This document shows, piece after piece, positions 1-64,000 of a stretch of 64,000 nucleotides of DNA (its first letter is position 1; each line of letters opens with the position of its first letter). Source of the DNA: Rhizobiales bacterium GAS188. Lineage in GTDB: Bacteria > Pseudomonadota > Alphaproteobacteria > Rhizobiales > Beijerinckiaceae. A model generated the notes under the pieces. The model worked only from the letters and a program-made list of their open reading frames with translations, made no database searches and was not told where the DNA came from. The stretch lies in NCBI GenBank assembly GCA_900104855.1, contig FNSS01000001.1:4464001-4528000 (forward strand). Direction: 5' to 3'. The position numbers and the translations under genes were made by a program.

Positions 1-675
1 CCCGTCTTGATCTTCGTCCATGGCGGCGGATTTGCCGCCGGCAACAAGCACAATGCCGGCGCGCCTTTTTACGACAACATCATGCTGGCGGCCGTCAAGA
101 GCGGCGCAGTCGGCGTCAATATCACCTACAGGCTTGCTCCCGCCTACCAATGGCCGGCCGGGGCGGAAGATGTCGGCGCCTCGGTGCGCTGGGTCGTCGA
201 CCATATCTCGGCTTTTGGCGGCGATCCCAGTCGTATCTATCTGATGGGACACTCCGCCGGAGCGGTCCATGTGGCGTCATTTCTGGCGGCGTTCGGGCCC
301 TATGCGGCGAAGGGGACAGAGCTCGCTGGCGCCATCCTGGTGTCCGGGGAGTACGATCTGACGGCATTGACGCCCGGCGCGGCGGAGAAAGCCTATTTCG
401 GCGAGGATACGAGCCAATATCGCGAGCGTTCGCCTTTGCCGGGATTGCTGAAGAGCAAGGTGCCGCTCCTCGTCGTGAATGCCGAGCTCGACCCGCCGAC
501 CTTCATCCAGCAGGGGGAAGAATTGCGCGACAACCTGTGCAAGGAAGGCCGTTGCCCGACGACATTGGTGCTCGCCAACCACAGCCACATATCCGAACTC
601 TACGCCATCAACACCAGCGACACGGTGCTGTGGAATTCGCTCTCGAAATTCATGCAGCAGGCAGGGGCACAATAG
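1..675 (+). CDS. alpha/beta hydrolase (esterase/lipase family), 5'-truncated by window edge
   Basis: The reading frame is open from base 1, so the true start lies upstream; the first possible in-window start (TTG at 7) is not credible because it falls inside the family core. An HGGG oxyanion-hole motif lies at the N-terminus of what is visible. It is followed by the nucleophile elbow GHSAGA (Ser near base 255), an acidic residue in NAELDPP and a C-terminal His in NHSHIS. This order is that of the hormone-sensitive-lipase / kynurenine-formamidase-like alpha/beta hydrolases, which hydrolyse carboxyl esters or amides. The substrate cannot be inferred. It converges on the neighbouring hydrogenase-4-like operon with only 22 bp between stop codons. 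Confidence 0.85.
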   Translation, partial: PVLIFVHGGGFAAGNKHNAGAPFYDNIMLAAVKSGAVGVNITYRLAPAYQWPAGAEDVGASVRWVVDHISAFGGDPSRIYLMGHSAGAVHVASFLAAFGPYAAKGTELAGAILVSGEYDLTALTPGAAEKAYFGEDTSQYRERSPLPGLLKSKVPLLVVNAELDPPTFIQQGEELRDNLCKEGRCPTTLVLANHSHISELYAINTSDTVLWNSLSKFMQQAGAQ

Positions 676-697
676 TGATCCCGTCTGCTGGCTTGGT

Positions 698-1228
698 TCA
701 GCTTTTGGCGCCGGCGCTGTTCACTTGCAGAAGCGCCAGCAGGCCTTTGAGGAGCTGTGCGGGACTCGGCGGGCAGCCGCGGATATGCAGATCGACCGGC
801 ACGACGTTCGAGACCCCGCCGACGCTGGCATAGCTGTCGGCGAAGAAGCCGCCATCGACGGCGCAATCGCCGATGGCGACAACCCATTTGGGATCGGGCG
901 TCGCCGCATAAGCGCGCTCAAGGGCCTCGCGCATATTCTTGGTGACTGGTCCCGTCACCATCAGCACGTCGGCATGGCGCGGCGAGGCGACGAAGCGAAG
1001 GCCGAAGCGCTCCATGTCGTAGAAGGCGTTGCCGAGCGCCTGCATCTCCAATTCGCAGCCATTGCAGGAACCGGCATCGACCGCGCGGATGGCGAGGCTG
1101 CGTCCGAGCCGTTGCCGCGCCTGGCGACCGACGGCGGCGGCAAGCTCGGCGAGCGCCGCATCGTCCGGCGCCGGGGGCGGCTCGGTCAGGGCCCCTTTGG
1201 TAACGCTCTCGAAGAGGATCTTGCGCAT
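698..1228 (-). CDS. NuoB/HyfI-like small subunit of hydrogenase-4-related membrane complex
   Basis: This 176-residue protein matches the NuoB/HycG/HyfI family, which carries the terminal [4Fe-4S] cluster (N2) of complex I and group-4 hydrogenases. All four expected ligands are visible: C55 and C58 in CNGCE, C122 in GDC and C152 in GCPP. It is the last gene of the leftward hyf-like operon. An IS5-family element now separates it from the large-subunit gene, but AAGGA (complement of 1238-1242) still precedes its ATG by 9 nt. Transcripts from the operon promoter must cross the IS on its antisense strand, so expression may be reduced. Family assignment is firm; the partner redox protein is unknown. 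Confidence 0.9.
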   Translation of the reverse strand: MRKILFESVTKGALTEPPPAPDDAALAELAAAVGRQARQRLGRSLAIRAVDAGSCNGCELEMQALGNAFYDMERFGLRFVASPRHADVLMVTGPVTKNMREALERAYAATPDPKWVVAIGDCAVDGGFFADSYASVGGVSNVVPVDLHIRGCPPSPAQLLKGLLALLQVNSAGAKS

Positions 1229-1237
1229 GACGGCCGG

Positions 1238-1242
1238 TCCTT
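1238..1242 (-). promoter_or_regulatory. Shine-Dalgarno of the hyfI-like gene, rebuilt by the IS target duplication
   Basis: Read on the minus strand this is AAGGA, 9 nt before the ATG. Its first bases (TAA) belong to the 3-bp target duplication, so both the ribosome binding site and the upstream gene's stop codon exist after insertion. Confidence 0.6.
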
Positions 1243-1243
1243 A

Positions 1244-2177
1244 GAGGCTGACTGAAAAAAGAAAGTTGGGTGATTTCAATCTGTTGTGATTCCGTTGGGT
1301 TGCGAAGCTCAAAGGAGATCACGATGGCTTGGACTGAAACCACCCGCGCGCACTATCGGCGCGATGCGTTGCGCTACGCAAGCGATCTTACCGACGCGGA
1401 ATGGACGTTGATCGAGCCGTTTCTGCCGACGGCTTCGAAGGTTGGGCGGCCGAGAAAGACGGACTTGCGCTCGGTGGTGGAGGCGATCCTTTATATGGCG
1501 TCGACCGGCTGCCAATGGCGCGCGATCCCCAAGGATTTTCCGCCCTACTCGACAGTGCAAGGCTACTTCTACGCTTGGTCGCACAAGGGTTTGTTGGCGC
1601 ACATCAACCACATGCTGGTCATGGCCCTGCGCGAGATGGTCGGGCGAGAGGCCAGCCCCACGGCGGGCGTCATCGATAGCCAGTCGGTGAAGACCGCCGA
1701 ATGCGGCGGCCCCAGAGGCTTCGATGCGGGCAAGAAGCTCAAAGGCCGCAAACGCCATATCGTCACCGACACCGAGGGCCATCTGGTCGGCGTGCAGGTT
1801 CACCCCGCCGATATCCAAGACCGCGACGGCACACCGGACCTGCTGGCGTCGATCCGCTCGCTCTATCCGTGGCTGCGCCATGTCTTCGCCGACGGCGGCT
1901 ATGCCGGAGACAAGCTGCGCGACGCCATGACCACGCTCGGCCAATGGACTTTCGAGATCATCAAACGCTCCGACACCGCCAAGGGGTTCGAACTCCTGCC
2001 GCGTCGATGGGTAGTCGAACGAACCTTCGCTTGGCTCGGCCGATGCCGGCGGCTCGCGAAGGACTTCGAAGCCAGCATCGAGAGCGCCGTCGCTTGGATC
2101 CTCATCGCCCACATCCGCCGCCTTACAAGAAGGCTGGGGAGAGCGTGAAATGCTGCCAGCCTTTATGAGTCAGACTC
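1244..2177 (+). mobile_element. IS5-family insertion sequence (IS1031-like), intact
   Basis: This 934-bp element has imperfect terminal inverted repeats: GAGGCTGACTGAAAAAAG on the left, and GAGTCTGACTCATAAAGG as the complement of the right end. TTA is duplicated at 1241-1243 and 2178-2180. A 3-bp TNA duplication is typical of the IS1031 group of IS5. One full-length transposase gene is inside. The element sits in what was a 12-bp gap between two genes of the hyf-like operon, in opposite orientation to it. The near-perfect structure and intact gene suggest a recent, possibly still mobile insertion. Confidence 0.88.
1324..2148 (+). CDS. IS5-family transposase
   Basis: This is a 274-residue DDE transposase in a single frame with no programmed frameshift. 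The catalytic acids are visible as D118 (IDSQSVKT), D190 (FADGGYAG) and E232 (VVERTFAWLGR, the Y/W-rich C1 signature of IS4/IS5 enzymes). The start at ATG 1324 is chosen over an upstream in-frame start because AAAGGAG precedes it by about 7 nt and the family N-terminus begins there. The N-terminal part, including DLTDAEW, is the DUF4096-type domain common in this group. It is complete and probably functional. Confidence 0.93.
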   Translation: MAWTETTRAHYRRDALRYASDLTDAEWTLIEPFLPTASKVGRPRKTDLRSVVEAILYMASTGCQWRAIPKDFPPYSTVQGYFYAWSHKGLLAHINHMLVMALREMVGREASPTAGVIDSQSVKTAECGGPRGFDAGKKLKGRKRHIVTDTEGHLVGVQVHPADIQDRDGTPDLLASIRSLYPWLRHVFADGGYAGDKLRDAMTTLGQWTFEIIKRSDTAKGFELLPRRWVVERTFAWLGRCRRLAKDFEASIESAVAWILIAHIRRLTRRLGRA

Positions 2178-3728
2178 TTAGAGATCGTGGCCCGAATAGG
2201 AGCAGTTGAAGGATTTGTTGCAGAGCGGGAAATCGGCAACGATATTGCCTTCGATCGCCGCTTCGAGCACCGGCCATTGGAACCAGGAGGGGTCGCGCAG
2301 ATGGCAGCGCGCCACCTTTCCCTCGCCGTCGAGCCGCAGCCAAACCAGGATGTCGCCCCGGAAGCCCTCGACGATGGCGACGCCCTCAGCTGTGCCGCCA
2401 GGTCTCACGCCATCAACTCTCGCGCCTCTGTCGGCGCAGATCGATCCGCTCGGCATCCGGTCGAGGATCTGCTCGATCAGCGACAGGCTTTGCTCGACTT
2501 CCCAGATGCGGATCCAGACGCGCGCATTGACGTCGCCTTCGCTCGCAATCCGCACCTCGAAGGACAGCTCGTCATACGGAGGATACGGTAAGCTGCGCCT
2601 GGCATCGAAGCTTCTGCCCGAGGCTCTGCCGACATAGCCGCCGCAGCCGAATTGCCGCACCAGCTCCGGCCGCAGCACGCCGGTCGCCACCATGCGGTCC
2701 TGCAGCGAAGCGGTGTTGTCGTAGAGCTCGACCAGCGCCGGGAAAATGCGTCTTGCTTCCGCGACGAGGCCCCGCAGCAGGGCGGGGCCGTCTTCGCGGA
2801 GATCGACCGCCATGCCGCCCGGCAGGATGCAATCGCGCATCAGGCGGTGCCCGAAACAGGCTTGTGCGGCGCGCAGCACGCGCTCGCGCAGAATGGCGCA
2901 TTGGGCCTGCATGAGCGCGAAGGAGGCGTCGTTGCAGATGGCACCGATATCGCCGAAATGATTGGCGAGCCGCTCCATCTCCGCCATGAGGGCGCGCAGC
3001 CAATGGGCTCGCACAGGAGCCTCGATGCCGAGTGCTGATTCCGCTGCCCGCGAAAAGGCGAGCGCGTAGGCGACCGTGCTGTCGCCGGAGGTCCGCCCCG
3101 CGAGCTTGACGGCGCGTTCGAGATCGGCGCCGGCCATCAGACCCTCGGTGCCCTTGTGGACATAGCCGAGGCGCTCTTCGAGGCGCACCACCGCCTCGCC
3201 ATTGACGGTGAAACGGAAATGCCCCGGCTCGATGATGCCGGCATGGATCGGCCCGACGGCGATCTGATGCGTTCCTTCGCCTTCGACAGCAAGGAAATCG
3301 TATTTGGCGCCAGCAGGCGGGCAGGCGAGCGCGCCGGCCAGCGGATGCCGGACGCCCCAGCGACCGTGATCCAGCCATGGCCGTCGATCGGTTGCACCGA
3401 CGGGCTCGAGCCCGAATAGGTCGTAGATGGCGCGTTCGAGCCGCGCCGCCGGCGGATGCTTGCCTCCGACCGAGGGGAAGCGCCCATCGGGGCAGGGGAA
3501 GCTGAGGATCGCCGTCTCGCTCGTGGCGTCGTCGAGGAGCGCCATATGGACGGCGTCCCGTTCGCCCCACAGGCCGAGCAGCGTCAAGCTCCCTTCGGCG
3601 AGCCGGTTTGTCGCGCCGTGCCACAGATCGGCACCTACGATGCTGCGCGGCCAGGGGCGATGCTCGGCGACCATCCGGCCTTGGCGGCTCATCTCGTGAA
3701 GCGTCGGCAAATCTTGGAGCGCAGGCAT
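2178..3728 (-). CDS. HyfG/HycE-like large subunit (NuoC-NuoD fusion) lacking nickel ligands
   Basis: This 516-residue protein joins a NuoC-like N-terminal domain (about residues 1-125) to a NuoD/NiFe large-subunit domain. Conserved landmarks include EPGHFRF near 167 and HKGTE near 191. In true group-4 hydrogenases the nickel site needs an N-terminal CxxC and a C-terminal DPCxxC. Here the N-terminal position reads GRTSGDS (211-217) and the C-terminal one DPSWFQW (from 479), so all four cysteines are absent. The tail keeps a different Cys-containing motif, FPLCNKSFNCSYSG. The TAA stop is exactly the TTA target duplication of the adjacent IS. The start is the ATG at 3726-3728, 14 bp after the preceding gene. 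It is probably a quinone-, ferredoxin- or otherwise coupled module and not a hydrogenase. Confidence 0.88.
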   Translation of the reverse strand: MPALQDLPTLHEMSRQGRMVAEHRPWPRSIVGADLWHGATNRLAEGSLTLLGLWGERDAVHMALLDDATSETAILSFPCPDGRFPSVGGKHPPAARLERAIYDLFGLEPVGATDRRPWLDHGRWGVRHPLAGALACPPAGAKYDFLAVEGEGTHQIAVGPIHAGIIEPGHFRFTVNGEAVVRLEERLGYVHKGTEGLMAGADLERAVKLAGRTSGDSTVAYALAFSRAAESALGIEAPVRAHWLRALMAEMERLANHFGDIGAICNDASFALMQAQCAILRERVLRAAQACFGHRLMRDCILPGGMAVDLREDGPALLRGLVAEARRIFPALVELYDNTASLQDRMVATGVLRPELVRQFGCGGYVGRASGRSFDARRSLPYPPYDELSFEVRIASEGDVNARVWIRIWEVEQSLSLIEQILDRMPSGSICADRGARVDGVRPGGTAEGVAIVEGFRGDILVWLRLDGEGKVARCHLRDPSWFQWPVLEAAIEGNIVADFPLCNKSFNCSYSGHDL

Positions 3729-3742
3729 GACCGATCTCCGAC

Positions 3743-5191
3743 CTAGCCGAGCAGGCTCGCCACATGCTGGAACCAGGCGACCAGCGGTCCCGGCAGATAG
3801 ATGCCGGCCGTGAACACCAGAGCGAGATGCGCGAACATCGGCACATAGGAGGCCTGGACCGGCTTGAGGCTGCCCTGCGGCTCTCCGAAGGCGAGCCCGC
3901 CGAGCTTGAGCATGAGGGCGCCGAACGCCACCAGGAGGCCGATGACCAGCGGGATGGCGAGCAGGGGCGCGCGAGCGAAGGTCGAGCTGACGACCAGGAA
4001 CTCGCTCATGAAGATGCCGAGCGGCGGCATGCCGGCGATGGCGACCACGCCGAGCACCAGGCCCCAGCCGAGCACCGGATGGGATTCGGTGAGGCCGCGT
4101 ATGTCGGCGATCTTCTGCGTGCCCTTCACCTGGGCGATATGGCCGACCGAGAAGAAGATCGCCGATTTCGTCAGGCTGTGCATCGTCATGTGCAAGAGCC
4201 CCGCGAAATTGGCGAGCGGGCCGCCCATGCCGAAAGCGAAGGCGATGATCCCCATATGCTCGATCGACGAGTAGGCGAACAGGCGCTTGATGTCGCGCCG
4301 GCGGTAGAGCATGAAGCCGGCGAAGATCAGCGAGGTCAGCCCCATCGTCACCAGCAGGGGGCCTGGCGGAATGGCGCCCGGGCTTGCGGCGAGCAGCATC
4401 TTGAAGCGCAGCACCGCATAGAGCGCGACGTTGAGGAGGAGGCCGGAGAGCACCGCCGAGATCGGGGTTGGGCCCTCGGCATGGGCGTCGGGAAGCCAGG
4501 CATGCAGCGGCGCGAGGCCGATCTTGGTGCCGTAACCCAAGAGCAGGAACACGAAGGCAACGTTGAGGAGCGCCGGGTCGAAGCTTCCGACATGCGCGAT
4601 CACCGTGGTCCAGACCATGGCGTCGAGGCCTTCGCCGATCACCGGGCGCGCCGCCATATAGACCAGGATGGTGCCGAACAGGGCGAGCGCGATGCCGACG
4701 CTGCCGAGGATGAAATATTTCCAGGCAGCCTCCAATGCCTCCGGGGTGCGGTAGATGCCGACCATGACGACGGTCGAGAGCGTCGCAAGCTCGATCGCCA
4801 CCCACATCAATCCGAGATTGTTCGACACGAGCGCGAGGTTCATGCCGAACATCATCACCTGGTAGATCGCGTGGTAGAAACGCAGATAGACCGGCGTCAG
4901 CCTCTCGGTTTCGAGCTCATGAGCGATATAGGTGGCGCTGAAGACGCTGGTGGTGAAACCGACGAAGGTCGAGAGCACGACGAAGACGATGTTGAGATCG
5001 TCGACGAACAGGTACTGGCCGGGTGTAGGCCGTTCGACGAACAGGAACAGGGCGGCAAGCAGCGTCGCCAGACTCGCCAGGACGTTGAGGCGCGCCGAGA
5101 GCCGGTAATCGGAAATGAGCGCCAGGAGGCAGGCGGCCGCGATCGGTATCACCAGGATGGCCGTGACCGCGTTGAAGGAGAAGGCGGTCAT
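3743..5191 (-). CDS. HyfF-like proton-translocating membrane subunit (NuoN/M/Mrp antiporter family)
   Basis: This is a 482-residue, highly hydrophobic protein of the complex I / Mrp antiporter subunit family, with about 13-14 predicted membrane segments. The signature region reads YGTKIGLAPLHAWLPDAHA, including the channel Lys and the HAWLPDAH broken-helix segment, followed by PTPISAVLSG. It is hydrogenase-4 component F-like by position and length. Its ATG overlaps the stop of the preceding hyfE-like gene by 4 bp, so the two are translationally coupled. It would pump ions, powered by the redox arm encoded downstream. Confidence 0.9.
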   Translation of the reverse strand: MTAFSFNAVTAILVIPIAAACLLALISDYRLSARLNVLASLATLLAALFLFVERPTPGQYLFVDDLNIVFVVLSTFVGFTTSVFSATYIAHELETERLTPVYLRFYHAIYQVMMFGMNLALVSNNLGLMWVAIELATLSTVVMVGIYRTPEALEAAWKYFILGSVGIALALFGTILVYMAARPVIGEGLDAMVWTTVIAHVGSFDPALLNVAFVFLLLGYGTKIGLAPLHAWLPDAHAEGPTPISAVLSGLLLNVALYAVLRFKMLLAASPGAIPPGPLLVTMGLTSLIFAGFMLYRRRDIKRLFAYSSIEHMGIIAFAFGMGGPLANFAGLLHMTMHSLTKSAIFFSVGHIAQVKGTQKIADIRGLTESHPVLGWGLVLGVVAIAGMPPLGIFMSEFLVVSSTFARAPLLAIPLVIGLLVAFGALMLKLGGLAFGEPQGSLKPVQASYVPMFAHLALVFTAGIYLPGPLVAWFQHVASLLG

Positions 5192-5850
5192 TGCCGCTCT
5201 CCGCGGAACTGGTCGAGCGCCGCGACATCGACCGTGTCGAAGCGCTCGCGGATCCGGAACAGGAAGATGCCGATCACGATGAAGGCGATGAGGATCGAGA
5301 AGGCGACGCTGATCTCAACCACGAGCGGCATGCCCTTGGCGCCGGTCGCCGCGAGCACCAGCCCGTTTTCGAGCGACATGAACCCGACCACCTGACCGAC
5401 GGCGTTGCGGCGCGTCACCATCACCAGGAGGCCGAGCAGCAGCACCGAGAGCGCGAAGGCGAGGTCCTCGCGCGCCAGCGCGTCCGCCCCCGGCGTCACG
5501 CGCAGCATCACCACCATCGACAGCGCCACGAGGCCGATGCCGGCGAGCATTGTCGGACCGATGCCGACCACGGTCTCGATCTGGCGATGGATGCCGAGGC
5601 GGCGCACCATGCGATGCAAGGCGATCGGGATGACGAGCGCCTTGAACAGGAGCGCGATGGCGGCCGTGACGTAGAGATGCGGCGCATCCTGGACATAGGC
5701 CTGCCAGGCGACCGAGAGGGCGAGCAGGACGGCGTGCAGCGCAAACACGTTGAGCAGCGCATAAAGCCGGCTCTGATAGAGCATCATGAAGCTCACCAGC
5801 ACCAGGCCGCCGGCCAGGAGATGCGCAAGGTCGAAGGCGAATGAGTGCAT
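5188..5850 (-). CDS. HyfE-like membrane subunit
   Basis: This 220-residue hydrophobic protein has six or seven membrane segments and resembles hydrogenase-4 component E, a NuoK-like domain with an extra N-terminal portion. Its place between the HyfC- and HyfF-like genes fits the standard hyf order. A GLV-type NuoK helix with a conserved Glu is visible in FMSLENGLVLAATG. ATG 5848-5850 is chosen because it overlaps the stop of the preceding gene; longer in-frame extensions run into that gene and are rejected. Confidence 0.85.
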   Translation of the reverse strand: MHSFAFDLAHLLAGGLVLVSFMMLYQSRLYALLNVFALHAVLLALSVAWQAYVQDAPHLYVTAAIALLFKALVIPIALHRMVRRLGIHRQIETVVGIGPTMLAGIGLVALSMVVMLRVTPGADALAREDLAFALSVLLLGLLVMVTRRNAVGQVVGFMSLENGLVLAATGAKGMPLVVEISVAFSILIAFIVIGIFLFRIRERFDTVDVAALDQFRGERQ

Positions 5851-6806
5851 CAGAGGCTCCTCGACACGAAGAGCAGCAGCGTTCCGAGAAGGCCGAGCAT
5901 CAGGGCGGCGCCGAGAAATTCGGGGACGCGGAAGACGCGCATCTTGGCGATCGTCGTTTCGAACAGGGCCAGCAGCACGCCGCCGACGCCGAGCTTGAGA
6001 ATGAAGGCGACCATGCCCACCGCATAGGCGGTGATCCCGTCGCCCGGTCGCGCCAGCCCCCATGGAACGAAGACGCAGATGATCAGCGCCAGGTAGAGCT
6101 GCAGCTTGAGCGCCGCCGCGAGCTCGATCATGGCGAGATGGCGTCCCGAATATTCGAGCACCATCGCCTCATGCACCATGGTGAGCTCGAGATGGGTCGC
6201 CGGATTGTCGACCGGGATGCGGGCATTCTCGGCGATGGCGACCATGATCAGCGCGATCAGCGCCAGCCCCAGCGAGACCCGCAAGCCGACCTGCGGCGAC
6301 AGCATGAAGCCCGCAAGGGTCGAGAGCTGGGTCGAGCCCGCGACGAGCGCGATGGTGAAGACGATCATGATCATGGCGGGCTCGGCCAGCGTGGCGATCA
6401 TGACGTCGCGGCTCGAACCGATGCCGCCGAAGCTGGTGCCGATGTCGAGGCCGGCAAGCGTCAGGAAGAAGCGCGCCGAGGCGATGAGCGCGATGATGGC
6501 GATGATGTCGGCGGACCAGCTGAAGGGCAGCCCTGTCGCAAAGGTCGGGATGAGGTCGGCAGCGGCCCAGATGGCGGAAAATATTAGGTAGGGCGCGACG
6601 CGGAACAGCCAGGATGCGTTCGGCGCCAGCACGACATCCTTGCGCAACAGACGCAGCAGGTCGCGATAAGGCTGGACGAGCGACGGCCCCTGCCGGCTCA
6701 GCAGCCGTGCCTTCAGCTTGCGCACGAAGCCGACGAGCAGCGGCGGCAGAAGCAGCACGAGCGCCATCTGGACGCCTTGCGCCGCGATGTCGGCGATCAC
6801 GACCAT
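5850..6806 (-). CDS. HyfC/NuoH-like membrane subunit (formate hydrogenlyase subunit 4 family)
   Basis: This 318-residue membrane protein of the NuoH/HycD/HyfC family anchors the peripheral redox arm. Visible family features are the N-terminal loop KARLLSRQGPSLVQPYRDLL, the charged cytoplasmic segment RIPVDNPATHLELTMVHEAM (a NuoH-type quinone-chamber loop) and about eight membrane spans. ATG 6804-6806 begins a hydrophobic N-terminus and overlaps the 3' end of the hyfB-like gene by 10 bp. The next gene starts on its stop codon. Confidence 0.9.
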   Translation of the reverse strand: MVVIADIAAQGVQMALVLLLPPLLVGFVRKLKARLLSRQGPSLVQPYRDLLRLLRKDVVLAPNASWLFRVAPYLIFSAIWAAADLIPTFATGLPFSWSADIIAIIALIASARFFLTLAGLDIGTSFGGIGSSRDVMIATLAEPAMIMIVFTIALVAGSTQLSTLAGFMLSPQVGLRVSLGLALIALIMVAIAENARIPVDNPATHLELTMVHEAMVLEYSGRHLAMIELAAALKLQLYLALIICVFVPWGLARPGDGITAYAVGMVAFILKLGVGGVLLALFETTIAKMRVFRVPEFLGAALMLGLLGTLLLFVSRSL

Positions 6807-8794
6807 AGCGCGACCACCAGCAGCAAGACGATGAGAGCCAGGAAGACCAGGCTGAGATAGCGGCGTATCGTCAGGAATTGCAGGAAATTCAGCCGGTCGG
6901 CGATCGAGCCGATACTGTCGGCGATCGGCGCATAGAGCCACTCCCAGGCGAGATCGTGGACCGCGACCTGCAGGCGCGCGGGACGCATATCGCCGGGCGG
7001 CGGCATGTCGATATGCTCGCTGGCGCGAAACAGCAATGTCCCGAAGACGCGGCGGATCGGTTGGGCGAAGCTCGAGGCGCTATACTGGATCAGCGGGCTG
7101 GGATCGGGAAAGCCGCAATCCCAGGCGGCGGAGCGGCGGATCGCACGCGAGGCCAGGCGGTGGATGCCGAACACCGCGACCGAGGCGGAGGCGGCGATGA
7201 ACAGGAAAAGCAGCAGGCCGTTATAGGAGCTGCGGCTCTCCGCGACCGGCACGATCGATAGCCAAGGCACGCCCAACTGCCGCGGCATGTTGGCGCCGAC
7301 GAGGAGCTTCACCGCCGGCGCCACGCCATCGATCACGAGGCCGGGCAGGATGCCGCAGAGGAAACAGAGAAAGGCGAGGATCGACATTGCGGCAAGCGAG
7401 AAGCCGTCGACCTCGGCAGCTTCTGCCGCTGCCGCTGTGCGGGCCCGGCCGAGAAAGGTGATGCCGAAGGCGCGCACGAAACAGGCGAAGGCCAGCGCCG
7501 CCGCGAGCGCCAGCAGAGCCCCGACCGCCGGGATCATCAGCTTGAGGCCCCATTGCGGGATTTGCGGGCTCAGCAGCACCGCCTGCAGGGTCAGCCATTC
7601 CGATACGAAGCCATTGAGCGGCGGCAGCGCGGCGATGGCGGCGGAGCCGACCAGGAAGGCGAAGCTCGTGGCCGGCATCCGGTGGATGAGGCCGCCGAGC
7701 TTTTCGATGTCGCGAAAGCCCGTCGCTGCGAGCACCGAGCCGGCGCCGAAGAATAAGAGGCTCTTGAAGAGCATATGGTTGAGCGCGTGAAACAGCGCCG
7801 CGGTCAGCGCCAGCGCCGCCGCAAATCCCATGCCGTTCGCCCGAAAGGCGAGTGCGAGACCAAGCCCGATGAAGACGATGCCGATATTCTCGACGGTCGA
7901 GTAGGCGAGCACCCGCTTGAGATCCGTCTCCATGAGCGCATGCAGGACGCCGAGCACCGCGGTCATCCCGCCGAGCGCCAGCACCAGCACGCTCCACCAC
8001 CAGGAAGGCTGACCGAGCAGGTCGAACACCAGGCGCAGAAAGCCGTAAATCGCGACCTTGGTCATGACGCCGCTCATCAGGGCCGAGACATGGCTCGGCG
8101 CGGCCGGATGGGCGAGCGGCAACCAGGCATGCAGCGGCACGAGGCCGGCTTTCGAGCCGCTGCCGATGAGAACGAGAACGAGGATAAGGCCAGCGACAGA
8201 AGGCGACGGGCCGGCTTCGCGCATGGCCGCAAAGGCGTAATTGCCCTCCGGCCCGGCGAGCAGGCCGAAAGCGAGCAGGAGACACAGCGTGCCGAAGCTC
8301 GCCATCACCAGGTAGATGAAGCCGGCGCGCCTGTTCTCCGGGTCGCGATGATGTGCCATGACCAGGGCCCAGGAGGACAGCGACATGAACTCCCAGCTGA
8401 GGAGAAAGCTGAAGGCATCATCTGCCATGACCACGAGGTTCATGCCGGCCAGGAACACCGGGAAGAACGGCAGGACGCGGCCAGGCTCCGGCTCGTGCTG
8501 CCCGTAGCCGATCGCATAGAGGCTGGCGGCCGCACCGCCGAGATTGACGACGGCGAGGAAGAAGGCCGACAGCGCGTCGATGCGGAAATGGGCGCCGAGC
8601 CAAGGCAGCCCGATCGGCAAGGTCACGGCCGCTGGCTCTTGTGCAATCCGGGAAAGCGCCACGCCGAGAGCCGCGACCGAGACGATGAGGCAGGCGCTGT
8701 AGACGGCGCGAGAACCCGACCGCGCGACGATCACGGCCAGAAACGCAACGGCCAACAAAGCGGCCACGCCCCCCAATCCGATGACAGCCGGCAT
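6797..8794 (-). CDS. HyfB-like proton-translocating membrane subunit (NuoL/M family)
   Basis: This 665-residue, strongly hydrophobic protein opens the operon. Antiporter-family landmarks are the Glu-containing SWEFMSLSSWALVMAHH and GSKAGLVPLHAWLPLAHPA, with the channel Lys and HAWLP motif. The C-terminal hydrophilic and amphipathic region is typical of hydrogenase-4 component B. No FeS-ferredoxin gene (HyfA/HyfH-like) and no HyfD-like gene accompany it, so the gene set is B-C-E-F-G-I. The operon promoter should lie in the 61 bp upstream or beyond the xre-like gene. Confidence 0.9.
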   Translation of the reverse strand: MPAVIGLGGVAALLAVAFLAVIVARSGSRAVYSACLIVSVAALGVALSRIAQEPAAVTLPIGLPWLGAHFRIDALSAFFLAVVNLGGAAASLYAIGYGQHEPEPGRVLPFFPVFLAGMNLVVMADDAFSFLLSWEFMSLSSWALVMAHHRDPENRRAGFIYLVMASFGTLCLLLAFGLLAGPEGNYAFAAMREAGPSPSVAGLILVLVLIGSGSKAGLVPLHAWLPLAHPAAPSHVSALMSGVMTKVAIYGFLRLVFDLLGQPSWWWSVLVLALGGMTAVLGVLHALMETDLKRVLAYSTVENIGIVFIGLGLALAFRANGMGFAAALALTAALFHALNHMLFKSLLFFGAGSVLAATGFRDIEKLGGLIHRMPATSFAFLVGSAAIAALPPLNGFVSEWLTLQAVLLSPQIPQWGLKLMIPAVGALLALAAALAFACFVRAFGITFLGRARTAAAAEAAEVDGFSLAAMSILAFLCFLCGILPGLVIDGVAPAVKLLVGANMPRQLGVPWLSIVPVAESRSSYNGLLLFLFIAASASVAVFGIHRLASRAIRRSAAWDCGFPDPSPLIQYSASSFAQPIRRVFGTLLFRASEHIDMPPPGDMRPARLQVAVHDLAWEWLYAPIADSIGSIADRLNFLQFLTIRRYLSLVFLALIVLLLVVALWS

Positions 8795-8855
8795 CTCGCC
8801 TACCTCAATGCTGCCCCAAGGCCCGACACCATGGACACCCGGGGTGTTCTCGCCG

Positions 8856-9173
8856 TCAGGCCTTGCCGCTTGCTCCTTGCGCCTTCAATCGCACGCCGCG
8901 CCCGCCGGTCTGGCTGACGGCGCCTTCGCCGATCAGCTCGATTCCGGCAGCGTCGAGCGCGCCGATCAGCTTCATCAGCGAATCGACATTTCCACGGATG
9001 ACATCTTCGCTTGATTCCATGCGCTGAATGGTCGGCACCGACAGGCCCGATAATTGGGCGAGCTCACGCTGATCGATGCCGATGAGGGCGCGAGCGGCTC
9101 GCAACTGCGCGGCGGAGATCATGGCCTGCCCATGGATTGCCATATCCAAAGCGTTGGTTATGGTATTTAGCAT
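8856..9173 (-). CDS. XRE-family helix-turn-helix regulator
   Basis: This 105-residue protein has one Cro/C1-type HTH: about residues 18-50, with RAARALIGIDQRELAQLSGL, SVPTIQRME and an acidic continuation. The start is uncertain. ATG 9171-9173 is taken because the frame is open there, but an internal ATG at 9120-9122, preceded by GGGCAGG, would give a standard compact XRE protein of 88 residues. It is transcribed in the same direction as the hyf-like operon and ends 61 bp before it, so it may be the first gene of, or a regulator of, that operon. That link is inferred from position only. Confidence 0.75.
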   Translation of the reverse strand: MLNTITNALDMAIHGQAMISAAQLRAARALIGIDQRELAQLSGLSVPTIQRMESSEDVIRGNVDSLMKLIGALDAAGIELIGEGAVSQTGGRGVRLKAQGASGKA

Positions 9174-9280
9174 CGATAGAAGATAATTTCAAACGCTATT
9201 TCTGATGTATTATTTATCATTCTGGGCGGAGCCAATGATGCCGGATCAGCTCCCGCGAGGTCCGGCTTGCGTCCCATGCG

Positions 9281-10186
9281 TTGCGCTGCTTTGCTGCGCC
9301 GCCAGAGCCTCGAGGACTCCCAATCGCCAATCCAAACCTCTTCGCGATCAGCGACCTGCACGTCAATTGCCCCGCCAATCACGGGGTGGTCGAAAAACTG
9401 CGCCCGGAGACGCAAGGTGATTGGCTCCTGGTGGCTGGCGACGTCGCCGATCATGTCGAGGACGTCGCGGCGACGTTGCGGCTGCTGCGCGACCGCTTCG
9501 CCAAGGTGATCTGGACGCCCGGTAATCACGAGCTGTGGACCCTTCCCAACGATGCCGCGCAATTGAGGGGCGATCGGCGTTACCGATACCTGGTGGAGAT
9601 TTGCCGCGGCCTCGGCATCCTCACGCCGGAGGATGCCTACCCTGTCTGGCAAAGCGAGGATGAAACTCTGGTCGTGGCGCCGCTCTTCCTCCTCTACGAT
9701 TACAGCCTGCGGCCGGAAGGCCTGTCGAAACAGGAGGCGCTGGCGCAGGCGCGCGCCGCAAATGTGGTGTGCGCCGACGAGCTGTTGCTCGCCTCAGACC
9801 CCTGGTCCAGCCGTGAGATATGGTGCGAGCAGCGGCTCGCCTATACGCGGCGGCGGCTCGACGAGATTCCAGGCGCGCTGCGAACCGTGCTCGTCTCGCA
9901 TTGGCCGCTGCATCCGGAGCCTACAAGGCGGTTGCGCTTTCCGGAATTCGCGCTGTGGTGCGGGACGCGGACGACCCTCGACTGGCACCGGCGCTACCGG
10001 GCCGCTGCCTGCGTCTACGGGCATCTGCATATCCCGAAGACCGAGACCTATGATGGCGCAAGATTCGAGGAGGTGTCGCTCGGCTATCCCGCCGAGTGGC
10101 AGGCCCGCGGCTTGCCCTCTGCCGGCCCGTTGCGTCGCATCATGCCGGAAGCCGTGGCCTTGCGAACGGCCACCGCTCGTCGATGA
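9281..10186 (+). CDS. metallophosphoesterase (calcineurin-like)
   Basis: This protein of about 301 residues carries the five calcineurin-like blocks: SDLHVN (24-29), GDVADH (53-58), GNHELW (81-86), VSHWPLH and YGHLH. Together they make a binuclear metal phosphoesterase site. The annotated start is TTG 9281 with no good Shine-Dalgarno. Conservation really begins around residue 18 (NPNLFAISDLH), so a rarer start slightly downstream is possible. The stop overlaps the ATG of the phosphopantetheinyl transferase gene (ATGA), implying translational coupling. A metallophosphoesterase next to an EntD-type transferase is a recurring pair; the phosphoesterase might act on phosphopantetheine or acyl-carrier related substrates, which is inference. 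Confidence 0.85.
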   Translation: MRCFAAPPEPRGLPIANPNLFAISDLHVNCPANHGVVEKLRPETQGDWLLVAGDVADHVEDVAATLRLLRDRFAKVIWTPGNHELWTLPNDAAQLRGDRRYRYLVEICRGLGILTPEDAYPVWQSEDETLVVAPLFLLYDYSLRPEGLSKQEALAQARAANVVCADELLLASDPWSSREIWCEQRLAYTRRRLDEIPGALRTVLVSHWPLHPEPTRRLRFPEFALWCGTRTTLDWHRRYRAAACVYGHLHIPKTETYDGARFEEVSLGYPAEWQARGLPSAGPLRRIMPEAVALRTATARR

Positions 10187-10848
10187 TCGAGGAGCTGTTG
10201 CCCAGCGAGGTGGCCTGCGTCGCCACGCGGGACGACGACGCCTCCGCGCCCCTCTTTCCCGAAGAGGCAGCCGAGCTCGGCAAGGCCGTCGACAGCCGGG
10301 TGCGGGAATTCACGACGGGCCGCTCCTTGGCCCGCCAGGCGCTGGCCAGGCTCGGCCTGCCGGCGTCTCCCATCTTGCGCGGCCCGAAGCGCGAGCCGAT
10401 CTGGCCGCAAGGCGTCGTCGGCAGCATCACCCATTGCAAGGGCTACCGCGCCGCCGCCGTCGCCAGGCAGGCGCAGATGCTGACGCTCGGCATCGATGCG
10501 GAGATCGACGACCGGCTGCCCGAAGGCGTGCTGCGGCAAGTGGCGGTCGACGAGGAACGCGCCTGGCTGGCGAAGGCGCCCGGCGGCATCCATTGGGACA
10601 GGCTGTTGTTCAGCGCCAAGGAGAGCCTCTACAAGGCGTGGTTCCCGCTTACCGGCAAGTGGCTGGGCTTCGAGGATGCCGTCGTGAGCTTCCACCCGGC
10701 CGACGCCACATTCCACGCCCGGCTTCTGGTTCCGCCGATCGAAATGCCGGGCCGAGTCCTGACCGGCTTCGACGGACGCTTCCTGGTTCGGGACGGATTG
10801 GCGCTCACCGCCATCGCGGTCGTCCGAGGTCCGTGGGGGGAGGGATGA
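10183..10848 (+). CDS. 4'-phosphopantetheinyl transferase (EntD family)
   Basis: This 221-residue protein transfers the 4'-phosphopantetheine arm of CoA to carrier-protein serines, activating NRPS, PKS or siderophore synthases. Diagnostic motifs are the Mg-binding GIDAE (103-107) and FSAKESLYKAW (143-153), plus the substrate-binding SITHCKGY. Length and motif spacing match the EntD/Npt branch, not AcpS. The start ATG 10183 overlaps the preceding stop. No carrier protein or synthase lies in the window, so its client is elsewhere. An interspersed repeat follows 44 bp after the stop. Confidence 0.92.
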   Translation: MIEELLPSEVACVATRDDDASAPLFPEEAAELGKAVDSRVREFTTGRSLARQALARLGLPASPILRGPKREPIWPQGVVGSITHCKGYRAAAVARQAQMLTLGIDAEIDDRLPEGVLRQVAVDEERAWLAKAPGGIHWDRLLFSAKESLYKAWFPLTGKWLGFEDAVVSFHPADATFHARLLVPPIEMPGRVLTGFDGRFLVRDGLALTAIAVVRGPWGEG

Positions 10849-10892
10849 GCGGCCAAGTGAGCGTAGAGGATCTGATGATTGCGAGCCGGCGC

Positions 10893-10979
10893 TGGGACCG
10901 CGACCGTCTCGGTCGCCCTCCTTCCCAGCGGTGCGCCAGCTTTGCGGCCGCAAGGGCGGGCGAGACGCCCGCGATCCCA
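10893..10979 (-). repeat. interspersed repeat A, copy 1 (reverse orientation)
   Basis: This copy starts TGGGACCGCGACCGTCTCGG and ends GCGATCCCA, the reverse of the orientation used by the other copies. Two internal palindromes (GCGACCG/CGGTCGC and GGGCG/CGCCC) flank a variable centre. It lies between the phosphopantetheinyl transferase and the tetR gene. Confidence 0.75.
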
Positions 10980-11092
10980 AGAAAGCCCGCAAGCCGGAAG
11001 AGGTGAACGGCCCCCGCGCCCGAGTGCGATCGACATGCGGTCGCGAGCCGCTATGTTCCGCCCGAACTCTCACGCGACCGAACGCTGTCAGG

Positions 11093-11719
11093 ATGCCACG
11101 CTCAACCGCCGAACTGATCATGGATGCCGCCGAGCATCTCCTCATATCGGAGACGAGCATCGACGATGTCTCGGTGCGCCGGATCACCAAGGATGCCGGC
11201 GTCAATGTCGCGGCGATCAACTACCATTTCGGCTCGCGCGAGAAGCTGCTCGTCGCGGTGGTGAAGCGCGTCTATGACCGGCTCAACGCCGAAAGGCAGA
11301 GGCTGCTGCAGGCGGCGATCGACGCGCGCGCGCCCGAGCCGCCCGAGCTCGCGGCTGTCCTCAAGGCGCTGATCGGCCCCTCCGTCAGATGGAGCTTCGA
11401 TCCGGGTTCGGGCTATCCGGTCTTCAATAATTTCGCCGCCTTGGGGCAAAGATCGCGCGATCCCGAGATCAGGACCGCGCTCGCCGATCACGTCGTGCAT
11501 CTGCGCGTCTTCATTCCGGTGCTGCGCCGCATCGCGCCCTGGCTCTCGGAGGGCGAGATCGGCTGGCGCATCCATTGCGCGCTCGGCGTGCGCCACAACG
11601 CGCTTCGCTACCGCAACCGGGCCGAGGCCTTGATCGATGCGAGCTTCGACCTCAACGACCCCGACGAGCTGCTGCGGCGCATGATCGAGGTGATCGCCCC
11701 GATGTTCGAGCGACGCTGA
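11093..11719 (+). CDS. TetR/AcrR-family regulator
   Basis: This 208-residue protein has an N-terminal TetR HTH: about residues 5-50, with AELIMDAAEHLL, VRRITKDAGVNVAAINYHFG and SREKLLVAVV. The C-terminal ligand-binding domain resembles the CerR/DUF1956 type, with an FNNFAALGQRSRDPE segment. ATG 11093 begins the conserved HTH; upstream extension runs into repeat A and is rejected. It converges on the ugp-like operon with 3 bp between stops. Its target is not evident. Confidence 0.88.
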   Translation: MPRSTAELIMDAAEHLLISETSIDDVSVRRITKDAGVNVAAINYHFGSREKLLVAVVKRVYDRLNAERQRLLQAAIDARAPEPPELAAVLKALIGPSVRWSFDPGSGYPVFNNFAALGQRSRDPEIRTALADHVVHLRVFIPVLRRIAPWLSEGEIGWRIHCALGVRHNALRYRNRAEALIDASFDLNDPDELLRRMIEVIAPMFERR

Positions 11720-11722
11720 TGA

Positions 11723-12553
11723 TCAGCCGGTGAGGCCCGAATTGACGAAGGCCTGGATGACCCGCCGGTGGAGCGCCAGGAAGACCGCGAGCGCCGGCAG
11801 GCTCGCGAGCGTCACCCCCGCCATCAGCGCCCCGTAATTGGAGTATTGCTCTTCGAGGAAAGCCCGAAGCCCGACCTGCAAGGTGCGGGAATCAGGGCTC
11901 GGCGCCACCAGCAGCGGCCAGAAATATTCGTTCCAGCACTCGATGAAGAGCACGATCGCCAGCGCCGACAGGGCCGGCGCCATCATCGGGATGACGATAT
12001 GCCAGAGCGTGCGCAAATGCCCCGCTCCGTCGAGCTCGGCGGCCTCGTAGAGCGCCGGCGGGAATGACAGGAAATGCTGCCGCAGCAGGAAGGCGCCGAA
12101 GGGTGTCGCCAGATTGGGGACGATCAGCCCGGTCCAGCTATCCAGCCAGCCGAGCTTCGAGATCAGCATATAGGTCGGGATGACGGTGAGCTGATGCGGG
12201 ATCATCATGGCGCCGAGCACGACCGCAAAGCAGAGATCGCGGCCGGGGAAGCTCCAGCGCGCAAAGCCATAGGCTGCGAGCGTGGCGATGATGAGCTGGC
12301 CGCCGACGCGCAGCGCCGTGGTGCCGGCGCTGTTGCCGAGATAGGTGAGGAAGGGCGTTTCGATGAGGATCGTGCGGAAATTGTCGAGCGTCGGATGGCT
12401 TGGCCAGGGCGCAAGCTCGAACATCTCGGCTTCGGGCTTGAAGGCCGCGCCCAGCACCACCAGCATCGGCACGAGCACCACGATGCTCAAGATGACGAGG
12501 GCGAGATGGGCGAAGGCGCGCCAGGGGGGCGAAAGCGGCATGCCAGGTCTCAC
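11723..12553 (-). CDS. ABC transporter permease, UgpE/MalG type
   Basis: This 276-residue, six-span permease has the cytoplasmic EAA loop EAAELDGAGHLRTLWHIVIP, which contacts the ATPase. It belongs to the carbohydrate-type CUT1 group and is the third gene of a binding protein-permease-permease operon; a 9-bp gap separates it from the preceding permease. No ATPase gene is present, so a shared UgpC/MsmK-type ATPase from elsewhere is needed. With the PHO-box-like site upstream of the operon, glycerol-3-phosphate or a related phospho-compound is the favoured substrate, though sugar uptake is not excluded. Confidence 0.88.
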   Translation of the reverse strand: MRPGMPLSPPWRAFAHLALVILSIVVLVPMLVVLGAAFKPEAEMFELAPWPSHPTLDNFRTILIETPFLTYLGNSAGTTALRVGGQLIIATLAAYGFARWSFPGRDLCFAVVLGAMMIPHQLTVIPTYMLISKLGWLDSWTGLIVPNLATPFGAFLLRQHFLSFPPALYEAAELDGAGHLRTLWHIVIPMMAPALSALAIVLFIECWNEYFWPLLVAPSPDSRTLQVGLRAFLEEQYSNYGALMAGVTLASLPALAVFLALHRRVIQAFVNSGLTG

Positions 12554-12562
12554 AGCAAAGCC

Positions 12563-13528
12563 TCACTGCTCGTAATGCACATGCCGGTCGACCACGCGGA
12601 ATTTGACGGTGGTGATCAGGAGGAGCAGCGCAAACAGCAGCACCGTGGCGGCAGCGCCCCGCCCGACATCGAAGGTGCGGAAGGTGAGCTGATAGACCAT
12701 GTAGAAGAGATTGGTGGTGCCGTTCTGCGGCCCGCCCTCTGTCATGATGTCGATCGGGGTGAAGACCTGCTGCAGGGAGAAGATCGTCGTCGAAACGAGC
12801 ACGAAGAAGGTGGTGGGTGTCAGGAGCGGCCAGACGAGGCTGACGAAGATCCGGCCGGCGCCCGCGCCGTCGAGCTGCATCGCCTCGATGAGATCGCCCC
12901 TGATGCGCGCCAGACCCGCAACGTAAATGAGCACGTTGAAGCCGAAGATCTTCCAGGTCGAGATCAAGAGCACGGTCCAGAGCGCCGAGGCGGGCTCGGC
13001 GAGCGGGTTCGCGCCTTGCAGGCCGAGCGCCCGCAGCCCCAGCGGGATCATGCCGCCGATCGGGTTGAGCAGCCACAGGAAGACGATGGCGACGACGACG
13101 AAGCTGATCAGGGTCGGCAGGAACAAGATCGCCCGGTAGATCTCGCCCTTGCGGCCGAGGCTCCAGATGGCGACCGCGACCGGGATCGGCAGCAGGATCT
13201 TCAACGGCAGCGAACCGATGAGGAAATAGCCGGTGTTGCGCAGCGCGTCGCGGAACAGGGGGCTCGAGGCGAGCCTGGCGTAATTGTCGAAGCCCGCGAG
13301 CGCGATCGGCCGGTCCGGATTGAGGTTCCATTTCGCGAAGCTCAAGCCGATCGTGGCGATGAGCGGCCAATAGACGAAGATGCCGATGAGAAGCAGCATC
13401 GGCGCGATATAGAGATATGGCGCTCTTCGCAGCCATGCCGGGCTGTGGCGAACGAAGGCGGGTGATGATTGCCTGCGCGGCGCCCTCTCGGCCGGCAAGG
13501 CGGTCGCGAGCGTGCTTGCCGGGCTCAC
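12563..13528 (-). CDS. ABC transporter permease, UgpA/MalF type
   Basis: This 321-residue permease has a 35-residue cytoplasmic N-terminus, six membrane spans (first around APMLLLIGIFVYWPLIATIG) and the EAA loop EAMQLDGAGAGRIFVSLVWP. Its start overlaps the binding-protein stop by 4 bp, indicating one mRNA. It pairs with the UgpE-like permease to form the transmembrane channel. Closeness to UgpA is suggested by gene order and general similarity, but sequence reading alone does not separate it from other CUT1 permeases. Confidence 0.88.
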   Translation of the reverse strand: MSPASTLATALPAERAPRRQSSPAFVRHSPAWLRRAPYLYIAPMLLLIGIFVYWPLIATIGLSFAKWNLNPDRPIALAGFDNYARLASSPLFRDALRNTGYFLIGSLPLKILLPIPVAVAIWSLGRKGEIYRAILFLPTLISFVVVAIVFLWLLNPIGGMIPLGLRALGLQGANPLAEPASALWTVLLISTWKIFGFNVLIYVAGLARIRGDLIEAMQLDGAGAGRIFVSLVWPLLTPTTFFVLVSTTIFSLQQVFTPIDIMTEGGPQNGTTNLFYMVYQLTFRTFDVGRGAAATVLLFALLLLITTVKFRVVDRHVHYEQ

Positions 13529-14790
13529 CGTCGGGTACAGCCCATGGCGGCGTTCATGGCGGCGACCGCTGGAGGCACGAGCTCGGCGGCGCTCTTATGG
13601 CCGGCCCAGAGCTCGTCGATCAGGTTGCTGACGATGGTCTGCGCCTCGAGCGCCCCATGCTCGCCCCAGGTCGCGGTCGGCACCGTCTCGGCCATCTGGG
13701 CGATAACGGGTTTCACCAAGGGGAAGCCTTCGACATAGGCCGCCATTGCCGGATCCCCGAGCGGATCCTTGGCGAGCGGCATGTAGCCGCTCTCGCGCGC
13801 CCAGAGATTGGACACTTCGCGCCGCGACAAATAGGCGAGGAGGGCGAGCGCCGCGTCCCGCCGCTCCCCTGGTGGCGCATAGAGCATGAGCGCTGCCCCG
13901 CTATTCGGAAGCTTGCGGGCCTCGCTCTCGACGAAGCGCGGATAATTGCCGACGCCGAGCTCGAACTTGCCCTTGGTCACCTGGACGGTCGAAGCGAGCC
14001 CCGCGCTCGAATTCACGAACATGGCGAGCTGGCCGGCATTGAAGGCCGCCATATATTGCCGGTCATTGGCGATCGGCGTGACCTTGTAGGTGGCGACGAG
14101 GTCCTGCCAGAGCTGCAACGCCTTGATGCCTTGCGGCGTGTCGAAAAGGGCGCAGCTGCCATCGGCCGACAGATAGGGGCTGCCGGCATTCATGACGAAG
14201 AGCATGGTGCCGTAATCCTTCATCGAGGCGAGCAGATGCGCGAAGCCCGGCGCCCGCAATTTCTCGTGAATCGCGACGGCTGCCTTGGTCACCTCGTCCC
14301 AGGTCCGCGGCGGCGTCTCGGGGTCGAGACCGGCCGCGCGGAACATATCCTTGTTGTAATAGAGCATCGGCGTCCCATAGGCGTGCGGGACGGCGAAGAC
14401 CTTTTCGCCCGATCGGCCGATATCGAGAAAATTCGGCAGGTCCTCGGCGAGGAAGCCGGCTTTGCCGGGATCGGCATTGAGCGGCACGGCCGGCGTGTTG
14501 TTGACGAAATAGACGATGTTCTTGCCGATCACCGTCGCGATGTCGACGGGCCGGCGCGCCGCGAGCGCCGTCTGCACCTCGGCCGTGATCTGCTCGGATT
14601 GCGAGAAGATGTCCTTGACCTTGATGCCTCGATGCTCCGCCTCGAAGCCGTCGAGGATCTTGCGGAAGGCCGTATAGCTGCTGCCGCTCTGGTAATGGTA
14701 GAAGGTGATCGACGTTTCGGCGTTGCTCGAATTGCTCAACGTTAGAATTGAAGCGACAAACGCCCCGATGAAAGCCAATAATCGCAGCAT
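13525..14790 (-). CDS. periplasmic solute-binding protein, UgpB-like (CUT1 family)
   Basis: This 421-residue protein has a Sec signal peptide: MLRLLAFIGAFVASILTL with predicted cleavage after SNA, near residue 24. The mature domain is an extracellular solute-binding family 1 fold (FEAEHRGIKVKDIF, YGTPMLYYNKDMFRAAGLDP, TWDEVTKAA). ATG 14788-14790 is chosen because it gives a clean signal peptide. The operon runs binding protein, UgpA-like, UgpE-like. A PHO-box-like sequence lies 68 bp upstream of the ATG, and a metallophosphoesterase is divergent. Both point to phosphate-starvation uptake of glycerol-3-phosphate or a glycerophosphodiester, moderately supported. Confidence 0.85.
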   Translation of the reverse strand: MLRLLAFIGAFVASILTLSNSSNAETSITFYHYQSGSSYTAFRKILDGFEAEHRGIKVKDIFSQSEQITAEVQTALAARRPVDIATVIGKNIVYFVNNTPAVPLNADPGKAGFLAEDLPNFLDIGRSGEKVFAVPHAYGTPMLYYNKDMFRAAGLDPETPPRTWDEVTKAAVAIHEKLRAPGFAHLLASMKDYGTMLFVMNAGSPYLSADGSCALFDTPQGIKALQLWQDLVATYKVTPIANDRQYMAAFNAGQLAMFVNSSAGLASTVQVTKGKFELGVGNYPRFVESEARKLPNSGAALMLYAPPGERRDAALALLAYLSRREVSNLWARESGYMPLAKDPLGDPAMAAYVEGFPLVKPVIAQMAETVPTATWGEHGALEAQTIVSNLIDELWAGHKSAAELVPPAVAAMNAAMGCTRR

Positions 14791-14858
14791 GAAGCTTCCC
14801 TGAATCTGGCGCGATCGCGCCGGCCAGAGAGCAGGAGCCACGACTATATCAATCTATG

Positions 14859-14876
14859 ATGACAGAATTGAAACAG
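14859..14876 (-). promoter_or_regulatory. PHO-box-like PhoB site upstream of the ugpB-like gene
   Basis: On the minus strand the site reads CTGTTTC-AATT-CTGTCAT. The second half-site is a perfect CTGTCAT; the first keeps CTGT; the repeat period is the 11 bp expected of a PHO box. A further CTGTCAC half-site lies at 14886-14892 on the plus strand, towards the divergent phosphoesterase gene. PhoB control of ugp is established in enterobacteria and rhizobia; here it is inferred from the motif. Confidence 0.5.
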
Positions 14877-14967
14877 TGTTTGAATCCTGTCACAAAAGGT
14901 GATTCCTCATCGAATAGAAGCGGGTTCCGGCAAACTGGGCCAGCAGGGCCGCGCGCAGGGACACTCG

Positions 14968-15825
14968 ATGAAGCTCATCCTCGTATCGGATACGCATCTG
15001 GCGCGTCGCGCCGCGTGCTGTTGTGACAATTGGAATATCGTCGCCAAGGCGATCCGTCACGAACGGCCGGATGGCGTCGTCCATCTCGGCGATATCTGTG
15101 CCGATGGCGTCGGCACCGATGGCGAGCTCGAGGACGCGGCCGCGCTGTTTACGGATCTCGGCGCACCGATCCGCTTCCTGCCGGGCAATCACGATATCGG
15201 CGGCAATCCGCTCGAGCGCGGCGCTTCGAGCGAGCATCCTCTCGAGCTCGGGCGGCTTGCCGAATATCGGCGCCTGTTCGGGGCGGATCATTGGGCTTTC
15301 GAGGCCGAAGGCTGGCAAGTGATCGGCCTTGACGCGCAGCTCTTCAACACGGCGACGGATGAGGAAGAGGCGCAATTCGCCTGGCTCGAGCGCGAGCTCC
15401 GCGCTCATGCCGGGCCCCTCGGCCTGATGCTCCACAAGCCGCTCTTTCGCCACGGCCCCGCTGACACCGAGAGCCATATCCGCTACGTCCCGGCGACGGC
15501 GCGCCGGCGCCTGCTGTCGCTCGCCGCCGGCCGCGACCTTCGCTTCGTGGTCTCGGGCCATGTGCATCAGGCGCGGCGGCTCGAGGTCGAGGGCGTCGAG
15601 CATGTCTGGGCGCCGTCCACGGCCTTCTGCATCCCGGACGCCATGCAGGAGAGGATCGGCGAGAAACGGGTCGGCATGCTGCGCCTCGAGCTCACCGCCG
15701 CGGAGCATCGCTTCGAGGACGTCCTGCCCGCGGGCCTCGTCAGGCACAACCTGCTCGACTACCCGGAGGTCTATCCCGAGATCGCCGCCATCCGGGCGCG
15801 GCTCGGCGAGAGCGCGGCCCTCTGA
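14968..15825 (+). CDS. metallophosphoesterase, GpdQ/Icc-like
   Basis: This 285-residue binuclear metallophosphoesterase carries SDTHLA at the N-terminus, GDICADG, GNHDIGG, a His in LMLHKPL and SGHVHQ. ATG 14968 is preferred over an upstream in-frame ATG (14899) because the family begins directly at MKLILVSDTHL. It is divergent from the ugp-like operon across a 177-bp region. With the PHO-box-like site this suggests glycerophosphodiester or another phosphodiester as substrate, as in GpdQ; cAMP phosphodiesterase (Icc) is an alternative. The last 95 bp of coding sequence recur almost exactly at 18033-18127, and repeat A begins 7 bp after the stop. Confidence 0.85.
   Translation: MKLILVSDTHLARRAACCCDNWNIVAKAIRHERPDGVVHLGDICADGVGTDGELEDAAALFTDLGAPIRFLPGNHDIGGNPLERGASSEHPLELGRLAEYRRLFGADHWAFEAEGWQVIGLDAQLFNTATDEEEAQFAWLERELRAHAGPLGLMLHKPLFRHGPADTESHIRYVPATARRRLLSLAAGRDLRFVVSGHVHQARRLEVEGVEHVWAPSTAFCIPDAMQERIGEKRVGMLRLELTAAEHRFEDVLPAGLVRHNLLDYPEVYPEIAAIRARLGESAAL
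15728..15822 (+). repeat. 95-bp direct duplication, copy 1 (inside phosphoesterase 3' end)
   Basis: This copy differs from 18033-18127 at two of 95 positions (A/C at 15754 or its neighbourhood in the ACTACCC/ACTCCCC segment, and A/C at 15811). It encodes the final part of the metallophosphoesterase and is therefore the likely parent copy. Confidence 0.9.
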
Positions 15826-15832
15826 CCTCGCC

Positions 15833-15916
15833 TGGGACCGCGGGCGTCCCGCCCGCCCTTGAGACGGCAAGGCCACGCCGCTTGGAAGACGGGCGACTGA
15901 GACGGTCGCGTTCCCA
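15833..15916 (+). repeat. interspersed repeat A, copy 2
   Basis: It begins TGGGACCGCGGGCGTCCCGC and ends GAGACGGTCGCGTTCCCA. The outer ends are inverted repeats of about 10 bp and there are two internal palindromes. It lies 7 bp after the metallophosphoesterase stop. Confidence 0.8.
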
Positions 15917-15934
15917 AAGCAGCTGGGATGGCAC

Positions 15935-15958
15935 TGGGACCGCGGGCGTCCTCGCCCT
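15935..15958 (+). repeat. interspersed repeat A, truncated copy
   Basis: Only the left end (TGGGACCGCGGGCGTC and a few bases) is present, immediately after copy 2. Confidence 0.6.
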
Positions 15959-15974
15959 AAAAGACACTGACCTG

Positions 15975-16003
15975 TTGACGACTGACCGATGGTCAGTCAT
16001 AAA
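15975..16003 (+). promoter_or_regulatory. promoter with embedded TetR-type operator upstream of MFS gene
   Basis: TTGACG (15975-15980) and CATAAA (15998-16003) are spaced by 17 bp, as in a sigma-70 promoter. A perfect palindrome, GACTGACC-GAT-GGTCAGTC (15980-15998), fills the spacer. Palindromes of this kind are classic TetR/AcrR operators, and a tetR gene lies just beyond the MFS gene. Repressor binding here would block RNA polymerase directly. Confidence 0.6.
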
Positions 16004-16100
16004 TCCACCCCGTCGGATCATGGCGACGGGAGGCGGACATGCGAATGGACATGCACGTCGGATGGCTGGCATTCGATCAACCGCCGGCAGGCGCCTGACC

Positions 16101-17324
16101 ATGTCGCTCGCTTCACCTGCCGCTTCCCTGACCTTGTTGGGCCACCAGCCATTCCGGCTTTATTTCTGGGCCCGCGGCTTTTCCGAATTCTCCTATCAGA
16201 TCGGCGCCGTGGCCGTGGGCTGGCAGGTCTATGCGCTGACCGGCAGCGCCTTCGCTCTCGGCATGGTGGGGTTGGTGCAGTTCATCCCTACGGCGCTTCT
16301 GGTCTTTGCCGCGGGGCATGCCGCGGACCGCTACGACCGCAAGCGGGTGGTGCAGCTCTGCCAGATCGTCGCCGGGCTGGCGGCGGCATTTCTGGCCTGG
16401 GGCAGCTTTGCCGGATGGCTGAACGTGGCGGAGATTCTAGCTGCCGTCGCGGTGTTCGGCGCGGCGACCGCCTTCGAGAGCCCGGCGGCGGCGGCCTTGC
16501 TGCCCGGCGTGGTGCCGGAGGGGATGCTGCAGAAAGGCACGGCGCTTTCCACCGCGGCATTTCAGCTGGCGATCATCAGCGGGCCGGCGCTGGGCGGCCT
16601 CGCTTACGTGGTGGCGCCTGGGGTCCCTTACGCCGCGATGGCGGCATTCTGGCTTCTGGCCGGGATATTGAACGGGGCGATCAGGCTGGACCGGCCGGCG
16701 ACCGCCAAAGAACCGCCGACGCTTGCCGCCTTGTTCGCAGGCGTCGGCTTCGTGCGCCGCAATCCCGCAATATTGGGGACGATATCGCTCGATCTGTTCG
16801 CCGTGCTGCTGGGCGGGGCAACGGCGCTGATGCCGATCTATGCGCGTGACATTCTGCATACGGGGCCATGGGGGCTCGGCGTGTTGCGCGGAGCGCCGGC
16901 TGTCGGGGCGTTGCTGATGACAGCCCTGCTGGCCCGCCACGCCATCGACCGCCGCCTCGGGATACGGATGTTCCAGGCCGTGATCGTCTTCGGCCTGGCG
17001 ACGGTCGCATTCGCGCTTTCGGGCTCGCTCTGGCTCTCGATCCTCGCCCTCGCAATCATGGGGGCGGCCGATACGGTGAGCGTGGTGATCCGCATTTCCC
17101 TCGTGCAGCTCGCGACGCCCGACGAAATGCGCGGCCGGGTCGGCGCTGTGAACTACCTGTTCATCAACGCCTCCAGCCAGCTCGGGGAATTCGAGAGCGG
17201 CATGACCGCAGCCTTGTTCGGGGCTATGCCGGCAGCGTTGCTCGGCGGAGTGGGGACCGTTGCGGTCGCGCTCTTATGGATGAGATTGTTCCCAACCCTG
17301 CGGGATCTGGAGCGTCTGGAGTAG
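16101..17324 (+). CDS. MFS transporter (EntS-like drug/siderophore exporter family)
   Basis: This 407-residue protein has about 12 membrane segments. The MFS signature loop between helices 2 and 3 reads GHAADRYDRKRVV, and the family start FRLYFWARGFSEFSYQIGAV is that of the EntS / DHA3-type exporters. ATG 16101 is chosen because homology starts there; upstream frame runs through repeat A and the operator. A TetR gene follows 48 bp downstream and a palindromic operator sits in the promoter, so substrate-induced derepression is the likely control. The substrate is not evident. Confidence 0.88.
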   Translation: MSLASPAASLTLLGHQPFRLYFWARGFSEFSYQIGAVAVGWQVYALTGSAFALGMVGLVQFIPTALLVFAAGHAADRYDRKRVVQLCQIVAGLAAAFLAWGSFAGWLNVAEILAAVAVFGAATAFESPAAAALLPGVVPEGMLQKGTALSTAAFQLAIISGPALGGLAYVVAPGVPYAAMAAFWLLAGILNGAIRLDRPATAKEPPTLAALFAGVGFVRRNPAILGTISLDLFAVLLGGATALMPIYARDILHTGPWGLGVLRGAPAVGALLMTALLARHAIDRRLGIRMFQAVIVFGLATVAFALSGSLWLSILALAIMGAADTVSVVIRISLVQLATPDEMRGRVGAVNYLFINASSQLGEFESGMTAALFGAMPAALLGGVGTVAVALLWMRLFPTLRDLERLE

Positions 17325-17372
17325 GATGCGGGGCCCGTCACCTGTGCCGGGGCGCGGTGCCACCCCGACGCC

Positions 17373-18005
17373 GTGCCACCCAAGGGAGCTTCGCCGGTGA
17401 AGACAGCTTCGCCCGTAAAGGTCCGGCCGCGCACCAAACCGCCCGAGATCCGGCGAGCGGAGCTGATGGACGCGGCAGAGCGGCTCTTCATCGACAACGG
17501 CATCGCGGCGACGAGCGTCGATGCGATCGTGGCCGCGGCCGATGTCGCCAAGGGCACCTTCTACATTCACTTCCAGTCGAAGGAACAACTGCTGGTCGCG
17601 CTGCGGCAGCGCTTCGTCGAGCACTTCCGCGGCGATCTCGAGAAGGCTGTCGATTGCCGCGGCCCCGACGATTGGAAGGGAAAGCTGCGTGCCTGGGTCG
17701 AGGCTGGCATCGCCGCTTATCTCGACCGGCTCTCCGTGCATGACGTCGTCTTCCATGAGTTTCGCGTGGATAATCGGCGCCCAACGCACGAAAATCTCGC
17801 GGCCGACCATCTCGCCGATTTGCTGGGCCGGGGAGCGCAGGCGCGCGCCTGGTCGGTCGAGGACACGCGCCTTACCGCGATCATGTTGTTCCATGCCCTG
17901 CATGCCGCCGTCGACGACGCCATCGCGGCGAGGCAGGACATCGACCGCAAACGGCTCGCGCGCCACTTGCGGAAATTCTTCAGCCGCGCCGTCGGTCTGG
18001 CCTGA
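17373..18005 (+). CDS. TetR-family regulator, probable repressor of the adjacent MFS gene
   Basis: This 210-residue protein (203 if the GTG at 17398, preceded by AAGGGAG, is the true start) has a TetR HTH: RRAELMDAAERLFI, SVDAIVAAADVAKGTFYIHF and SKEQLLVALRQ. It follows the MFS gene in the same orientation. The 19-bp palindrome in the MFS promoter is a suitable binding site, so control of the exporter, and of itself by co-transcription, is inferred. The second copy of the 95-bp duplication begins 28 bp after the stop. Confidence 0.87.
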   Translation: MPPKGASPVKTASPVKVRPRTKPPEIRRAELMDAAERLFIDNGIAATSVDAIVAAADVAKGTFYIHFQSKEQLLVALRQRFVEHFRGDLEKAVDCRGPDDWKGKLRAWVEAGIAAYLDRLSVHDVVFHEFRVDNRRPTHENLAADHLADLLGRGAQARAWSVEDTRLTAIMLFHALHAAVDDAIAARQDIDRKRLARHLRKFFSRAVGLA

Positions 18006-18032
18006 CGGCGCGACGCAACCCCCCGCTATCGG

Positions 18033-18127
18033 CCGCGGGCCTCGTCAGGCACAACCTGCTCGACTCCCCGGAGGTCTATCCCGAGATCGCCGCCATCCGG
18101 GCGCGGCTCGGCGAGCGCGCGGCCCTC
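18033..18127 (+). repeat. 95-bp direct duplication, copy 2 (forms 3' end of luxR-like gene)
   Basis: It is 93/95 identical to 15728-15822. Read on the minus strand, part of it encodes the last 16 or so residues of the LuxR-type regulator, ending ARMAAISG, so a fragment of a phosphoesterase gene now supplies an unrelated protein's C-terminus in antisense. Confidence 0.88.
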
Positions 18128-18921
18128 AGAGGGTTCGCGCCGGCGGAGCTGTCAGGCGGGGAGAGGTCGCGCCGGCCGTTCGCCGGATCGAGAGCTTCGT
18201 CGTTGCTGGTTCCGCCGATGAGCGATCCATGGTTCAGCGCCCATATGGCGGCTTTCGTTCGGTTGTTGACCCTGATCTTGTGAAGGATCGCCTTGATATG
18301 AGCTTTGACCGTGGCGTCGGCCATATCGTTCTTGCGCGCGATGGCCTTGTTGGAATCACCTTCGATCAAGCAGCGCAATATGCGTCGCTCCCGCTCCGAC
18401 AGCCGTGGGCAGTCGGTGCTTGAAGTTTCGGCATATGCGATCGGAGCTCTCTGAATACCCGCCTCCGTCTTCACTTCGCCGGCCGCGATCGAACGATCCT
18501 CGTGAAGCATCAAGGACAAGATTGAAGGAGGTAATATGACCTCGCCGATCATGACCAGGTCGAGAGATTTTATAAAGGCTTCGCAGCTTGGTTTCAGGAA
18601 GTAAGCGTCGGCGCCCGACCGAAACGCAGAGACTATATTGGCATAGACTAATTGTTCGCGGTCGGCCAGCAGAGCGATACGCGCCGTTGGGTATTGCCCT
18701 CTGAAGACCTTGATCTGCTTGACAGTCGTGGTTTGATCCCGGCTCACTTCGAGGATGAGCAAGTTCGGCCGGTCTTCCGCCTGCTGACTTGCGATCAGAT
18801 CCTCTACGCTCGCGGCCGTGGCGGTGATGCGGAAATCAGCCGCGCTGAGAATGCGTCCGAGGCCTTCTCGAAGCAACGCACACGGACCCACCAGGACCGT
18901 TACGAAGGATTGCCGGCCCAT
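18076..18921 (-). CDS. LuxR/NarL-type response regulator with degenerate receiver domain
   Basis: This is a 281-residue protein. The N-terminal 130 residues have receiver-like spacing (VTVLVGPCALLREGL, then LLILEVSRD, then GADAYFLKP), but the acidic pair at the end of strand 1 is missing and the phospho-acceptor Asp position reads Glu, so phosphorylation is unlikely. The C-terminal HTH (about 185-240) is canonical: LSERERRILRCLIEGDSNKA and ATVKAHIKAILHKIRVNNRT. The last 40 residues are low-complexity, and the final stretch comes from antisense reading of a duplicated phosphoesterase fragment. Homologues probably stop earlier. The 426-bp upstream region holds its promoter. Confidence 0.85.
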   Translation of the reverse strand: MGRQSFVTVLVGPCALLREGLGRILSAADFRITATAASVEDLIASQQAEDRPNLLILEVSRDQTTTVKQIKVFRGQYPTARIALLADREQLVYANIVSAFRSGADAYFLKPSCEAFIKSLDLVMIGEVILPPSILSLMLHEDRSIAAGEVKTEAGIQRAPIAYAETSSTDCPRLSERERRILRCLIEGDSNKAIARKNDMADATVKAHIKAILHKIRVNNRTKAAIWALNHGSLIGGTSNDEALDPANGRRDLSPPDSSAGANPLRAARSPSRARMAAISG

Positions 18922-19347
18922 TCACGTCTCCCCGAAATTTTGACCGCCCGATCTTCGACACAACCGAGCACCCTCGGCCACCTCACTGGCCCAGCCGACG
19001 TAACATTGCCCCTCTTCTTCAGTCGCTCAAGACAAGCAGGCCCGCCGGCACCCGGGCATTCGGCACCCGGCTCGGCATCCGCCTCGCGCTCCGTGGACTT
19101 CTGCACAGCTTTTCCACCGGGCACGATTGATAATGCTGCCGGCCATCGGATTGCTTGTCAATCTATTGTTGCAATGCTTGCTTACGCAGTTGAAATTCTT
19201 GGCGCCATAAATTTAGTCTGCAAGCCCAAGACTTTTTGAATTGGCCAGCAAAATCTGCGTGTGCGCAGCTCGTGGCACGGTCCATTCAGGTCGTCAACCA
19301 CAAATTTTGTGATGTTACGAATGCGCGTCGAGACGCACCATGCTCGA
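18922..19347. other. intergenic region upstream of luxR-like gene, no gene recognised
   Basis: This 426-bp stretch is clearly less GC-rich than its surroundings, especially 19130-19330. It contains CACAAATTTTGTG (19299-19311), a palindrome with 6-bp arms and a possible regulator site. A TTGACA on the minus strand (complement of 19156-19161) has no well-spaced -10 box. No open frame here has coding character. Confidence 0.4.
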
Positions 19348-20493
19348 TTAAGGTGCATGCTGCTGCCCCAATCCCTTTGTTGGCGATTCCTGCAAGCTCT
19401 TCCGGTCTCGAGGGGCGCCGGCAGGAGTCAGTGTCCCGCTACTCTGGCCGGCGGGATCTGCCGCAAGGAAGCCACGTCCGCCATGCGTCTCGGCGACATC
19501 CGCCATCATGGGCACCAGGTCGAGGGGGTGAATGAATTCCTCGCGAAAGCATGGGAATCGGCGCGGATCGAATAATTTCCGCAACAACTCGATCACGACC
19601 ATGTAGCGATCCGCCTTCCGTATGTCGGGATGATATGTCATCCAGATCTCGAGCGATTGCACGATGCCGATTTCCACCGGCACGAAGCGGCCGCCGAATA
19701 CGAGGGCGTAGGAGGGGAGCCAGCCAATCCCGGCGTCGCGCTCAATGGCGTACAATACGGCCGAGCTCGTGTTGGTGCGCAGGGCGATCATGCCCTCGAG
19801 GCTCTCCACCTGCAACGAGCGTTCATATGCGCCGTCCGGTAGAAGCGGTGACACCTGCTGTATGAACCTGTGTTGTCGCGCTTCCTCGAGGGATCGGGGC
19901 ACGCCGAACTGTCGTGCATATTCCTGCGAAGCGAACGGAAAGGTGTGCAAATGGCCGAGCCGAACCGCGTAGAGGTCCGGGTTCGTCGGCTTGTTGAACT
20001 GGATCGAAATATCCGCCTCCAGCCGCGCAACATCGGTCGAGTCCATCGTGCAGCGAAGATCCACGGTCAGGAAGCGATGCGCCTGCGCGAAAGGCAAGAG
20101 CTGGGGCAGTACCCAATAGGTGCCAAGGCCTTCCGTAATTGAGACCCGGACAATTCCCTTCAGCGGATCTTGCCCGACGGAGCTTCGCCGCGCGATTGAG
20201 AAGCTGGCGCGCTCCATCGCCCTGACTTCCTCAAGCATGAGGCGCGCGTCGTCCGTCAGCTTGAGCCCCTCTTGGTAGCGGACAAAAAGCCGGTACCCCA
20301 CCGTCTTCTCCAGCCGGTCGAGTGCCCGCGCGATGGTGCTGGCCGAAACCCCGAGCGTGTCCGCCGCGCGCCTCAGGCTGCCATGCGCGGCACAGCCGAG
20401 GAAAATGCGGAGATCGTCCCAGAGAAGCTCCGATACGACATCAGCCGCACCCCGCTCCAAATGCGGAGCGCCCCGCGCCGGTTTTCGTTGCAT
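19348..20493 (-). CDS. LysR-family transcriptional regulator
   Basis: This 381-residue protein is longer than the usual 300. The LysR winged HTH lies at about 25-80 (WDDLRIFLGCAAHGSLRRAA, GVSASTIARALDRLEK), followed by a periplasmic-binding-like effector domain. The extra length is a 20-residue N-terminal and a 50-residue C-terminal extension (PAGQSSGTLTPAGAPRDRKS). It is divergent from the tandem-GNAT gene with only 43 bp between starts, so it likely controls that gene and itself. Its ligand is unknown. Confidence 0.88.
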   Translation of the reverse strand: MQRKPARGAPHLERGAADVVSELLWDDLRIFLGCAAHGSLRRAADTLGVSASTIARALDRLEKTVGYRLFVRYQEGLKLTDDARLMLEEVRAMERASFSIARRSSVGQDPLKGIVRVSITEGLGTYWVLPQLLPFAQAHRFLTVDLRCTMDSTDVARLEADISIQFNKPTNPDLYAVRLGHLHTFPFASQEYARQFGVPRSLEEARQHRFIQQVSPLLPDGAYERSLQVESLEGMIALRTNTSSAVLYAIERDAGIGWLPSYALVFGGRFVPVEIGIVQSLEIWMTYHPDIRKADRYMVVIELLRKLFDPRRFPCFREEFIHPLDLVPMMADVAETHGGRGFLAADPAGQSSGTLTPAGAPRDRKSLQESPTKGLGQQHAP

Positions 20494-20536
20494 TCGACCG
20501 ATCCTCTTTCACTTATGATAACGGCGGAAGGCGAAA

Positions 20537-21811
20537 ATGACCAAATCCTTATCTTCTCAATGGGTTGTGAGGGGCGTCATGGATGGTCATGTTTCGAGGC
20601 AGCGGCCCCTGGATCTGCTTCCGCCAAGTCGGCGGTTTGTGCTGCGGCCGGCCGAGGCACATGAAGTGGAGCGCCTCGTCGAAGCGGCGGCCGAAGACAT
20701 ACCGGCCATGAAGGTCATCGCGCCTGCGATTGAAAGGGTATTTTCGTTCAATCGCGAGACGATACTTGCTGTCATCGGCAGCAAGGGTTTGGTTGGCGGC
20801 TTCGCCTTTCTGTATCTTAACCAGCTCGGCCTCGAGCGGCTATTGGAAGGTGCCCTGTCGGTCGCCGATCCGGACCTCCGTTATCTGGCCTCGCAAGGCG
20901 AAGCACCGAAGGCGCTCTATGCCTGGGCCATGTATCTGCCCGGTCGGGTCGTCGGGGCCATGGGTAATGTCATGCAGTTCGTGCAGCGGCCGGGTTTTGC
21001 CGACGCCGACATGTATGCGCGGCCGGGAACGTTGAAAGGCGCAAGTTTCATGGACCGGACGGGGTTCGTGCCGGTTTCCCAAGGACCCTCCGAGCTGTTC
21101 GTCTACCGCCGCCGCAATCCATCGCACCCGTCCCCTGTGCATCGACAGCTGGCCGGGTTGTCTCAGGCCGTTGCCGGCAATATGCGGTCGGCCGACGTCG
21201 ACCAGCCTCGTGTCGCGCGACGCATGGAGGTCAGGGTTGCGCGCGGAAGTGACGATCTGCTTATTGTCTATGCGATCCGCGCGGCGGTGTTCCTGGCCGA
21301 GCAAGACTGCCCTTATTCGGAGGAGTTTGACGGGAACGATCATTGCGCCACGCACTTTCTAGGCTTTGTGAACGGCGAACCGGCATGCTGCCTCCGCGCC
21401 CGCTATTTCGGGGACTTCGTCAAGCTTGAAAGGCTTGCGGTCCGCAAGCAATTTCGCAAGACGCGCGTGTCGTTCGATGTCGTGAGAACCGCCGTCGATC
21501 ATGTCCGGCGCAAGGGGTTTCGCCGCATTTACGGCCATGCGCGCGAAGGCCTGGAAAAATTCTGGGCTCATTTTGGCGCGAAGCCGCTCGCACCCGGCCG
21601 GGACTTCGTCTTCTCCGATTACAAATATACCGAAATGTTCGCAGAATATGAGAGTTCGGCCGACGCCATTACCTTGGATAGCGGCCCCTACGTTATCGTA
21701 CGCCCTGAAGGTGATTGGGACCGACCGGGCGTTCTCGAGAGTTCCGCCGAGCGGGCGGTTCGGCAACCGGGCACCAATACCGTGCGCCAGCTCAGGCCGG
21801 CAGTCGCATGA
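20537..21811 (+). CDS. tandem GNAT-like acyltransferase domain protein
   Basis: This 424-residue protein appears to hold two acyl-CoA N-acyltransferase (GNAT) folds. The C-terminal half (about 235-370) is the clearer one: RAAVFLAEQDCPYSEEFDGN, then HFLGFVNGEPACCLRARYFG, then KLERLAVRKQFRKTRVSFDV (the acyl-CoA binding loop region) and FWAHFGAKPLAPG. The N-terminal half (about 35-190) is GNAT-like but weaker and may be non-catalytic. A GGAAGG Shine-Dalgarno precedes ATG 20537. It is divergent from lysR, and its stop overlaps the next gene's ATG. The acceptor substrate is unknown. Confidence 0.7.
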   Translation: MTKSLSSQWVVRGVMDGHVSRQRPLDLLPPSRRFVLRPAEAHEVERLVEAAAEDIPAMKVIAPAIERVFSFNRETILAVIGSKGLVGGFAFLYLNQLGLERLLEGALSVADPDLRYLASQGEAPKALYAWAMYLPGRVVGAMGNVMQFVQRPGFADADMYARPGTLKGASFMDRTGFVPVSQGPSELFVYRRRNPSHPSPVHRQLAGLSQAVAGNMRSADVDQPRVARRMEVRVARGSDDLLIVYAIRAAVFLAEQDCPYSEEFDGNDHCATHFLGFVNGEPACCLRARYFGDFVKLERLAVRKQFRKTRVSFDVVRTAVDHVRRKGFRRIYGHAREGLEKFWAHFGAKPLAPGRDFVFSDYKYTEMFAEYESSADAITLDSGPYVIVRPEGDWDRPGVLESSAERAVRQPGTNTVRQLRPAVA

Positions 21812-22329
21812 GCCTCAACCCTTCCTTCAGGCAGCTCTTCCCCGGAAGCATGCTTTTGGCGTGCGTCGATGGCGACACGTCGTGCTCCGTATTATGCAAA
21901 TGCGCGATGGTGATTGGGTGGTGGCATCGCATGGAATGGCCGGTCGCATTTCTTCGCCGGGTGCCGGCTGGCCTGACCGGTGCTCGGCAGCACCAGGGGC
22001 GGGTCTTCTCCGGAGCCGGCGATCTGGTCATCGACGTCGAGGATATGTGCCCCTGGCGCAACCATCACCTTCGCGACCTGCTGACCGATTTCGGGGCGGC
22101 TTCGGTTACGCTTGCGGGCTCAGGCCTCCATGACCTGCTGCTAGGCGCGGTGCACGCCGCGGATGCGGAGAACATTCCGGCGATCATCGTTGCCGATGCC
22201 GTGCAGGGGCAGGGGCCGGGGAATCTCCAGGACGGCCGGTCCGAAGAGGCGATCCTGTCGCTGCTCGAGCCGATCGCGTTGTTGCTGCCGATGACGGCGT
22301 TCATGTCGACGATCGAGATGGCGGCTTAG
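21808..22329 (+). CDS. isochorismatase-fold-like protein, catalytic residues not recognisable
   Basis: This 173-residue protein is translationally coupled to the GNAT gene (ATGA overlap). The C-terminal half resembles the isochorismatase/cysteine-hydrolase core: a strand, then LAGSGLHDLLLGAVHAADA, then IIVADAV. The nucleophile Cys expected after the first strand is not there, and no DxQ motif is seen near the N-terminus. Several cysteines occur instead at residues 19-32 (CVDGDTSCSVLCKC). It may be a non-catalytic partner of the GNAT protein. Function is unassigned. Confidence 0.5.
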   Translation: MSLNPSFRQLFPGSMLLACVDGDTSCSVLCKCAMVIGWWHRMEWPVAFLRRVPAGLTGARQHQGRVFSGAGDLVIDVEDMCPWRNHHLRDLLTDFGAASVTLAGSGLHDLLLGAVHAADAENIPAIIVADAVQGQGPGNLQDGRSEEAILSLLEPIALLLPMTAFMSTIEMAA

Positions 22330-22339
22330 GGCCAGCGCG

Positions 22340-22525
22340 GCTCCTTCCCCCCGCCTGCGGTCCGCCTGCGGGGAGAAGGCGGGGGGTGAGCAGCTTGGTG
22401 AGTGCGAGCCAGCGCCGATCATGCTCACCAATTCCTTTGCGCTAATTTGGCCCCTCACCCGCTCCCTTGCTGCGCTCGGGATCGACCTCTCCCGCTTGTG
22501 GGGCGAGGTGGGCGCCGGCACGCGC
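22340..22525. repeat. interspersed repeat B, degenerate copy
   Basis: This is a GC-rich palindromic region with CCCCCGCC/GGCGGGG arms at 22347-22387, followed by CCCCTCACCCGCTCCC and CTCTCCCGC motifs shared with the copies near 32.1, 53.8 and 61.5 kb. It lies between two convergent gene ends. Confidence 0.55.
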
Positions 22526-22540
22526 CCCCGGGGTCCTTCT

Positions 22541-22957
22541 CTATCGGCCGCTCGCGCCCATTTGCGAGGCGATGGCGGGTGGTGCCTGCCAATTATCGTT
22601 GCGCCCGTCCTGATCCTGGATCGCCGCCGCGGCGATTTCCTCGTCCGTGGCATCGTCGAGGCAGGCGATGTTGACCGCGTAGAAATCGCCGAACCCGTCG
22701 ATATGCCCGCGCCCGAACGGCTTGACGCCGCAGCTTCTGCAGAAGAGGTGGTGGATGGTCTTGCCGCCGAACCGGTAATCCGTCAGCGCCTCCTCGCCTT
22801 GCAGCAGCCGCAAGGCGTCCGCCCTGACGATGGCTTTCCAGAACCGCGCCTTGGTGCAGATCGAGCAATTGCAGCGGCTCGTGCCCTCGGCGAGATCCAT
22901 CTCGGCCGTGAAGCGGACCGCGCCACAATGGCAGCTGCCATGATAGGTTCTCTTCAT
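22541..22957 (-). CDS. GFA-family (CENP-V/formaldehyde-activating type) zinc protein
   Basis: This 138-residue protein has the GFA fold's zinc-binding cysteines: GSCHCGAVRF near the start, CNCSICTK and FCRSCGVKPF. The last normally reads C-x-x-C-G, as it does here. The family was named after glutathione-dependent formaldehyde-activating enzyme, but most members have no proven activity. ATG 22955-22957 is chosen because the family begins MKRTYHGSCHCG; the longer frame adds a non-conserved segment. It stands alone on the minus strand. Confidence 0.88.
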   Translation of the reverse strand: MKRTYHGSCHCGAVRFTAEMDLAEGTSRCNCSICTKARFWKAIVRADALRLLQGEEALTDYRFGGKTIHHLFCRSCGVKPFGRGHIDGFGDFYAVNIACLDDATDEEIAAAAIQDQDGRNDNWQAPPAIASQMGASGR

Positions 22958-23047
22958 TCGACGGCTCCCATCTCGGAAGGGCAAGCTCGATGTCGCATCC
23001 TGATCTCCTTTTCAAACAGACTTTGTCGTCGCGGTGGGCTCGTCCGC

Positions 23048-23980
23048 TCAAATCGCTTCCGGACGGTTCAGCACCGCATTGAAGACGGTCGGCGGCACGC
23101 CCAGCCGCTCATCGCTGTCGTAGCGCTCGCGCAGTTCAGCGAATGACGCATCGGGATCGCGCGTCAGCGCTGCGAGTTGATCGAACATCGCAAGCTCGTC
23201 ATCCTGCAGTTGCTGGTTGGTGCGGGGCATGGCACCCCAGACATCCCATTGCAGCATCTCCATCTTGTTCAGAGCGGAGAGGTCGCGGATGAGATTGCCT
23301 GCGATGAACCAGAGCCCGCGCAGATCGCCATTGAAGATGCCGAATTTCGACGGGTCGGCTTTGCCGGTCCGGCACAGCGCCCACGCGTCGGCCGGGATCA
23401 GGTAGCGATCACGCGGCACATCCAGCACGTCGTGATCGATGCCCGATTTCGCCCGCCAGATATCGTCGAACTGCGGATCGACCAGGATCCAGCGTGCTTC
23501 CGAGGCATTCCAGTATTCGCAGATCGAGTGATCCTCGAAATAGCCGGGGTTGAAATAAGCGCCGAAGCCGAAACGTGCCCGAGCCGGTATCCCCTTGGCG
23601 CGCAGCATGGCGACAAGCAGCAGCACGAAGTGATGGCAGACGCCGACCAGACGCCTCTCGGGCGGCCGCGCCACGCTGAGCGGCGCCGGATCGATGGTGA
23701 GGATACGCTCGAGCATCCGCTCGACCTCGCGAATATGGGACTCGCCCCTGCGCGCTTCGGGAACGTCGACGCCGTAGAAGCCCGAAGCGACGAATTCATG
23801 CAGCGCCAGGCCTTGCACGATACGGGTGAGAGACGCGACATCGCGCGGCAAGGCTTCGAGCATCGTGGCGTATCCGCCGCCGCGGGTCATTTTCCCCGTG
23901 GCCGTATAGTATTCGAGCAGGCTGGGCACGGTCGCGATTTCGGTGTCGTCTCCGACGAACTTCCGGCTTTTGGCTGACAT
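23048..23980 (-). CDS. transglutaminase-like domain protein
   Basis: This 310-residue cytoplasmic protein has a transglutaminase/protease core: Cys115 in VGVCHHFVLLLVAMLRAKGI, His151 in YFEDHSICEYW and Asp168 in WILVDPQFD, the expected Cys-His-Asp order. No signal peptide is seen. The flanking regions, rich in Glu and Arg, are unassigned. Members act as peptidases, amidases or crosslinkers; the substrate is unknown. It lies between GFA and SRPBCC genes, all leftward. Confidence 0.82.
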   Translation of the reverse strand: MSAKSRKFVGDDTEIATVPSLLEYYTATGKMTRGGGYATMLEALPRDVASLTRIVQGLALHEFVASGFYGVDVPEARRGESHIREVERMLERILTIDPAPLSVARPPERRLVGVCHHFVLLLVAMLRAKGIPARARFGFGAYFNPGYFEDHSICEYWNASEARWILVDPQFDDIWRAKSGIDHDVLDVPRDRYLIPADAWALCRTGKADPSKFGIFNGDLRGLWFIAGNLIRDLSALNKMEMLQWDVWGAMPRTNQQLQDDELAMFDQLAALTRDPDASFAELRERYDSDERLGVPPTVFNAVLNRPEAI

Positions 23981-24005
23981 CTGCGTGCTCCCTTATCGAA
24001 GAGGC

Positions 24006-24482
24006 TCAACGACTGGCCACATATTCGGCCAGGCGGTCGAAATTGCTGGTCCAGCCGCCTTGATGGGCATCACGCGCCGTCACCGTTTCGAACACGGCCT
24101 GATGCAAGGTGAGCTTCGTCTTCCCGCCTTGCGGCTCGAAGGTCAGCGTCACCAGCGTTTCGTGGCGAGGCTCGCCTTTCTCGTCTTCCCAGGCATAGGT
24201 GAAGACCAGGCGCTTGGGCGGAGCGATCTCGCGGTAGACACCCCGCAGCCAATGATCGCTGCCTTCGGGCGAGCGCATGCACAGCCGATAGGCGCCGCCC
24301 GGCCGGACATCGATCTCGTGATGCGGCACGCTGAAGCCACGCGGACCCCACCAGCGCGCAATGTGCTCGGGCTTGCTCCATACCTCGAAAAGCTGGCTCG
24401 GCGGCGCATCGAAGACGCGCGTGATGACGAGCACCCGCTCCGCAGGCTCTGCCGCGGTCTTAGGATTTGGGCTTGCGGGCAT
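24006..24482 (-). CDS. SRPBCC (AHSA1-type) domain protein
   Basis: This 158-residue START/AHSA1-like protein has FDAPPSQLFEVWSKPEHIAR and WWGPRGF, hallmarks of the activator-of-Hsp90-ATPase homology family, and ends WTSNFDRLAEYVA. Its start overlaps the upstream arsR gene by 23 bp, a very common pairing in bacteria in which an ArsR protein controls an SRPBCC partner. It probably binds a hydrophobic ligand; function is unassigned. Confidence 0.9.
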   Translation of the reverse strand: MPASPNPKTAAEPAERVLVITRVFDAPPSQLFEVWSKPEHIARWWGPRGFSVPHHEIDVRPGGAYRLCMRSPEGSDHWLRGVYREIAPPKRLVFTYAWEDEKGEPRHETLVTLTFEPQGGKTKLTLHQAVFETVTARDAHQGGWTSNFDRLAEYVASR

Positions 24483-24831
24483 GCTTCTTCTCCGTCGTTT
24501 TCAATTCGCGCAAATAGCTGTCCAGGCGCTCGAAGCTCTCGTCCCAGAAGCCGCGATAGCTCTCGACCCAGTCGGCGATGTCCTTGAGCGGTCCGGCCTC
24601 CAGCCGGCAGGGCCGCCACTGCGCCTCGCGGCTGCGCGTGATCAGCCCGGCGCGCTCCAGCACCTTGAGGTGCTTCGAAATGCCGGGAAGGCTCATCTCG
24701 AAAGGCTCGGCGAGCTCCGTCACCGAGGTCTCGCCCAGAGCCAGCCGCGCCAGGATGGCGCGCCGCGTCGGATCGGCGAGGGCCGCGAAGGTGGAGCTGA
24801 GGTGGTCTGGCGACATGTCGTAATAAGCCAT
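24460..24831 (-). CDS. ArsR-family winged-helix regulator
   Basis: This 123-residue protein (from MAYYDMSPDHL) has an ArsR HTH: ALADPTRRAILARLALGE, SVTELAEPFEMSLPGISKHL and KVLERAGLITRSRE. The metal-binding cysteines of metalloregulators are missing, as in the subgroup that accompanies SRPBCC proteins. ATG 24829-24831 is chosen; a longer frame upstream lacks conservation, and ATG 24814-24816 is an alternative. It is likely autoregulated with the downstream SRPBCC gene. Confidence 0.88.
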   Translation of the reverse strand: MAYYDMSPDHLSSTFAALADPTRRAILARLALGETSVTELAEPFEMSLPGISKHLKVLERAGLITRSREAQWRPCRLEAGPLKDIADWVESYRGFWDESFERLDSYLRELKTTEKKHARKPKS

Positions 24832-24930
24832 CTGGTTAATTAGCTTGACGGTTAAATAGTCGATGCCTTGATGCCTGTCAAGCCCCGTTGCGAGGCGGTA
24901 GGCTTCTGTCTGATTGAGGCGCCCCGATTG

Positions 24931-25069
24931 CGTCATGGCCGGGTGTCGGCCCGGCCATCCACGCCTTCCTTCGGGTTTGGACCATTCCCGAGGCTCATCT
25001 CTCAGTCACGAAGTCCTATGACCAAAGCCGGCAAGACGTGGATGGCCGGGCCGACACCCGGCCATGACG
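24931..25069. repeat. pair of 33-bp perfect inverted palindromic repeats (REP/BIME-like)
   Basis: The arms are 24931-24963 and 25037-25069, exact reverse complements, separated by 73 nt. Each arm is itself palindromic around GGCCGGG/CCCGGCC. Short repeats built on CATGGCCGGG...CCCGGCCATCC are frequent in Bradyrhizobium-like genomes, from general knowledge. They can form one large cruciform or RNA hairpin. Confidence 0.8.
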
Positions 25070-25074
25070 AATGA

Positions 25075-25203
25075 GGAACGTCCATAGGCGCCGGCGGGCT
25101 TCTGGTGATCCCCGCCAATGTCGAGCATTGGGGCGAGGTCGTCGGCGACGAGCCGGTGCTGAATCTCGACGTCTTCACGCCGCGCCGGCCCGAATACGCC
25201 TGA
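25075..25203 (+). pseudogene. remnant of a cupin-domain gene (C-terminus only)
   Basis: The frame opens right after a stop at 25072-25074 and encodes GAGGLLVIPANVEHWGEVVG followed by DEPVLNLDVFTPRRPEY and TGA. The pattern G-x-x-x-x-I-P-x-x-x-x-H followed by DVFxPxRxxY is the end of single-domain cupins. The rest of the gene is missing; the break is 5 bp from the 33-bp inverted repeat. No start codon or ribosome binding site is seen. Confidence 0.65.
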
Positions 25204-25211
25204 GCGCTGCC

Positions 25212-25291
25212 TGGGACCGCTTGCGTCCCGCCCGCCCTTGAGACCGCGAGGCTGGCGCGGCGCTGGGTAGAAGAGCGACCGAGACGGTCGT
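25212..25291 (+). repeat. interspersed repeat A, copy 3 (degenerate right end)
   Basis: It starts TGGGACCGCTTGCGTCCCGC and keeps GCGACCGAGACGGTCG near its right end, after which it diverges. It lies 8 bp after the stop of the cupin remnant. Confidence 0.65.
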
Positions 25292-25405
25292 GGGCTTTGG
25301 ACCGCCGGCTTCCAGCCGGCAAGACAGCCGGCAGATGTCAGCCTCGGCCTTGCGAATTCCCCTCACGATGCCGGCAGGATGCCGGCGGTCCCAGGAGCTG
25401 CGCTC

Positions 25406-26405
<1,000 letters not shown>

Positions 26406-26413
<8 letters not shown>

Positions 26414-27431
26414 GCGCGGCCTCCTCGAGCGGATACCAACAGGCCGCCGCATGCGGGCCGCCTTGCGTGAGCCCGGGCCTGTCGCTGCGGCAGCGGGCCG
26501 CGACCCGCGGGCAGCGCGGATTGAAGGCGCAGCCTTCGGGGATGGCGCCGAGGCGCGGCATCGCGCCATCGATCTGGTTCAAGGTCGTGGCGCGGTGGCG
26601 GATGCTCGGGATCGAGGCCATCAACCCGGCCGTGTAAGGATGCAGCGGCCGGCGCAGCACCTCCTCCACGCGGCCGATCTCGACCAGTCTTCCGGCATAC
26701 ATCACGGCCACGCGATCAGCCGTCTCGGCGATCACGCCCATATCATGCGTGACCAGCATCACGGCGACGCCCTGCTCCCGGCAGAGGCGCTTCAAGAGCG
26801 TGGTGATCTGCGCCTGGATCGAGACGTCGAGCGCCGTCGTCGGCTCATCGGCGATGATCAGGCGCGGTCGCGCCGCGAGAGCAAGCGCGATGACGACGCG
26901 CTGGCGCATGCCGCCGGAGAATTGGTGCGGGTGATCGTCGAGGCGGCTCTCCGCCGCCGGGATGCCGACCTCCTTCAGGAGATCGAGCGCTCGCGCCCGT
27001 GCCTCGCGCCGTGACACCTTCTCATGCGTCATGATCGTCTCGACGATCTGGTCGCTGATGCGCAAGAGCGGGTTGAGCGAGGTCAGCGGGTCCTGGAAGA
27101 CGGCCCCGATGCGCCGGCCGCGGATCTCGCGCATGCGCCTTGGCGGCAAGTCATCGATGCGCTCGCCTTCGAGGCTGATCGTGCCGCCGGCGATCCGGCC
27201 CGGCGGTTCCACGAGGCCGATGACGGCGGTGCCGGTCAGCGATTTGCCGGCTCCGGATTCGCCGACGATGCCGAGAATTTCGCCAGGCCAGATATCGAAG
27301 GAGACGCCGTCGATCGCGGTCAGGGGGCCGTTTCGACCATCGAAGACGATCGCAAGATCGCGCACCGACAGGATCGGTGCGCTGGGTGCGGGATCGGATG
27401 CGGAACGGCGCGCTTGAGCCTGCATGATCAT
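26406..27431 (-). CDS. oligopeptide/nickel-type ABC transporter ATPase, DppD-like
   Basis: This protein of about 341 residues (339 from the second ATG) has Walker A GESGAGKSLTGTAVIG, Q-loop GAVFQDPLTSLNP, signature SGGMRQRVVIALAL, Walker B LIIADEPTTALDVS and H-loop LVTHDMG. The C-terminal motif is CAFNPRCPRVAARC. Its start overlaps the amidohydrolase stop by 4 bp. It pairs with the DppF-like ATPase to power uptake through the DppBC permeases. Confidence 0.92.
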
Positions 27432-28930
27432 GGGCCCTTCTCGATCGGATAGGAGGACGAGAAGATCTCGGCGAGCGGCGGATGGCCGACAGTGCGCTCC
27501 GGATAGGCCGCGACCAGCCGGTCGAACTGCGCCTGAGCCTCTTGCTTCATCGCGGCTTCGCCGCAGCCGGCGATCACGCCGTCCTCCATGACGCAGCGGC
27601 CATCGACCACGACGGTGCGGAAATCGCGGCCATGCCCGGTGAGCATCATGGTCTGGATCGGGTCGATCACCTGGCCGATATGCGGGCGGTCGAGGTCGAA
27701 GACCGTGATGTCGGCCTTGGCGCCGGGCATGAGCCGGCCGAGATCCGGGCGCCCGAGCGCATCGGCGCCCCCGATCGTCGCCGCGTCGTAATAATCCTCC
27801 GAACGGCAGGCGGTGGCCGAGCCCGCCAGCAGCCGACAGAGCATCATGCCCACCTGCATATTGGCCACCATATCGGGCGGGGCGGTGTCGGTGCCGAGGC
27901 CGATCTTGAGGCCCATGGCGCGGTAGCGCGCGAAGCTGTCGATCGCATTGCCGTGCCGCGCCGAGACGAGCGGGCAATGCACGATGCTCGCGCCATGCTC
28001 GCCGATGATCTCGAGATCCCGCCCTTTGCGAACGATATGGCGGCTGCCCGACACATAGGTCGCGTGCGGCAGCAAGGTGCGCTCATTGAGGAAGCCGAGG
28101 CTTTCGAGCCATTCGGGCGGGCTCATGCCGTGCTGTCGCAGCACGAGGTCATATTCGATCTTCGATTGGCAGCAATGCAGGCGCACCGGCACGCCGAGCG
28201 CACGGCCGGCCGCCGCCGTGCGGCGCAGCAGTTCCGGCGTGCAGGTCTCGATGCGGTCGGGTGCCAGCATGGTGCGCACCAACCCGCCATGCCGGCCTTC
28301 CTGCGCCTCGCAGAAGCGGATGGCGGCGGCGAGGTCGGCGAGGCCGCGCGGCTCGTCATAGACGGTGGTGATCTCGCCTGCGTCCGAGGTCACCATATTG
28401 CCGGTGCGGAAGGCTGGCCCGAGATAGACGCGCAGCCCGAGCTCCGCCGCTGTCTCGGCGGCGCCCTCGAACTCCTCGACCGTCTCGCCCCAGGCCCGAT
28501 AGAATAGCGAGGCGATCGGCAGGGCCGTGGTGATGCCGTTGCGGATGAGCAGCGAAAAGGCATGGCGCTTCTGGAAGGCGAGCTCGTCCGCCGCATACAT
28601 CTCGCGCGGGCCGCGGGTGACATAGCTCTGCGGCCAGACCCGCCCCTTCTTCCAGGCCGGCTGGTTGTCATAGGCGAGGATGGTCGTGTCGAGATCGGCG
28701 AGCGCATCGAGATCGACGAAGCCCGGCCCGATGATCGCGTTGCCGTAGTCGATGCGCCGCGCCACCTCGCCCGGAAAGGCGTGGCCGACGAAGACGATGC
28801 GGTCATCCTCGAACACCACCTCGCCATCCTGGTAGAGGCGATGGCGACCCTCGCGATGCCCGACCACGAAGCGGGCAGTCATCGCGACGCGTCCGCCGAT
28901 GCGTCCGCCGATGTGTTCGCCTGCGGCCAT
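27428..28930 (-). CDS. amidohydrolase-family protein with altered first metal motif
   Basis: This protein of about 500 residues belongs to the TRZ/ATZ-like amidohydrolase superfamily. Later metal and catalytic landmarks are intact: VRLHCCQ, LLPHATYV, IVHCPLVSARHG and GLGTDTAPPDM. The usual N-terminal HxH after GPGFVD is missing; residues 71-81 read FVDLDALADLD. The start is ATG 28928-28930, coupled to the preceding deaminase stop (ATGA); an internal ATG at 28880-28882 is possible because residues 1-16 are a short GR-rich repeat. It is encoded within a Dpp transporter operon, so it should process the imported compound, either as a hydrolase with a changed metal site or in a binding role. Confidence 0.82.
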   Translation of the reverse strand: MAAGEHIGGRIGGRVAMTARFVVGHREGRHRLYQDGEVVFEDDRIVFVGHAFPGEVARRIDYGNAIIGPGFVDLDALADLDTTILAYDNQPAWKKGRVWPQSYVTRGPREMYAADELAFQKRHAFSLLIRNGITTALPIASLFYRAWGETVEEFEGAAETAAELGLRVYLGPAFRTGNMVTSDAGEITTVYDEPRGLADLAAAIRFCEAQEGRHGGLVRTMLAPDRIETCTPELLRRTAAAGRALGVPVRLHCCQSKIEYDLVLRQHGMSPPEWLESLGFLNERTLLPHATYVSGSRHIVRKGRDLEIIGEHGASIVHCPLVSARHGNAIDSFARYRAMGLKIGLGTDTAPPDMVANMQVGMMLCRLLAGSATACRSEDYYDAATIGGADALGRPDLGRLMPGAKADITVFDLDRPHIGQVIDPIQTMMLTGHGRDFRTVVVDGRCVMEDGVIAGCGEAAMKQEAQAQFDRLVAAYPERTVGHPPLAEIFSSSYPIEKGP

Positions 28931-30126
28931 CAGGGAGCCTGCACCAAGGGCTGGCCGTCGCGCGCCACGATGGCGCCGCGCTTGACGACGAGGCGCCGCG
29001 GCGGATGCGCGGCGACCGCTTCCGCGATGGTCTCGGCATCCACCAGGACGAAATCCGCGGCGCAGCCCGGCGTGAGGCCGTAACCCTTCAGCTCCATCAC
29101 GGCCGCTCCGCCGAAGCTGCAGACATCGAAGGCGAGCTCGAGCTCGTCGTCGCGCCGGAAATTATTGCGCAAGCCCACGAACATGGCGCGTTCGAGCATG
29201 TCGGCACTGCCGTAAGGGCCCCAGGTGTCGCGGATGCCGTCCGAGCCGGAGCAGATGCGGATGCCGGCCTCGCGCAGCCGCCGGACGGGCGGGGCAGGGC
29301 GGCTCGCCGGCGCCGTCGTCATGATGGCGATGTCGAGCGCCGCGAGTTCGGCGATCAGCGGGTCGACGAGGTCGCGATCCGGCGTGCCGAGGCAGAAGGC
29401 GTGGCTCACCGTGACCTTGCCCTGCATGCCGAGCGCGCGGGTGCGCTCGAAGATCAGGTCCATCGAGAAGGCGCCCATCTCGCCCGGCTCATGCAGATGG
29501 ATGTCGATCGGGCGGCCATGGCGTTGGGCGAGGCCGAAGACGCCGTCGAGATGCCCCTTGGGATCGCGATCGATGGCGCAGGGATCGAGCCCGCCCACCA
29601 CCTCGGAGCCGAGCCGCATGGCCTGCTCCATCAGCTCGACCGTGCCCGGCCGCCGCAGCATCCCCGATTGCGGGAAGGCGACGATCTCGACATCCATCGC
29701 GTCGCGATAGCGCTCGCGCATCGCCATCACGCCTTCGATGCCCCACAGGCCATGATCGGTGTCGACATCGACATGGCTTCGGATATGCGTCGTTCCCTGG
29801 GACAAGGAGAGCACGACCTGCCTGGCCGATTGCCTCGCCGGATCGATGTCGAGGCGCTTCTTCGAGGCGCGCTCATTGTCGATCTTGTCGATCAGGCGTG
29901 GCCCTGCTGCGTGCTTGTGCCAGCCCATGCCCCACAGCGTCTTGTCGAGATGGGTATGGGCTTCGACGAGGCCTGGCAGGAGCAGCGCGCCGGCGGCGTT
30001 CTCGACGGTTGCGCCCGGCACCGCGATGGCGGTCCCGAGCTCGGCGATGCGCCCCTCGCGAACCAGCAAATCGGTCGCGGCGCCTCCCATCGGACGGCAA
30101 TTCTTGATGATCAGATCCGTGGTCAC
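28930..30126 (-). CDS. cytosine-deaminase-like amidohydrolase
   Basis: This 398-residue protein is of the CodA / atrazine-type branch. It has HTHLDKTLW (HxH at about 61-63), RSHVDVD, IDIHLHEPGE, VSHAFCLG and SGSDGIRDTWGPYG (catalytic Asp), so the metal site is complete. GTG 30124-30126 is chosen as start, with GGGAG about 9 nt upstream. It deaminates or hydrolyses a cyclic amidine, imide or amide; cytosine, isoguanine, creatinine-like and hydantoin-like substrates are all possible. Co-transcription with a Dpp-type importer suggests a scavenged N-heterocycle. Confidence 0.87.
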   Translation of the reverse strand: MTTDLIIKNCRPMGGAATDLLVREGRIAELGTAIAVPGATVENAAGALLLPGLVEAHTHLDKTLWGMGWHKHAAGPRLIDKIDNERASKKRLDIDPARQSARQVVLSLSQGTTHIRSHVDVDTDHGLWGIEGVMAMRERYRDAMDVEIVAFPQSGMLRRPGTVELMEQAMRLGSEVVGGLDPCAIDRDPKGHLDGVFGLAQRHGRPIDIHLHEPGEMGAFSMDLIFERTRALGMQGKVTVSHAFCLGTPDRDLVDPLIAELAALDIAIMTTAPASRPAPPVRRLREAGIRICSGSDGIRDTWGPYGSADMLERAMFVGLRNNFRRDDELELAFDVCSFGGAAVMELKGYGLTPGCAADFVLVDAETIAEAVAAHPPRRLVVKRGAIVARDGQPLVQAP

Positions 30127-30146
30127 CGGGCAATTCTCCCTATGGG

Positions 30147-31091
30147 TCAGCGCAATTTCGGGTTCAGCACGTCGCGCAGCCAGTCGCCGATCAGGTTGAC
30201 GGCGAGCACGATGAGGCCGAGCTGGGCGGCCGGGAACACCACCACCCACCAGGAGCCCGAGAACAGATATTGGTTGCCGATGCGGATCAGCGTGCCGAGC
30301 GAAGGCTGGGTGATCGGCATGCCGACGCCGAGGAAGGACAAGGTCGCCTCCGACAGGATCGCGAGGCCGAGATTGAGGGTCGCTGCGACCAGGATCGGGG
30401 TCAGCGTGTTCGGCAGGATGTGGCGGCGCATGATGCGCGACGGACGCACCCCGATGATGCGGGCCGCGAGCACATATTCCTTGCGCCGCTCGACCATGGT
30501 CGAAGCTCTCACGGTGCGCGCATATTGCACCCAATTGGTCAGCGAGATCGCCACCACCAGGATGATGGCCGCGAAGGGCTCGCGGAAGGCCGGCGGCAAG
30601 GCCTCGCGGAAGAGGGCGCTGACCAGGATCGCCACGAGCAAGGTCGGGATCGAGAGCACCGTGTCGCCGATGCGCATCAGGATATTGTCGAGGATGCCGC
30701 CGAAATATCCGGAGATGAGGCCGATGCTCACCCCGATCAGCATCGACAAGGCGACGCTGGCTGCGCCGATGATCAGCGATACGCGCGAGCCGTAGAGGAT
30801 GGCCGAGAGCACGTCGCGCCCCTGCGGATCGGTGCCGAGCAGGAACGGCATCTCGCCATCCGCCGACCAGATCGGCGGCAGCTCCGCCTTGTCGATGAAG
30901 AGCTGCTTGAGATCGTAGGGGTTCTGCGGGGCGATGAACGACGCGAAGGCCGCGCTCGCCACCAGCAGCACGAGCACAATCACGGAAGCGATCGCCAGCG
31001 GCGAGCGGCGGAAGCTGAAGGCGATATCGCTCGCGAGAAGGCGCGACAGCGCGCCGGGTGCTGCGGCGACGGTCATCTGTTCAGACCGCAC
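30147..31091 (-). CDS. ABC transporter permease, DppC-like
   Basis: This 314-residue permease has an OppC-type N-terminal segment, six membrane spans and the cytoplasmic ATPase-contact loop. A periplasmic AELPPIWSADGEMPFLLGTD-type segment leads to GRDVLSAILYGSRVSL, a DppC hallmark. Its start overlaps the DppB-like stop by 11 bp. It forms the channel with the DppB-like permease. Confidence 0.92.
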   Translation of the reverse strand: MRSEQMTVAAAPGALSRLLASDIAFSFRRSPLAIASVIVLVLLVASAAFASFIAPQNPYDLKQLFIDKAELPPIWSADGEMPFLLGTDPQGRDVLSAILYGSRVSLIIGAASVALSMLIGVSIGLISGYFGGILDNILMRIGDTVLSIPTLLVAILVSALFREALPPAFREPFAAIILVVAISLTNWVQYARTVRASTMVERRKEYVLAARIIGVRPSRIMRRHILPNTLTPILVAATLNLGLAILSEATLSFLGVGMPITQPSLGTLIRIGNQYLFSGSWWVVVFPAAQLGLIVLAVNLIGDWLRDVLNPKLR

Positions 31092-32073
31092 GGGCGCCTC
31101 CCGCGAGTGCGTCCTGGCGCAGCCTCGGATCGACCACCGCGTAGAGCAAATCGACGACGGTGTTCACGGTGACGAAGATCAGCGCGACGACGATCAGGTA
31201 GGCAGCCATCACCGGGATGTCGACATAGGTCACGGCCTGCACGAACAGAAGGCCCATGCCTGGCCATTGGAACACAGTCTCGGTGACGAGCGCGAAGGCG
31301 ATGAGATTGCCGATCTGCAGCCCCGTGACGGTGATCACCGGCATCAGGCAGTTGCGCAGCGCGTGGCGGAAATGGATCGAGCGGTCGCGCAGCCCCCTGG
31401 CGCGCGCGAAGCGGATGAAGTCGGCCCGCATCACTTCGAGCATCTCGGCGCGCACCAGGCGCATGACGAGCGTGATCTGGAACATCGACAAGGTGATGCC
31501 GGGCAGGATCAGGGCTTGCCGGCCGCTGCTGGTCAGGAAGCCCGTCGTCCACCAGCCGAGATCGACGACCTCGCCGCGCCCGAAGGCCGGCAGCCAGCCG
31601 AGCGTCACCGAGAAGACCAGGATCAGCAGGATGCCGACCGCGAAGCTCGGCAGCGACACGCCGAGCACCGAGACGAATTGCAGGAATTCGGCGAGCGGCG
31701 TTCGTCGCCGGATCGCGGTGTAGACGCCGAGCGGGATGCCGATCATGAGCGACAGCAAGGTCGCCACGATCACGAGCTCGAAGGTCGCAGGCAGGCGCTC
31801 GGCGATCAGGGAGGAGACGTCGCGCTGGTTGCGGAAGGAGATGCCGAAATCGCCACGCGCCGCATTGCCCGCGAAGGTCGCAAATTGCAGCACGAAGCCG
31901 CGATCGAGGCCGAGACGCGCCCGCAACTCGGTGCGCTGCGCCTGGCTCGCCTGCTCGTTCAGCATCAGCTCGACCGGATCGCCCACGAATTTGAAGATCA
32001 TGAAGGCGATGAAGGCGACGGCCAGCATGACGCCGGCCGCATTGGCGAACCGCTTGATCAGGAAGATCAGCAT
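31081..32073 (-). CDS. ABC transporter permease, DppB-like
   Basis: This 330-residue permease begins MLIFLIKRFANAAGVMLAVA, the standard DppB/OppB N-terminus, and has six spans with the GDPV region and an EAA-like RARGLRDRSIHFRHALRN segment. It follows the solute-binding gene after a 222-bp gap occupied by an inverted repeat B; this may lower downstream expression relative to the binding protein. Confidence 0.92.
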   Translation of the reverse strand: MLIFLIKRFANAAGVMLAVAFIAFMIFKFVGDPVELMLNEQASQAQRTELRARLGLDRGFVLQFATFAGNAARGDFGISFRNQRDVSSLIAERLPATFELVIVATLLSLMIGIPLGVYTAIRRRTPLAEFLQFVSVLGVSLPSFAVGILLILVFSVTLGWLPAFGRGEVVDLGWWTTGFLTSSGRQALILPGITLSMFQITLVMRLVRAEMLEVMRADFIRFARARGLRDRSIHFRHALRNCLMPVITVTGLQIGNLIAFALVTETVFQWPGMGLLFVQAVTYVDIPVMAAYLIVVALIFVTVNTVVDLLYAVVDPRLRQDALAGGARAV

Positions 32074-32114
32074 TCCGGTCTCCCTTCGGGCCCTGAACGG
32101 ACCGCATATGGTAG

Positions 32115-32247
32115 GACCCCCACCTCATTCCTCCCCCTTTCAGGGAGAGGACGTGCGCGTTTGCCCCGAAGCCTCGTGTCGAGGGATCGACAGAAATCAC
32201 CCTGCGTCCATCCTCCCCCTGGAAGGGGGAGGAATGAGGTGGGGGTC
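32115..32247. repeat. interspersed repeat B: long inverted repeat between binding-protein and permease genes
   Basis: The 23-bp arms 32115-32137 and 32225-32247 are exact reverse complements (GACCCCCACCTCATTCC...). Pairing continues imperfectly inward to about 36 bp. Its place between a highly expressed binding-protein gene and its permeases suggests mRNA-stabilising or attenuating function, as known for REP elements. Confidence 0.8.
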
Positions 32248-32295
32248 AATTCCAGTCGCGCCACACGATTCAACCTGAAGCCGCCCGCGCGCCGC

Positions 32296-33879
32296 TCACT
32301 TCATCCGCGTCAGCCACAGGCGCGGCTTGTTGTCGGAAGCCTGCACGGTGCTCTCGACGCTCGAGCGCATCGCCCAGGCCATGGGCTGCTGATGCAGCGG
32401 GATGGCGAGCGTCTCGTCCTTCACGATCTGCAGCGCCTTGGTCATCAGCGGGATGCGCTTTGCCGTGTCGAGCTCGATGCCGGCCTTGTCGGTGAGCTCG
32501 TCGATGCGCGGATCGCCCCAGCTGCCCCAGTTGAACACGCCGCCGGTGCCGCTCTTGGAATGCAGCACCTGGATGAGCACCGAATAGGCATCGATCATCG
32601 GCTCGTTGGCCCAGCCGAAGGAGATCAGGTCGAATTCTCCCTTGACGCGCTTCGGCGTCTGCTGGCTGCGCGGCGCCATGTCGAGATTGGGCTTCAGCCC
32701 GGCACGCGCCCACATGGACGCGACCGCCTGGCAGAATTCCTCCTCGTTGACGAGCGAATCCGTGTTGCAGTTCATGAGGAAGGAGAAGCCATTGGGATAG
32801 CCGGCCTCCGCGAGTTGCTTCTTGGCGGCCTCGAGATCGAAGGGCAGGCGCTTGTCGAGTTCGGGCACATAGCCCGGGATGGCGGGCGCGACGATCGATC
32901 CCGTATTGCGCGACAGGCCGCGCATGGCGCGCTTCTGCACGGCGTCGATGTCGATGGCGCGGTAGAGCGCCTCGCGGACGCGCTTATCCTTGAAGGGGTT
33001 TTTGCCCGTCACATCCGATTCGACGAGCTTGTCGCGCATGTTGAAGGCGAACCAGACGGTGCGCAGCTCGTTCGTCTGCAGCACTTTCACCTCGGGCGCT
33101 GCGGCGAGGCGCTGCAGATCCTGCAGCGGCGCCGCATTGGTGAAGTCGACCTCGCCCGATATCAGCGCCGCCACCCGGGTCGCGGCCGAGGTGATCGGCG
33201 TGAACTCGACGCGGTCGATGTTGTGGACCGGCTTGTCCCACCAATCCTTGTTCTGCACCAGCACCGTCTTGGCATCGGCACGCCGCGATTCCACCGTGAA
33301 CGGCCCGGTGCCGTTCTCGTTGTTGGTGGCATAGCCTTCGACGCCCTTGCCGGCATCGGTGGGCTTGAGGCTGTTGTTGTCGACGAGCCATTTCTTGTTG
33401 AAGACGTAAATATTGGTCAGGTCGTTGAGCAGCAGCGGATAGGGGCCGTTCACCTCGATCTCGACCGTGAAATCATCGATCTTGCGGGCCGATTTATAGG
33501 CCGGGAGATTGCCCTTGAGCGGCGAGGCCTCGTCGGTGACGCGCTCCAGCGAAGCGATGACGTCGTCGGCCGTGAAAGGGGCGCCATTGTGGAACTTGAC
33601 GCCCTGGCGGAGCTTGAAGCGCCATAGCGTCGGGGACACCGTCTCCCATGAGGTCGCGAGCGCGGGCTCGATCTTCAGATCGCCCGTATACCGCACCAGC
33701 CCCTCATAGACATGGTTGAGCACGGCGAGCGTGAAGGTGTCGCCATAGGAATCGGGATCGAGCGAGACGATTTCGCGCGGCGAGCCCCATTTCAGCGTCT
33801 TGGCTTCGGTCTTGGCTCCGGCCGCGGCCAGGAGGGCCATGACCGCAGTGGCGGCCAGTAGAAATCGCTTCATTCGCAT
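32296..33879 (-). CDS. periplasmic solute-binding protein, DppA/OppA family
   Basis: This 527-residue protein has a Sec signal peptide (MRMKRFLLAATAVMALLAAA, cleavage near residue 22-26) and a family-5 solute-binding fold: DPDSYGDTFTLAVLNHVYEG, RFKLRQGVKFHNGAPFTADD and FNWGSWGDPRIDELTDKA. ATG 33877-33879 gives the best signal peptide; a 7-residue longer form is possible. It is the first gene of the dpp-like operon and is divergent from a GntR regulator. Its ligand may be a peptide, or, given two co-encoded amidohydrolases, a nitrogen heterocycle. Confidence 0.9.
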   Translation of the reverse strand: MRMKRFLLAATAVMALLAAAGAKTEAKTLKWGSPREIVSLDPDSYGDTFTLAVLNHVYEGLVRYTGDLKIEPALATSWETVSPTLWRFKLRQGVKFHNGAPFTADDVIASLERVTDEASPLKGNLPAYKSARKIDDFTVEIEVNGPYPLLLNDLTNIYVFNKKWLVDNNSLKPTDAGKGVEGYATNNENGTGPFTVESRRADAKTVLVQNKDWWDKPVHNIDRVEFTPITSAATRVAALISGEVDFTNAAPLQDLQRLAAAPEVKVLQTNELRTVWFAFNMRDKLVESDVTGKNPFKDKRVREALYRAIDIDAVQKRAMRGLSRNTGSIVAPAIPGYVPELDKRLPFDLEAAKKQLAEAGYPNGFSFLMNCNTDSLVNEEEFCQAVASMWARAGLKPNLDMAPRSQQTPKRVKGEFDLISFGWANEPMIDAYSVLIQVLHSKSGTGGVFNWGSWGDPRIDELTDKAGIELDTAKRIPLMTKALQIVKDETLAIPLHQQPMAWAMRSSVESTVQASDNKPRLWLTRMK

Positions 33880-34028
33880 GATCCGTCTTCTCCCATCCAT
33901 GTCCCTGCGGAGATTGCGGATTCCCTCTCATCCGTCTCCGAAGTCCTTGGCTTGCAGGCGCCTCGCCCCGGGACTGCACATCTTGCGCACAATCTCGTGA
34001 CATTCGAGTAGGCAATTGACATACGATA

Positions 34029-34038
34029 TTGTATACGA
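34029..34038. promoter_or_regulatory. candidate GntR (FCD-type) operator TTGTATACGA
   Basis: A near-palindromic TTGTATACGA lies in an AT-rich patch (34018-34050) of the divergent dpp/gntR region, and an ATACGAT half-site lies just upstream. FCD-type GntR proteins commonly bind TNGTATACNA-like sites. Assignment is by motif and position only. Confidence 0.4.
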
Positions 34039-34159
34039 GATCGTTAGACAAGAGGCTTGTGCCTTGAAAACCGATTCGTGAGATCATTTCCTTGGCGACG
34101 CGGTTCGGGATCGGATAAGTCGCGCGAGGCGAGCTCTCCGGGCATAGAGATCTTGGGGC

Positions 34160-34891
34160 ATGGAGATGGCGATGGCCGCGAAAGGCGACGACAAGATCTC
34201 GGGATCGCGCGCCCAGGCGGCCTATCGGGCCTTGCGACGCGCCATCATCGACCAGGCCCTGCAGCCCGGCATGAAGCTTCCCGAGGACGCGATCGGCGAG
34301 CGTCTCGGCGTCAGCCGCACTCTGGTGCGCGAGGCGTTTTCGAAGCTCGCCGGCGAGGGGCTCGTGCAGCTGCGCCAGAATCGCGGGGCCTCGGTCGCCT
34401 ATCCGAGCCTCGAGGAGGCGCGCGAAGTGTTCACCGTGCGGCTCGGCCTCGAGCGGCTGGTGGCCGAGCTCCTGGCCGGCCGCCTCGGCAAGCCCGAGCG
34501 CGAGCGCCTCGCCCGCCATCTTGCGGCCGAGGACGGCGCGCGCGGCCGCGACGGGCCTGAATCGATCAGGCTGGCCGGCGAGTTCCACACTTTGCTCGCC
34601 GAGATGACGGGCAATGGCCTGCTGGATCGCTATGTCCAGGAAGTGGTCTCGCGCTGCTCGCTGATCCTCGCCATCTATGCGCGCCCACATTCTTCCGATT
34701 GCGCCGTCACCGAGCATCGCGACATCGTCGAGGCGCTCGAGAAGGGTGATGCCGAACGCGCCATGGCGATCATGGATCATCATCTGCGCGCCGTGATGGA
34801 GCGGGCGCTGATCTCGCCGCGCGGCCAGGGCGAGATCGGCGACGTGCTCGCCGCCTATGCGGCAGCCGAAGGCCTGGAGGGCAATAAGTGA
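34160..34891 (+). CDS. GntR-family regulator, FadR/FCD type
   Basis: This 243-residue protein has an N-terminal winged HTH (about 15-75: AQAAYRALRRAIIDQALQPG, RLGVSRTLVREAFSKLAGEG) and an all-helical FCD effector domain with metal-type histidines (EFHTLLAEMTGN, EHRDIVEALE, DHHLRAVME). Three in-frame ATGs lie close together; the first is used. It is divergent from the dpp/amidohydrolase operon and coupled to the downstream flavin-reductase-like gene (GTGA overlap), so it likely senses the imported compound or a product of it. Confidence 0.9.
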   Translation: MEMAMAAKGDDKISGSRAQAAYRALRRAIIDQALQPGMKLPEDAIGERLGVSRTLVREAFSKLAGEGLVQLRQNRGASVAYPSLEEAREVFTVRLGLERLVAELLAGRLGKPERERLARHLAAEDGARGRDGPESIRLAGEFHTLLAEMTGNGLLDRYVQEVVSRCSLILAIYARPHSSDCAVTEHRDIVEALEKGDAERAMAIMDHHLRAVMERALISPRGQGEIGDVLAAYAAAEGLEGNK

Positions 34892-35622
34892 CCGATGCCA
34901 AGTTGACCGACGCTATGTCGCCTGCGTCAGGGCAGGCGGGTTTCGCTTCCTTTGATTTCGCCGAGCTGTCGCCGCGCGAGCGCTACAAGCTGCTGATCGG
35001 CACCGTGGTGCCGCGTCCGATCGCGCTCGTCACCACGGTCGATGCGGGCGGACGCGTGAATGCGGCGCCGTTCAGCTTCTTCAATTGCCTGTCCGCGGAT
35101 CCGGCGATCCTGGCGCTCGGCGTCGAATATCGCGGCGATGGCCGCCACAAGGACACGGGCCGCAATATCCGCGACCGCCAGGCCTTCACGGTCAATATCG
35201 TCTCGAACGCCATGGCCGAGGCCATGAATATCTGCGCCGTGCCCTTCGAGCCCGGCACCGACGAGCTCACCGAGGCCGGCTTCACCACCGTCGCCGGCGT
35301 CAAGATCGCGAGCCCCCGGATCGGGGAGGCGCCCGTCGCCTTCGAGTGCCGCCACCACGTCACCTTGTCGATCGGCGCCTCGCGCGACATCATCCTGGGC
35401 GAGGTCGTTCACGCGCATCTGCGTTCAGATATCGTCGATCCGGAGAAGCTCTATGTCGATCCGGCGGCGCTCGACGCTATCGGCCGCATGGGCGGGCATG
35501 GCTATGCCTCGACCCGCGATTATTTCGACCTGAAGACCATGACGGTCGATGCCTGGCGACGTGAGGGCGACGCCGCCAATCGCCGCGAGCCGCGCAACGG
35601 CCGGGAGCGGTGGGACCGCTGA
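34888..35622 (+). CDS. flavin reductase-like / FMN-binding split-barrel protein
   Basis: This 244-residue protein has the FMN-binding split-barrel fold: LIGTVVPRPIALVTTVDAGG, AAPFSFFNCLSADPAIL and RNIRDRQAFTVNIVS. This is the DIM6/NTAB (flavin reductase domain) group. It starts with GTG overlapping the GntR stop. Such proteins supply reduced flavin or act directly as reductases. Its coupling to the regulator of an N-heterocycle-type uptake locus suggests a role in that catabolism. No partner monooxygenase is in the window. Confidence 0.88.
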   Translation: MTDAKLTDAMSPASGQAGFASFDFAELSPRERYKLLIGTVVPRPIALVTTVDAGGRVNAAPFSFFNCLSADPAILALGVEYRGDGRHKDTGRNIRDRQAFTVNIVSNAMAEAMNICAVPFEPGTDELTEAGFTTVAGVKIASPRIGEAPVAFECRHHVTLSIGASRDIILGEVVHAHLRSDIVDPEKLYVDPAALDAIGRMGGHGYASTRDYFDLKTMTVDAWRREGDAANRREPRNGRERWDR

Positions 35623-35623
35623 C

Positions 35624-35707
35624 TGGGACCGCGGGCGTCTCGCCCGCACTTGCGACGGTGAGCTGCGCCGTCGGGAAGGAAGGGCGACCGAGACGGTCGC
35701 GGTCCCA
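35624..35707 (+). repeat. interspersed repeat A, copy 4
   Basis: TGGGACCGCGGGCGTCTCGC ... GAGACGGTCGCGGTCCCA, with perfect 10-bp inverted ends (TGGGACCGCG/CGCGGTCCCA). It starts 1 bp after the flavin-reductase-like stop and shows what the IS1182-interrupted copy looked like before insertion. Confidence 0.85.
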
Positions 35708-35725
35708 GGCGCCTCCCCCGCATCC

Positions 35726-36241
35726 CTATTTCAGGCGATCGCGGATCTTCTCCACCCCGGCACGCGCGCACGCCTCGTCCAGATCCGCACCCGGTGCACC
35801 GGCGGCGCCGATCGCGCCGACCACTTCATCGCCGGCTTTGATGACCACTCCGCCGCCGAACAGCATCAGATGCGGCACCTGGGTAAACAGCGCCGAGAAC
35901 CCCGGGGCCGTCTTCGCCCGCTCCGCCAGCGCGCCGCTGTCGGTCTTCAAGGATGCCGAGGTGTAGGCCTTGTCGAAGGCGCTATCGAGCGAGTGACTGC
36001 CGGCCCGATCGCCGCGCAGCACCGCCTGGCGGACCCCATCCGCATCCACCACCACCGCGGTCTCGGCGTATCCCTGACCGGCGCAATGCATCACCGCCTC
36101 CCGCACCGCGTCGCCCGCCATCTCGGCCGACAGGCGGTGTGCGGGCTGCAAACCATCGGCCCAGGCGCCGCAAAATGGCGCCATGCCGGCGAAGCCCATG
36201 GTGGCGACGGTAACGCCGAGCATCCGTAATGAAAGCGGCAT
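35726..36241 (-). CDS. secreted HbpS/GlcG-family protein
   Basis: This 171-residue protein has a signal peptide (MPLSLRMLGVTVATMGFAGM, cleavage after ADG or AWA near residue 27-30) and one GlcG/HbpS domain: AVMHCAGQGYAETAVVVDAD, RAGSHSLDSAFDKAYTSASL and GGGVVIKAGDEVVGAIGAAG. HbpS binds haem in Streptomyces; GlcG homologues have no settled role. It stands alone, leftward, convergent with the flavin-reductase gene. Confidence 0.88.
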   Translation of the reverse strand: MPLSLRMLGVTVATMGFAGMAPFCGAWADGLQPAHRLSAEMAGDAVREAVMHCAGQGYAETAVVVDADGVRQAVLRGDRAGSHSLDSAFDKAYTSASLKTDSGALAERAKTAPGFSALFTQVPHLMLFGGGVVIKAGDEVVGAIGAAGAPGADLDEACARAGVEKIRDRLK

Positions 36242-36875
36242 TGATCGTCCTTCCTGTTCCGATTGCGAGGACAGACCCGGCTATCGGGGCCTGTGTCTCT
36301 CGATCGGATATTGTCGATCGTCATGGCCCGGAGTCGAGTCTTATTCGTCTGCTCCGGTCAACTCGCGAGACACGAAACTCGCGCCAAGAGTGACGAAACG
36401 TGAAACGCGACGCCGTTCGGCTCGCGGAAGCGCGTCCTCCAAGATGCCACACGGAGGCGCCACACAGAATCGTGAAACGCCGGCCGGCAAATACCGGCAG
36501 CGAAAGAGCGGGATCGCCTGTAAGAGAGGATCGTCAGATGTCGCATCAATTGCGGCAGCTGATCGAAGTGCTGGCTTGCCGCAGAGGTCGGCAGGCCGTC
36601 ACCGCTCAGATGTGATGTCGCTCAGATGTACGTGGGCCTGCCGCGCGAGGCGGCAAGCAGTTCATCCGGCCTGAGCTCGAGGGAAGATGCCCCACTTCCG
36701 GACCGTTTCTCGGAAGACGCGGGGCGTTGCGCGCCGACGAGGCGTGCACCGCACGAGCTGAGGCTTTTGGATGATGCGCATTCGCTGCGGCAGCACTGCC
36801 GCGATCGCTCCGACGGCGTCCGCCGTTGCCGGTCCCGCCCTTGCTGCCGCAGCCGGCGCAAGGGAGGCTCGCAGC
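36242..36875. other. intergenic region between HbpS-like and AraC genes, no gene recognised
   Basis: This is about 630 bp between two divergent genes. A 25-codon frame (36538-36615) with GAGAGGA upstream is the only small frame with a plausible ribosome binding site, but it has no recognisable product. The segment 36340-36480 is rich in short CGAAAC/CGCGAC-type words without a clear palindrome. Confidence 0.3.
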
Positions 36876-37865
36876 GTGAGCCCGGACACGAGCGTTGTGC
36901 CCTTTCGGTTCTCGACCAACGACGTGCCGCCGCGAGAGCGGATCGCGGTCAGCCGCGACGTGCTGGGGCGTCTCTATCTGCGCCTCGATCCCGAGCCCGC
37001 CGATGGCGCGCCGCTATGCTTGACGATCGAGCGCCATGACTGGTCCTCGGTGTCGCTCATCTATAGCGAGACCAATCCGATCTGCTTCCAGCGGACCCCC
37101 GATCTCGTTCGCGACGCCGACGGCGATTTCCGCTTCGTGGTGGGCGTCGAAGGGGCGCGCTACCATTTCGCTTCGGGCGGCATCGAGGAAGTCATGGACG
37201 GCGCGGACGCGGCCTTGCTCTTCAACGGCGCCGTCTGCAAGGTCAGCCTGCTCGGGACCTGCCGCAGCACGGCCATCCGCATCCCGCGCGAGCGTCTTGC
37301 CGCCGCGACGCAAGAGCTCGACGAGCGTCCCATCAGGCGGGCACCGCCCGGATGCGCGTCGTTGCGCCTCTTGAGCGGTTATGTGGCGCTCCTGCGTCGG
37401 CGAGGACCGACCGCCGATCCGGCGCTCGCCCACCAGATCGCCAGCCACCTCGTCGATCTCGTGGCGCTCACGCTCGGGCCGACCGAGGAGACGCGCCTTC
37501 GCGCCAGGGGCGGAGCAACCCGCATGGCGCGGCTCGCCGCGATCCGCGCCGATGTCCTCGCCAATCTCGCCGAAATGAGCTTATCGGCCAAGACTGTCGG
37601 TCGCCGTCACGGGGTCACCGACCGCTACGTCCATCTCCTGTTCGAGGAGAAAGGGCAGACCTTCGGCCGCTTCGTCGAGGAGGAGCGGCTGAAGCGCGCC
37701 TTTGCGCTCCTCGCCGACCCCACCCATCACCTCAAGGGGATCGGTGAGATCGCGACCGAGGTCGGCTTCGCCGAGCATTCCACCTTCGATCGCGCCTTCC
37801 GGCGCCGCTTCGGCGACACGCCCTCCAGCGTGCGCCGCCGCCACATCCCGGGTTGGAGTCAATGA
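36876..37865 (+). CDS. AraC-family transcriptional regulator
   Basis: The GTG at 36876 is chosen because AGGGAGG lies 8 nt upstream; this gives 329 residues. An ATG at 36771 would add 35 Ala-rich residues with no conservation. The N-terminal effector domain resembles the AraC-binding-like cupin/OxyR-linked type; the C-terminal double HTH spans about 225-325: SAKTVGRRHGVTDRYVHLLF, FVEEERLKRAFALLAD and GIGEIATEVGFAEHSTFDRA with FRRRFGDTPSSVRR. It converges on the FAD dehydrogenase gene of the large catabolic operon, which it might regulate. Confidence 0.88.
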   Translation: MSPDTSVVPFRFSTNDVPPRERIAVSRDVLGRLYLRLDPEPADGAPLCLTIERHDWSSVSLIYSETNPICFQRTPDLVRDADGDFRFVVGVEGARYHFASGGIEEVMDGADAALLFNGAVCKVSLLGTCRSTAIRIPRERLAAATQELDERPIRRAPPGCASLRLLSGYVALLRRRGPTADPALAHQIASHLVDLVALTLGPTEETRLRARGGATRMARLAAIRADVLANLAEMSLSAKTVGRRHGVTDRYVHLLFEEKGQTFGRFVEEERLKRAFALLADPTHHLKGIGEIATEVGFAEHSTFDRAFRRRFGDTPSSVRRRHIPGWSQ

Positions 37866-37972
37866 CACTTTGTCGGTCCGGCATCTTCGCCGTAGCGCTT
37901 TCGGCGGCGCTTCGCGATGATGCTGCAGCGCGGCAAAGCCGAAGCCGAAAAATGCCGCTTCACGTGTAAATC

Positions 37973-37988
37973 ACCTGTTTTAACAGGT
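37973..37988. repeat. 16-bp palindrome ACCTGTT-TT-AACAGGT
   Basis: The 7-bp arms are perfect and the site lies between two convergent gene ends (araC and the FAD dehydrogenase). It lacks a strong T tract on either side, so a weak terminator or a regulator site is possible. Confidence 0.35.
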
Positions 37989-38020
37989 ATCGCAATGCAG
38001 CATCGCCAGGCGTTCGAGCC

Positions 38021-39424
38021 TCAGCTCGGCGCGAGGGCCAGCGCCGTCGCGCTGCGTCCGGCGATCCGTCCGAGCACGGTTGCGGTCAGGAGGCCGTTGC
38101 CCGACAGATAGCCGGCGGCAGTCGAGCCCGACACACCGGCCGCCGCGCCGCCGCTCGCGAACAGGTTCGGCAGGGCAGTGCCGTCCTCCCGCAGCACGCG
38201 CGCCTCCTCGTCGATGACGAGGCCGCCTTGCGTGTGGAACAGGGCACCGGTGACGCGCACCGCCTTATAGGGTGGGCGCAAGGGAGGCGCGCCGCCAAAA
38301 TCGCGGCCGAACGGGTCTTGCGCCTCGCCCTGCTTCATCGCCTCGACGGCTGCGAAGCTCGCCACCAAGGCCAGCGGCGGCAGATGCGTGCGCTCGGCGA
38401 GGACCTCGACGGTCGGCGCCGTGAGGACCGCGCCCGAGGCTTCCGCAGCGCGGAAATCCTCGAACTGACGGGCGATCGCGGCGATGCGCTCGTCGAAGAT
38501 GCTGAAGGCGACGCCCTTGGCTTTGGTCAGCACATGCTCGGCCTGCTCGGAATAGCCCTGCGCTTCGTTCGAGAAGCGCTGTCCCTCGCCATCCACCTGG
38601 AAGCCGCCTTCGGTGATCGTCGCCCAGGTGATCAGGATGCCATGCGGCTGAGCGACCGAGCCATGGCCCTGATAGCCCGACATCGCAGCGAGCTTGGCGC
38701 CGAGCGCACCGCCCCAGAGCACTGCGTCGCCGCGATTGCCGGCATGGCCGAAATAGATCGCATCGGTCATTTCGGGCATGTGACGGCAGACGAGCTCGCG
38801 ATTGCCGCCATAGCCGCTGCAGGCGAGGATCAGCGCCGCGCAACCGATGGTCTCGTGCGCGCCGTCCGGCCGCGAGACCTCCACGGCCCTCACGCGCCCA
38901 TCATCCTCGGCATGGAGCGCGGTCACGGTGGCGCTGGTCAGGATCGGGACCCCCATGGCCTCGACCGCGCCGCGCAAGCGATCGACGAGCTCGGCGCCCG
39001 ATCGGCTCGGCAGGCCATGCATGCGCCGCGCCGAATGCCCCGGATAGTCGAAATCATGCACCAGCGAGAAGGGCAGGTGATGCCGGTCGGCGAGCCATTC
39101 GATGAGCGGCCCCGAGGCGCGCGTCACGGTGTCGACGATCGCGGCATCGGGCTCGCCCTTGGCCTTGCGCATGATGTCGCGGGCGAACAGCGCCGCGTCA
39201 TCATCGATGCCGCGCAGGCGCTGGAAGCGCGTGCCCGCCGCCGGGATCAGCCCCGCCGACAGCGCCGTCGAGCCGCGCGGCACCGCATCGCGTTCGAGGA
39301 TGGCGCAATCAGCGCCCGCTTCGCGCGCGGCGAGCGCAGCGCAAAGCCCGGCCGCGCCGCCGCCGATGATCGCGACCTGGATCTCCGCCTCGATCGACAG
39401 TCCGGCCGCCGGCTTGATGCTCAT
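38021..39424 (-). CDS. FAD-dependent dehydrogenase (fumarate reductase / TcuA-KstD-like flavoprotein)
   Basis: This 467-residue flavoprotein has an N-terminal dinucleotide motif, VAIIGGGAAGLCAALAARE (about 17-35), and a C-terminal GGAAAGVSGSTAAGYLSGNG segment that is the second FAD-binding block of the FRD/SDH-flavoprotein, 3-ketosteroid dehydrogenase and tricarballylate dehydrogenase group. It has no haem motifs or signal peptide. It should introduce or reduce a C=C bond next to a carbonyl or carboxylate. It is the last gene of the large leftward operon, and its start overlaps the isochorismatase-like stop by 4 bp. Confidence 0.85.
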   Translation of the reverse strand: MSIKPAAGLSIEAEIQVAIIGGGAAGLCAALAAREAGADCAILERDAVPRGSTALSAGLIPAAGTRFQRLRGIDDDAALFARDIMRKAKGEPDAAIVDTVTRASGPLIEWLADRHHLPFSLVHDFDYPGHSARRMHGLPSRSGAELVDRLRGAVEAMGVPILTSATVTALHAEDDGRVRAVEVSRPDGAHETIGCAALILACSGYGGNRELVCRHMPEMTDAIYFGHAGNRGDAVLWGGALGAKLAAMSGYQGHGSVAQPHGILITWATITEGGFQVDGEGQRFSNEAQGYSEQAEHVLTKAKGVAFSIFDERIAAIARQFEDFRAAEASGAVLTAPTVEVLAERTHLPPLALVASFAAVEAMKQGEAQDPFGRDFGGAPPLRPPYKAVRVTGALFHTQGGLVIDEEARVLREDGTALPNLFASGGAAAGVSGSTAAGYLSGNGLLTATVLGRIAGRSATALALAPS

Positions 39425-40032
39425 GCCGCGTCGAGCTCCGCCAGCGCCTCCGCGATGCTCTTGACCGCACAGACCGGGCGAAGCGCTTCGATCGCCGTGT
39501 CATGCAGCGTCGCTGAGAAGGCGGCGCAGCCATCGGCGAGCACGACGGTGTCGAAGTCGCGGATATGGGCGTCGCGCACCGTCGAGGCGACGCCGCCATT
39601 GGTGACGATGCCGCAGACATAGAGCCTCTCGATGCCGGCCTTGCGCAGCACCCATTCGAGCCGGCTCATATAGAAGGCGGAATAGGCGATCTTCTCGACG
39701 CTGAAATCGGCCGGTCCCAGGAGATCGACAAGCGCATGGCCCCATTGCCCCGGCGCGAAATCGCCCTTGCGCAGGAAGGGGCGCAGCGCCAGCAGATGCG
39801 GCGAGATCAGCGGCTCACCGCCCTTGCCGGGCACCAGGGTGAAATGCGTCGAGACGATGAAGCCGCCCTTCAACCGCAGCCTGTCGGCGAAAGGCTTGAC
39901 GCGGGCGGGCACGGCGGCGATCTCGGGTGAGGTCTGGCCGGCGCGGCCATAGGCGCCTTGCGGATCGAGGAAATCGTTCTGCAGGTCGCAGATCAGCAGC
40001 GCGCTGCGTGCCGCCGTGAACGCGGACGTCAT
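39421..40032 (-). CDS. isochorismatase-superfamily protein lacking the cysteine nucleophile
   Basis: This 203-residue protein has the cysteine-hydrolase fold: catalytic-type Asp16 in LLICDLQNDF and Lys114 in EKIAYSAF are present. At the nucleophile position the family reads T-N-x-C-V; here it is TNGGV (144-148), with Gly147 in place of Cys. Cys140 lies seven residues earlier. Superfamily members include maleamate amidohydrolase, N-carbamoylsarcosine amidase and isochorismatase. Its coupling between HyuA and the dehydrogenase implies it acts on the ring-opened product, but with an unconventional or absent hydrolytic nucleophile. Confidence 0.85.
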   Translation of the reverse strand: MTSAFTAARSALLICDLQNDFLDPQGAYGRAGQTSPEIAAVPARVKPFADRLRLKGGFIVSTHFTLVPGKGGEPLISPHLLALRPFLRKGDFAPGQWGHALVDLLGPADFSVEKIAYSAFYMSRLEWVLRKAGIERLYVCGIVTNGGVASTVRDAHIRDFDTVVLADGCAAFSATLHDTAIEALRPVCAVKSIAEALAELDAA

Positions 40033-42146
40033 GGAGATAGGTTCTCCTTGCGGCCGATGACGAGATTGCCGAACCGGTCGACCGTGGCGGTAAGGCCCGG
40101 ATCGAGCACGGTCGTCGCGTCCGGCTGTTCGAGGATGGCCGGCCCCTCGATGATCGCGCCGATGCCGAGATCGAGGCGCGACCAGATCGCCGCATCGCGC
40201 CAGCCGCCGAACCAGACTTTTCGCGAGCCGCGCCGCGCGGTTTCCAGGTTGGAATCGCCGCTCGGCGCCAGCGCCGCAAGGTCGAAAGGCGGGCGCCGGC
40301 CGATGGCCGCGGTGCGCAGCGAGACGATGCGCACCGGCACATCGGGCAAGAGCCGGCTGAATTGCGACCGATAGCTCGTCTCGAAGGCCGCGCGCACCGC
40401 GGCCTCGTCGATCGGGCTTGCCTCGCCGTCGAAGCGCGAAGGCAGCGGCACCTGCACCGTATGCGTCTGCCCGGAATAATGCATGTCGAGCTCGAAGACC
40501 GTGTCGATGCGCTCGACCGCGATGCCCTCGGCAATGACGGCGCGCGCTTCGCGACCGGCCTGCGCCATGCGCCGATTGAGGGTCGCGGCATCGAGGCCGT
40601 CGAGCGACAGATTGACGGTCAGCACCTGGTCGTGACGCAGATCGGCGATCACGCAGCCGAGCGCGCTGGTGATGCCCGGGAAGCGCGGCACCAACACGCT
40701 CGCGAGCCCAACCTCGCGCATCAGCGCCCCCGCATGCAGCGCGCCGCCGCCGCCGAAGGGCATCAGCGTGAAGCTCGCCGGGTCGTGGCCGCGCTCGATC
40801 GAGACCAGGCGGATGGCGCCGGCCATACGGGCATTCGCCACCTGGATGATGGCTTCGGCCGCTTGCGGCGCCTCGAGGCCGAGCGGCCTGCCCACTTCGG
40901 CGAGGATCGCCTGCTGCGCCGCCTCGACATCGAGCCGCGCGAGCTTGCCGCCGATCGGGCGCTCGGCATTGATGCGCCCGAGCACCACATTGGCGTCCGT
41001 CAAGGTCGGGCGCGGATTGCCGCCGCCATAGCAGGCGGGGCCGGGCACCGAGCCCGCGCTCTCGGGCCCGACCTGGAGCAAGCCGCCTTTGTCGACGCGG
41101 GCGATCGAGCCGCCTCCCGCCCCGATGGTCGTGATCTCGATCATAGGGGTGCGGATGACGAGGCCGAAATCGATGGTGGTCTGGGCCGACAGCACGGTCT
41201 CGCCGGCGGCGATCAGCGAGACGTCGAAGGAGGTGCCGCCGAGATCGCAGGTGATGACGTTCGGCCGTCCGGCCGCCCGCGCAATGGCGCCGGCCGCGAT
41301 CACGCCTGCCGCGGGACCGGACAATGCCGTGCGCACCGGCAGGCGCCGCGCCGTCGCGGTCGACATCACCCCGCCATTCGACTGCACGATATGGAAGGTG
41401 CCGGTAAAGCCTTCGCCGGCGAGCGCCTGCTCCAGCTTGCCGAGATAGGAACCGACGACCGGCTGCAGATAGGCATTCAGCGCCGTCGTCGAGCTGCGCT
41501 CGAATTCGCGGATCTCCGGCAGGATCTCGGAGGAGGTCGCGACATTTTGGTTCGGCCAGAGGGAGCGCACCGCCTCGGCCGCTTCGCGCTCATTCTCCGG
41601 ATTGGCATAGGCGTTGATGAAGATGATGGCGACAGCTTCCGCCCCCTTTGCGAGCAGGATCAGCGCCGCTTCGCGGAGCTCTACGGCATCGATGCGTGTG
41701 CGGATGCTGCCATCGGCGCGGGTGCGCTCGGAGACTTCGAGCCGCATGTCGCGATCGACGACCGGCACGAAATCGCCCCAGAGGCCCCAGGTATTGGGCC
41801 GGTCGCGGCGGCGCATCTCGATCACGTCGCGAAAGCCTCTGGTGGTGATGAGGCCGATGCGGGCGCCCTTGCGTTCGAGCAGCGCATTGGTGCCGACCGT
41901 GGTGCCGTGGATGATGGAGGCGAAATCGCTGATGGCGCCGAGCGCGCGCAAGCCGGCGAGGAAGCCTGTCGCCTCGTCGCCGCGGTTCGACGCGACCTTG
42001 GCGGTCTGGAAACGCTGCGCCGCCTCGTCATAGAAGAACAGATCGGTGAAGGTGCCGCCGACATCGACGCCGATCATGCTGCCGGATTTGACCGGGGACT
42101 TCGCAGAAGGTTGGGCGGGAACCTTGGCCTCGACGCGCGCGTTCAT
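40029..42146 (-). CDS. hyuA: hydantoinase/oxoprolinase subunit A (HyuA)
   Basis: This 705-residue protein of the ASKHA ATPase fold has phosphate-1 motif GVDVGGTFTDLFFYD (26-40), then IIHGTTVGTNALLERKGAR and CDLGGTSFDVSLI (second phosphate motif). This is the HyuA/OplAH-N family, which uses ATP to activate the amide of a cyclic imide, hydantoin or lactam; acetone/acetophenone carboxylase subunits are relatives. It is coupled to HyuB by a 4-bp overlap. An N-terminal extension of about 24 residues precedes the fold. The substrate is unknown. Confidence 0.92.
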   Translation of the reverse strand: MNARVEAKVPAQPSAKSPVKSGSMIGVDVGGTFTDLFFYDEAAQRFQTAKVASNRGDEATGFLAGLRALGAISDFASIIHGTTVGTNALLERKGARIGLITTRGFRDVIEMRRRDRPNTWGLWGDFVPVVDRDMRLEVSERTRADGSIRTRIDAVELREAALILLAKGAEAVAIIFINAYANPENEREAAEAVRSLWPNQNVATSSEILPEIREFERSSTTALNAYLQPVVGSYLGKLEQALAGEGFTGTFHIVQSNGGVMSTATARRLPVRTALSGPAAGVIAAGAIARAAGRPNVITCDLGGTSFDVSLIAAGETVLSAQTTIDFGLVIRTPMIEITTIGAGGGSIARVDKGGLLQVGPESAGSVPGPACYGGGNPRPTLTDANVVLGRINAERPIGGKLARLDVEAAQQAILAEVGRPLGLEAPQAAEAIIQVANARMAGAIRLVSIERGHDPASFTLMPFGGGGALHAGALMREVGLASVLVPRFPGITSALGCVIADLRHDQVLTVNLSLDGLDAATLNRRMAQAGREARAVIAEGIAVERIDTVFELDMHYSGQTHTVQVPLPSRFDGEASPIDEAAVRAAFETSYRSQFSRLLPDVPVRIVSLRTAAIGRRPPFDLAALAPSGDSNLETARRGSRKVWFGGWRDAAIWSRLDLGIGAIIEGPAILEQPDATTVLDPGLTATVDRFGNLVIGRKENLSP

Positions 42147-43882
42147 GCAGCGCTTCCTTCGCGCAGCCGCCGCGTCGCCTCGGCATCGAGGCTTCCGTCC
42201 GGCGCCAGCGCGACGCCGTAATCGCGCCGCGCCGCCTCCTCGTCGACATAGCCGAGGCGCAGATCGCGCAGCACTTTGCGAGGCTCGCGCATCCGCGGAT
42301 CACCGAAGCCGCCACCGCCCGGCGTCTCGAGGCGCACCTTCTGGCCCTTGCGGATCTTCACCCCTGTGATCTTCGAGGCGAGCGGCGGGCGGGCTTCGCC
42401 GCCCTCGGTCTCGAAGGTGAAGCGGTTGAGCGCCGCCGAGCCGCCGCCATTGACGCCGAAAGGCGCGAACTTGCCGCGCTCGCCGAGCAGGAACACATCG
42501 GCGCCGCCCTCGGCCAGCGCCTCGATCTCATAGACGGCGCCGAGGCCGCCGCGATGCGCGCCGGCGCCGGCGCTGCCCTCGCGCAGCGCCCATTGCGTGA
42601 ACATCACCGGATAAGAGGCTTCGAGGATTTCCAGAGGCGGGATGGTCGCCATCGAGATCGGGTTGTTGCCGTGGTTGAGGCCGTCGCTCAGCGGGTTGCC
42701 GCCGAGCCCGCCGCCGAAGAAGCAGAACATCACCCAGCGCGTGCCGTCGTCGCGATAGCCCGCGAGCGACAGGGCATTGATGGTGCCGAAGGGCGCGGCG
42801 GTCGCGAGCTTGGGCTCGGCCTTTGCCAATGCGCCGAAGACGACGCCGATCATGCGCAGGATCGTCTCCGTATAGCCGCCGACCGGCTTCGGCGCGCTGA
42901 CGCCCAGCAAGGTCGTCTCGGAGATCACGAACTCGATCGGCGCGAGGCAGCCGGCATTGGCCGGCACATCGGTGAAGACATGCTTCAGCGCCACATAGCA
43001 GCAGGCGATCGCGGTCGAGCGCGCGATGTTGAGCGGGCCGGCGCAAGGCGGCGAGGAGCGCGAGAAATCGAGCACCATGCGGTCGCCCGCAATGCTGAGG
43101 TCGAGCGCGATGGTCAGCGGCGCGTCGGTGACGCCGTCATTGTCGAGGTAATCCTCGAAGGAATAGACGCCATCGGGGAGCGCCCGGATATTGTCGCGCA
43201 TCAGCGCCTCGGCGCGGGCGCTGAAGGCGTCGAGCGCCGCCATCACGGTCGCGTCGCCATAATCGTCGAGCAGCCGATGCAGCCGCCGCTCGCCGAGATC
43301 GAGAGCGTTGAGCTGGCCGTTGAGATCGCCGTAATTCGATTGCGGCACCCGGCTATTGGCGGAAAGGATCGCCGTGATGTCCTCGTTCATGCGGCCTTTC
43401 GAGATCAGCTTCACGGGCGGGATGCGCACCCCCTCCTGGAAGCTCTCGGTCGCCGCCGCGTTGAAGCCGCCCGGCACATTGCCGCCGATGTCGAGCCAAT
43501 GGCCGACCGAGGCGAGCCAGCAGAACAGGCGGCCCTCGCGATAGACCGGCCGCACCAGCCGGAAATCATTGAGATGCGTGCCTCCGTCATAAGGGTCGTT
43601 GAAGATGAAGGTGTCGCCGGGCTCGAGTCCGCCTTGGTGCGCCACCTTGTCGATCACGGCCTTGACCGCAAACATCATGGCGCCGACGAAGATGGGTAGG
43701 CCCTTGGTGCCCTGCACCAGGGTGGCGCCGCTCCCGGCATGGTAGAGGCCGTGGCACGCGTCGCGCGCCTCGGCGATGATGGGATTGAAGGCCGAGCGGT
43801 AGAGCGTCGCATCCATCTCGTCGGCGATCTGCTCGAGCCGCCCCTTGAGCACGGCGAGCGTGACGGGATCAATCACGGCCAT
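42143..43882 (-). CDS. hyuB: hydantoinase/oxoprolinase subunit B (HyuB)
   Basis: This 579-residue protein has the HyuB signature FIFNDPYDGGTHLNDFRLV, then ASVGHWLDIGGNVPGGFN and the C-terminal VRLETPGGGGFGDPRMR. It forms the hetero-oligomer with HyuA that opens a ring amide at the expense of ATP. Its start lies 10 bp inside the lyase gene's 3' end, continuing the tightly packed operon. Confidence 0.92.
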   Translation of the reverse strand: MAVIDPVTLAVLKGRLEQIADEMDATLYRSAFNPIIAEARDACHGLYHAGSGATLVQGTKGLPIFVGAMMFAVKAVIDKVAHQGGLEPGDTFIFNDPYDGGTHLNDFRLVRPVYREGRLFCWLASVGHWLDIGGNVPGGFNAAATESFQEGVRIPPVKLISKGRMNEDITAILSANSRVPQSNYGDLNGQLNALDLGERRLHRLLDDYGDATVMAALDAFSARAEALMRDNIRALPDGVYSFEDYLDNDGVTDAPLTIALDLSIAGDRMVLDFSRSSPPCAGPLNIARSTAIACCYVALKHVFTDVPANAGCLAPIEFVISETTLLGVSAPKPVGGYTETILRMIGVVFGALAKAEPKLATAAPFGTINALSLAGYRDDGTRWVMFCFFGGGLGGNPLSDGLNHGNNPISMATIPPLEILEASYPVMFTQWALREGSAGAGAHRGGLGAVYEIEALAEGGADVFLLGERGKFAPFGVNGGGSAALNRFTFETEGGEARPPLASKITGVKIRKGQKVRLETPGGGGFGDPRMREPRKVLRDLRLGYVDEEAARRDYGVALAPDGSLDAEATRRLREGSAA

Positions 43883-44775
43883 TCATCCGTCTTCACATGC
43901 GGGAGCGAGAGCTTGCTCTCATAGGCCTGGCCGCGTTCGAGGATGGCTCGCGTGCCGAGCAGGTCGTTGAGGGCGTCGAAATCGAACATCCAGTCGCGGA
44001 AGCCGTCCGTCGTGCCGTCGCGCGCCAGCACCTGGTAGAAGCTCTGCGCCGTGCGCGCCACGGCCCGCACGATGCCGCCGGGGAAGATGACGAGGCGGAA
44101 GCCGATCCCCTCGAGCTCACGTGCCGAGAGGACCGGCGTCTGGCCGCCTTCCACCATATTGGCCATCAGCGGCAGGCGGTTGCCGAGCGCACCGACGATG
44201 GCGCCGAGCTGCGCATGCGTCTTCGGCGCCTCGACGAATAGCAGGTCGGCGCCGGATTCGGCATAGAGCACGGCGCGCTCGATCGCCGCCTCGAAATCCT
44301 CGACCGCCACGGCATCGGTGCGCGCGATGATCAAGGTCGCCTCGCTGCGTCGCGCATCGACGGCGGCGCGCAATTTGCCGGCCATCTCGGCGGCCGGGAT
44401 GATGCTCTTATCGGCGAGATGGCCGCAGCGCTTGGGGAAGGTCTGGTCCTCGAGCTGGATGGCGTTGGCGCCCGCCTGCTCGAAGGCGCGCACGGTGCGC
44501 GCCACATTGAGCGCATTGCCATAGCCCGTATCGGCGTCGACGATGATCGGCGCCTCGATGCGCTCGCGCACCAGGCTCAGCGTCTCGGCGACCTCGGCCA
44601 TCGAGACGAGGCCGATATCGGGCCCGCCGAGCCGCGTATAGGCGATGGCAGCGCCCGAGAGATAGACCGCCTCGAAGCCGGCCCCGATCGCTAGCGAGGC
44701 GGTGAGCGCGTCATAGATGCCGGGCGCCACGAGAATGCCGCCTTGCGACAGGCGTTGCTTGAGTTCCATGGTCAT
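43873..44775 (-). CDS. isocitrate lyase / PEP mutase superfamily C-C lyase
   Basis: This 300-residue protein has the family signature KRCGH (115-119), metal ligands in VDADTGYGN (80-88) and ED at 109-110. The PEP mutase/isocitrate lyase family includes 2-methylisocitrate lyase (PrpB), 2,3-dimethylmalate lyase and oxaloacetate decarboxylase; length and motif fit the PrpB/DML branch. It should cleave a 2-hydroxy (branched) dicarboxylate or tricarboxylate to pyruvate or glyoxylate plus a carboxylate. ATG 44773-44775 overlaps the MmgE/PrpD gene by 4 bp. Confidence 0.88.
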   Translation of the reverse strand: MTMELKQRLSQGGILVAPGIYDALTASLAIGAGFEAVYLSGAAIAYTRLGGPDIGLVSMAEVAETLSLVRERIEAPIIVDADTGYGNALNVARTVRAFEQAGANAIQLEDQTFPKRCGHLADKSIIPAAEMAGKLRAAVDARRSEATLIIARTDAVAVEDFEAAIERAVLYAESGADLLFVEAPKTHAQLGAIVGALGNRLPLMANMVEGGQTPVLSARELEGIGFRLVIFPGGIVRAVARTAQSFYQVLARDGTTDGFRDWMFDFDALNDLLGTRAILERGQAYESKLSLPHVKTDEWP

Positions 44776-46199
44776 CGTCCCTCCTGAGCACTCGCGGCCA
44801 GAAGCCGGCCGAGCTCGCCGATGTCTCGTGCCCGCTCGATCCCATCGACCGCGTCGGCAATGTGCTGCGCCTGCGCTTTGCCGAAGACCGGTTCGGCAAG
44901 CTCGCGGAATTTCAGGCGGACCTCGTCGTCCGGATAGGGATCCTCGGTATCGCCCTTGTTGGTGAGAGTTTGCGCTTCGAATGCGCGCCCGTCGCGGAGG
45001 CAAATACGCAGCCGCGCGGGCCGCAATCCGGGCAATTGCGCCGTCAGCGCCGCATCTTCTCGCACGCTGACGCGCCGGGCGAGCTGGCGCGTCGCGGAGT
45101 CTTGCAAGGCGCTATCGCGGAAGGCCTCGACACAGGCGCCGCCATGGGTGATCGCGGTCGCCAGCGCGAAGGGCAGCGAGAACTTCGCCGCCACCATGTT
45201 GCGCGGCTCGGGTGAGTCGAGCTGCGCCGCCCACACATAGGTGTCGACCTCGATCGAGGCGATCGCAGTCGGATCGAGTCGGCCGCCCGCCTGTTTCACG
45301 ATATCGGCGAGTGCATCGAGCGCGCCATGCGTGTAGCGGCAGGCGGCGTGGCGCTTGAAGTAGTTGCGGGCGATCTCCCAGCGCTCGCCGAGCTCGGCCG
45401 TCATCTCTTCCGGAATGAAGTCATCGGCGATGACGCTGCCATAGACGGTGCCGACACCGTCGGTCTCGCCGACAAAGCCGCTGGCGACGAGTTCCCAGGC
45501 GGTCAGGCCGAGCTGGTTGGCGAAGCCCGCATAGCTGTTGCGCACGGTGCCGCCCTCGAGCATCGTGCGGCGGCTGGTGGCGAGGCCGAGCGTCGATGCG
45601 ACATTGATGGTCTCGACGAGCTGCTGCGGATCGGCGCCGTTCAGCTTGGCGACGCTCATGGCGGCGCCGACCGAGCCCCAGGTGCCGTGCGGGTGCATCG
45701 TGACGCGCAGCTTCGAGGCGATGCCGATGCGCGCCCCGATCTCGTAGCCGAGCGCGATCGCGGCGAGGAGGCTCGTGCCGGGAGCGCCGCGCAACTCCGC
45801 GCTTGCGAGCGCGGCAGGCACCACATGGATGCCTGGATGGCCGCGCGCGTATTGGTTGCCTTCGTCGAGCTCGAGCATGGTGCCGGCCGTGCCGTTGAGG
45901 AAGGCTGAAATCGCTGCCGGCAGGCGTCGCCCCGCGCCGATGACCGGCGCCCCGGAATTGGAGGCGCCGTTGACCGCTGCCAGACGCCCGACCAGCGCCT
46001 TGGTCTCCTTTTCCTGCATGCCGCAGGCGATGACGCCGATCGTGTCGAGGAGGACGAGCTTGCAGCGGGCGACGACCTGCTCCGGAAGATCGGCGAAGCC
46101 GAGCCGATGGGCGAAACGCCCCCATGCGTCGAGCCAGGGAGGGCGAACGCCGGTGAGGAGGATCGATGCCGGAACGACGCCGGAGGTGAGGGCGGTCAT
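44772..46199 (-). CDS. MmgE/PrpD-family dehydratase/decarboxylase
   Basis: This 475-residue protein of the 2-methylcitrate dehydratase / cis-aconitate decarboxylase fold has LLDTIGVIACGMQEKETKAL, AFLNGTAGTMLELDEGNQYA and HPGIHVVPAALASAE, then a C-terminal DDEVRLKFRELAEPVFG block. ATG 46197-46199 is chosen for conservation; the upstream frame lies in livF. With the downstream lyase it resembles the PrpD-PrpB pair of methylcitrate metabolism, though no PrpC synthase gene is present, so the substrate is likely different. Confidence 0.88.
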   Translation of the reverse strand: MTALTSGVVPASILLTGVRPPWLDAWGRFAHRLGFADLPEQVVARCKLVLLDTIGVIACGMQEKETKALVGRLAAVNGASNSGAPVIGAGRRLPAAISAFLNGTAGTMLELDEGNQYARGHPGIHVVPAALASAELRGAPGTSLLAAIALGYEIGARIGIASKLRVTMHPHGTWGSVGAAMSVAKLNGADPQQLVETINVASTLGLATSRRTMLEGGTVRNSYAGFANQLGLTAWELVASGFVGETDGVGTVYGSVIADDFIPEEMTAELGERWEIARNYFKRHAACRYTHGALDALADIVKQAGGRLDPTAIASIEVDTYVWAAQLDSPEPRNMVAAKFSLPFALATAITHGGACVEAFRDSALQDSATRQLARRVSVREDAALTAQLPGLRPARLRICLRDGRAFEAQTLTNKGDTEDPYPDDEVRLKFRELAEPVFGKAQAQHIADAVDGIERARDIGELGRLLAASAQEGR

Positions 46200-46206
46200 G
46201 CGAGGC

Positions 46207-46915
<709 letters not shown>

Positions 46916-46923
<8 letters not shown>

Positions 46924-47662
46924 GCTGAGCCTCCAGGCGCTTCGCCGCGCCTTCGCCGAGATAGGCCTCGATGACACGCCGATTGCGCGTGACTTCGCGC
47001 GGCAGGCCTTCGGCGATCAGCCTTCCTTGCGCCAGGACGAGCACATGTTCGCAGAGATTCATGACGGCCTGCATGACGTGCTCGACCATCAGCAAGGTCA
47101 CGCCGCCATCGCGGATGGAGCGGATCACCGGCAGGATGTCGCGGATCTCGGAGGGGTTGAGGCCGGCCAGCACCTCGTCGAGCAGGAGCAGCGTCGGCTC
47201 GGTCGCGAGCGCCCGGGCAAGCTCGAGGCGCTTGCGCGCCGCGACCGTCAGGCCGGCCGCCTGCGCCTCGAGCTCACGGCCGAGGCCGACGAATCTCGCG
47301 ACCTCCCCGGCCTTGGCGATCGCCTCGGCGCGGCCGAGATGGCGCAGATGCGCGCCGACCGCGATGTTCTCGACGACGCTGAGCCCTGCGAAAGGCTGGA
47401 CGATCTGGAAGGTGCGGGCGATGCCGGCCTGGGCGCGGCTATGCGGAGCAAGGCGCCCGATATCCTCTCCACGGAACAGCACGCGCCCCTGGGTCGGCCG
47501 CTCGAAGCCGGCGATCAGGGCGAACAAGGTGGTCTTGCCGGCGCCGTTCGGTCCGATCAGGCCGCAAATCCCGCCTTGCTCGAGCGAGAACGTCACGTCA
47601 TCGACGGCTATAAGCCCGCCGAAGCGCTTCGTCATGCCCTCGACCGACAAGAGCACCGTCAT
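46916..47662 (-). CDS. livG: branched-chain amino acid-type ABC transporter ATPase, LivG-like
   Basis: This 248-residue ATPase has Walker A GPNGAGKTTLFALIAG, a LivG-type IARTFQIVQPFAGLSVVENI Q-loop region, Walker B LLLLDEVLAGLNPSE and H-loop MVEHVM. The signature is a divergent form, LTVAARKRLELARAL, as usual for LivG. It lies 10 bp from livM. Confidence 0.93.
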
Positions 47663-47672
47663 GGCAGCACGA

Positions 47673-48665
47673 TCATGGCACGGCCTCGATCGCGGGAGCG
47701 GCGGGCCGGCGCGTGAGCCGCGCGATGAGCCTCGTGATCAGGCCCTGGATGCCGTCGCGCGCAAAGGCGATGACGAGGATCAGCAAGGCGCCGAACAGGG
47801 CTGTGTCGATGCCCGGCAGGCCGCCCGCAATGCCGCGCGTCAGCTCGCCGAGCTCATGCAGCACCAGCGCGCCGAGCAAGGGCCCGAACACGGTGCCGAG
47901 GCCGCCGATGATGGGCGCGACCAGCGCCTCGATCGAGATCCAGGTGCCGAAGCCGAGATCGGCGTTCACCAGCAGGAAATATTGCACATAGAGCGCGCCT
48001 GCCGCGGCCGTGATGGTGGCCGACAATGCGATCGCCTTGAGCTTGACCGCCAGAGTATCGACGCCGAGCGCCTTTGCGGCATTCTCGTTCTCGCGGATCG
48101 CCACGACATAGGCGCCGAGCCGCGAACGCTCGACGGCGCGCATCGCGAGCATCGCGGCGCCGACCAGGGCGAGCGCGATCCAGTAATAGACGGCGCGGCT
48201 CTCGAACTGGAAATTGGCGGGGCGGATATCGAGCTTGAGCAGGATGCCGGGCGCCCCGCCGAAGAACGGCGAGGCATTGGCGATGATGCGGAACACTTCC
48301 GCGAAGGCGAGAGTGACGAGCGCGAAATAGGAGCCGCGCAATCCTGAGCGGAAGCTGAGATAGCCGATGATCCAGCCGACAAGCGCGCCGATCGCCGCGG
48401 CCGCCGCGAAAGCCAGCCAGGCATTCACACCGTAGCGCGATTGCAGGATGGCGGTCGCATAGGCGCCCGTGCCGAAGAAGGCCGCATGGCCGAAGGAGAA
48501 CAGGCCGCCATAGCCGCCGAGCAGGTTCCAGCCGCATCCCGCGAGCGCGATCAGCAGCGTCAGCACCATGCCGTTGAGAAGCGTGTTCGACGAGGTCGCG
48601 AGCGGCAGCAGGGCGCAGAGCGCCATCACGCCGAGGATCGACCCATAGGCGCGCGCCGTGCTCAT
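47673..48665 (-). CDS. livM: branched-chain amino acid-type ABC permease, LivM-like
   Basis: This 330-residue permease has the LivM motif NLLGGYGGLFSFGHAAFFGT and about 8-10 spans. The cytoplasmic ATPase contact region is AIRENENAAKALGVDTLAVK. ATG 48663-48665 overlaps the LivH stop by 4 bp; longer frames upstream lie inside other genes. Confidence 0.92.
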   Translation of the reverse strand: MSTARAYGSILGVMALCALLPLATSSNTLLNGMVLTLLIALAGCGWNLLGGYGGLFSFGHAAFFGTGAYATAILQSRYGVNAWLAFAAAAAIGALVGWIIGYLSFRSGLRGSYFALVTLAFAEVFRIIANASPFFGGAPGILLKLDIRPANFQFESRAVYYWIALALVGAAMLAMRAVERSRLGAYVVAIRENENAAKALGVDTLAVKLKAIALSATITAAAGALYVQYFLLVNADLGFGTWISIEALVAPIIGGLGTVFGPLLGALVLHELGELTRGIAGGLPGIDTALFGALLILVIAFARDGIQGLITRLIARLTRRPAAPAIEAVP

Positions 48666-49531
48666 GCCCGGGCTCCGAAGAGGCCGGTCGGGCGCATGAG
48701 CAGCATCAGGATGAAGATCAGGAAGATACCGAGCTGGCCGAGGCTCTCGCCGAAGAACAGGCCCGTCAGGCTTTCGATGACGCCGATGATCAGCCCGCCG
48801 ATGAGGGCGCCGGGCACCGAGCCCATGCCGCCGAAGACGACGATCGTGAAGGCGACGAGCACATAGGCTTCGCCGACGCGCGGATTGACGTAATAGCTCG
48901 GCAGCAGCAGGCAGGCCGAGACCGCGAGGCAGGCTGCGCCGAGGCCGAAGGTGACCGCATAGATATGCGCGACGTCGATGCCCATCAGCGAGGCGCCGTA
49001 TTTCTCCTTCGCCACCGCCCGGATGGCCTTGCCGGTATCGGTGCGCGTGAGCAGGAACCACAGCGCCAGCGCCACCAGGCAGGCGACCATGAAGGCGATG
49101 ACGCGCGGCATGGGCAGGAAGGTGAAGCCGAGATCGAGCGTGTCGAGGCCATAGGGCACGTCGATCGAGCGCGTGTCGGAATGGAAGGCGGCGTTCAGCG
49201 CGTTCTCGATCAGGATCGACAGGCCGAGCGTGACGAGAAGGATGTTCTGGTCCTCCCCATGGCTCGCCGGCGATATCACCAGGCGCTGCAGCCCATAGCC
49301 GAGCCCGAAGAATAGGGGCGCCAGCACCAGCAGCGCGAGATAGGGGTCGATGCCCGCCACCCAGGCGCAATAGGCGGCAAACATCGCGGCCGAGAGGATG
49401 GCGCCATGCGCAAAGTTGATGATGTGCAAGACGCCGTAGACGAGCGTCAGCCCGACCGCGATCAGCGCGTAGACGGCCCCGGTCAAGAGGCCGTTCAGGA
49501 CCGCCGAAAGCAGGATGTCGGGGGCGAGCAT
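48662..49531 (-). CDS. livH: branched-chain amino acid-type ABC permease, LivH-like
   Basis: This 289-residue permease has LLTGAVYALIAVGLTLVYGV and INFAHGAILSAAMFAAY, the LivH N-terminus, then a contact loop AVAKEKYGASLMGIDVAHI and GGMGSVPGALIGGLIIG. The gap after livK is 24 bp. Confidence 0.93.
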   Translation of the reverse strand: MLAPDILLSAVLNGLLTGAVYALIAVGLTLVYGVLHIINFAHGAILSAAMFAAYCAWVAGIDPYLALLVLAPLFFGLGYGLQRLVISPASHGEDQNILLVTLGLSILIENALNAAFHSDTRSIDVPYGLDTLDLGFTFLPMPRVIAFMVACLVALALWFLLTRTDTGKAIRAVAKEKYGASLMGIDVAHIYAVTFGLGAACLAVSACLLLPSYYVNPRVGEAYVLVAFTIVVFGGMGSVPGALIGGLIIGVIESLTGLFFGESLGQLGIFLIFILMLLMRPTGLFGARA

Positions 49532-49555
49532 CGGGCCGGACGGGCGGTGCCGGAA

Positions 49556-50779
49556 TCAGGCCGGAACCGGGAAGATGGGCTTCCCATCCGCGAAGGTGTC
49601 GGGGAAGATCACCTTGATGTCCGCGCCCTGCACCTGGAGATTGACCGGCGCTGCGCCCTGGTTCTGGCCGTCGACGAATTGGGTCGGCCCATAGGGCATG
49701 ATGTGGCCGGCGAAGCTCGACGAAGCGAGCGCCGTCGTGATCTTGGCTCGGTCCGCTGAGGCTGCGCGCTCGATCGCATCGGCGAGCAGCAGCACGCAGG
49801 AATAGTTGAGCGCCGTGTTGTAGGTGAAGAACTTGCCTTGCTGTTCGACCTCTTTGCGCAGCGCCACCGCCGCGTCCTTGCGCGGATCGTACCAATGATT
49901 GCAGTCCATCACGTTCTGGGCGGCTTCCGGGAATTCCTTGACGAAGCGGAAATTCGAGGCCGCGCCGTTGAGCACGCAATAGACGCCTTTCGGCTTGATG
50001 CGCTGCTGCTGCATGGTGCGGGCGAGCAGCACGAACTCGCCATAATAGCTCGACGGGATGATGAGATCCGGATTCTTGGCGCGGATCTGCAGCGCCACAT
50101 TCGACATGTCGCGCGCCGGCGTCGGATGCGCGATGGTGTCGAGGATCTCGAAGCCGCGCTTCGGCAGCTCCGCCTGCAGCAATTTGGCTAGCCCTGAGCC
50201 GAACAGCCCGTCCTCATGCACCAGCACCACGGTCTTGGCGGGCTTGCCTGCACCGTCATTGAGCTTGACGAGATTATCGATCGCGGTCGTCGAGACCTTG
50301 CCGAAGCCCGGTGCGAACCGGAAAGTGTTCTTCAGGCCGCGCTGCACGATCTGGTCGGTCACGCCGACATCGACGATATAGGGCAGGTCATAGCGTGCGG
50401 CGGCCTGGGTGGCGGCAAGGCAGATCGGGCTCGCGAAGCCGCCGACGATCGCCGCGACGCCTTCATTCTGCATGCGCTCGACCTCGCTCGTGCCGCCATC
50501 GGGCGTCGAGCGCGCATCGCCCGCGACCATGTCGAGCTTGGCGCCGCCGAGCGATTTGATCCCGCCTGCGCTGTTGATCGCCTTGATGGCGAGCTCGGCT
50601 CCGAGCTGGCCCTGCTGCCCGTCGAAGGCGAGCGCCCCGGTCATAGGCTGCAGGATGCCGACCTTGATCGGCGCCGTCTGGGCCCGCAGATAGGCCGGCA
50701 AGGCAAGGCTCGCCGCGGCGGCACCTGCCGTGGTGCCGAGCAGGTTGCGGCGGGTCAGTCTTGTGAAGCCTTTCCTCAT
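49556..50779 (-). CDS. branched-chain amino acid-type periplasmic binding protein, LivK-like (Tat signal)
   Basis: This 407-residue protein has a twin-arginine signal, LTRRNLLGTTAGAAAASLAL, with cleavage around YLRA. The mature type-I periplasmic binding fold starts APIKVGILQPMTGALAF. HAAT binding proteins of this group take up aromatic acids, amides or urea as often as amino acids. Its start overlaps the gntR stop by 4 bp, so regulator, transporter and enzymes form one transcript. Confidence 0.9.
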   Translation of the reverse strand: MRKGFTRLTRRNLLGTTAGAAAASLALPAYLRAQTAPIKVGILQPMTGALAFDGQQGQLGAELAIKAINSAGGIKSLGGAKLDMVAGDARSTPDGGTSEVERMQNEGVAAIVGGFASPICLAATQAAARYDLPYIVDVGVTDQIVQRGLKNTFRFAPGFGKVSTTAIDNLVKLNDGAGKPAKTVVLVHEDGLFGSGLAKLLQAELPKRGFEILDTIAHPTPARDMSNVALQIRAKNPDLIIPSSYYGEFVLLARTMQQQRIKPKGVYCVLNGAASNFRFVKEFPEAAQNVMDCNHWYDPRKDAAVALRKEVEQQGKFFTYNTALNYSCVLLLADAIERAASADRAKITTALASSSFAGHIMPYGPTQFVDGQNQGAAPVNLQVQGADIKVIFPDTFADGKPIFPVPA

Positions 50780-51627
50780 ATCGCTCTCCCGTTTGGTCTT
50801 GGTTTGCGGCTCTTCGTTCGGCCGGGGCCGGCTTGCGGCTGGACCGGATCTCGCATGTGCATGAGGTCCCGGGCCATGGGGGCCCAGCGCCTCCCATGCG
50901 CGCCATCGGTGCGCTTGAGGTCCATGCGCAGCGCATAGCGGTCCGGGCGATAAAGCGCGAAGAGATGCTCGATGCCGCGCCCCTCTTCGTCGAAGGCGAT
51001 GCGGGTCAGCGCGATCAGGGCCGAGCCGATATCGACCTCGAGCGCCTGGGCGACATCGGGCGATGCCAGCAGCGCGCCGATCTCCTGCGTCGCCCGCGCC
51101 AGGCCGATGCCGGAGCGTTCGAGAAGCGACAGCAACGGACGCGAGGCGAGCTCGGCCTCCGAATAGGTCACGCCGATGCGCTCGGGCACATGGGTGGTGA
51201 GATAGGAGAAGGGCTCGCCGTCGATGAGGCGCACCCGGATGGAGCGCTGCACCCGTTCGCCAGGCGCAAGCTGCAGCGCCGCCGCGATATTGGCCGGTGC
51301 CTCGACATAGCCGAAGGCGAGGAGCTTCACATCCGTCGTCTTGCCCATCGCCACGATGTTGGCGAGGACATCCGACAGGTCGGCGATGACCGGCTTTGCC
51401 TCATGGCGTGGCGTCGCATAGGTGCCGGCGCCTTGCACCCTGCGGACCAGCCCTTCGCGCTCGAGCTCGGCAAGGGCCCGCCTGACGGTGATGCGCGAGA
51501 CCGAATGCTGCAGGGCGAGCGATTGCTCGGGCGGCAGCGGCGCCCCATGCGGCACGGCGCCGCCGGCGATCTGGTCGCGCAGCAGCAGATAGACCTGCTG
51601 GGTCTTGGACGGCTCGATGCCCGGCAT
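50776..51627 (-). CDS. GntR-family regulator, HutC/UTRA type
   Basis: This 283-residue protein has an N-terminal winged HTH (QQVYLLLRDQIAGGAVPHGA, RITVRRALAELEREGLVRRV) and a UTRA ligand domain (about 80-250). A 35-residue basic tail (PGRTKSRKPRPNG) is unusual. It is the first gene of the Liv/Hyu operon, divergent from leuC with 77 bp between starts, so one repressor could govern both arms of the locus. Confidence 0.9.
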   Translation of the reverse strand: MPGIEPSKTQQVYLLLRDQIAGGAVPHGAPLPPEQSLALQHSVSRITVRRALAELEREGLVRRVQGAGTYATPRHEAKPVIADLSDVLANIVAMGKTTDVKLLAFGYVEAPANIAAALQLAPGERVQRSIRVRLIDGEPFSYLTTHVPERIGVTYSEAELASRPLLSLLERSGIGLARATQEIGALLASPDVAQALEVDIGSALIALTRIAFDEEGRGIEHLFALYRPDRYALRMDLKRTDGAHGRRWAPMARDLMHMRDPVQPQAGPGRTKSRKPRPNGRAI

Positions 51628-51704
51628 GAAGGCCCTTGATCATGCTACCTTTAGATGTATAGTTTATAAGACAAATCACGCAGGTCAAGGGTGAAACCAG
51701 ATCC
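51628..51704. promoter_or_regulatory. divergent promoter region of the Liv/Hyu operon and leuCD-like genes
   Basis: This 77-bp AT-rich region contains TATA-GTT-TATA (51659-51669) within TTTAGATGTATAGTTTATAAG, a plausible UTRA-type GntR site overlapping the promoter elements of both directions. No -35/-10 pair is unambiguous. Confidence 0.4.
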
Positions 51705-53117
51705 ATGCGCGGCGAGCCTCGAACCATCATCGACAAGCTCTGGGACAGCCATGCGGTCGTCAGGCGCGACAGCGGCGACACGCTGCTCTTCGTCGACCGG
51801 CACCTCCTGCACGAAGGCTCGTTCCACGCCTTCGAGCAGGTGAGGGAGCGCGGCCGTGCGGTGGCGCGGCCCGATCTCAGCTTCGCCGTCGCCGATCATT
51901 ACGTGCCGACGCGCGGACGCGGCGCGCCCATACCCAATCCCGAGATCGCGCGCATGGTCGAGCTGCTCACCGCCAATAGCCGCGAGCATGGCATCGAGCT
52001 CTTCGGGCTCGACGATCCGCGCCAGGGCATCGTGCATGTGGCGATGCCCGAGCAGGGGCTGACCTTGCCGGGCCTGGTGCTGGTTTGCGGGGACAGCCAC
52101 ACCTCGACCCATGGCGCTTTCGGCGCCTATGCGTTCGGCATCGGCGCCTCCGAAGTCGCCCATGTGCTGATGACGCAGACCATTTGGCAGAAGAAGCCGA
52201 AGCGCATGCGCGTGCGGGTCGAGGGCAAGACGGCGCCCGGCATCACCGCCAAGGACATCGCGTTGACGGTGATCGCGAGGATCGGCGCCGACGGGGCGCA
52301 GGGCCACGCCGTCGAATATGCCGGCTCGACCATCAGGGCGCTGTCGATGGAAGGACGGATGACCTTGTGCAATCTCTCGATCGAGGCGGGCGCCCGCAAC
52401 GGCCTCGTCGCGCCTGATGCGACGACCTTCGCGTATCTCGAGGGCCGGCCCTTCGCGCCGCAAGGAGAGGGCTTGGCGCGCGCCGTCGCCGATTGGGAGA
52501 AGCTGGCGACAGATGCCGATGCCGGCTTCGACCGGGAGCTCTCGCTCGCGGGCGATGAGGTCGCCCCGACCGTGACCTGGGGCACGAGCCCCGAGCAGGC
52601 ATTGCCGATCGATGCCGAGGTGCCGAACCCCGCCGCGATCGCGGACCCCGCCCGCGCGGCCGCCATCGGCGACGCCATCGCCTATATGGGCTTGAGGCCG
52701 GGCATGAAGCTGACCTCGATCGCTGTCGACCGCGTCTTCATCGGCTCCTGCACCAATGCCCGCATCGAGGATCTGCGCGCCGCGGCGGCCGTGCTCGCCG
52801 GGCGGCGCGCCAAGGTCCCGGGCCTGGTCTCGCCAGGCTCGAGCGCCGTGAAGCGCCAGGCCGAACAGGAGGGGCTCGACCGCGTCTTCCGCGAGGCCGG
52901 GCTCGACTTCGTCGATGCTGGCTGCTCGATGTGCGTCGGCATCAATGGCGATCTCGTGCCGCCGGGCGAGCGCTGCGCCTCCACCACCAACCGCAATTTC
53001 AAGGGACGCCAGGGCCCGGGCGCGCGCACCCATCTGATGTCGCCCGCCATGGTCGCGGCGGCGGCCGTGACCGGGCATCTCGCCGATCTGCGGGACCTGC
53101 TGAAGGGGCGCGCCTGA
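51705..53117 (+). CDS. LeuC-like large subunit of an isopropylmalate-isomerase-family hydro-lyase
   Basis: This 470-residue aconitase-superfamily protein has [4Fe-4S] cysteine motifs GSCTNARIEDL and GCSMCVGINGD, and CGDSHTSTHGAFGAYAFGIG. The loop after the second Cys motif reads MCVGINGD, while biosynthetic LeuC usually has MCLAMNPD, hinting at a different substrate. It is coupled to leuD (overlap TGATG) and divergent from the Liv/Hyu operon. It could hydrate or isomerise an unsaturated dicarboxylate, for example a maleate or dimethylmaleate type; biosynthetic LeuC remains an alternative. Confidence 0.88.
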   Translation: MRGEPRTIIDKLWDSHAVVRRDSGDTLLFVDRHLLHEGSFHAFEQVRERGRAVARPDLSFAVADHYVPTRGRGAPIPNPEIARMVELLTANSREHGIELFGLDDPRQGIVHVAMPEQGLTLPGLVLVCGDSHTSTHGAFGAYAFGIGASEVAHVLMTQTIWQKKPKRMRVRVEGKTAPGITAKDIALTVIARIGADGAQGHAVEYAGSTIRALSMEGRMTLCNLSIEAGARNGLVAPDATTFAYLEGRPFAPQGEGLARAVADWEKLATDADAGFDRELSLAGDEVAPTVTWGTSPEQALPIDAEVPNPAAIADPARAAAIGDAIAYMGLRPGMKLTSIAVDRVFIGSCTNARIEDLRAAAAVLAGRRAKVPGLVSPGSSAVKRQAEQEGLDRVFREAGLDFVDAGCSMCVGINGDLVPPGERCASTTNRNFKGRQGPGARTHLMSPAMVAAAAVTGHLADLRDLLKGRA

Positions 53118-53752
53118 TGCAGAAATTCGAGCGCCTCGACACCATCGCCTGTCCGTTGCCTCTCGCCAATCTCGACACGGATCAGCTGCTGCCGGCCCGT
53201 TTCCTGAAGCGGCCGCGCGCCGAGGGCTATGGCGGCTTCCTCCTGCATGATCTGCGCTTCGGCGCGGACGGCAAAGGGACGAGCCGGCTGCCGCTCGACG
53301 AGCCGCGCTATCGCGGCGCGCAGGCGATCGTGGCGCGGCGCAATTTCGGCAGCGGCTCGTCGCGGGAAGGTGCAGTCTATGCGCTCATGGATTTCGGCAT
53401 ACGCTGCGTGATCGCGCCGAGCTTCGGCGATATCTTCGCGTCGAACTGCGTCATGAACGGCCTGCTCGTCATCCGCCTCCCCGAGACAGAGGTCGAGGAG
53501 CTTTTGGCCTTGCCCGATCTCCTGCAAGCGAGGCCGATGCGCATCGACCTCGAGGCGCAGCGTGTCAGCTGCGGCCCCGTGAGCTTCGCCTTCGACATCG
53601 ATCCCTTGCGCAAGACGAAGCTCCTGAATGGCTGGGACGATATCGACATCACGCTGAGCCATGCGGCCGAGATCGCGCGCTTCACCGCCGCCGACGCGAA
53701 GGAACGGCCCTGGGCCCTTCCGCATCGGCCGGCAAGTGACCTGAGCCGCTAG
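53117..53752 (+). CDS. LeuD-like small subunit of an isopropylmalate-isomerase-family hydro-lyase
   Basis: This 211-residue swivel-domain subunit has NLDTDQLLPARFLKRP at the N-terminus and NFGSGSSREGAVYALMDFGI, where biosynthetic LeuD normally has NFGCGSSREHA; APSFGDIFASNCVMNGLLVI follows. The Cys-to-Ser and His-to-Gly changes fall in the substrate-facing loop. It pairs with the LeuC-like subunit, and an inverted repeat B follows 30 bp after the stop. Confidence 0.88.
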   Translation: MQKFERLDTIACPLPLANLDTDQLLPARFLKRPRAEGYGGFLLHDLRFGADGKGTSRLPLDEPRYRGAQAIVARRNFGSGSSREGAVYALMDFGIRCVIAPSFGDIFASNCVMNGLLVIRLPETEVEELLALPDLLQARPMRIDLEAQRVSCGPVSFAFDIDPLRKTKLLNGWDDIDITLSHAAEIARFTAADAKERPWALPHRPASDLSR

Positions 53753-53781
53753 CGGAAAGGGCCGAGGCGCCGGGCGCGCCT

Positions 53782-53937
53782 CCTTCTCCCGCTCTTTCGC
53801 GGGAGAAGGTGCCCGAACGTAGTGAGGGCGGATGAGGGGCGCTGGTGAAGCGCCAGAACTTGACGCAAAGACCTTGCGCCCCTCATCCGGTTTCGCTTCG
53901 CTCAACCACCTTCTCCCGCGGAAGGGCGGGAGAAGGA
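53782..53937. repeat. interspersed repeat B: nested inverted repeats after leuD
   Basis: An inner hairpin CCTTCTCCCGC/GCGGGAGAAGG (53782-53809) and arms GGATGAGGGGCGC (53830-53842) / GCGCCCCTCATCC (53876-53888) are perfect; a second CTTCTCCCGC/GCGGGAGAAG hairpin ends the unit. It is probably a terminator or mRNA-stabilising structure for leuCD. Confidence 0.75.
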
Positions 53938-53975
53938 AGCGCGCGAGAACGGCATCGAACGCGAAGGTCGCCAAG

Positions 53976-54218
53976 ATGGCATGGATGGTCCGCTTCTTCG
54001 TCCTCTGCATGGCCGGCATTCTCGGCCTGCTGCTGATCGTTTGGGCCCTGACGGGGTTCAGCTCCTTCGGGCTCGATGCCGATGATCTCGCTTTTCTCGT
54101 GCCCGGCGTCATCTTCACCTGCGCGCTCGCCGTCGCCCTCATGGCGGCGATGTTCTACAGCGACCGCTCCGGCAAGGACGAGGTCGCGCATCGCGACGAT
54201 TCCGACAGGCACGGATAG
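53976..54218 (+). CDS. small two-span membrane protein, unknown function
   Basis: This 80-residue protein has two hydrophobic segments, FFVLCMAGILGLLLIVWALT (about 7-26) and FLVPGVIFTCALAVALMAAM (about 41-60), and a charged C-terminal tail ending DEVAHRDDSDRHG. ATG 53976 has GAAGG about 9 nt upstream; the longer upstream frame runs through a repeat. No family was recognised. It lies alone between leuD and the chemoreceptor gene. Confidence 0.55.
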   Translation: MAWMVRFFVLCMAGILGLLLIVWALTGFSSFGLDADDLAFLVPGVIFTCALAVALMAAMFYSDRSGKDEVAHRDDSDRHG

Positions 54219-54312
54219 GGTGCAGCGCTCCCCTTAGATCGGTCAAATCCTCGCGATCCTTGCCGTAGTGACATAAGAGTTTGGTAAGGGAAGTGTGTGA
54301 GCGTCGACGCTC

Positions 54313-56163
54313 ATGTCGCTGACCAATCTGTCCTTGTTGCGCAAGCTCGTCTTCAGCTTCGTCGCGGTCTTGATGGTCAGCGTGCTGACGAGCGCCTTCC
54401 TGTTCGTCTTCGACAACAACGCACAACGGGCCTTCCGCGCCAGCCAGCGCGCGAATGCCGTCCTCATCGCCCTCAATCAGGCGGCGGCCGCGCATCTCGA
54501 TCAGGCGCACACGATGCGCGGATTCCTGCTCATCCATGTCGAGCGGCATGCCATGCTTTACGGCGAGGCCGTGAACCAGTTCACGGAGACGATCGACCGC
54601 GCCCGCCTCTACGCCAAGGGCAAGCCGGATATTCAATCGGCCATCGACAAGGTCGCGGAGGCGTCCTTGGCCTGGCGCCGCGAGGTCGGCGACCCCGCCA
54701 TGCGCCTGGCGCGCAATCCTGCGACCTATGAGGCGGCTGTCGCCATCGCCAAGGCATCGGCAGCGAGCGAGCTGCAGAAGGGCTTCCGCGCCTCGCTCGA
54801 CGCGGCCCTGAAGAAGGTCGAAGCCTCGGCCGACGAGCAGGACCAGTTGGCCAATCACGCCTTGCACACGATCAAGGCGAGCCAGCTCCTCGGCGGGGTG
54901 ATCATGGCGGTCGCGGCGCTGCTCGCGGGCTGGTGGCTCTACCGGGTGATCGCGGTTCCGGTCGCTCGGATCACCGAAGCGATGCGGAAGCTCGCAAACG
55001 GCGATCGCTCGGTCGCTGTCACCGATGGAGCGCGCAAGGACGAGATCGGCCTGATGGCGCGCTCCGTGCAGGTGTTCAAGGATGCGGCGGTCGAGAAGAC
55101 GCGGCTCGAAGCGCAGGCCGAGACGACGCATCGGCAATCCGAGGAGGCCCGCGCCGCCCATGAGGCCGACAAGGCCGAAGAGGCACGCCAGCTGCAATTC
55201 GCCGCCGATGCGCTCGGCGAAGGCATGGCGCATCTGGCGAGCGGCGATCTCGCCATTCGCCTCGAGACCCCCTTCCAGGCCAAGGTCGACAAGCTGCGCC
55301 TCGATTTCAACCGCTCGGTCGAGAAGCTGCAGCACACCATGCTGACCATCGCCTCGAGCACCAAGGGCATCGGTTCAGGCACCGAGGAGATCTCGCGGGC
55401 AGCCGACGACATGTCGCGGCGCGCCGAGCAGCAGGCGGCAAGCCTCGAAGAGACGGCAGCGGCCCTCGACGAGATCACAGCTACCGTGAAGAAGACCGCC
55501 GAAGGCGCGGCCCATGCGCGCGAAGTGGTCGCTAACGCCAAGACCGATGCCGAGAAGAGCGGCGCGGTGGTGCGCGAGGCCATCAAGGCCATGGGCGGCA
55601 TCGAGAAATCCTCGCAGCAGATCGGCCAGATCATCGGGGTGATCGACGAGATCGCCTTCCAGACCAACCTGCTCGCCTTGAATGCCAGTATCGAAGCCGC
55701 ACGTGCCGGGGATGCGGGCCGCGGCTTCGCGGTGGTGGCTTCCGAAGTGCGCGCCCTGGCGCAGCGCTCAGCTGAAGCCGCCAAGGAGATCAAGGCGCTG
55801 ATCTCCACCTCGAGCACGCAGGTCGAGCAGGGCGTGGACCTGGTCGGCAAGGCGGGCCAGGCGCTGGAGCGGATCGCTGCCCAGATCGCCGAGATGAACA
55901 CGGTGATCGCCGATATCGCGGTCGGGGCGCGCGAGCAGGCGACGGGGCTGCAGCAGGTGAACACCGCCATCAACCAGATGGATCAGGGCACGCAGCAGAG
56001 CGCCGCGATGGCCGAAGAGTCGACCGCCGCGACCCATTCGCTGGCGCAGGAATCGGACGAGCTCGTGCATCTCGTCGCGCAATTCCGGCTCGGGGAGGCG
56101 CGCCGCGCGGGCTCGCCTGCGGTGAGGGCTCGGCCGCATCTGAGGATCGTCGAAGGGGACTGA
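54313..56163 (+). CDS. methyl-accepting chemotaxis protein
   Basis: This 616-residue receptor has transmembrane helix 1 at about 13-35, a periplasmic helical-bundle (4HB-type) domain to about 190, helix 2 at about 196-215, a HAMP domain directly after it (RVIAVPVARITEAMRKLANG) with a second HAMP-like segment near 290-340, and the signalling hairpin IGQIIGVIDEIAFQTNLLAL / NASIEAARAGDAGRGFAVVA / SEVRALAQRSAEAAKEI. No CheB/R-docking pentapeptide is evident at the C-terminus. No che genes are nearby. The ligand is unknown. Repeat A follows 16 bp after the stop. Confidence 0.93.
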   Translation: MSLTNLSLLRKLVFSFVAVLMVSVLTSAFLFVFDNNAQRAFRASQRANAVLIALNQAAAAHLDQAHTMRGFLLIHVERHAMLYGEAVNQFTETIDRARLYAKGKPDIQSAIDKVAEASLAWRREVGDPAMRLARNPATYEAAVAIAKASAASELQKGFRASLDAALKKVEASADEQDQLANHALHTIKASQLLGGVIMAVAALLAGWWLYRVIAVPVARITEAMRKLANGDRSVAVTDGARKDEIGLMARSVQVFKDAAVEKTRLEAQAETTHRQSEEARAAHEADKAEEARQLQFAADALGEGMAHLASGDLAIRLETPFQAKVDKLRLDFNRSVEKLQHTMLTIASSTKGIGSGTEEISRAADDMSRRAEQQAASLEETAAALDEITATVKKTAEGAAHAREVVANAKTDAEKSGAVVREAIKAMGGIEKSSQQIGQIIGVIDEIAFQTNLLALNASIEAARAGDAGRGFAVVASEVRALAQRSAEAAKEIKALISTSSTQVEQGVDLVGKAGQALERIAAQIAEMNTVIADIAVGAREQATGLQQVNTAINQMDQGTQQSAAMAEESTAATHSLAQESDELVHLVAQFRLGEARRAGSPAVRARPHLRIVEGD

Positions 56164-56179
56164 GGCTGGGCGCCATCCT

Positions 56180-56263
56180 TGGGACCGCGGGCGTCCCGCC
56201 CGCCCTTGAGACGGCAAGGTCTCCACGCAGGGAAGAAGGGCGACCGAGACGGTCGCGGTCCCA
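56180..56263 (+). repeat. interspersed repeat A, copy 5
   Basis: TGGGACCGCGGGCGTCCCGC ... GAGACGGTCGCGGTCCCA with perfect inverted ends. It is followed by a 28-bp duplicate of the lon gene's 3' end and then by the IS-split copy 6. Confidence 0.85.
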
Positions 56264-56278
56264 GGGGGGCCGCTCAGG

Positions 56279-56306
56279 CCGGACGCGCGGCCTGCCTGAG
56301 AGCGCT
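56279..56306. repeat. 28-bp duplicate of the lon 3' terminus (second copy 58016-58043)
   Basis: It is identical to 58016-58043, which encodes the last residues of Lon. With repeat A copies 5 and 6 preceding the two copies, it marks a tandem duplication of a unit of about 127 bp. Confidence 0.8.
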
Positions 56307-56309
56307 TCC

Positions 56310-56326
56310 TGGGACCGCGGGCGTCT
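56310..56326 (+). repeat. left fragment of repeat A copy 6, cut by IS1182-family insertion
   Basis: TGGGACCGCGGGCGTCT is the left end of a repeat A whose remainder continues at 57931 after the element. The last three bases (TCT) are the target duplication. Confidence 0.85.
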
Positions 56327-57930
56327 GAGGCTGTGAGTTTTTGATTGCTCCGCGTTTGTCTTGCTGATTCTCTTCGTCGGAGGGCGCGGAGGATTCGGGA
56401 TGACGACGGACGGTTTGTTTGACGATCTCCCTGAAGGTGAGGCTCCGCGGCAGGCTGGGTCAAGCGCTGCCGAGGCGCGCGTATCGCGGCCCGCTCGCGA
56501 TCAGATTGGCTGGGAGATGGTCGATCTCGATCAGCTGGTATCGCAGGATCATCCGGTTCGTCTGGTGGTGAGCTTTGTGGCGGGCCTTGACCTGTCGGCG
56601 CTGTATTCGGCGATCCAGGCGCGGGCAGACGGGCCTGGCCGCAATGCGATCGACCCGGCGCTGTTGCTGGGGCTTTGGCTGTTCGCGACGGTTGAGGGCG
56701 TGGGCAGTGCACGGGAGCTGGCGCGACTTTGCACACAGGATCTGCCCTATCGCTGGCTCTGCGGTGGCGTGGGGGTGAACCACCACGCTTTGAGTGATTT
56801 TCGCAGCTCTCATGTCGAGCTTTTGGATCGGCTGTTGACCGACAGCGTGACGGCTCTTGTGGCGGATGGCTTGGTGAGCCTGGAACAGCTGGCCCATGAC
56901 GGCGTGCGGGTGCGAGCATCGGCGGGAGCGTCGTCGTTTCGCCGCGGGGATCGTCTTTCCAAGATCCGGGCTGAGATGGAAGATCGCGTGAAGACGCTTC
57001 GCGCCGAGCTCGAGAGCGCGCCCGACGCCAGCCAGAAGCGCAAGCTGGACAGAGCCGCACGGGCGACGGCCGACCGCTTGGAGCGCTGCCGGAAGGCGCA
57101 AGAACGCTTGCGTGAGCTGGAGGCCGAGCGTGCCAAGCTGCCGAAGAAGGACCGGGTCGATCCCAAAACCGGCGAGGACAAACCGCTACGTGTCTCCGTC
57201 ACCGATCCGCAGGCGAGAGTGATGCGGATGGCGGCGGGAGAATACCGACCGGCCTACAACATCCAGGTGTCTTGTGATCCCGACACCTTGGTGGCAGTCG
57301 CCATGTCGGTGCACGACACCGGCGTCGACGCCGGACAGCTTCGGCCGGCCCTCGAGCAGATTGAGAGGCGTTACCAGAAGCGCCCTTCGGTCATTCTGGC
57401 CGATTGCGGGTTCTGCAGCAAAGACGACATCTCTTGGTCGCACCTGCACGGGGTGACGACCATTGTCCCCAGCAACAATGAGGCGCGCCGGGGCGATCTG
57501 GCTTATGCGACGACTTACAAGGGTCACATGCCCGGCATAGCGGAATGGCGGCGCAGGATGGTCGAGCCTGCCACCAAGGTAGCCTATAAGGCGCGCGGCA
57601 TGGTCGAATGTGTTTTCGCCCAGTTCCGCAACCGGGGGTTGCGGCTTCTGCGCCTGCGCGGACGCACCAAAGTCAAAGCCGAGGTTCTTCTCCACCTTCT
57701 GGCTCACAACATGCTGTGCGGCGCACGGCTCAGAGCGGCCGCCACCACCTGAAAGAGCAGCGCACGGTCGCCCTGTCGTTCCCTTCTTGGAGAGCGTAGC
57801 AAGCCGGCCAGCGCCGATCGCCCGCGTCCGCTCGGCCGCCAGCCAAATCCGACTTCAAGGTCGTCGCATTCCTCCGATCTGGGGATTCCTATCTCCCCAC
57901 AATATCGGCGGCCCAAAAACTCACAGCCTC
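56327..57930 (+). mobile_element. IS1182-family insertion sequence, intact
   Basis: This 1604-bp element has 17-bp perfect terminal inverted repeats GAGGCTGTGAGTTTTTG. A 3-bp TCT duplication lies at 56324-56326 and 57931-57933. It interrupts repeat A copy 6 in its left palindrome. The about 180 bp after the transposase gene contains a GGGGAT/ATCTCCCC hairpin but no other gene. The intact ends and gene suggest recent activity. Confidence 0.88.
56400..57752 (+). CDS. IS1182-family (DDE) transposase
   Basis: This 450-residue transposase begins at ATG 56400 with GGAGG 6 nt upstream. The N-terminal domain contains QDHPVRLVVSFVAGLDLSAL and the DUF772-type region HHALSDFRSSH. DDE-type residues lie in QLAHDGVRVRASAG, SVILADCGFCSKDD and GMVECVFAQFRNRGLRLLRL (catalytic Glu). 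A central Lys/Arg/Glu-rich coiled segment (about 180-260) is typical of IS1182. It is full length. Confidence 0.92.
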   Translation: MTTDGLFDDLPEGEAPRQAGSSAAEARVSRPARDQIGWEMVDLDQLVSQDHPVRLVVSFVAGLDLSALYSAIQARADGPGRNAIDPALLLGLWLFATVEGVGSARELARLCTQDLPYRWLCGGVGVNHHALSDFRSSHVELLDRLLTDSVTALVADGLVSLEQLAHDGVRVRASAGASSFRRGDRLSKIRAEMEDRVKTLRAELESAPDASQKRKLDRAARATADRLERCRKAQERLRELEAERAKLPKKDRVDPKTGEDKPLRVSVTDPQARVMRMAAGEYRPAYNIQVSCDPDTLVAVAMSVHDTGVDAGQLRPALEQIERRYQKRPSVILADCGFCSKDDISWSHLHGVTTIVPSNNEARRGDLAYATTYKGHMPGIAEWRRRMVEPATKVAYKARGMVECVFAQFRNRGLRLLRLRGRTKVKAEVLLHLLAHNMLCGARLRAAATT

Positions 57931-58001
57931 TCTCGCCCGCACTTGCGAATGGCGAGGTCTCCACGCAGGGAAGAAGGGCGACCGAGACAGTCGCGGTCCC
58001 A
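57931..58001 (+). repeat. right part of repeat A copy 6, after the IS1182-family insertion
   Basis: TCTCGCCCGCACTTGCGAAT ... GACAGTCGCGGTCCCA. Joined to 56310-56323 it rebuilds a full repeat A that closely matches copy 4 (35624-35707). Confidence 0.85.
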
Positions 58002-58010
58002 GGGGGCTGC

Positions 58011-60479
58011 TCACACCGGACGCGCGGCCTGCCTGAGAGCGCTCGAAGACGCGGTCTCCGCGCCAGGCGAGACGCCCGCACTGCTGTCGCGCGCTTGCGT
58101 GCCGTCCAGCGCGGCGGCGAGCGCATCGTGCACCGTCTCGGCCCAGATGAAGCGGACGAGCTTGCGCGCGCTTTCGGGCACGTCGTCGAGATCCATGCGG
58201 TTGCGCGCCGGCAGGATGACGGTCGTGATGCCTGCCCGCTGCGCCGCCAGCACCTTTTCCTTGACCCCGCCGATCGGCAGGACGAGGCCGCGCAACGAAA
58301 TCTCGCCGGTCATCGCTGTGTCGCTCCGCACCGGGCGATTGGTGAGCAGCGAGACGAGCGCGACGAACATGGCGACGCCGGCGCTCGGCCCATCCTTGGG
58401 GACCGCGCCCGCGGGAACATGGATATGCACATCCGAATTCTCGAACAGTTTTGGGTCGACGCCGATCTCGGCGGCGCGAGCCTTCGCCAAGGTGAGCGCG
58501 GCCTGAGCGCTTTCCTTCATCACCTCGCCGAGCTGGCCGGTCAGCACGAGCGCGCCGCGGCCAGGAACGCGCGTCGCCTCCACGAACAGGATGTCGCCGC
58601 CGACCGGCGTCCAGGCAAGGCCCGTGGCGACGCCGGGCAGGCTGGTGCGCATCGCGACCTCATGCTCGAAATGATGCGCGCCGAGGATCGCCGGCAGATC
58701 CGCCGCCTCGATACGCACCTGCGCATCCGTCCCTTCCGCGACACGCATGGCGACATGCCGGCAAATCGCCCCGATATGCCGCTCCAGGCTGCGCACGCCG
58801 GCCTCGCGCGTATAATCGCGGATGATGGCGTGTAGCGCGGCTTCGGTGATCTCGCATTGCTCCGGGGTGAGACCGGCGCTCGCCAATTGGCGCTTGAGCA
58901 GATAGCGCTTGGCGATCTCGAGCTTCTCATCGTCGCCATAGCCCGGGATCTCGATCACCTCCATGCGGTCGCGAACCGGGCCCGGGATGCTGTCGAGGAC
59001 ATTGGCGGTGCCGATGAACAGCACCTTCGACAGATCGAAGGCGACGGCGAGATAATTGTCCCGGAAGGTCGTGTTCTGCTCGGGGTCGAGGACTTCGAGC
59101 AAGGCGGAGGCGGGATCGCCCTGAAAGCCGGCGCCGAGCTTGTCCATCTCGTCGAGCATCAGCACCGGGTTGCGGGTGCCGGCCTTGCGGATCGATTGGA
59201 TGATGCTGCCCGGCAGGGCGCCGATATAGGTCCGCCGGTGGCCGCGGATTTCCGCCTCGTCATGGACGCCGCCAAGGCTGAGCCGCGCGAATTTGCGCCC
59301 GGTCGTGCGGGCGATGCTCTGGCCGAGCGATGTCTTGCCGACGCCCGGCGGCCCGACGAAGCACAGGATCGGGCTCTTGCCCTCCGGGTTGAGCTTGCGC
59401 ACCGCGAGAAATTCGAGGATGCGCCGCTTCACCTTCTGCAGCCCGTAATGGTCCTCGTCCAGGATGCGCTTGGCCTCGGTGATGTCGATGCGCTCGGGGC
59501 TGAGCGTCGACCAGGGAAGATCCGTCAACCAGTCGAGATAGCCGCGGATCATGCCGTATTCGCCAGAGGCTTCCGGCATGCGCTCGAGCCGCTTGAGCTC
59601 CCGGTTGGCTTGCTCCTCGGCCTCCTTCGGCATGCCGGCCTTGACGATCATGGCCCGCAGCTCGGCGATCTCGGCTGATTTCTCCTCCCCTTCGCCGAGC
59701 TCCCTTTGGATCTGCCGGAGCTGCTCGCGCAAGATATGCTCGCGCTGTTGCGAGGAGAGGGATCGCTGCGTCTGATCGCCGATCTCCTTCGACAGCCGCA
59801 GCACCTGCAGACGCTGCGCCAATATGCTCAAAACCTTGTCGAGGCGGTCCTTGACGTCGAAGGCTTCGAGCACCTCCTGCTTCTCGGCCGGGCTGCCATC
59901 GACGATGCCGGCGACGAAATCGGCGAGCGCCGCGGCGGACTCGATATTGTCGATGGCGGCCACGACCTCGCCCGGCACATTGCCGAGCAACAGGACGGCC
60001 TCGCGGGCACGCTCGCGCAGGAGGCGCAGGCGCGCCTCGATCTCCGGCGTCAGGACCTCGGCGCTGCCGATCTCCTCGACATGGGCCGCAAGATAAGGGT
60101 AGCCCGGCACGAAATCGACGATGCGGAAGCGGTGTAGGCCGCGACAGACCACATGATGGGTGCCGTCGGGCCCGGTGATGTAGCGCAGGATCTGCGCCGT
60201 CGTGCCCACCTTATGCAGCTGGTCGGCATCGGGCTCCGCAAAGCCCGGATCGGCCTGCAGCACGACTCCTACGGCCCGCTCGCCGCGCGCGGCCTCCTGC
60301 GCTGCAGCGATCGCGGCCGGCTGGTTGACGGCAAGCGGCAAGATGATCCCCGGGAACAGCACGGATTGGCTGACCGGCAGGAGAATGAGCTGGTCGGCGG
60401 GGAGGGGCGGGGGCGGGCTGCGCCGTTCGGCCCGGTTGCCTTGCGCCGGTTTGTCCTGCGGCTCTGACTCGTTCGACAT
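58011..60479 (-). CDS. lon: ATP-dependent protease Lon
   Basis: This 822-residue protein is of normal family length. The LON substrate domain occupies about 28-215 (LPVSQSVLFPGIILPLAVNQ). The AAA+ domain has Walker A GPPGVGKTSLGQSIA, Walker B NPVLMLDEMDKLG and sensor regions. The protease domain has catalytic Ser in DGPSAGVAMF and Lys in GGVKEKVLAAQRAG. It degrades misfolded and regulatory proteins in the cytoplasm. It lies 18 bp after an hsp20 gene, so a heat-shock operon is likely. The extreme C-terminal tail (SSSALRQAARPV) is non-conserved and its last codons are duplicated upstream of the IS1182 element. Confidence 0.96.
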   Translation of the reverse strand: MSNESEPQDKPAQGNRAERRSPPPPLPADQLILLPVSQSVLFPGIILPLAVNQPAAIAAAQEAARGERAVGVVLQADPGFAEPDADQLHKVGTTAQILRYITGPDGTHHVVCRGLHRFRIVDFVPGYPYLAAHVEEIGSAEVLTPEIEARLRLLRERAREAVLLLGNVPGEVVAAIDNIESAAALADFVAGIVDGSPAEKQEVLEAFDVKDRLDKVLSILAQRLQVLRLSKEIGDQTQRSLSSQQREHILREQLRQIQRELGEGEEKSAEIAELRAMIVKAGMPKEAEEQANRELKRLERMPEASGEYGMIRGYLDWLTDLPWSTLSPERIDITEAKRILDEDHYGLQKVKRRILEFLAVRKLNPEGKSPILCFVGPPGVGKTSLGQSIARTTGRKFARLSLGGVHDEAEIRGHRRTYIGALPGSIIQSIRKAGTRNPVLMLDEMDKLGAGFQGDPASALLEVLDPEQNTTFRDNYLAVAFDLSKVLFIGTANVLDSIPGPVRDRMEVIEIPGYGDDEKLEIAKRYLLKRQLASAGLTPEQCEITEAALHAIIRDYTREAGVRSLERHIGAICRHVAMRVAEGTDAQVRIEAADLPAILGAHHFEHEVAMRTSLPGVATGLAWTPVGGDILFVEATRVPGRGALVLTGQLGEVMKESAQAALTLAKARAAEIGVDPKLFENSDVHIHVPAGAVPKDGPSAGVAMFVALVSLLTNRPVRSDTAMTGEISLRGLVLPIGGVKEKVLAAQRAGITTVILPARNRMDLDDVPESARKLVRFIWAETVHDALAAALDGTQARDSSAGVSPGAETASSSALRQAARPV

Positions 60480-60497
60480 GATGGGCGGCCCTCGGCC

Positions 60498-60905
60498 TCA
60501 GGGGCGCTTCATCAGGCGCAGCGTGAGGCAGCCGCTGACGAGCTCCGATCGGGTGAGCTCGAGCCGCGCATTCGCAAGGCGGATATGCCGTTCGAAGCGG
60601 CCATAGGGGATTTCCAGACGGTGGATGACCGCGTCTTGCGGCACGGGCGGCAATCGGCGAAGGCCGCTGATGACGATCTCGTCCCCCTCGATCGCAACCG
60701 TCAGATCCTCGGCCTGGACGCCCGGCAGGGCCGCGACGATGTGCACGGCGCGATCGGTCTCGAAGATGTCGATCGGCGGTTCCCAATTGGGCGTCGGCGC
60801 GGAGGGCAGGCCGGGCTTCAGGAATTGGCGCTGCATGCGGGTGGCGCGCTCGATCAGTGCGCAGGCCTCGTTCCACATCCAATCGCTCGGATCATGCGCT
60901 GTCAT
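60498..60905 (-). CDS. small heat shock protein (Hsp20 / alpha-crystallin family)
   Basis: This 135-residue protein has an alpha-crystallin domain spanning about 40-130: PPIDIFETDRAVHIVAALPG, VQAEDLTVAIEGDEIVISG and RFERHIRLANARLE (the A-x-x-x-n-G-v-L region is degenerate). It lacks the usual IxI motif at the end. It is an ATP-independent holdase that hands clients to proteases and chaperones; co-transcription with lon is a common arrangement. No clear RpoH promoter or CIRCE element was found in the 262-bp upstream region. Confidence 0.9.
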   Translation of the reverse strand: MTAHDPSDWMWNEACALIERATRMQRQFLKPGLPSAPTPNWEPPIDIFETDRAVHIVAALPGVQAEDLTVAIEGDEIVISGLRRLPPVPQDAVIHRLEIPYGRFERHIRLANARLELTRSELVSGCLTLRLMKRP

Positions 60906-61167
60906 CGCATCAACTCACGCTTGCATCGGCGACCCTGCTCCCGAAGGCGCGTGATGGTCAAGTCGCCGTTGCGGGTCGTTGATCGGAGCAATTGCATAGC
61001 AGGCACAGCTCCGGCAAATGCCTCATGATCGGCGGAACCAATCGCGACCCGCGGCGTTCTGATTCGAGGGCGATGACGCTTGCCAAAGGCGCCGTCACCA
61101 CGTCGGCGTCGCGGGGTTGGCTGTGCGAAGCGCTGCCCGTGACGGCGGCCTGAAAGCGGAGACCGTT

Positions 61168-61392
61168 ATGGGCCCAGCCCCTGCCGAACCACATATCTCG
61201 TCCGATGCTTCGCTGCGCGCCAGGGAGCGTGAGCGGGTGCGACGCTCCGAGGAAACCGACAGGGATCTCGAAGACAGCTTCCCCGCCAGCGACCCGCCGA
61301 GCTCGACGCCGATCACCGGCGTCGGGGCACCGTCGGAGGAGACGGAGGCAGCTTCGGAGCCGGCGCCCGGGAAGTGGCCTGATCGGAAGTGA
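61168..61392 (+). CDS. small acidic hypothetical protein
   Basis: This 74-residue, probably disordered hydrophilic protein has the segment EETDRDLEDSFPASDPPSST, which I recognise as recurrent in small unnamed alphaproteobacterial proteins; function is unknown. ATG 61168 is preferred because GCGGAG lies about 8 nt upstream; an upstream in-frame ATG (61117) would add 17 less convincing residues. It is divergent from hsp20-lon and may be stress-linked by position only. Confidence 0.6.
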   Translation: MGPAPAEPHISSDASLRARERERVRRSEETDRDLEDSFPASDPPSSTPITGVGAPSEETEAASEPAPGKWPDRK

Positions 61393-61420
61393 ATCGCCGG
61401 ATATCTGCACCGCCGGCGCC

Positions 61421-61605
61421 CACCTCTCCCCTTGTGGGAGAGGTCGATCCGAGCCCCCTGGGCGAGGATCGGGTGAGGGGGGCAGCACCCGCGCTTGGAA
61501 TTGGGATGGCTGCCCTGGCCAGGCTTCCGAAGGCTGGAGCTGCCCCCCTCACCCGGAGCCTTTCGCTTCGCTCAGACTCCGACCTCTCCCGCAAGGGGAG
61601 AGGTG
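61421..61605. repeat. interspersed repeat B: double inverted repeat
   Basis: The arms CACCTCTCCCCTT (61421-61433) / AAGGGGAGAGGTG (61593-61605) and GGGTGAGGGGGGCAGC (61471-61486) / GCTGCCCCCCTCACCC (61539-61554) are perfect and nested, giving one large cruciform-capable unit after the small acidic gene and just left of the IS481-family element. Confidence 0.8.
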
Positions 61606-61692
61606 AGGCGCTGTGTGCAGCCCTGATAGATAGGTGACAGAACGGACCGGAAAGATAGGTGACAGTTCTCTGTCGGCTGGGAGGACCAGTCG

Positions 61693-62889
61693 ATGCCTTG
61701 GCAAGAGAGCTGTGCGATGGACGAGCGAATTGGCTTCATCAACGATCACTTATCTGGGTGGTGGACGATGACGGAACTTTGCGAGCGCTACGAGATCAGC
61801 CGCAAGACGGGTTACAAGTGGCTTGGGCGCTATGCTGAGTTTGGGGCAGCTGGATTGATGGAACGCTCGCGTGCGCCGCTTGTGCATGGTCGCGCGACGC
61901 CCCAGCATCTGGTCGAGGCGATTGTGGGCTTGAAGGGCAAGCGCAAGAGCTGGGGGCCGCGCAAGATCATCGCCAGGCTTTCGGCGGGTCAACCGGATGT
62001 GGATTGGCCTTCTGCCTCGACAGCAGGTGAGATCTTGAAGCGTGCGGGGGAAGTGAGCAGCCGGCGGTTTCGGCGTCGTGGGCCGCCGCGCCTGGGCGAG
62101 CTGACGGTGCCGCAGCATGCCAATCATGTGTGGGGCGTGGACCACAAGGGTTGGGTGCGATTGCGTGATGGCTCGCGCGTTGAACCCTTGACGATGACAG
62201 ATGGATTCAGCCGCTATCTGATCAGTGTGGCAGCCACCGGCAGCACCGCTCATGATGAAGCCAAGCCCGTGTTCGAGCGTGCTTTCCGGGACTACGGCCT
62301 GCCGGAGGTGATCCGTTCCGACAACGGCCCGCCCTTCGCCTCGACCGGCACGACCGGACTGACGGCGCTGTCGGCCTGGTGGATCAAGCTGGGCATCAAG
62401 CATGAGCGGATCGATCCCGGCCATCCGCAACAGAACGGCCGGCACGAGCGCTTCCACTTCACCCTCTTGGAGGCCATGCGGCCGCCCGAGCCGAACCGCG
62501 CCGCCCAGGCTCGCCGCTTCCAGGCCTTCGCCCGCGACTACAACCAGGAACGCCCGCATGAGGCGCTCGGTCAACGTCCCCCGGCCAGCGTCTATCAGCG
62601 CTCACCTCGCAAGATGCCCAACCGACTTCCCGAGCCCGACTATCCGAGCGAGGCGGCGGTCCGCAAAGTGCGATCAAACGGCGAGATCAAGTGGCAGGGC
62701 GACCTCATCCATATCTGCAGCGCCTTGGTCGGCGAGGCCGTCGCCGTGGAGGAGAACGAGGCGGGTCAATGGCAGGTCCGCTTCTTCGACGTGCCGATCG
62801 GATGGATTGATCCGGACAAGAAAAAATTGCGTCGCCTCGCCGTTCCCGTGCACGGGAACGGCGAGGCGACGCAGGGAACCAAAACATGA
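61693..62889 (+). CDS. IS481-family transposase
   Basis: This 398-residue protein begins MPWQESCAMDERIGF, the standard start of this group, with GGGAGGA about 7 nt upstream. The N-terminal HTH is WTMTELCERYEISRKTGYKW. The integrase core has DDE residues in VWGVDHKGW, VIRSDNGPPF and PQQNGRHERFHF. The C-terminal RRLAVPVHGNGEATQ segment is encoded by a perfect 46-bp palindrome. It is full length. Confidence 0.93.
   Translation: MPWQESCAMDERIGFINDHLSGWWTMTELCERYEISRKTGYKWLGRYAEFGAAGLMERSRAPLVHGRATPQHLVEAIVGLKGKRKSWGPRKIIARLSAGQPDVDWPSASTAGEILKRAGEVSSRRFRRRGPPRLGELTVPQHANHVWGVDHKGWVRLRDGSRVEPLTMTDGFSRYLISVAATGSTAHDEAKPVFERAFRDYGLPEVIRSDNGPPFASTGTTGLTALSAWWIKLGIKHERIDPGHPQQNGRHERFHFTLLEAMRPPEPNRAAQARRFQAFARDYNQERPHEALGQRPPASVYQRSPRKMPNRLPEPDYPSEAAVRKVRSNGEIKWQGDLIHICSALVGEAVAVEENEAGQWQVRFFDVPIGWIDPDKKKLRRLAVPVHGNGEATQGTKT
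62821..62873 (-). terminator. intrinsic terminator on the minus strand inside the IS481 transposase gene
   Basis: 62828-62873 is a perfect 46-bp palindrome (23-bp arms, no loop bases). Read on the minus strand it is followed by AATTTTTTC (complement of 62819-62827), giving a very stable hairpin plus U tract. On the plus strand no U tract follows. It would stop transcription entering from the epimerase gene on the right before it runs antisense through the transposase gene. Confidence 0.7.
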
Positions 62890-62964
62890 ACGACTGTCAC
62901 CCATGTATCCGGTCTATTTTGTAACCTATCTATCCGCTGGACAGCTGGTGGTCACTCCACCGGC

Positions 62965-63948
62965 TCACTCCACGGGATAAGGCCCTACGGCAAACACCTC
63001 CGCATGGTAGCCCTTCGACCCGATCATCTGCGCCAGAGGGCTATTGGTGGCGCCACCCGTTTTCAGTCGGTCGATGATAGACTTGAAGTCATGCCGCGGC
63101 CGCCAATCGAGCTCATTGCGAGCGCGGGCGTTGACATAGACTCTGCCGATGCTCGGAAACATTGTCCAACCTCGGCGCTTATATTCGGGTTCATAGCCCG
63201 GAACGCGCTGTCGTAGCACTCGCGGCGCGTCTACACGCAGCTCCGCCAGGTCGGCAGGCAGGAAGGGCGTCGTTGCACTGACGATATATTTGCGAAAGCC
63301 GATCGCTTGCGCATGCTCGCAGGCCAGCCTATGCGCGCTCACCACATCTTCGATGTCGACCCGCCTGTGGAGATATTCATTCGCCTTGACGTTCTCGTCC
63401 GAATAGGTCGATCGCACGTCCTCACTGTCGTCCGCCTCGGGAAAAAAGCGGGACGTTCTGAGCACGATGCATGCAAGGCCATGGTTCCGGTGGAACAGCT
63501 GGCACAGATCCTCGGCTGCCGCCTTGGTCGCACCATAGATGTTCTTCGGGACGGGCGTGACCTCCTCGGTCACCCAGGCGGCAGGCGCTCCGACCGGCGG
63601 CACAAGGGCATCGCCGAAGACGCTGGTCGTGCTCGTGAAGACAAAAGACGTGACGCCTGCCGCCACGGCCTCTTCCAGCAGATTGAGCGTGCCGGTGATG
63701 TTGGTGTCGACGAAATCCTGTCGGTTATGGGTCGCCACATGCGGCTTGTGCAGGGTGGCCGCATGAAAGACGGCCCTGACACCACTCATGCAACGCTTGA
63801 CGCAAGCGCGGTCGGTTATCGAGCCGACCTCGGTGGTGAACGCAGAGGCGGCAATGTCGAGGCCGACGACCTCGCGTTTCAGCTCTCTCAAGGTGCGAAC
63901 CAGCGCCTCACCGAGATGGCCGGCGCTGCCAGTAACCAAGACTCTCAT
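62965..63948 (-). CDS. NAD(P)-dependent epimerase/dehydratase (extended SDR)
   Basis: This 327-residue protein has the N-terminal Rossmann motif VLVTGSAGHLGEALVRTL (GxxGxxG), FTSTTSVFGDA, the active-site pair YGATK (Tyr-x-x-x-Lys) and RTSRFFPE. It is a nucleotide-sugar epimerase/dehydratase-type enzyme; the substrate is unknown. ATG 63946-63948 is chosen; a TTG five codons upstream is possible. It stops 30 bp from the IS481 right end, so its original downstream neighbour is unknown. It continues upstream past the window only as promoter. Confidence 0.88.
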   Translation of the reverse strand: MRVLVTGSAGHLGEALVRTLRELKREVVGLDIAASAFTTEVGSITDRACVKRCMSGVRAVFHAATLHKPHVATHNRQDFVDTNITGTLNLLEEAVAAGVTSFVFTSTTSVFGDALVPPVGAPAAWVTEEVTPVPKNIYGATKAAAEDLCQLFHRNHGLACIVLRTSRFFPEADDSEDVRSTYSDENVKANEYLHRRVDIEDVVSAHRLACEHAQAIGFRKYIVSATTPFLPADLAELRVDAPRVLRQRVPGYEPEYKRRGWTMFPSIGRVYVNARARNELDWRPRHDFKSIIDRLKTGGATNSPLAQMIGSKGYHAEVFAVGPYPVE

Positions 63949-64000
63949 ACTTTTCGGTCCCAACGTCGATCTATCAGTGCGCGTCGTAACAGTGCATGTC

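Follow-up and report, generated by a model that had tools for sequence, protein, structure and literature searches.

A conserved Rhizobiales gene module with a predicted role in the catabolism of a cyclic nitrogen compound

Rhizobiales bacterium GAS188 (GCA_900104855.1) carries 14 genes that appear to encode an undescribed pathway for the uptake of a cyclic nitrogen compound, the opening of its ring and the cleavage of the remaining acid to central metabolites. The window is the 64,000-nucleotide stretch at positions 4,464,001-4,528,000 of contig FNSS01000001.1, and the range studied is 36876..53752. On balance, the genes are best read as a single catabolic module under common regulation, whose substrate would be a small cyclic imide or ureide that probably carries a carboxylate. 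The evidence comprises gene content, linkage, co-occurrence among genomes, interchange of enzymes within the module, conserved active-site residues and a conserved operator. Narrow gene-family searches of open-access papers by title and abstract start found no description of this gene set, in agreement with the preliminary description, which knew of no named pathway with these enzymes.

Organization, regulation and distribution

Twelve packed genes form the minus arm (38021-51627) and the divergent leuCD genes form the plus arm (51705-53752). All 14 are intact, and each named gene has an open frame and belongs to the expected family (LivHMGF by ORF and conservation in tblastn only). The minus arm encodes a GntR/HutC-type regulator with GntR and UTRA domains (50776..51627), a LivK-type periplasmic binding protein (49556..50779; PF13458), the permeases LivH (48662..49531) and LivM (47673..48665), the ATPases LivG (46916..47662) and LivF (46207..46923), an MmgE/PrpD-family enzyme (44772..46199; PF03972/PF19305), an isocitrate-lyase-superfamily C-C lyase (43873..44775), the cyclic-amide hydrolase subunit HyuB (42143..43882) and its ATPase-type partner HyuA (40029..42146), an isochorismatase-fold hydrolase, ISO (39421..40032), and an FAD dehydrogenase/reductase (38021..39424). 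The plus arm encodes the large (LeuC2, 51705..53117) and small (LeuD2, 53117..53752) subunits of an aconitase-superfamily hydratase. Likely starts are 53117 for leuD and 46199 for PrpD, and those of LivM and LivF were set by inspection. Overlaps of 4 bp join gntR/livK, livH/livM, prpD/lyase, hyuB/hyuA, hyuA/ISO and ISO/FAD, with longer ones at livG/livF (8 bp) and lyase/hyuB (10 bp); the gaps inside the arm are 24 bp (livK/livH), 10 bp (livM/livG) and 7 bp (livF/prpD). The gntR (51627) and leuC (51705) starts leave 77 bp between the arms. Frames, families and overlaps thus bear out the overlapping operon and divergent leuCD that had been described. An AraC-type gene at 36771-37865, partly inside the range, was rejected as a member because it has no match of at least 40% identity in 80 related loci.

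A probable GntR operator common to both arms, TGTCTTATAAACTATACA (51656..51673), lies between them and is the only exact match in its own genome; a search for further sites gave one more there, with one mismatch, which by eye lies upstream of another GntR-family gene. At least 13 of 15 consensus positions are matched in 43/59 upstream regions (0.02 expected), the consensus having been drawn by eye and partly from regions then scored. A reversed-pattern control gave one match, in an Azospirillum genome. LivK is most similar in the PDB to a probable Leu/Ile/Val-binding protein (131 bits), a comparison that gave no ligand hint, and the Neorhizobium counterpart of LivH is annotated as a branched-chain amino acid permease. 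A TRAP transporter adjoins the core in Sulfitobacter-type loci and points to an acidic substrate. TctC-type receptors are encoded inside L075, L088 and L115 and were given little weight, being also found in the flanks of other loci; TctA/TctB-type genes adjoin the FAD gene in L097, L104, L105 and L108.

The complete 14-gene set recurs in 11 additional genomes of this order. Because of this co-occurrence, and because most of the genes are present in most of the 80 named loci compared (matches below 40% identity dropped), the 14 genes can be considered linked beyond chance. ISO marks the module core: it is found in 46/297 genomes of the order, one copy each, and together with HyuA, HyuB and the lyase in all 42 loci uncut by a contig end. 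Among the 46 ISO loci, HyuA is present in 45, HyuB in 43 and the lyase in 42, and those missing core members (L181, L187, L192 and L193) are on contigs of 5.1-8.3 kb. A hydratase large subunit lies within about 15 kb in 40/46 loci. The 30 records of a plasmid collection with a HyuB match of at least 60% are exactly the 30 with ISO. The core also occurs in Azospirillum, Roseomonas, Sulfitobacter, Paraburkholderia and others. Its composition varies: a Xanthobacteraceae MAG has the module divided into two GntR-headed clusters (L056 and L120); Roseomonas-type loci (8/80) keep HyuAB, ISO, PrpD and the FAD protein with neither lyase nor LeuCD beside them; and in Tistrella 29.7 kb of the locus encode neither lyase nor PrpD nor FAD protein. 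L060, L074 and L101, which have full flanks, are without LeuCD at the locus, a module-type LeuC being encoded elsewhere in the L060 genome and none of that clade in the L074 genome. The two GntR-headed clusters count for a single module, and the loci short of lyase, LeuCD or FAD protein against it. Co-occurrence, the check proposed in the preliminary description, supports its view of one conserved catabolic module that includes the divergent leuCD, and the breakage of synteny in close relatives that it named as refuting was not seen. Following the FAD gene, eight Roseomonas-type loci have a CoxL-like gene (below all cut-offs in L086, which was scanned, the label being spread by clustering), and Phreatobacter-type loci have an M24 peptidase gene, taken as unrelated.

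Predicted ring opening and the Verticiella variant

HyuA and HyuB belong to the HyuAB superfamily (PF01968 and PF05378; PF02538). The best PDB match of HyuA is N-methylhydantoinase (7hk5; E-value: 1.4e-126). Both subunits are below the caprolactamase cut-offs of 1000 each (HyuA: 501.7 bits; HyuB: 310.6 bits, beta model). ISO has the isochorismatase-like hydrolase fold, and its nearest relatives include biuret, triuret and ureidoacrylate hydrolases. In place of an Asp-Lys-Cys triad, ISO has Asp16-Lys114-Gly147 (TNGG motif) in 124/124 matched loci (132 scanned; matches below 45% dropped, except for LeuD). This count, like those of 117, 111 and 85 below, is of loci and not genomes, at least six genomes being present twice among the 132 loci (L025/L080, L029/L089, L030/L098, L026/L100, L028/L094 and L022/L068). 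As the catalytic Cys is missing throughout, a thiol amidase function was rejected, and the deamidation step of the preliminary description is not upheld in the form given. If ISO deamidates at all, it therefore uses no known thiol mechanism, and no enzyme of the window obviously frees ammonia by a known mechanism.

A Verticiella cluster contains the other 11 genes, GntR, LivKHMGF, PrpD (59%), lyase (45%), FAD protein (54%), LeuC (60%) and LeuD (45%) together. At the place of HyuAB-ISO it has two PuuE/imidase-like genes and one N-carbamoylsarcosine/maleamate-amidase-like gene (TSGC motif). The lyase and FAD genes directly follow livF, and a closer lyase (56%) is encoded on another contig. ISO is absent from this genome, and its HyuB matches do not exceed 33%. 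Amidase and imidases occur again in L123, with PrpD, FAD protein and a lyase and without ISO. The Verticiella swap suggests that a cyclic imide or ureide is probably hydrolysed in the entry step, the reading favoured here. Simple imides are opened by imidases without ATP, and an ATP-dependent HyuAB would suit stable lactams or hydantoins, which counts against an imide. The earlier proposal that HyuAB opens an N-heterocycle or cyclic imide is supported to the extent that the swap favours a cyclic imide or ureide.

Hydratase, lyase and redox enzymes

LeuC2 is above the TIGR00170 cut-off (643.9 bits; cut-off 560) and scores 726 bits against PRK12466. The pair belongs to the aconitase superfamily (PF00330, 525 bits; PF00694, 78 bits). 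In a tree of 40 rows (39 different), LeuC2 and the presumed biosynthetic LeuC fall on separate branches (support 99/97 for the presumed biosynthetic clade, 95/88 for the other fork). LeuD2 of the window has the motif SSREGAVYAL, where the presumed biosynthetic LeuD has SSREHAPWAL. The Ser-Ser-Arg of the aconitase small subunit has a catalytic role, and Ser81, Ser82 and Arg83 are kept in 85/85 matched LeuD loci. With another LeuC on a separate branch in the same genome, leuCD was rejected as a sole or biosynthetic copy; the two findings that would have spoken against the proposed locus are thus absent. The suggested likeness to DmdAB is not supported for the window LeuCD. The archaeal-type LeuC/HacA and LeuD/DmdB families were taken as the home of DmdAB by the name of TIGR02087, and the window pair is below all four models (NF001614: 357.8, cut-off 385; TIGR01343: 325.3, cut-off 385.7; TIGR02086: 291.4, cut-off 410; TIGR02087: 60.4, cut-off 109). 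Some relatives' pairs reach them: that of Paraburkholderia is above the NF001614, TIGR01343 and TIGR02087 cut-offs and below that of TIGR02086.

The lyase belongs to the ICL/PEP mutase superfamily (PF13714, 151 bits), in whose lyases the Cys of the K(R/K)CGH motif has a role. The motif is intact (KRCGH), and Cys117 and Arg237 are conserved in 117/117 matched loci. This protein is closest to PrpB and below the PrpB equivalog cut-offs (TIGR02317: 276.5, cut-off 354.4; PRK11320: 239, cut-off 353); 3fa3, used for comparison with dimethylmalate lyase, is a sequence relative (159.8 bits). The FAD protein (PF00890) belongs to the flavocytochrome c/ketosteroid dehydrogenase superfamily. Two Arg residues of flavocytochrome c fumarate reductase have functional roles. 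Tyr291 and Tyr439 occupy these positions in 111/111 matched loci, where fumarate reductase 1qo8 has Arg, the Arg pair expected of fumarate/urocanate reductases being absent (L168 and L180 were left out of one alignment for an internal stop in the matched stretch). It is also below the cut-offs for tricarballylate dehydrogenase TcuA (159, cut-off 369; 95.5, cut-off 372.55). PrpD is nearest in the PDB to B. subtilis IRG1 (87.9 bits) and IDS-epimerase (82 bits), has RNSY where 7bra has KPLH, and matches a single NCBIfam model, NF042438 (high-GC Gram-positive 2-methylcitrate dehydratase; 35.1, cut-off 950). PrpD is missing from 33/46 ISO loci and is therefore not an obligatory hydratase; it was rejected as a core step, and the hydratase role once proposed for it becomes at most optional. 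Among these 33 loci, 9 also lack the FAD protein, some of them being cut short.

Proposed pathway, alternatives and known systems

The following model can be proposed; what each step does, the sequence of the steps and the type of substrate are predictions. The GntR regulator would control both arms from the single operator. The Liv system (TRAP in some relatives) would import the compound, and HyuA/HyuB would open its ring at the cost of ATP. ISO may complete removal of the ring nitrogen or cleave an enol- or enamine-type bond, so that HyuAB and ISO would do the work of the Verticiella imidases and amidase. A saturated substrate would receive a double bond from the FAD protein, beside a carboxylate or carbonyl, and so become a substituted maleate-type acid. 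LeuC2/LeuD2 would hydrate this double bond, and cleavage of the 2-hydroxy-2,3-dicarboxylate by the PrpB-like lyase would release a carboxylic acid together with a 2-oxo acid of the pyruvate or glyoxylate type. In some of the lineages, PrpD may contribute as an optional dehydratase or isomerase. A specific substrate, quite unlikely on present evidence, is hematinic acid or a close relative, an imide formed by oxidation of heme, chlorophyll or bilins; the module would then serve to break down monopyrrolic remains of tetrapyrroles. Ring opening and deamidation of the methyl/carboxyethyl-maleimide would fall to HyuAB and ISO, and hydration of the methyl-homoaconitate so formed to LeuCD2; the lyase, which has the PrpB-type Arg in 117/117 matched loci, would yield pyruvate and glutarate. 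A CoA-transferase of the Tistrella module is closest to succinate-glutarate CoA-transferase (533 bits; cut-off 750), with a 55% relative in L195, and no bacterial hematinic acid degradation pathway was found by title and abstract start in open-licence papers.

The leading alternative, a possible though clearly less probable one, is that a 5-substituted hydantoin, possibly an unsaturated one, is ring-opened by HyuAB to an N-carbamoyl/ureido acid, that ISO frees the ureido part and that the FAD protein, LeuCD2 and lyase process the branched skeleton. The N-methylhydantoinase match, the ureide hydrolases near ISO and the Verticiella stand-ins, whose closest relatives are PuuE allantoinase-type enzymes and N-carbamoylsarcosine amidohydrolase (tied with maleamate amidase), all favour this, as do Asp/Glu/hydantoin-racemase-family genes, which adjoin the module in Neorhizobium L162 and were seen by eye next to PrpD in L034, L122 and L123. 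However, that family includes maleate isomerases, the core has no aminotransferase or amino-acid dehydrogenase, and the breakdown of hydantoin skeletons does not usually call for an aconitase-type hydratase and C-C lyase.

It is unlikely that one regulon joins two functions, nitrogen scavenging by HyuAB-ISO and a methylcitrate-cycle-like branch of PrpD, LeuCD2 and lyase for propionate or short acids. Such a split would suit the Roseomonas-type loci, the closeness of the lyase to PrpB and the way that PrpD, hydratase and lyase mirror methylcitrate-cycle chemistry, but the lyase stays with HyuAB-ISO in all 42 uncut loci of the order, even where PrpD is lost, and misses the PrpB cut-off (276.5 versus 354.4), and in Verticiella the same set accompanies other ring-opening enzymes. 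No citrate-synthase-type gene was noticed. That LeuCD2 is a redundant leucine-biosynthesis isomerase, divergent from the Hyu operon by accident, is largely refuted and very improbable. Although LeuC2 exceeds the LeuC equivalog cut-off, all 15 genomes examined encode another LeuC, in a separate clade taken as biosynthetic; LeuD2 has SSRE[AGS]A[VA]YAL in 85/85 matched loci, versus SSREHAPWAL in 7/15 of the presumed biosynthetic clade (those with leuD in the stretch compared); and LeuCD2 follows the module through three gene orders, with the archaeal-type pair instead in 12 loci (12/33 PrpD-less relatives).

The core is present in about one-sixth of the sampled genomes of the order, and in other soil, plant-associated and aquatic bacteria. 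The 14-gene form spans about 16 kb, and the substrate is therefore probably a common environmental compound. Public records label ISO, LeuCD2 and HyuAB as leucine biosynthesis, cysteine hydrolase or hydantoinase. The invariant core, Verticiella swap and single operator make the substrate findable by growth and induction tests.

Several known systems resemble the module in part. The methylcitrate cycle (PrpD, AcnD/AcnB and PrpB) has the same dehydratase, hydratase and lyase families, whereas the module has a LeuCD-type hydratase, a lyase under the PrpB cut-off, an optional PrpD and linked HyuAB and ISO. Nicotinate fermentation in Eubacterium barkeri, which uses DmdAB and dimethylmalate lyase, has a similar ending, in which an aconitase-family enzyme hydrates a substituted maleate and an isocitrate-lyase-family enzyme cleaves the product; it is not known to involve HyuAB or ISO, and the window LeuCD is of the bacterial LeuC family (DmdAB being judged by family models). 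N-methylhydantoinase, caprolactamase and 5-oxoprolinase share two-subunit ring opening and a strong family match with the module HyuAB. The latter differs in its scores, HyuA at half and HyuB at a third of the respective caprolactamase cut-off, and in its linked hydratase and C-C lyase. In the Aspergillus nidulans HxnM/HxnN nicotinate route, as given in excerpted text, a cyclic imide is converted to a half-amide and then deamidated (PMC9304392). Its imidase is PuuE-related, as in the Verticiella version, but the route uses an imidase and amidase rather than ATP-dependent HyuAB, and its product in that excerpt is hydroxyglutarate, with no hydratase or lyase (PMC9304392). ISO shares its fold, Asp and Lys with RutB, biuret hydrolase and maleamate amidase and with the Cys-less YecD and EntB, and has Gly for the catalytic Cys, as do the latter two. 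In YecD, according to the excerpt available, changing Gly145 to Cys produced an enzyme with lactamase activity that also hydrolysed several amides on which the wild type was inactive (PMC12553813).

Gene organization, putative operator and distribution of the module

The module genes in the window (G000:C1:4464001-4528000, in a genome of 9.09 Mb) are gntR, livKHMGF, prpD, a PrpB-like lyase gene, hyuB, hyuA, the gene for ISO (an isochorismatase-fold protein without the catalytic Cys) and an FAD dehydrogenase gene, running from 51627 to 38021 on the minus strand. The majority overlap their neighbours by 4-10 bp, and gntR is separated by 77 bp from the divergent plus-strand genes leuC (51705-53117) and leuD (53117-53752), bearing out the tightly overlapping operon with divergent leuCD of the preliminary description. 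Pfam and NCBIfam confirm the family assignment of ten module proteins. Few reach a named NCBIfam equivalog: the lyase scores below the PrpB equivalog, HyuA and HyuB (HyuAB) below the caprolactamase equivalogs and the FAD protein below the TcuA equivalog. LeuC and LeuD both exceed the general models of the same name. In a neighbouring part of the window, 25406-33900 (minus strand) encodes an oligopeptide-type ABC transporter (SBP_bac_5, oligo_HPY ATPase) and two amidohydrolases (Amidohydro_1, Amidohydro_3), possibly a further N-acyl or cyclic-amide uptake locus.

The 18 bp near-palindrome TGTMTYATANNNTAKACA (51656-51673), upstream of gntR, is a putative operator; in the divergent leuCD arrangement of the window it sits between both arms. 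Using a consensus drawn by eye from some of the same upstream regions, 43 of 59 regions match at 13/15 positions or better, versus 0.02 expected from Markov-resampled controls. A search of seven genomes with one mismatch allowed returned one match in each and two in the module's own genome. The single Azospirillum match is not the module's own site, which is more diverged, and a reversed control also matches once in that genome.

Among 297 genomes of the order, 17 have a match to the PrpD of the window. Inspection of the 20 kb around these matches shows all 14 genes together in 11 other genomes, so the conserved co-occurrence anticipated earlier is found. A twelfth (L033) has all except leuCD, on a stretch that ends inside gntR. 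In the four genomes whose PrpD homologues are weaker, HyuAB is absent from these 20 kb. A named scan yielded 80 loci, some cut by contig ends, from Microvirga, Azospirillum, Methylobacterium, Bosea, Roseomonas and relatives, Elioraea, Phreatobacter, Prosthecomicrobium, Salinarimonas, Bradyrhizobium, metagenome-assembled genomes (MAGs) and one Verticiella (which we take to be Burkholderiales). These loci encode LivF (79), HyuB (77), HyuA (75), the FAD protein (72), ISO (72), the lyase (70), LeuC (62), LeuD (62) and GntR (59). The position of leuCD varies among them (divergent, or downstream of either ISO or FAD), and one Xanthobacteraceae MAG carries the module as two separate GntR-headed clusters (L056, L120).

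The ISO-marked core and its hydratase

ISO is found as a single copy in 46 of the 297 genomes, always with an E-value of 3e-66 or better, versus 8 of 398 genomes spread over the phylum (E-value 1e-50); it is thus frequent in this order and sporadic outside it. Thirteen of the 46 loci are of the PrpD type, and PrpD was not found within the stretches fetched for the other 33. Of the 46 loci, 45 have HyuA, 43 HyuB and 42 the lyase; the four incomplete loci are on contigs of 5.1-8.3 kb. In a plasmid collection, HyuB at 60% or more and ISO occur in exactly the same 30 records. A hydratase large subunit lies within about 15 kb in 40 of the 46 loci, comprising 12 of the PrpD type and, among the 33, 9 bacterial-type and 12 archaeal-type enzymes. 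The other seven came from searching eight genomes for LeuC; in the remaining one (G287), the module-type LeuC is on a different contig. In another genome, leuC2 (G279:C326:48964-50351) matches as two abutting pieces, which probably reflects a frameshift or an assembly error. The annotation of Sulfitobacter pontiacus BL28 divides HyuA (L163, 15680-17745) into two ORFs, and the match is likewise split in two, a possible frameshift.

The module LeuCD (LeuCD2) is separate from the presumed biosynthetic enzyme. In a LeuC tree of 40 rows, one clade (99/97) has 15 members, to which every one of the 15 genomes examined contributes a single LeuC; LeuD has the motif SSREHAPW in all seven rows with leuD in the stretch, and we take this clade to be the biosynthetic one. 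Module LeuC falls on the opposite side of the tree (95/88), with the Verticiella and third-type LeuC; the LeuC of L157 forms a long branch that belongs to neither side. The module small subunit has the motif SSRE[AGS]A[VA]YAL in 85 of 85 matched loci. The variant leuCD of the preliminary description stands on a branch apart from this clade, with another LeuC in 15 of 15 genomes.

Variants and an apparent entry-enzyme swap

The transporter of Sulfitobacter-type loci is of the TRAP type, and these loci also encode a tautomerase-SnoaL protein. A Paraburkholderia locus has an archaeal-type hydratase pair and lacks PrpD and FAD. A Tistrella locus carries genes for an acyl-CoA dehydrogenase and for a CoA-transferase that most resembles succinate-glutarate CoA-transferase (533 bits, cut-off 750); lyase, PrpD and FAD were not found within the stretch. 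L183 has a 68% relative of this dehydrogenase, and L195 has one together with a CoA-transferase relative, beside lyase and FAD. Lyase and LeuCD are both missing from eight Roseomonas-type loci. In two of these genomes (G299, G300), a third LeuCD type is encoded elsewhere, and the lyases are distant only (at most 42% and 45%, respectively). LeuCD is not beside the module in L060, L074 and L101.

All eight Roseomonas-type loci without lyase and LeuCD (L084, L086, L093, L103, L111, L114, L116 and L117) have a CoxL-like molybdenum hydroxylase subunit gene after FAD, at about 17.0-19.5 kb in the full-length loci, called by a family scan of L086 and extended to the others by clustering. A 4-OT-type tautomerase occurs within L159 (13432-13998), L162 (18427-18918) and L033 (7296-7793); in L159, and apparently in L162 too, it carries a fused SnoaL/DUF4440 domain. 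L162 (Neorhizobium) has an OYE/NamA-type ene reductase, annotated as nitronate monooxygenase, between leuD2 and gntR (5145-6116). L165 and L171 combine the core with GMC-like flavoprotein and NAD-epimerase-like genes (named by eye from sequence), and the usual FAD protein is missing. A different cluster (L035, 1.4-10.6 kb) encodes relatives of FAD (57%) and PrpD (50%), an amidohydrolase, an AMP ligase-like protein, OYE and, by eye, acyl-CoA dehydrogenase and SDR proteins; its genome (G029) has the ISO core elsewhere (L179). In L034 and L122, PrpD relatives are accompanied by Liv transporters and by proteins identified by eye as SDR and Asp/Glu/hydantoin-racemase-like, with imidase-like genes and an AtuA-family protein additionally in L122. 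These two clusters likely represent a sister pathway.

The Verticiella sp. GG226 cluster (L110 and L205, on one contig) is ordered as follows: flavin monooxygenase, PrpD (59%), gntR (reversed), isochorismatase-fold amidase (TSGC motif), two PuuE/imidase-like genes, LeuC (60%), LeuD (45%), LivKHMGF, lyase (45%) and FAD (54%). For the amidase, N-carbamoylsarcosine amidohydrolase and 4l07 (titled maleamate amidase Ami) are equally close nearest matches; those of one imidase-like protein are a polysaccharide deacetylase-family protein and PuuE allantoinase. The sole module genes missing are HyuB, HyuA and ISO; ISO was not found in the genome at an E-value of 1e-30, nor any HyuB above 33%. One stretch of another genome (L123, G902) encodes the amidase (72%), both imidases (69% and 53%), PrpD (50%), FAD (51%) and lyase (47%), and ISO was not found in that genome. 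HyuAB with ISO, and the imidases with the amidase, therefore appear to be alternative means of carrying out the same entry step.

Proposed pathway

Linkage, co-occurrence, residues and operator conservation are direct observations; the reactions proposed here are all deduced from family knowledge. Following uptake by Liv or TRAP, a ring imide or ureide would be opened by HyuAB at the cost of ATP, and ISO would complete removal of the nitrogen part. The FAD protein would carry out a desaturation, LeuCD2 would hydrate a cis-1,2-dicarboxylate and the lyase would cut the hydrated product. Because 1,2-dicarboxylates are the substrates of the lyase and hydratase families, the ring would most simply be a five-membered imide, or a ring acid yielding a 1,2-dicarboxylate; the TRAP-type variant suggests an acidic compound. 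The boldest reading, in which the module is a route for hematinic acid or a close relative, derived from heme and chlorophyll breakdown, seems very improbable. The gene set is not described in the open-licence literature searched, nor are the combination of families, a Cys-less ISO as core marker or the interchangeable parts. Each enzyme family is itself already known.
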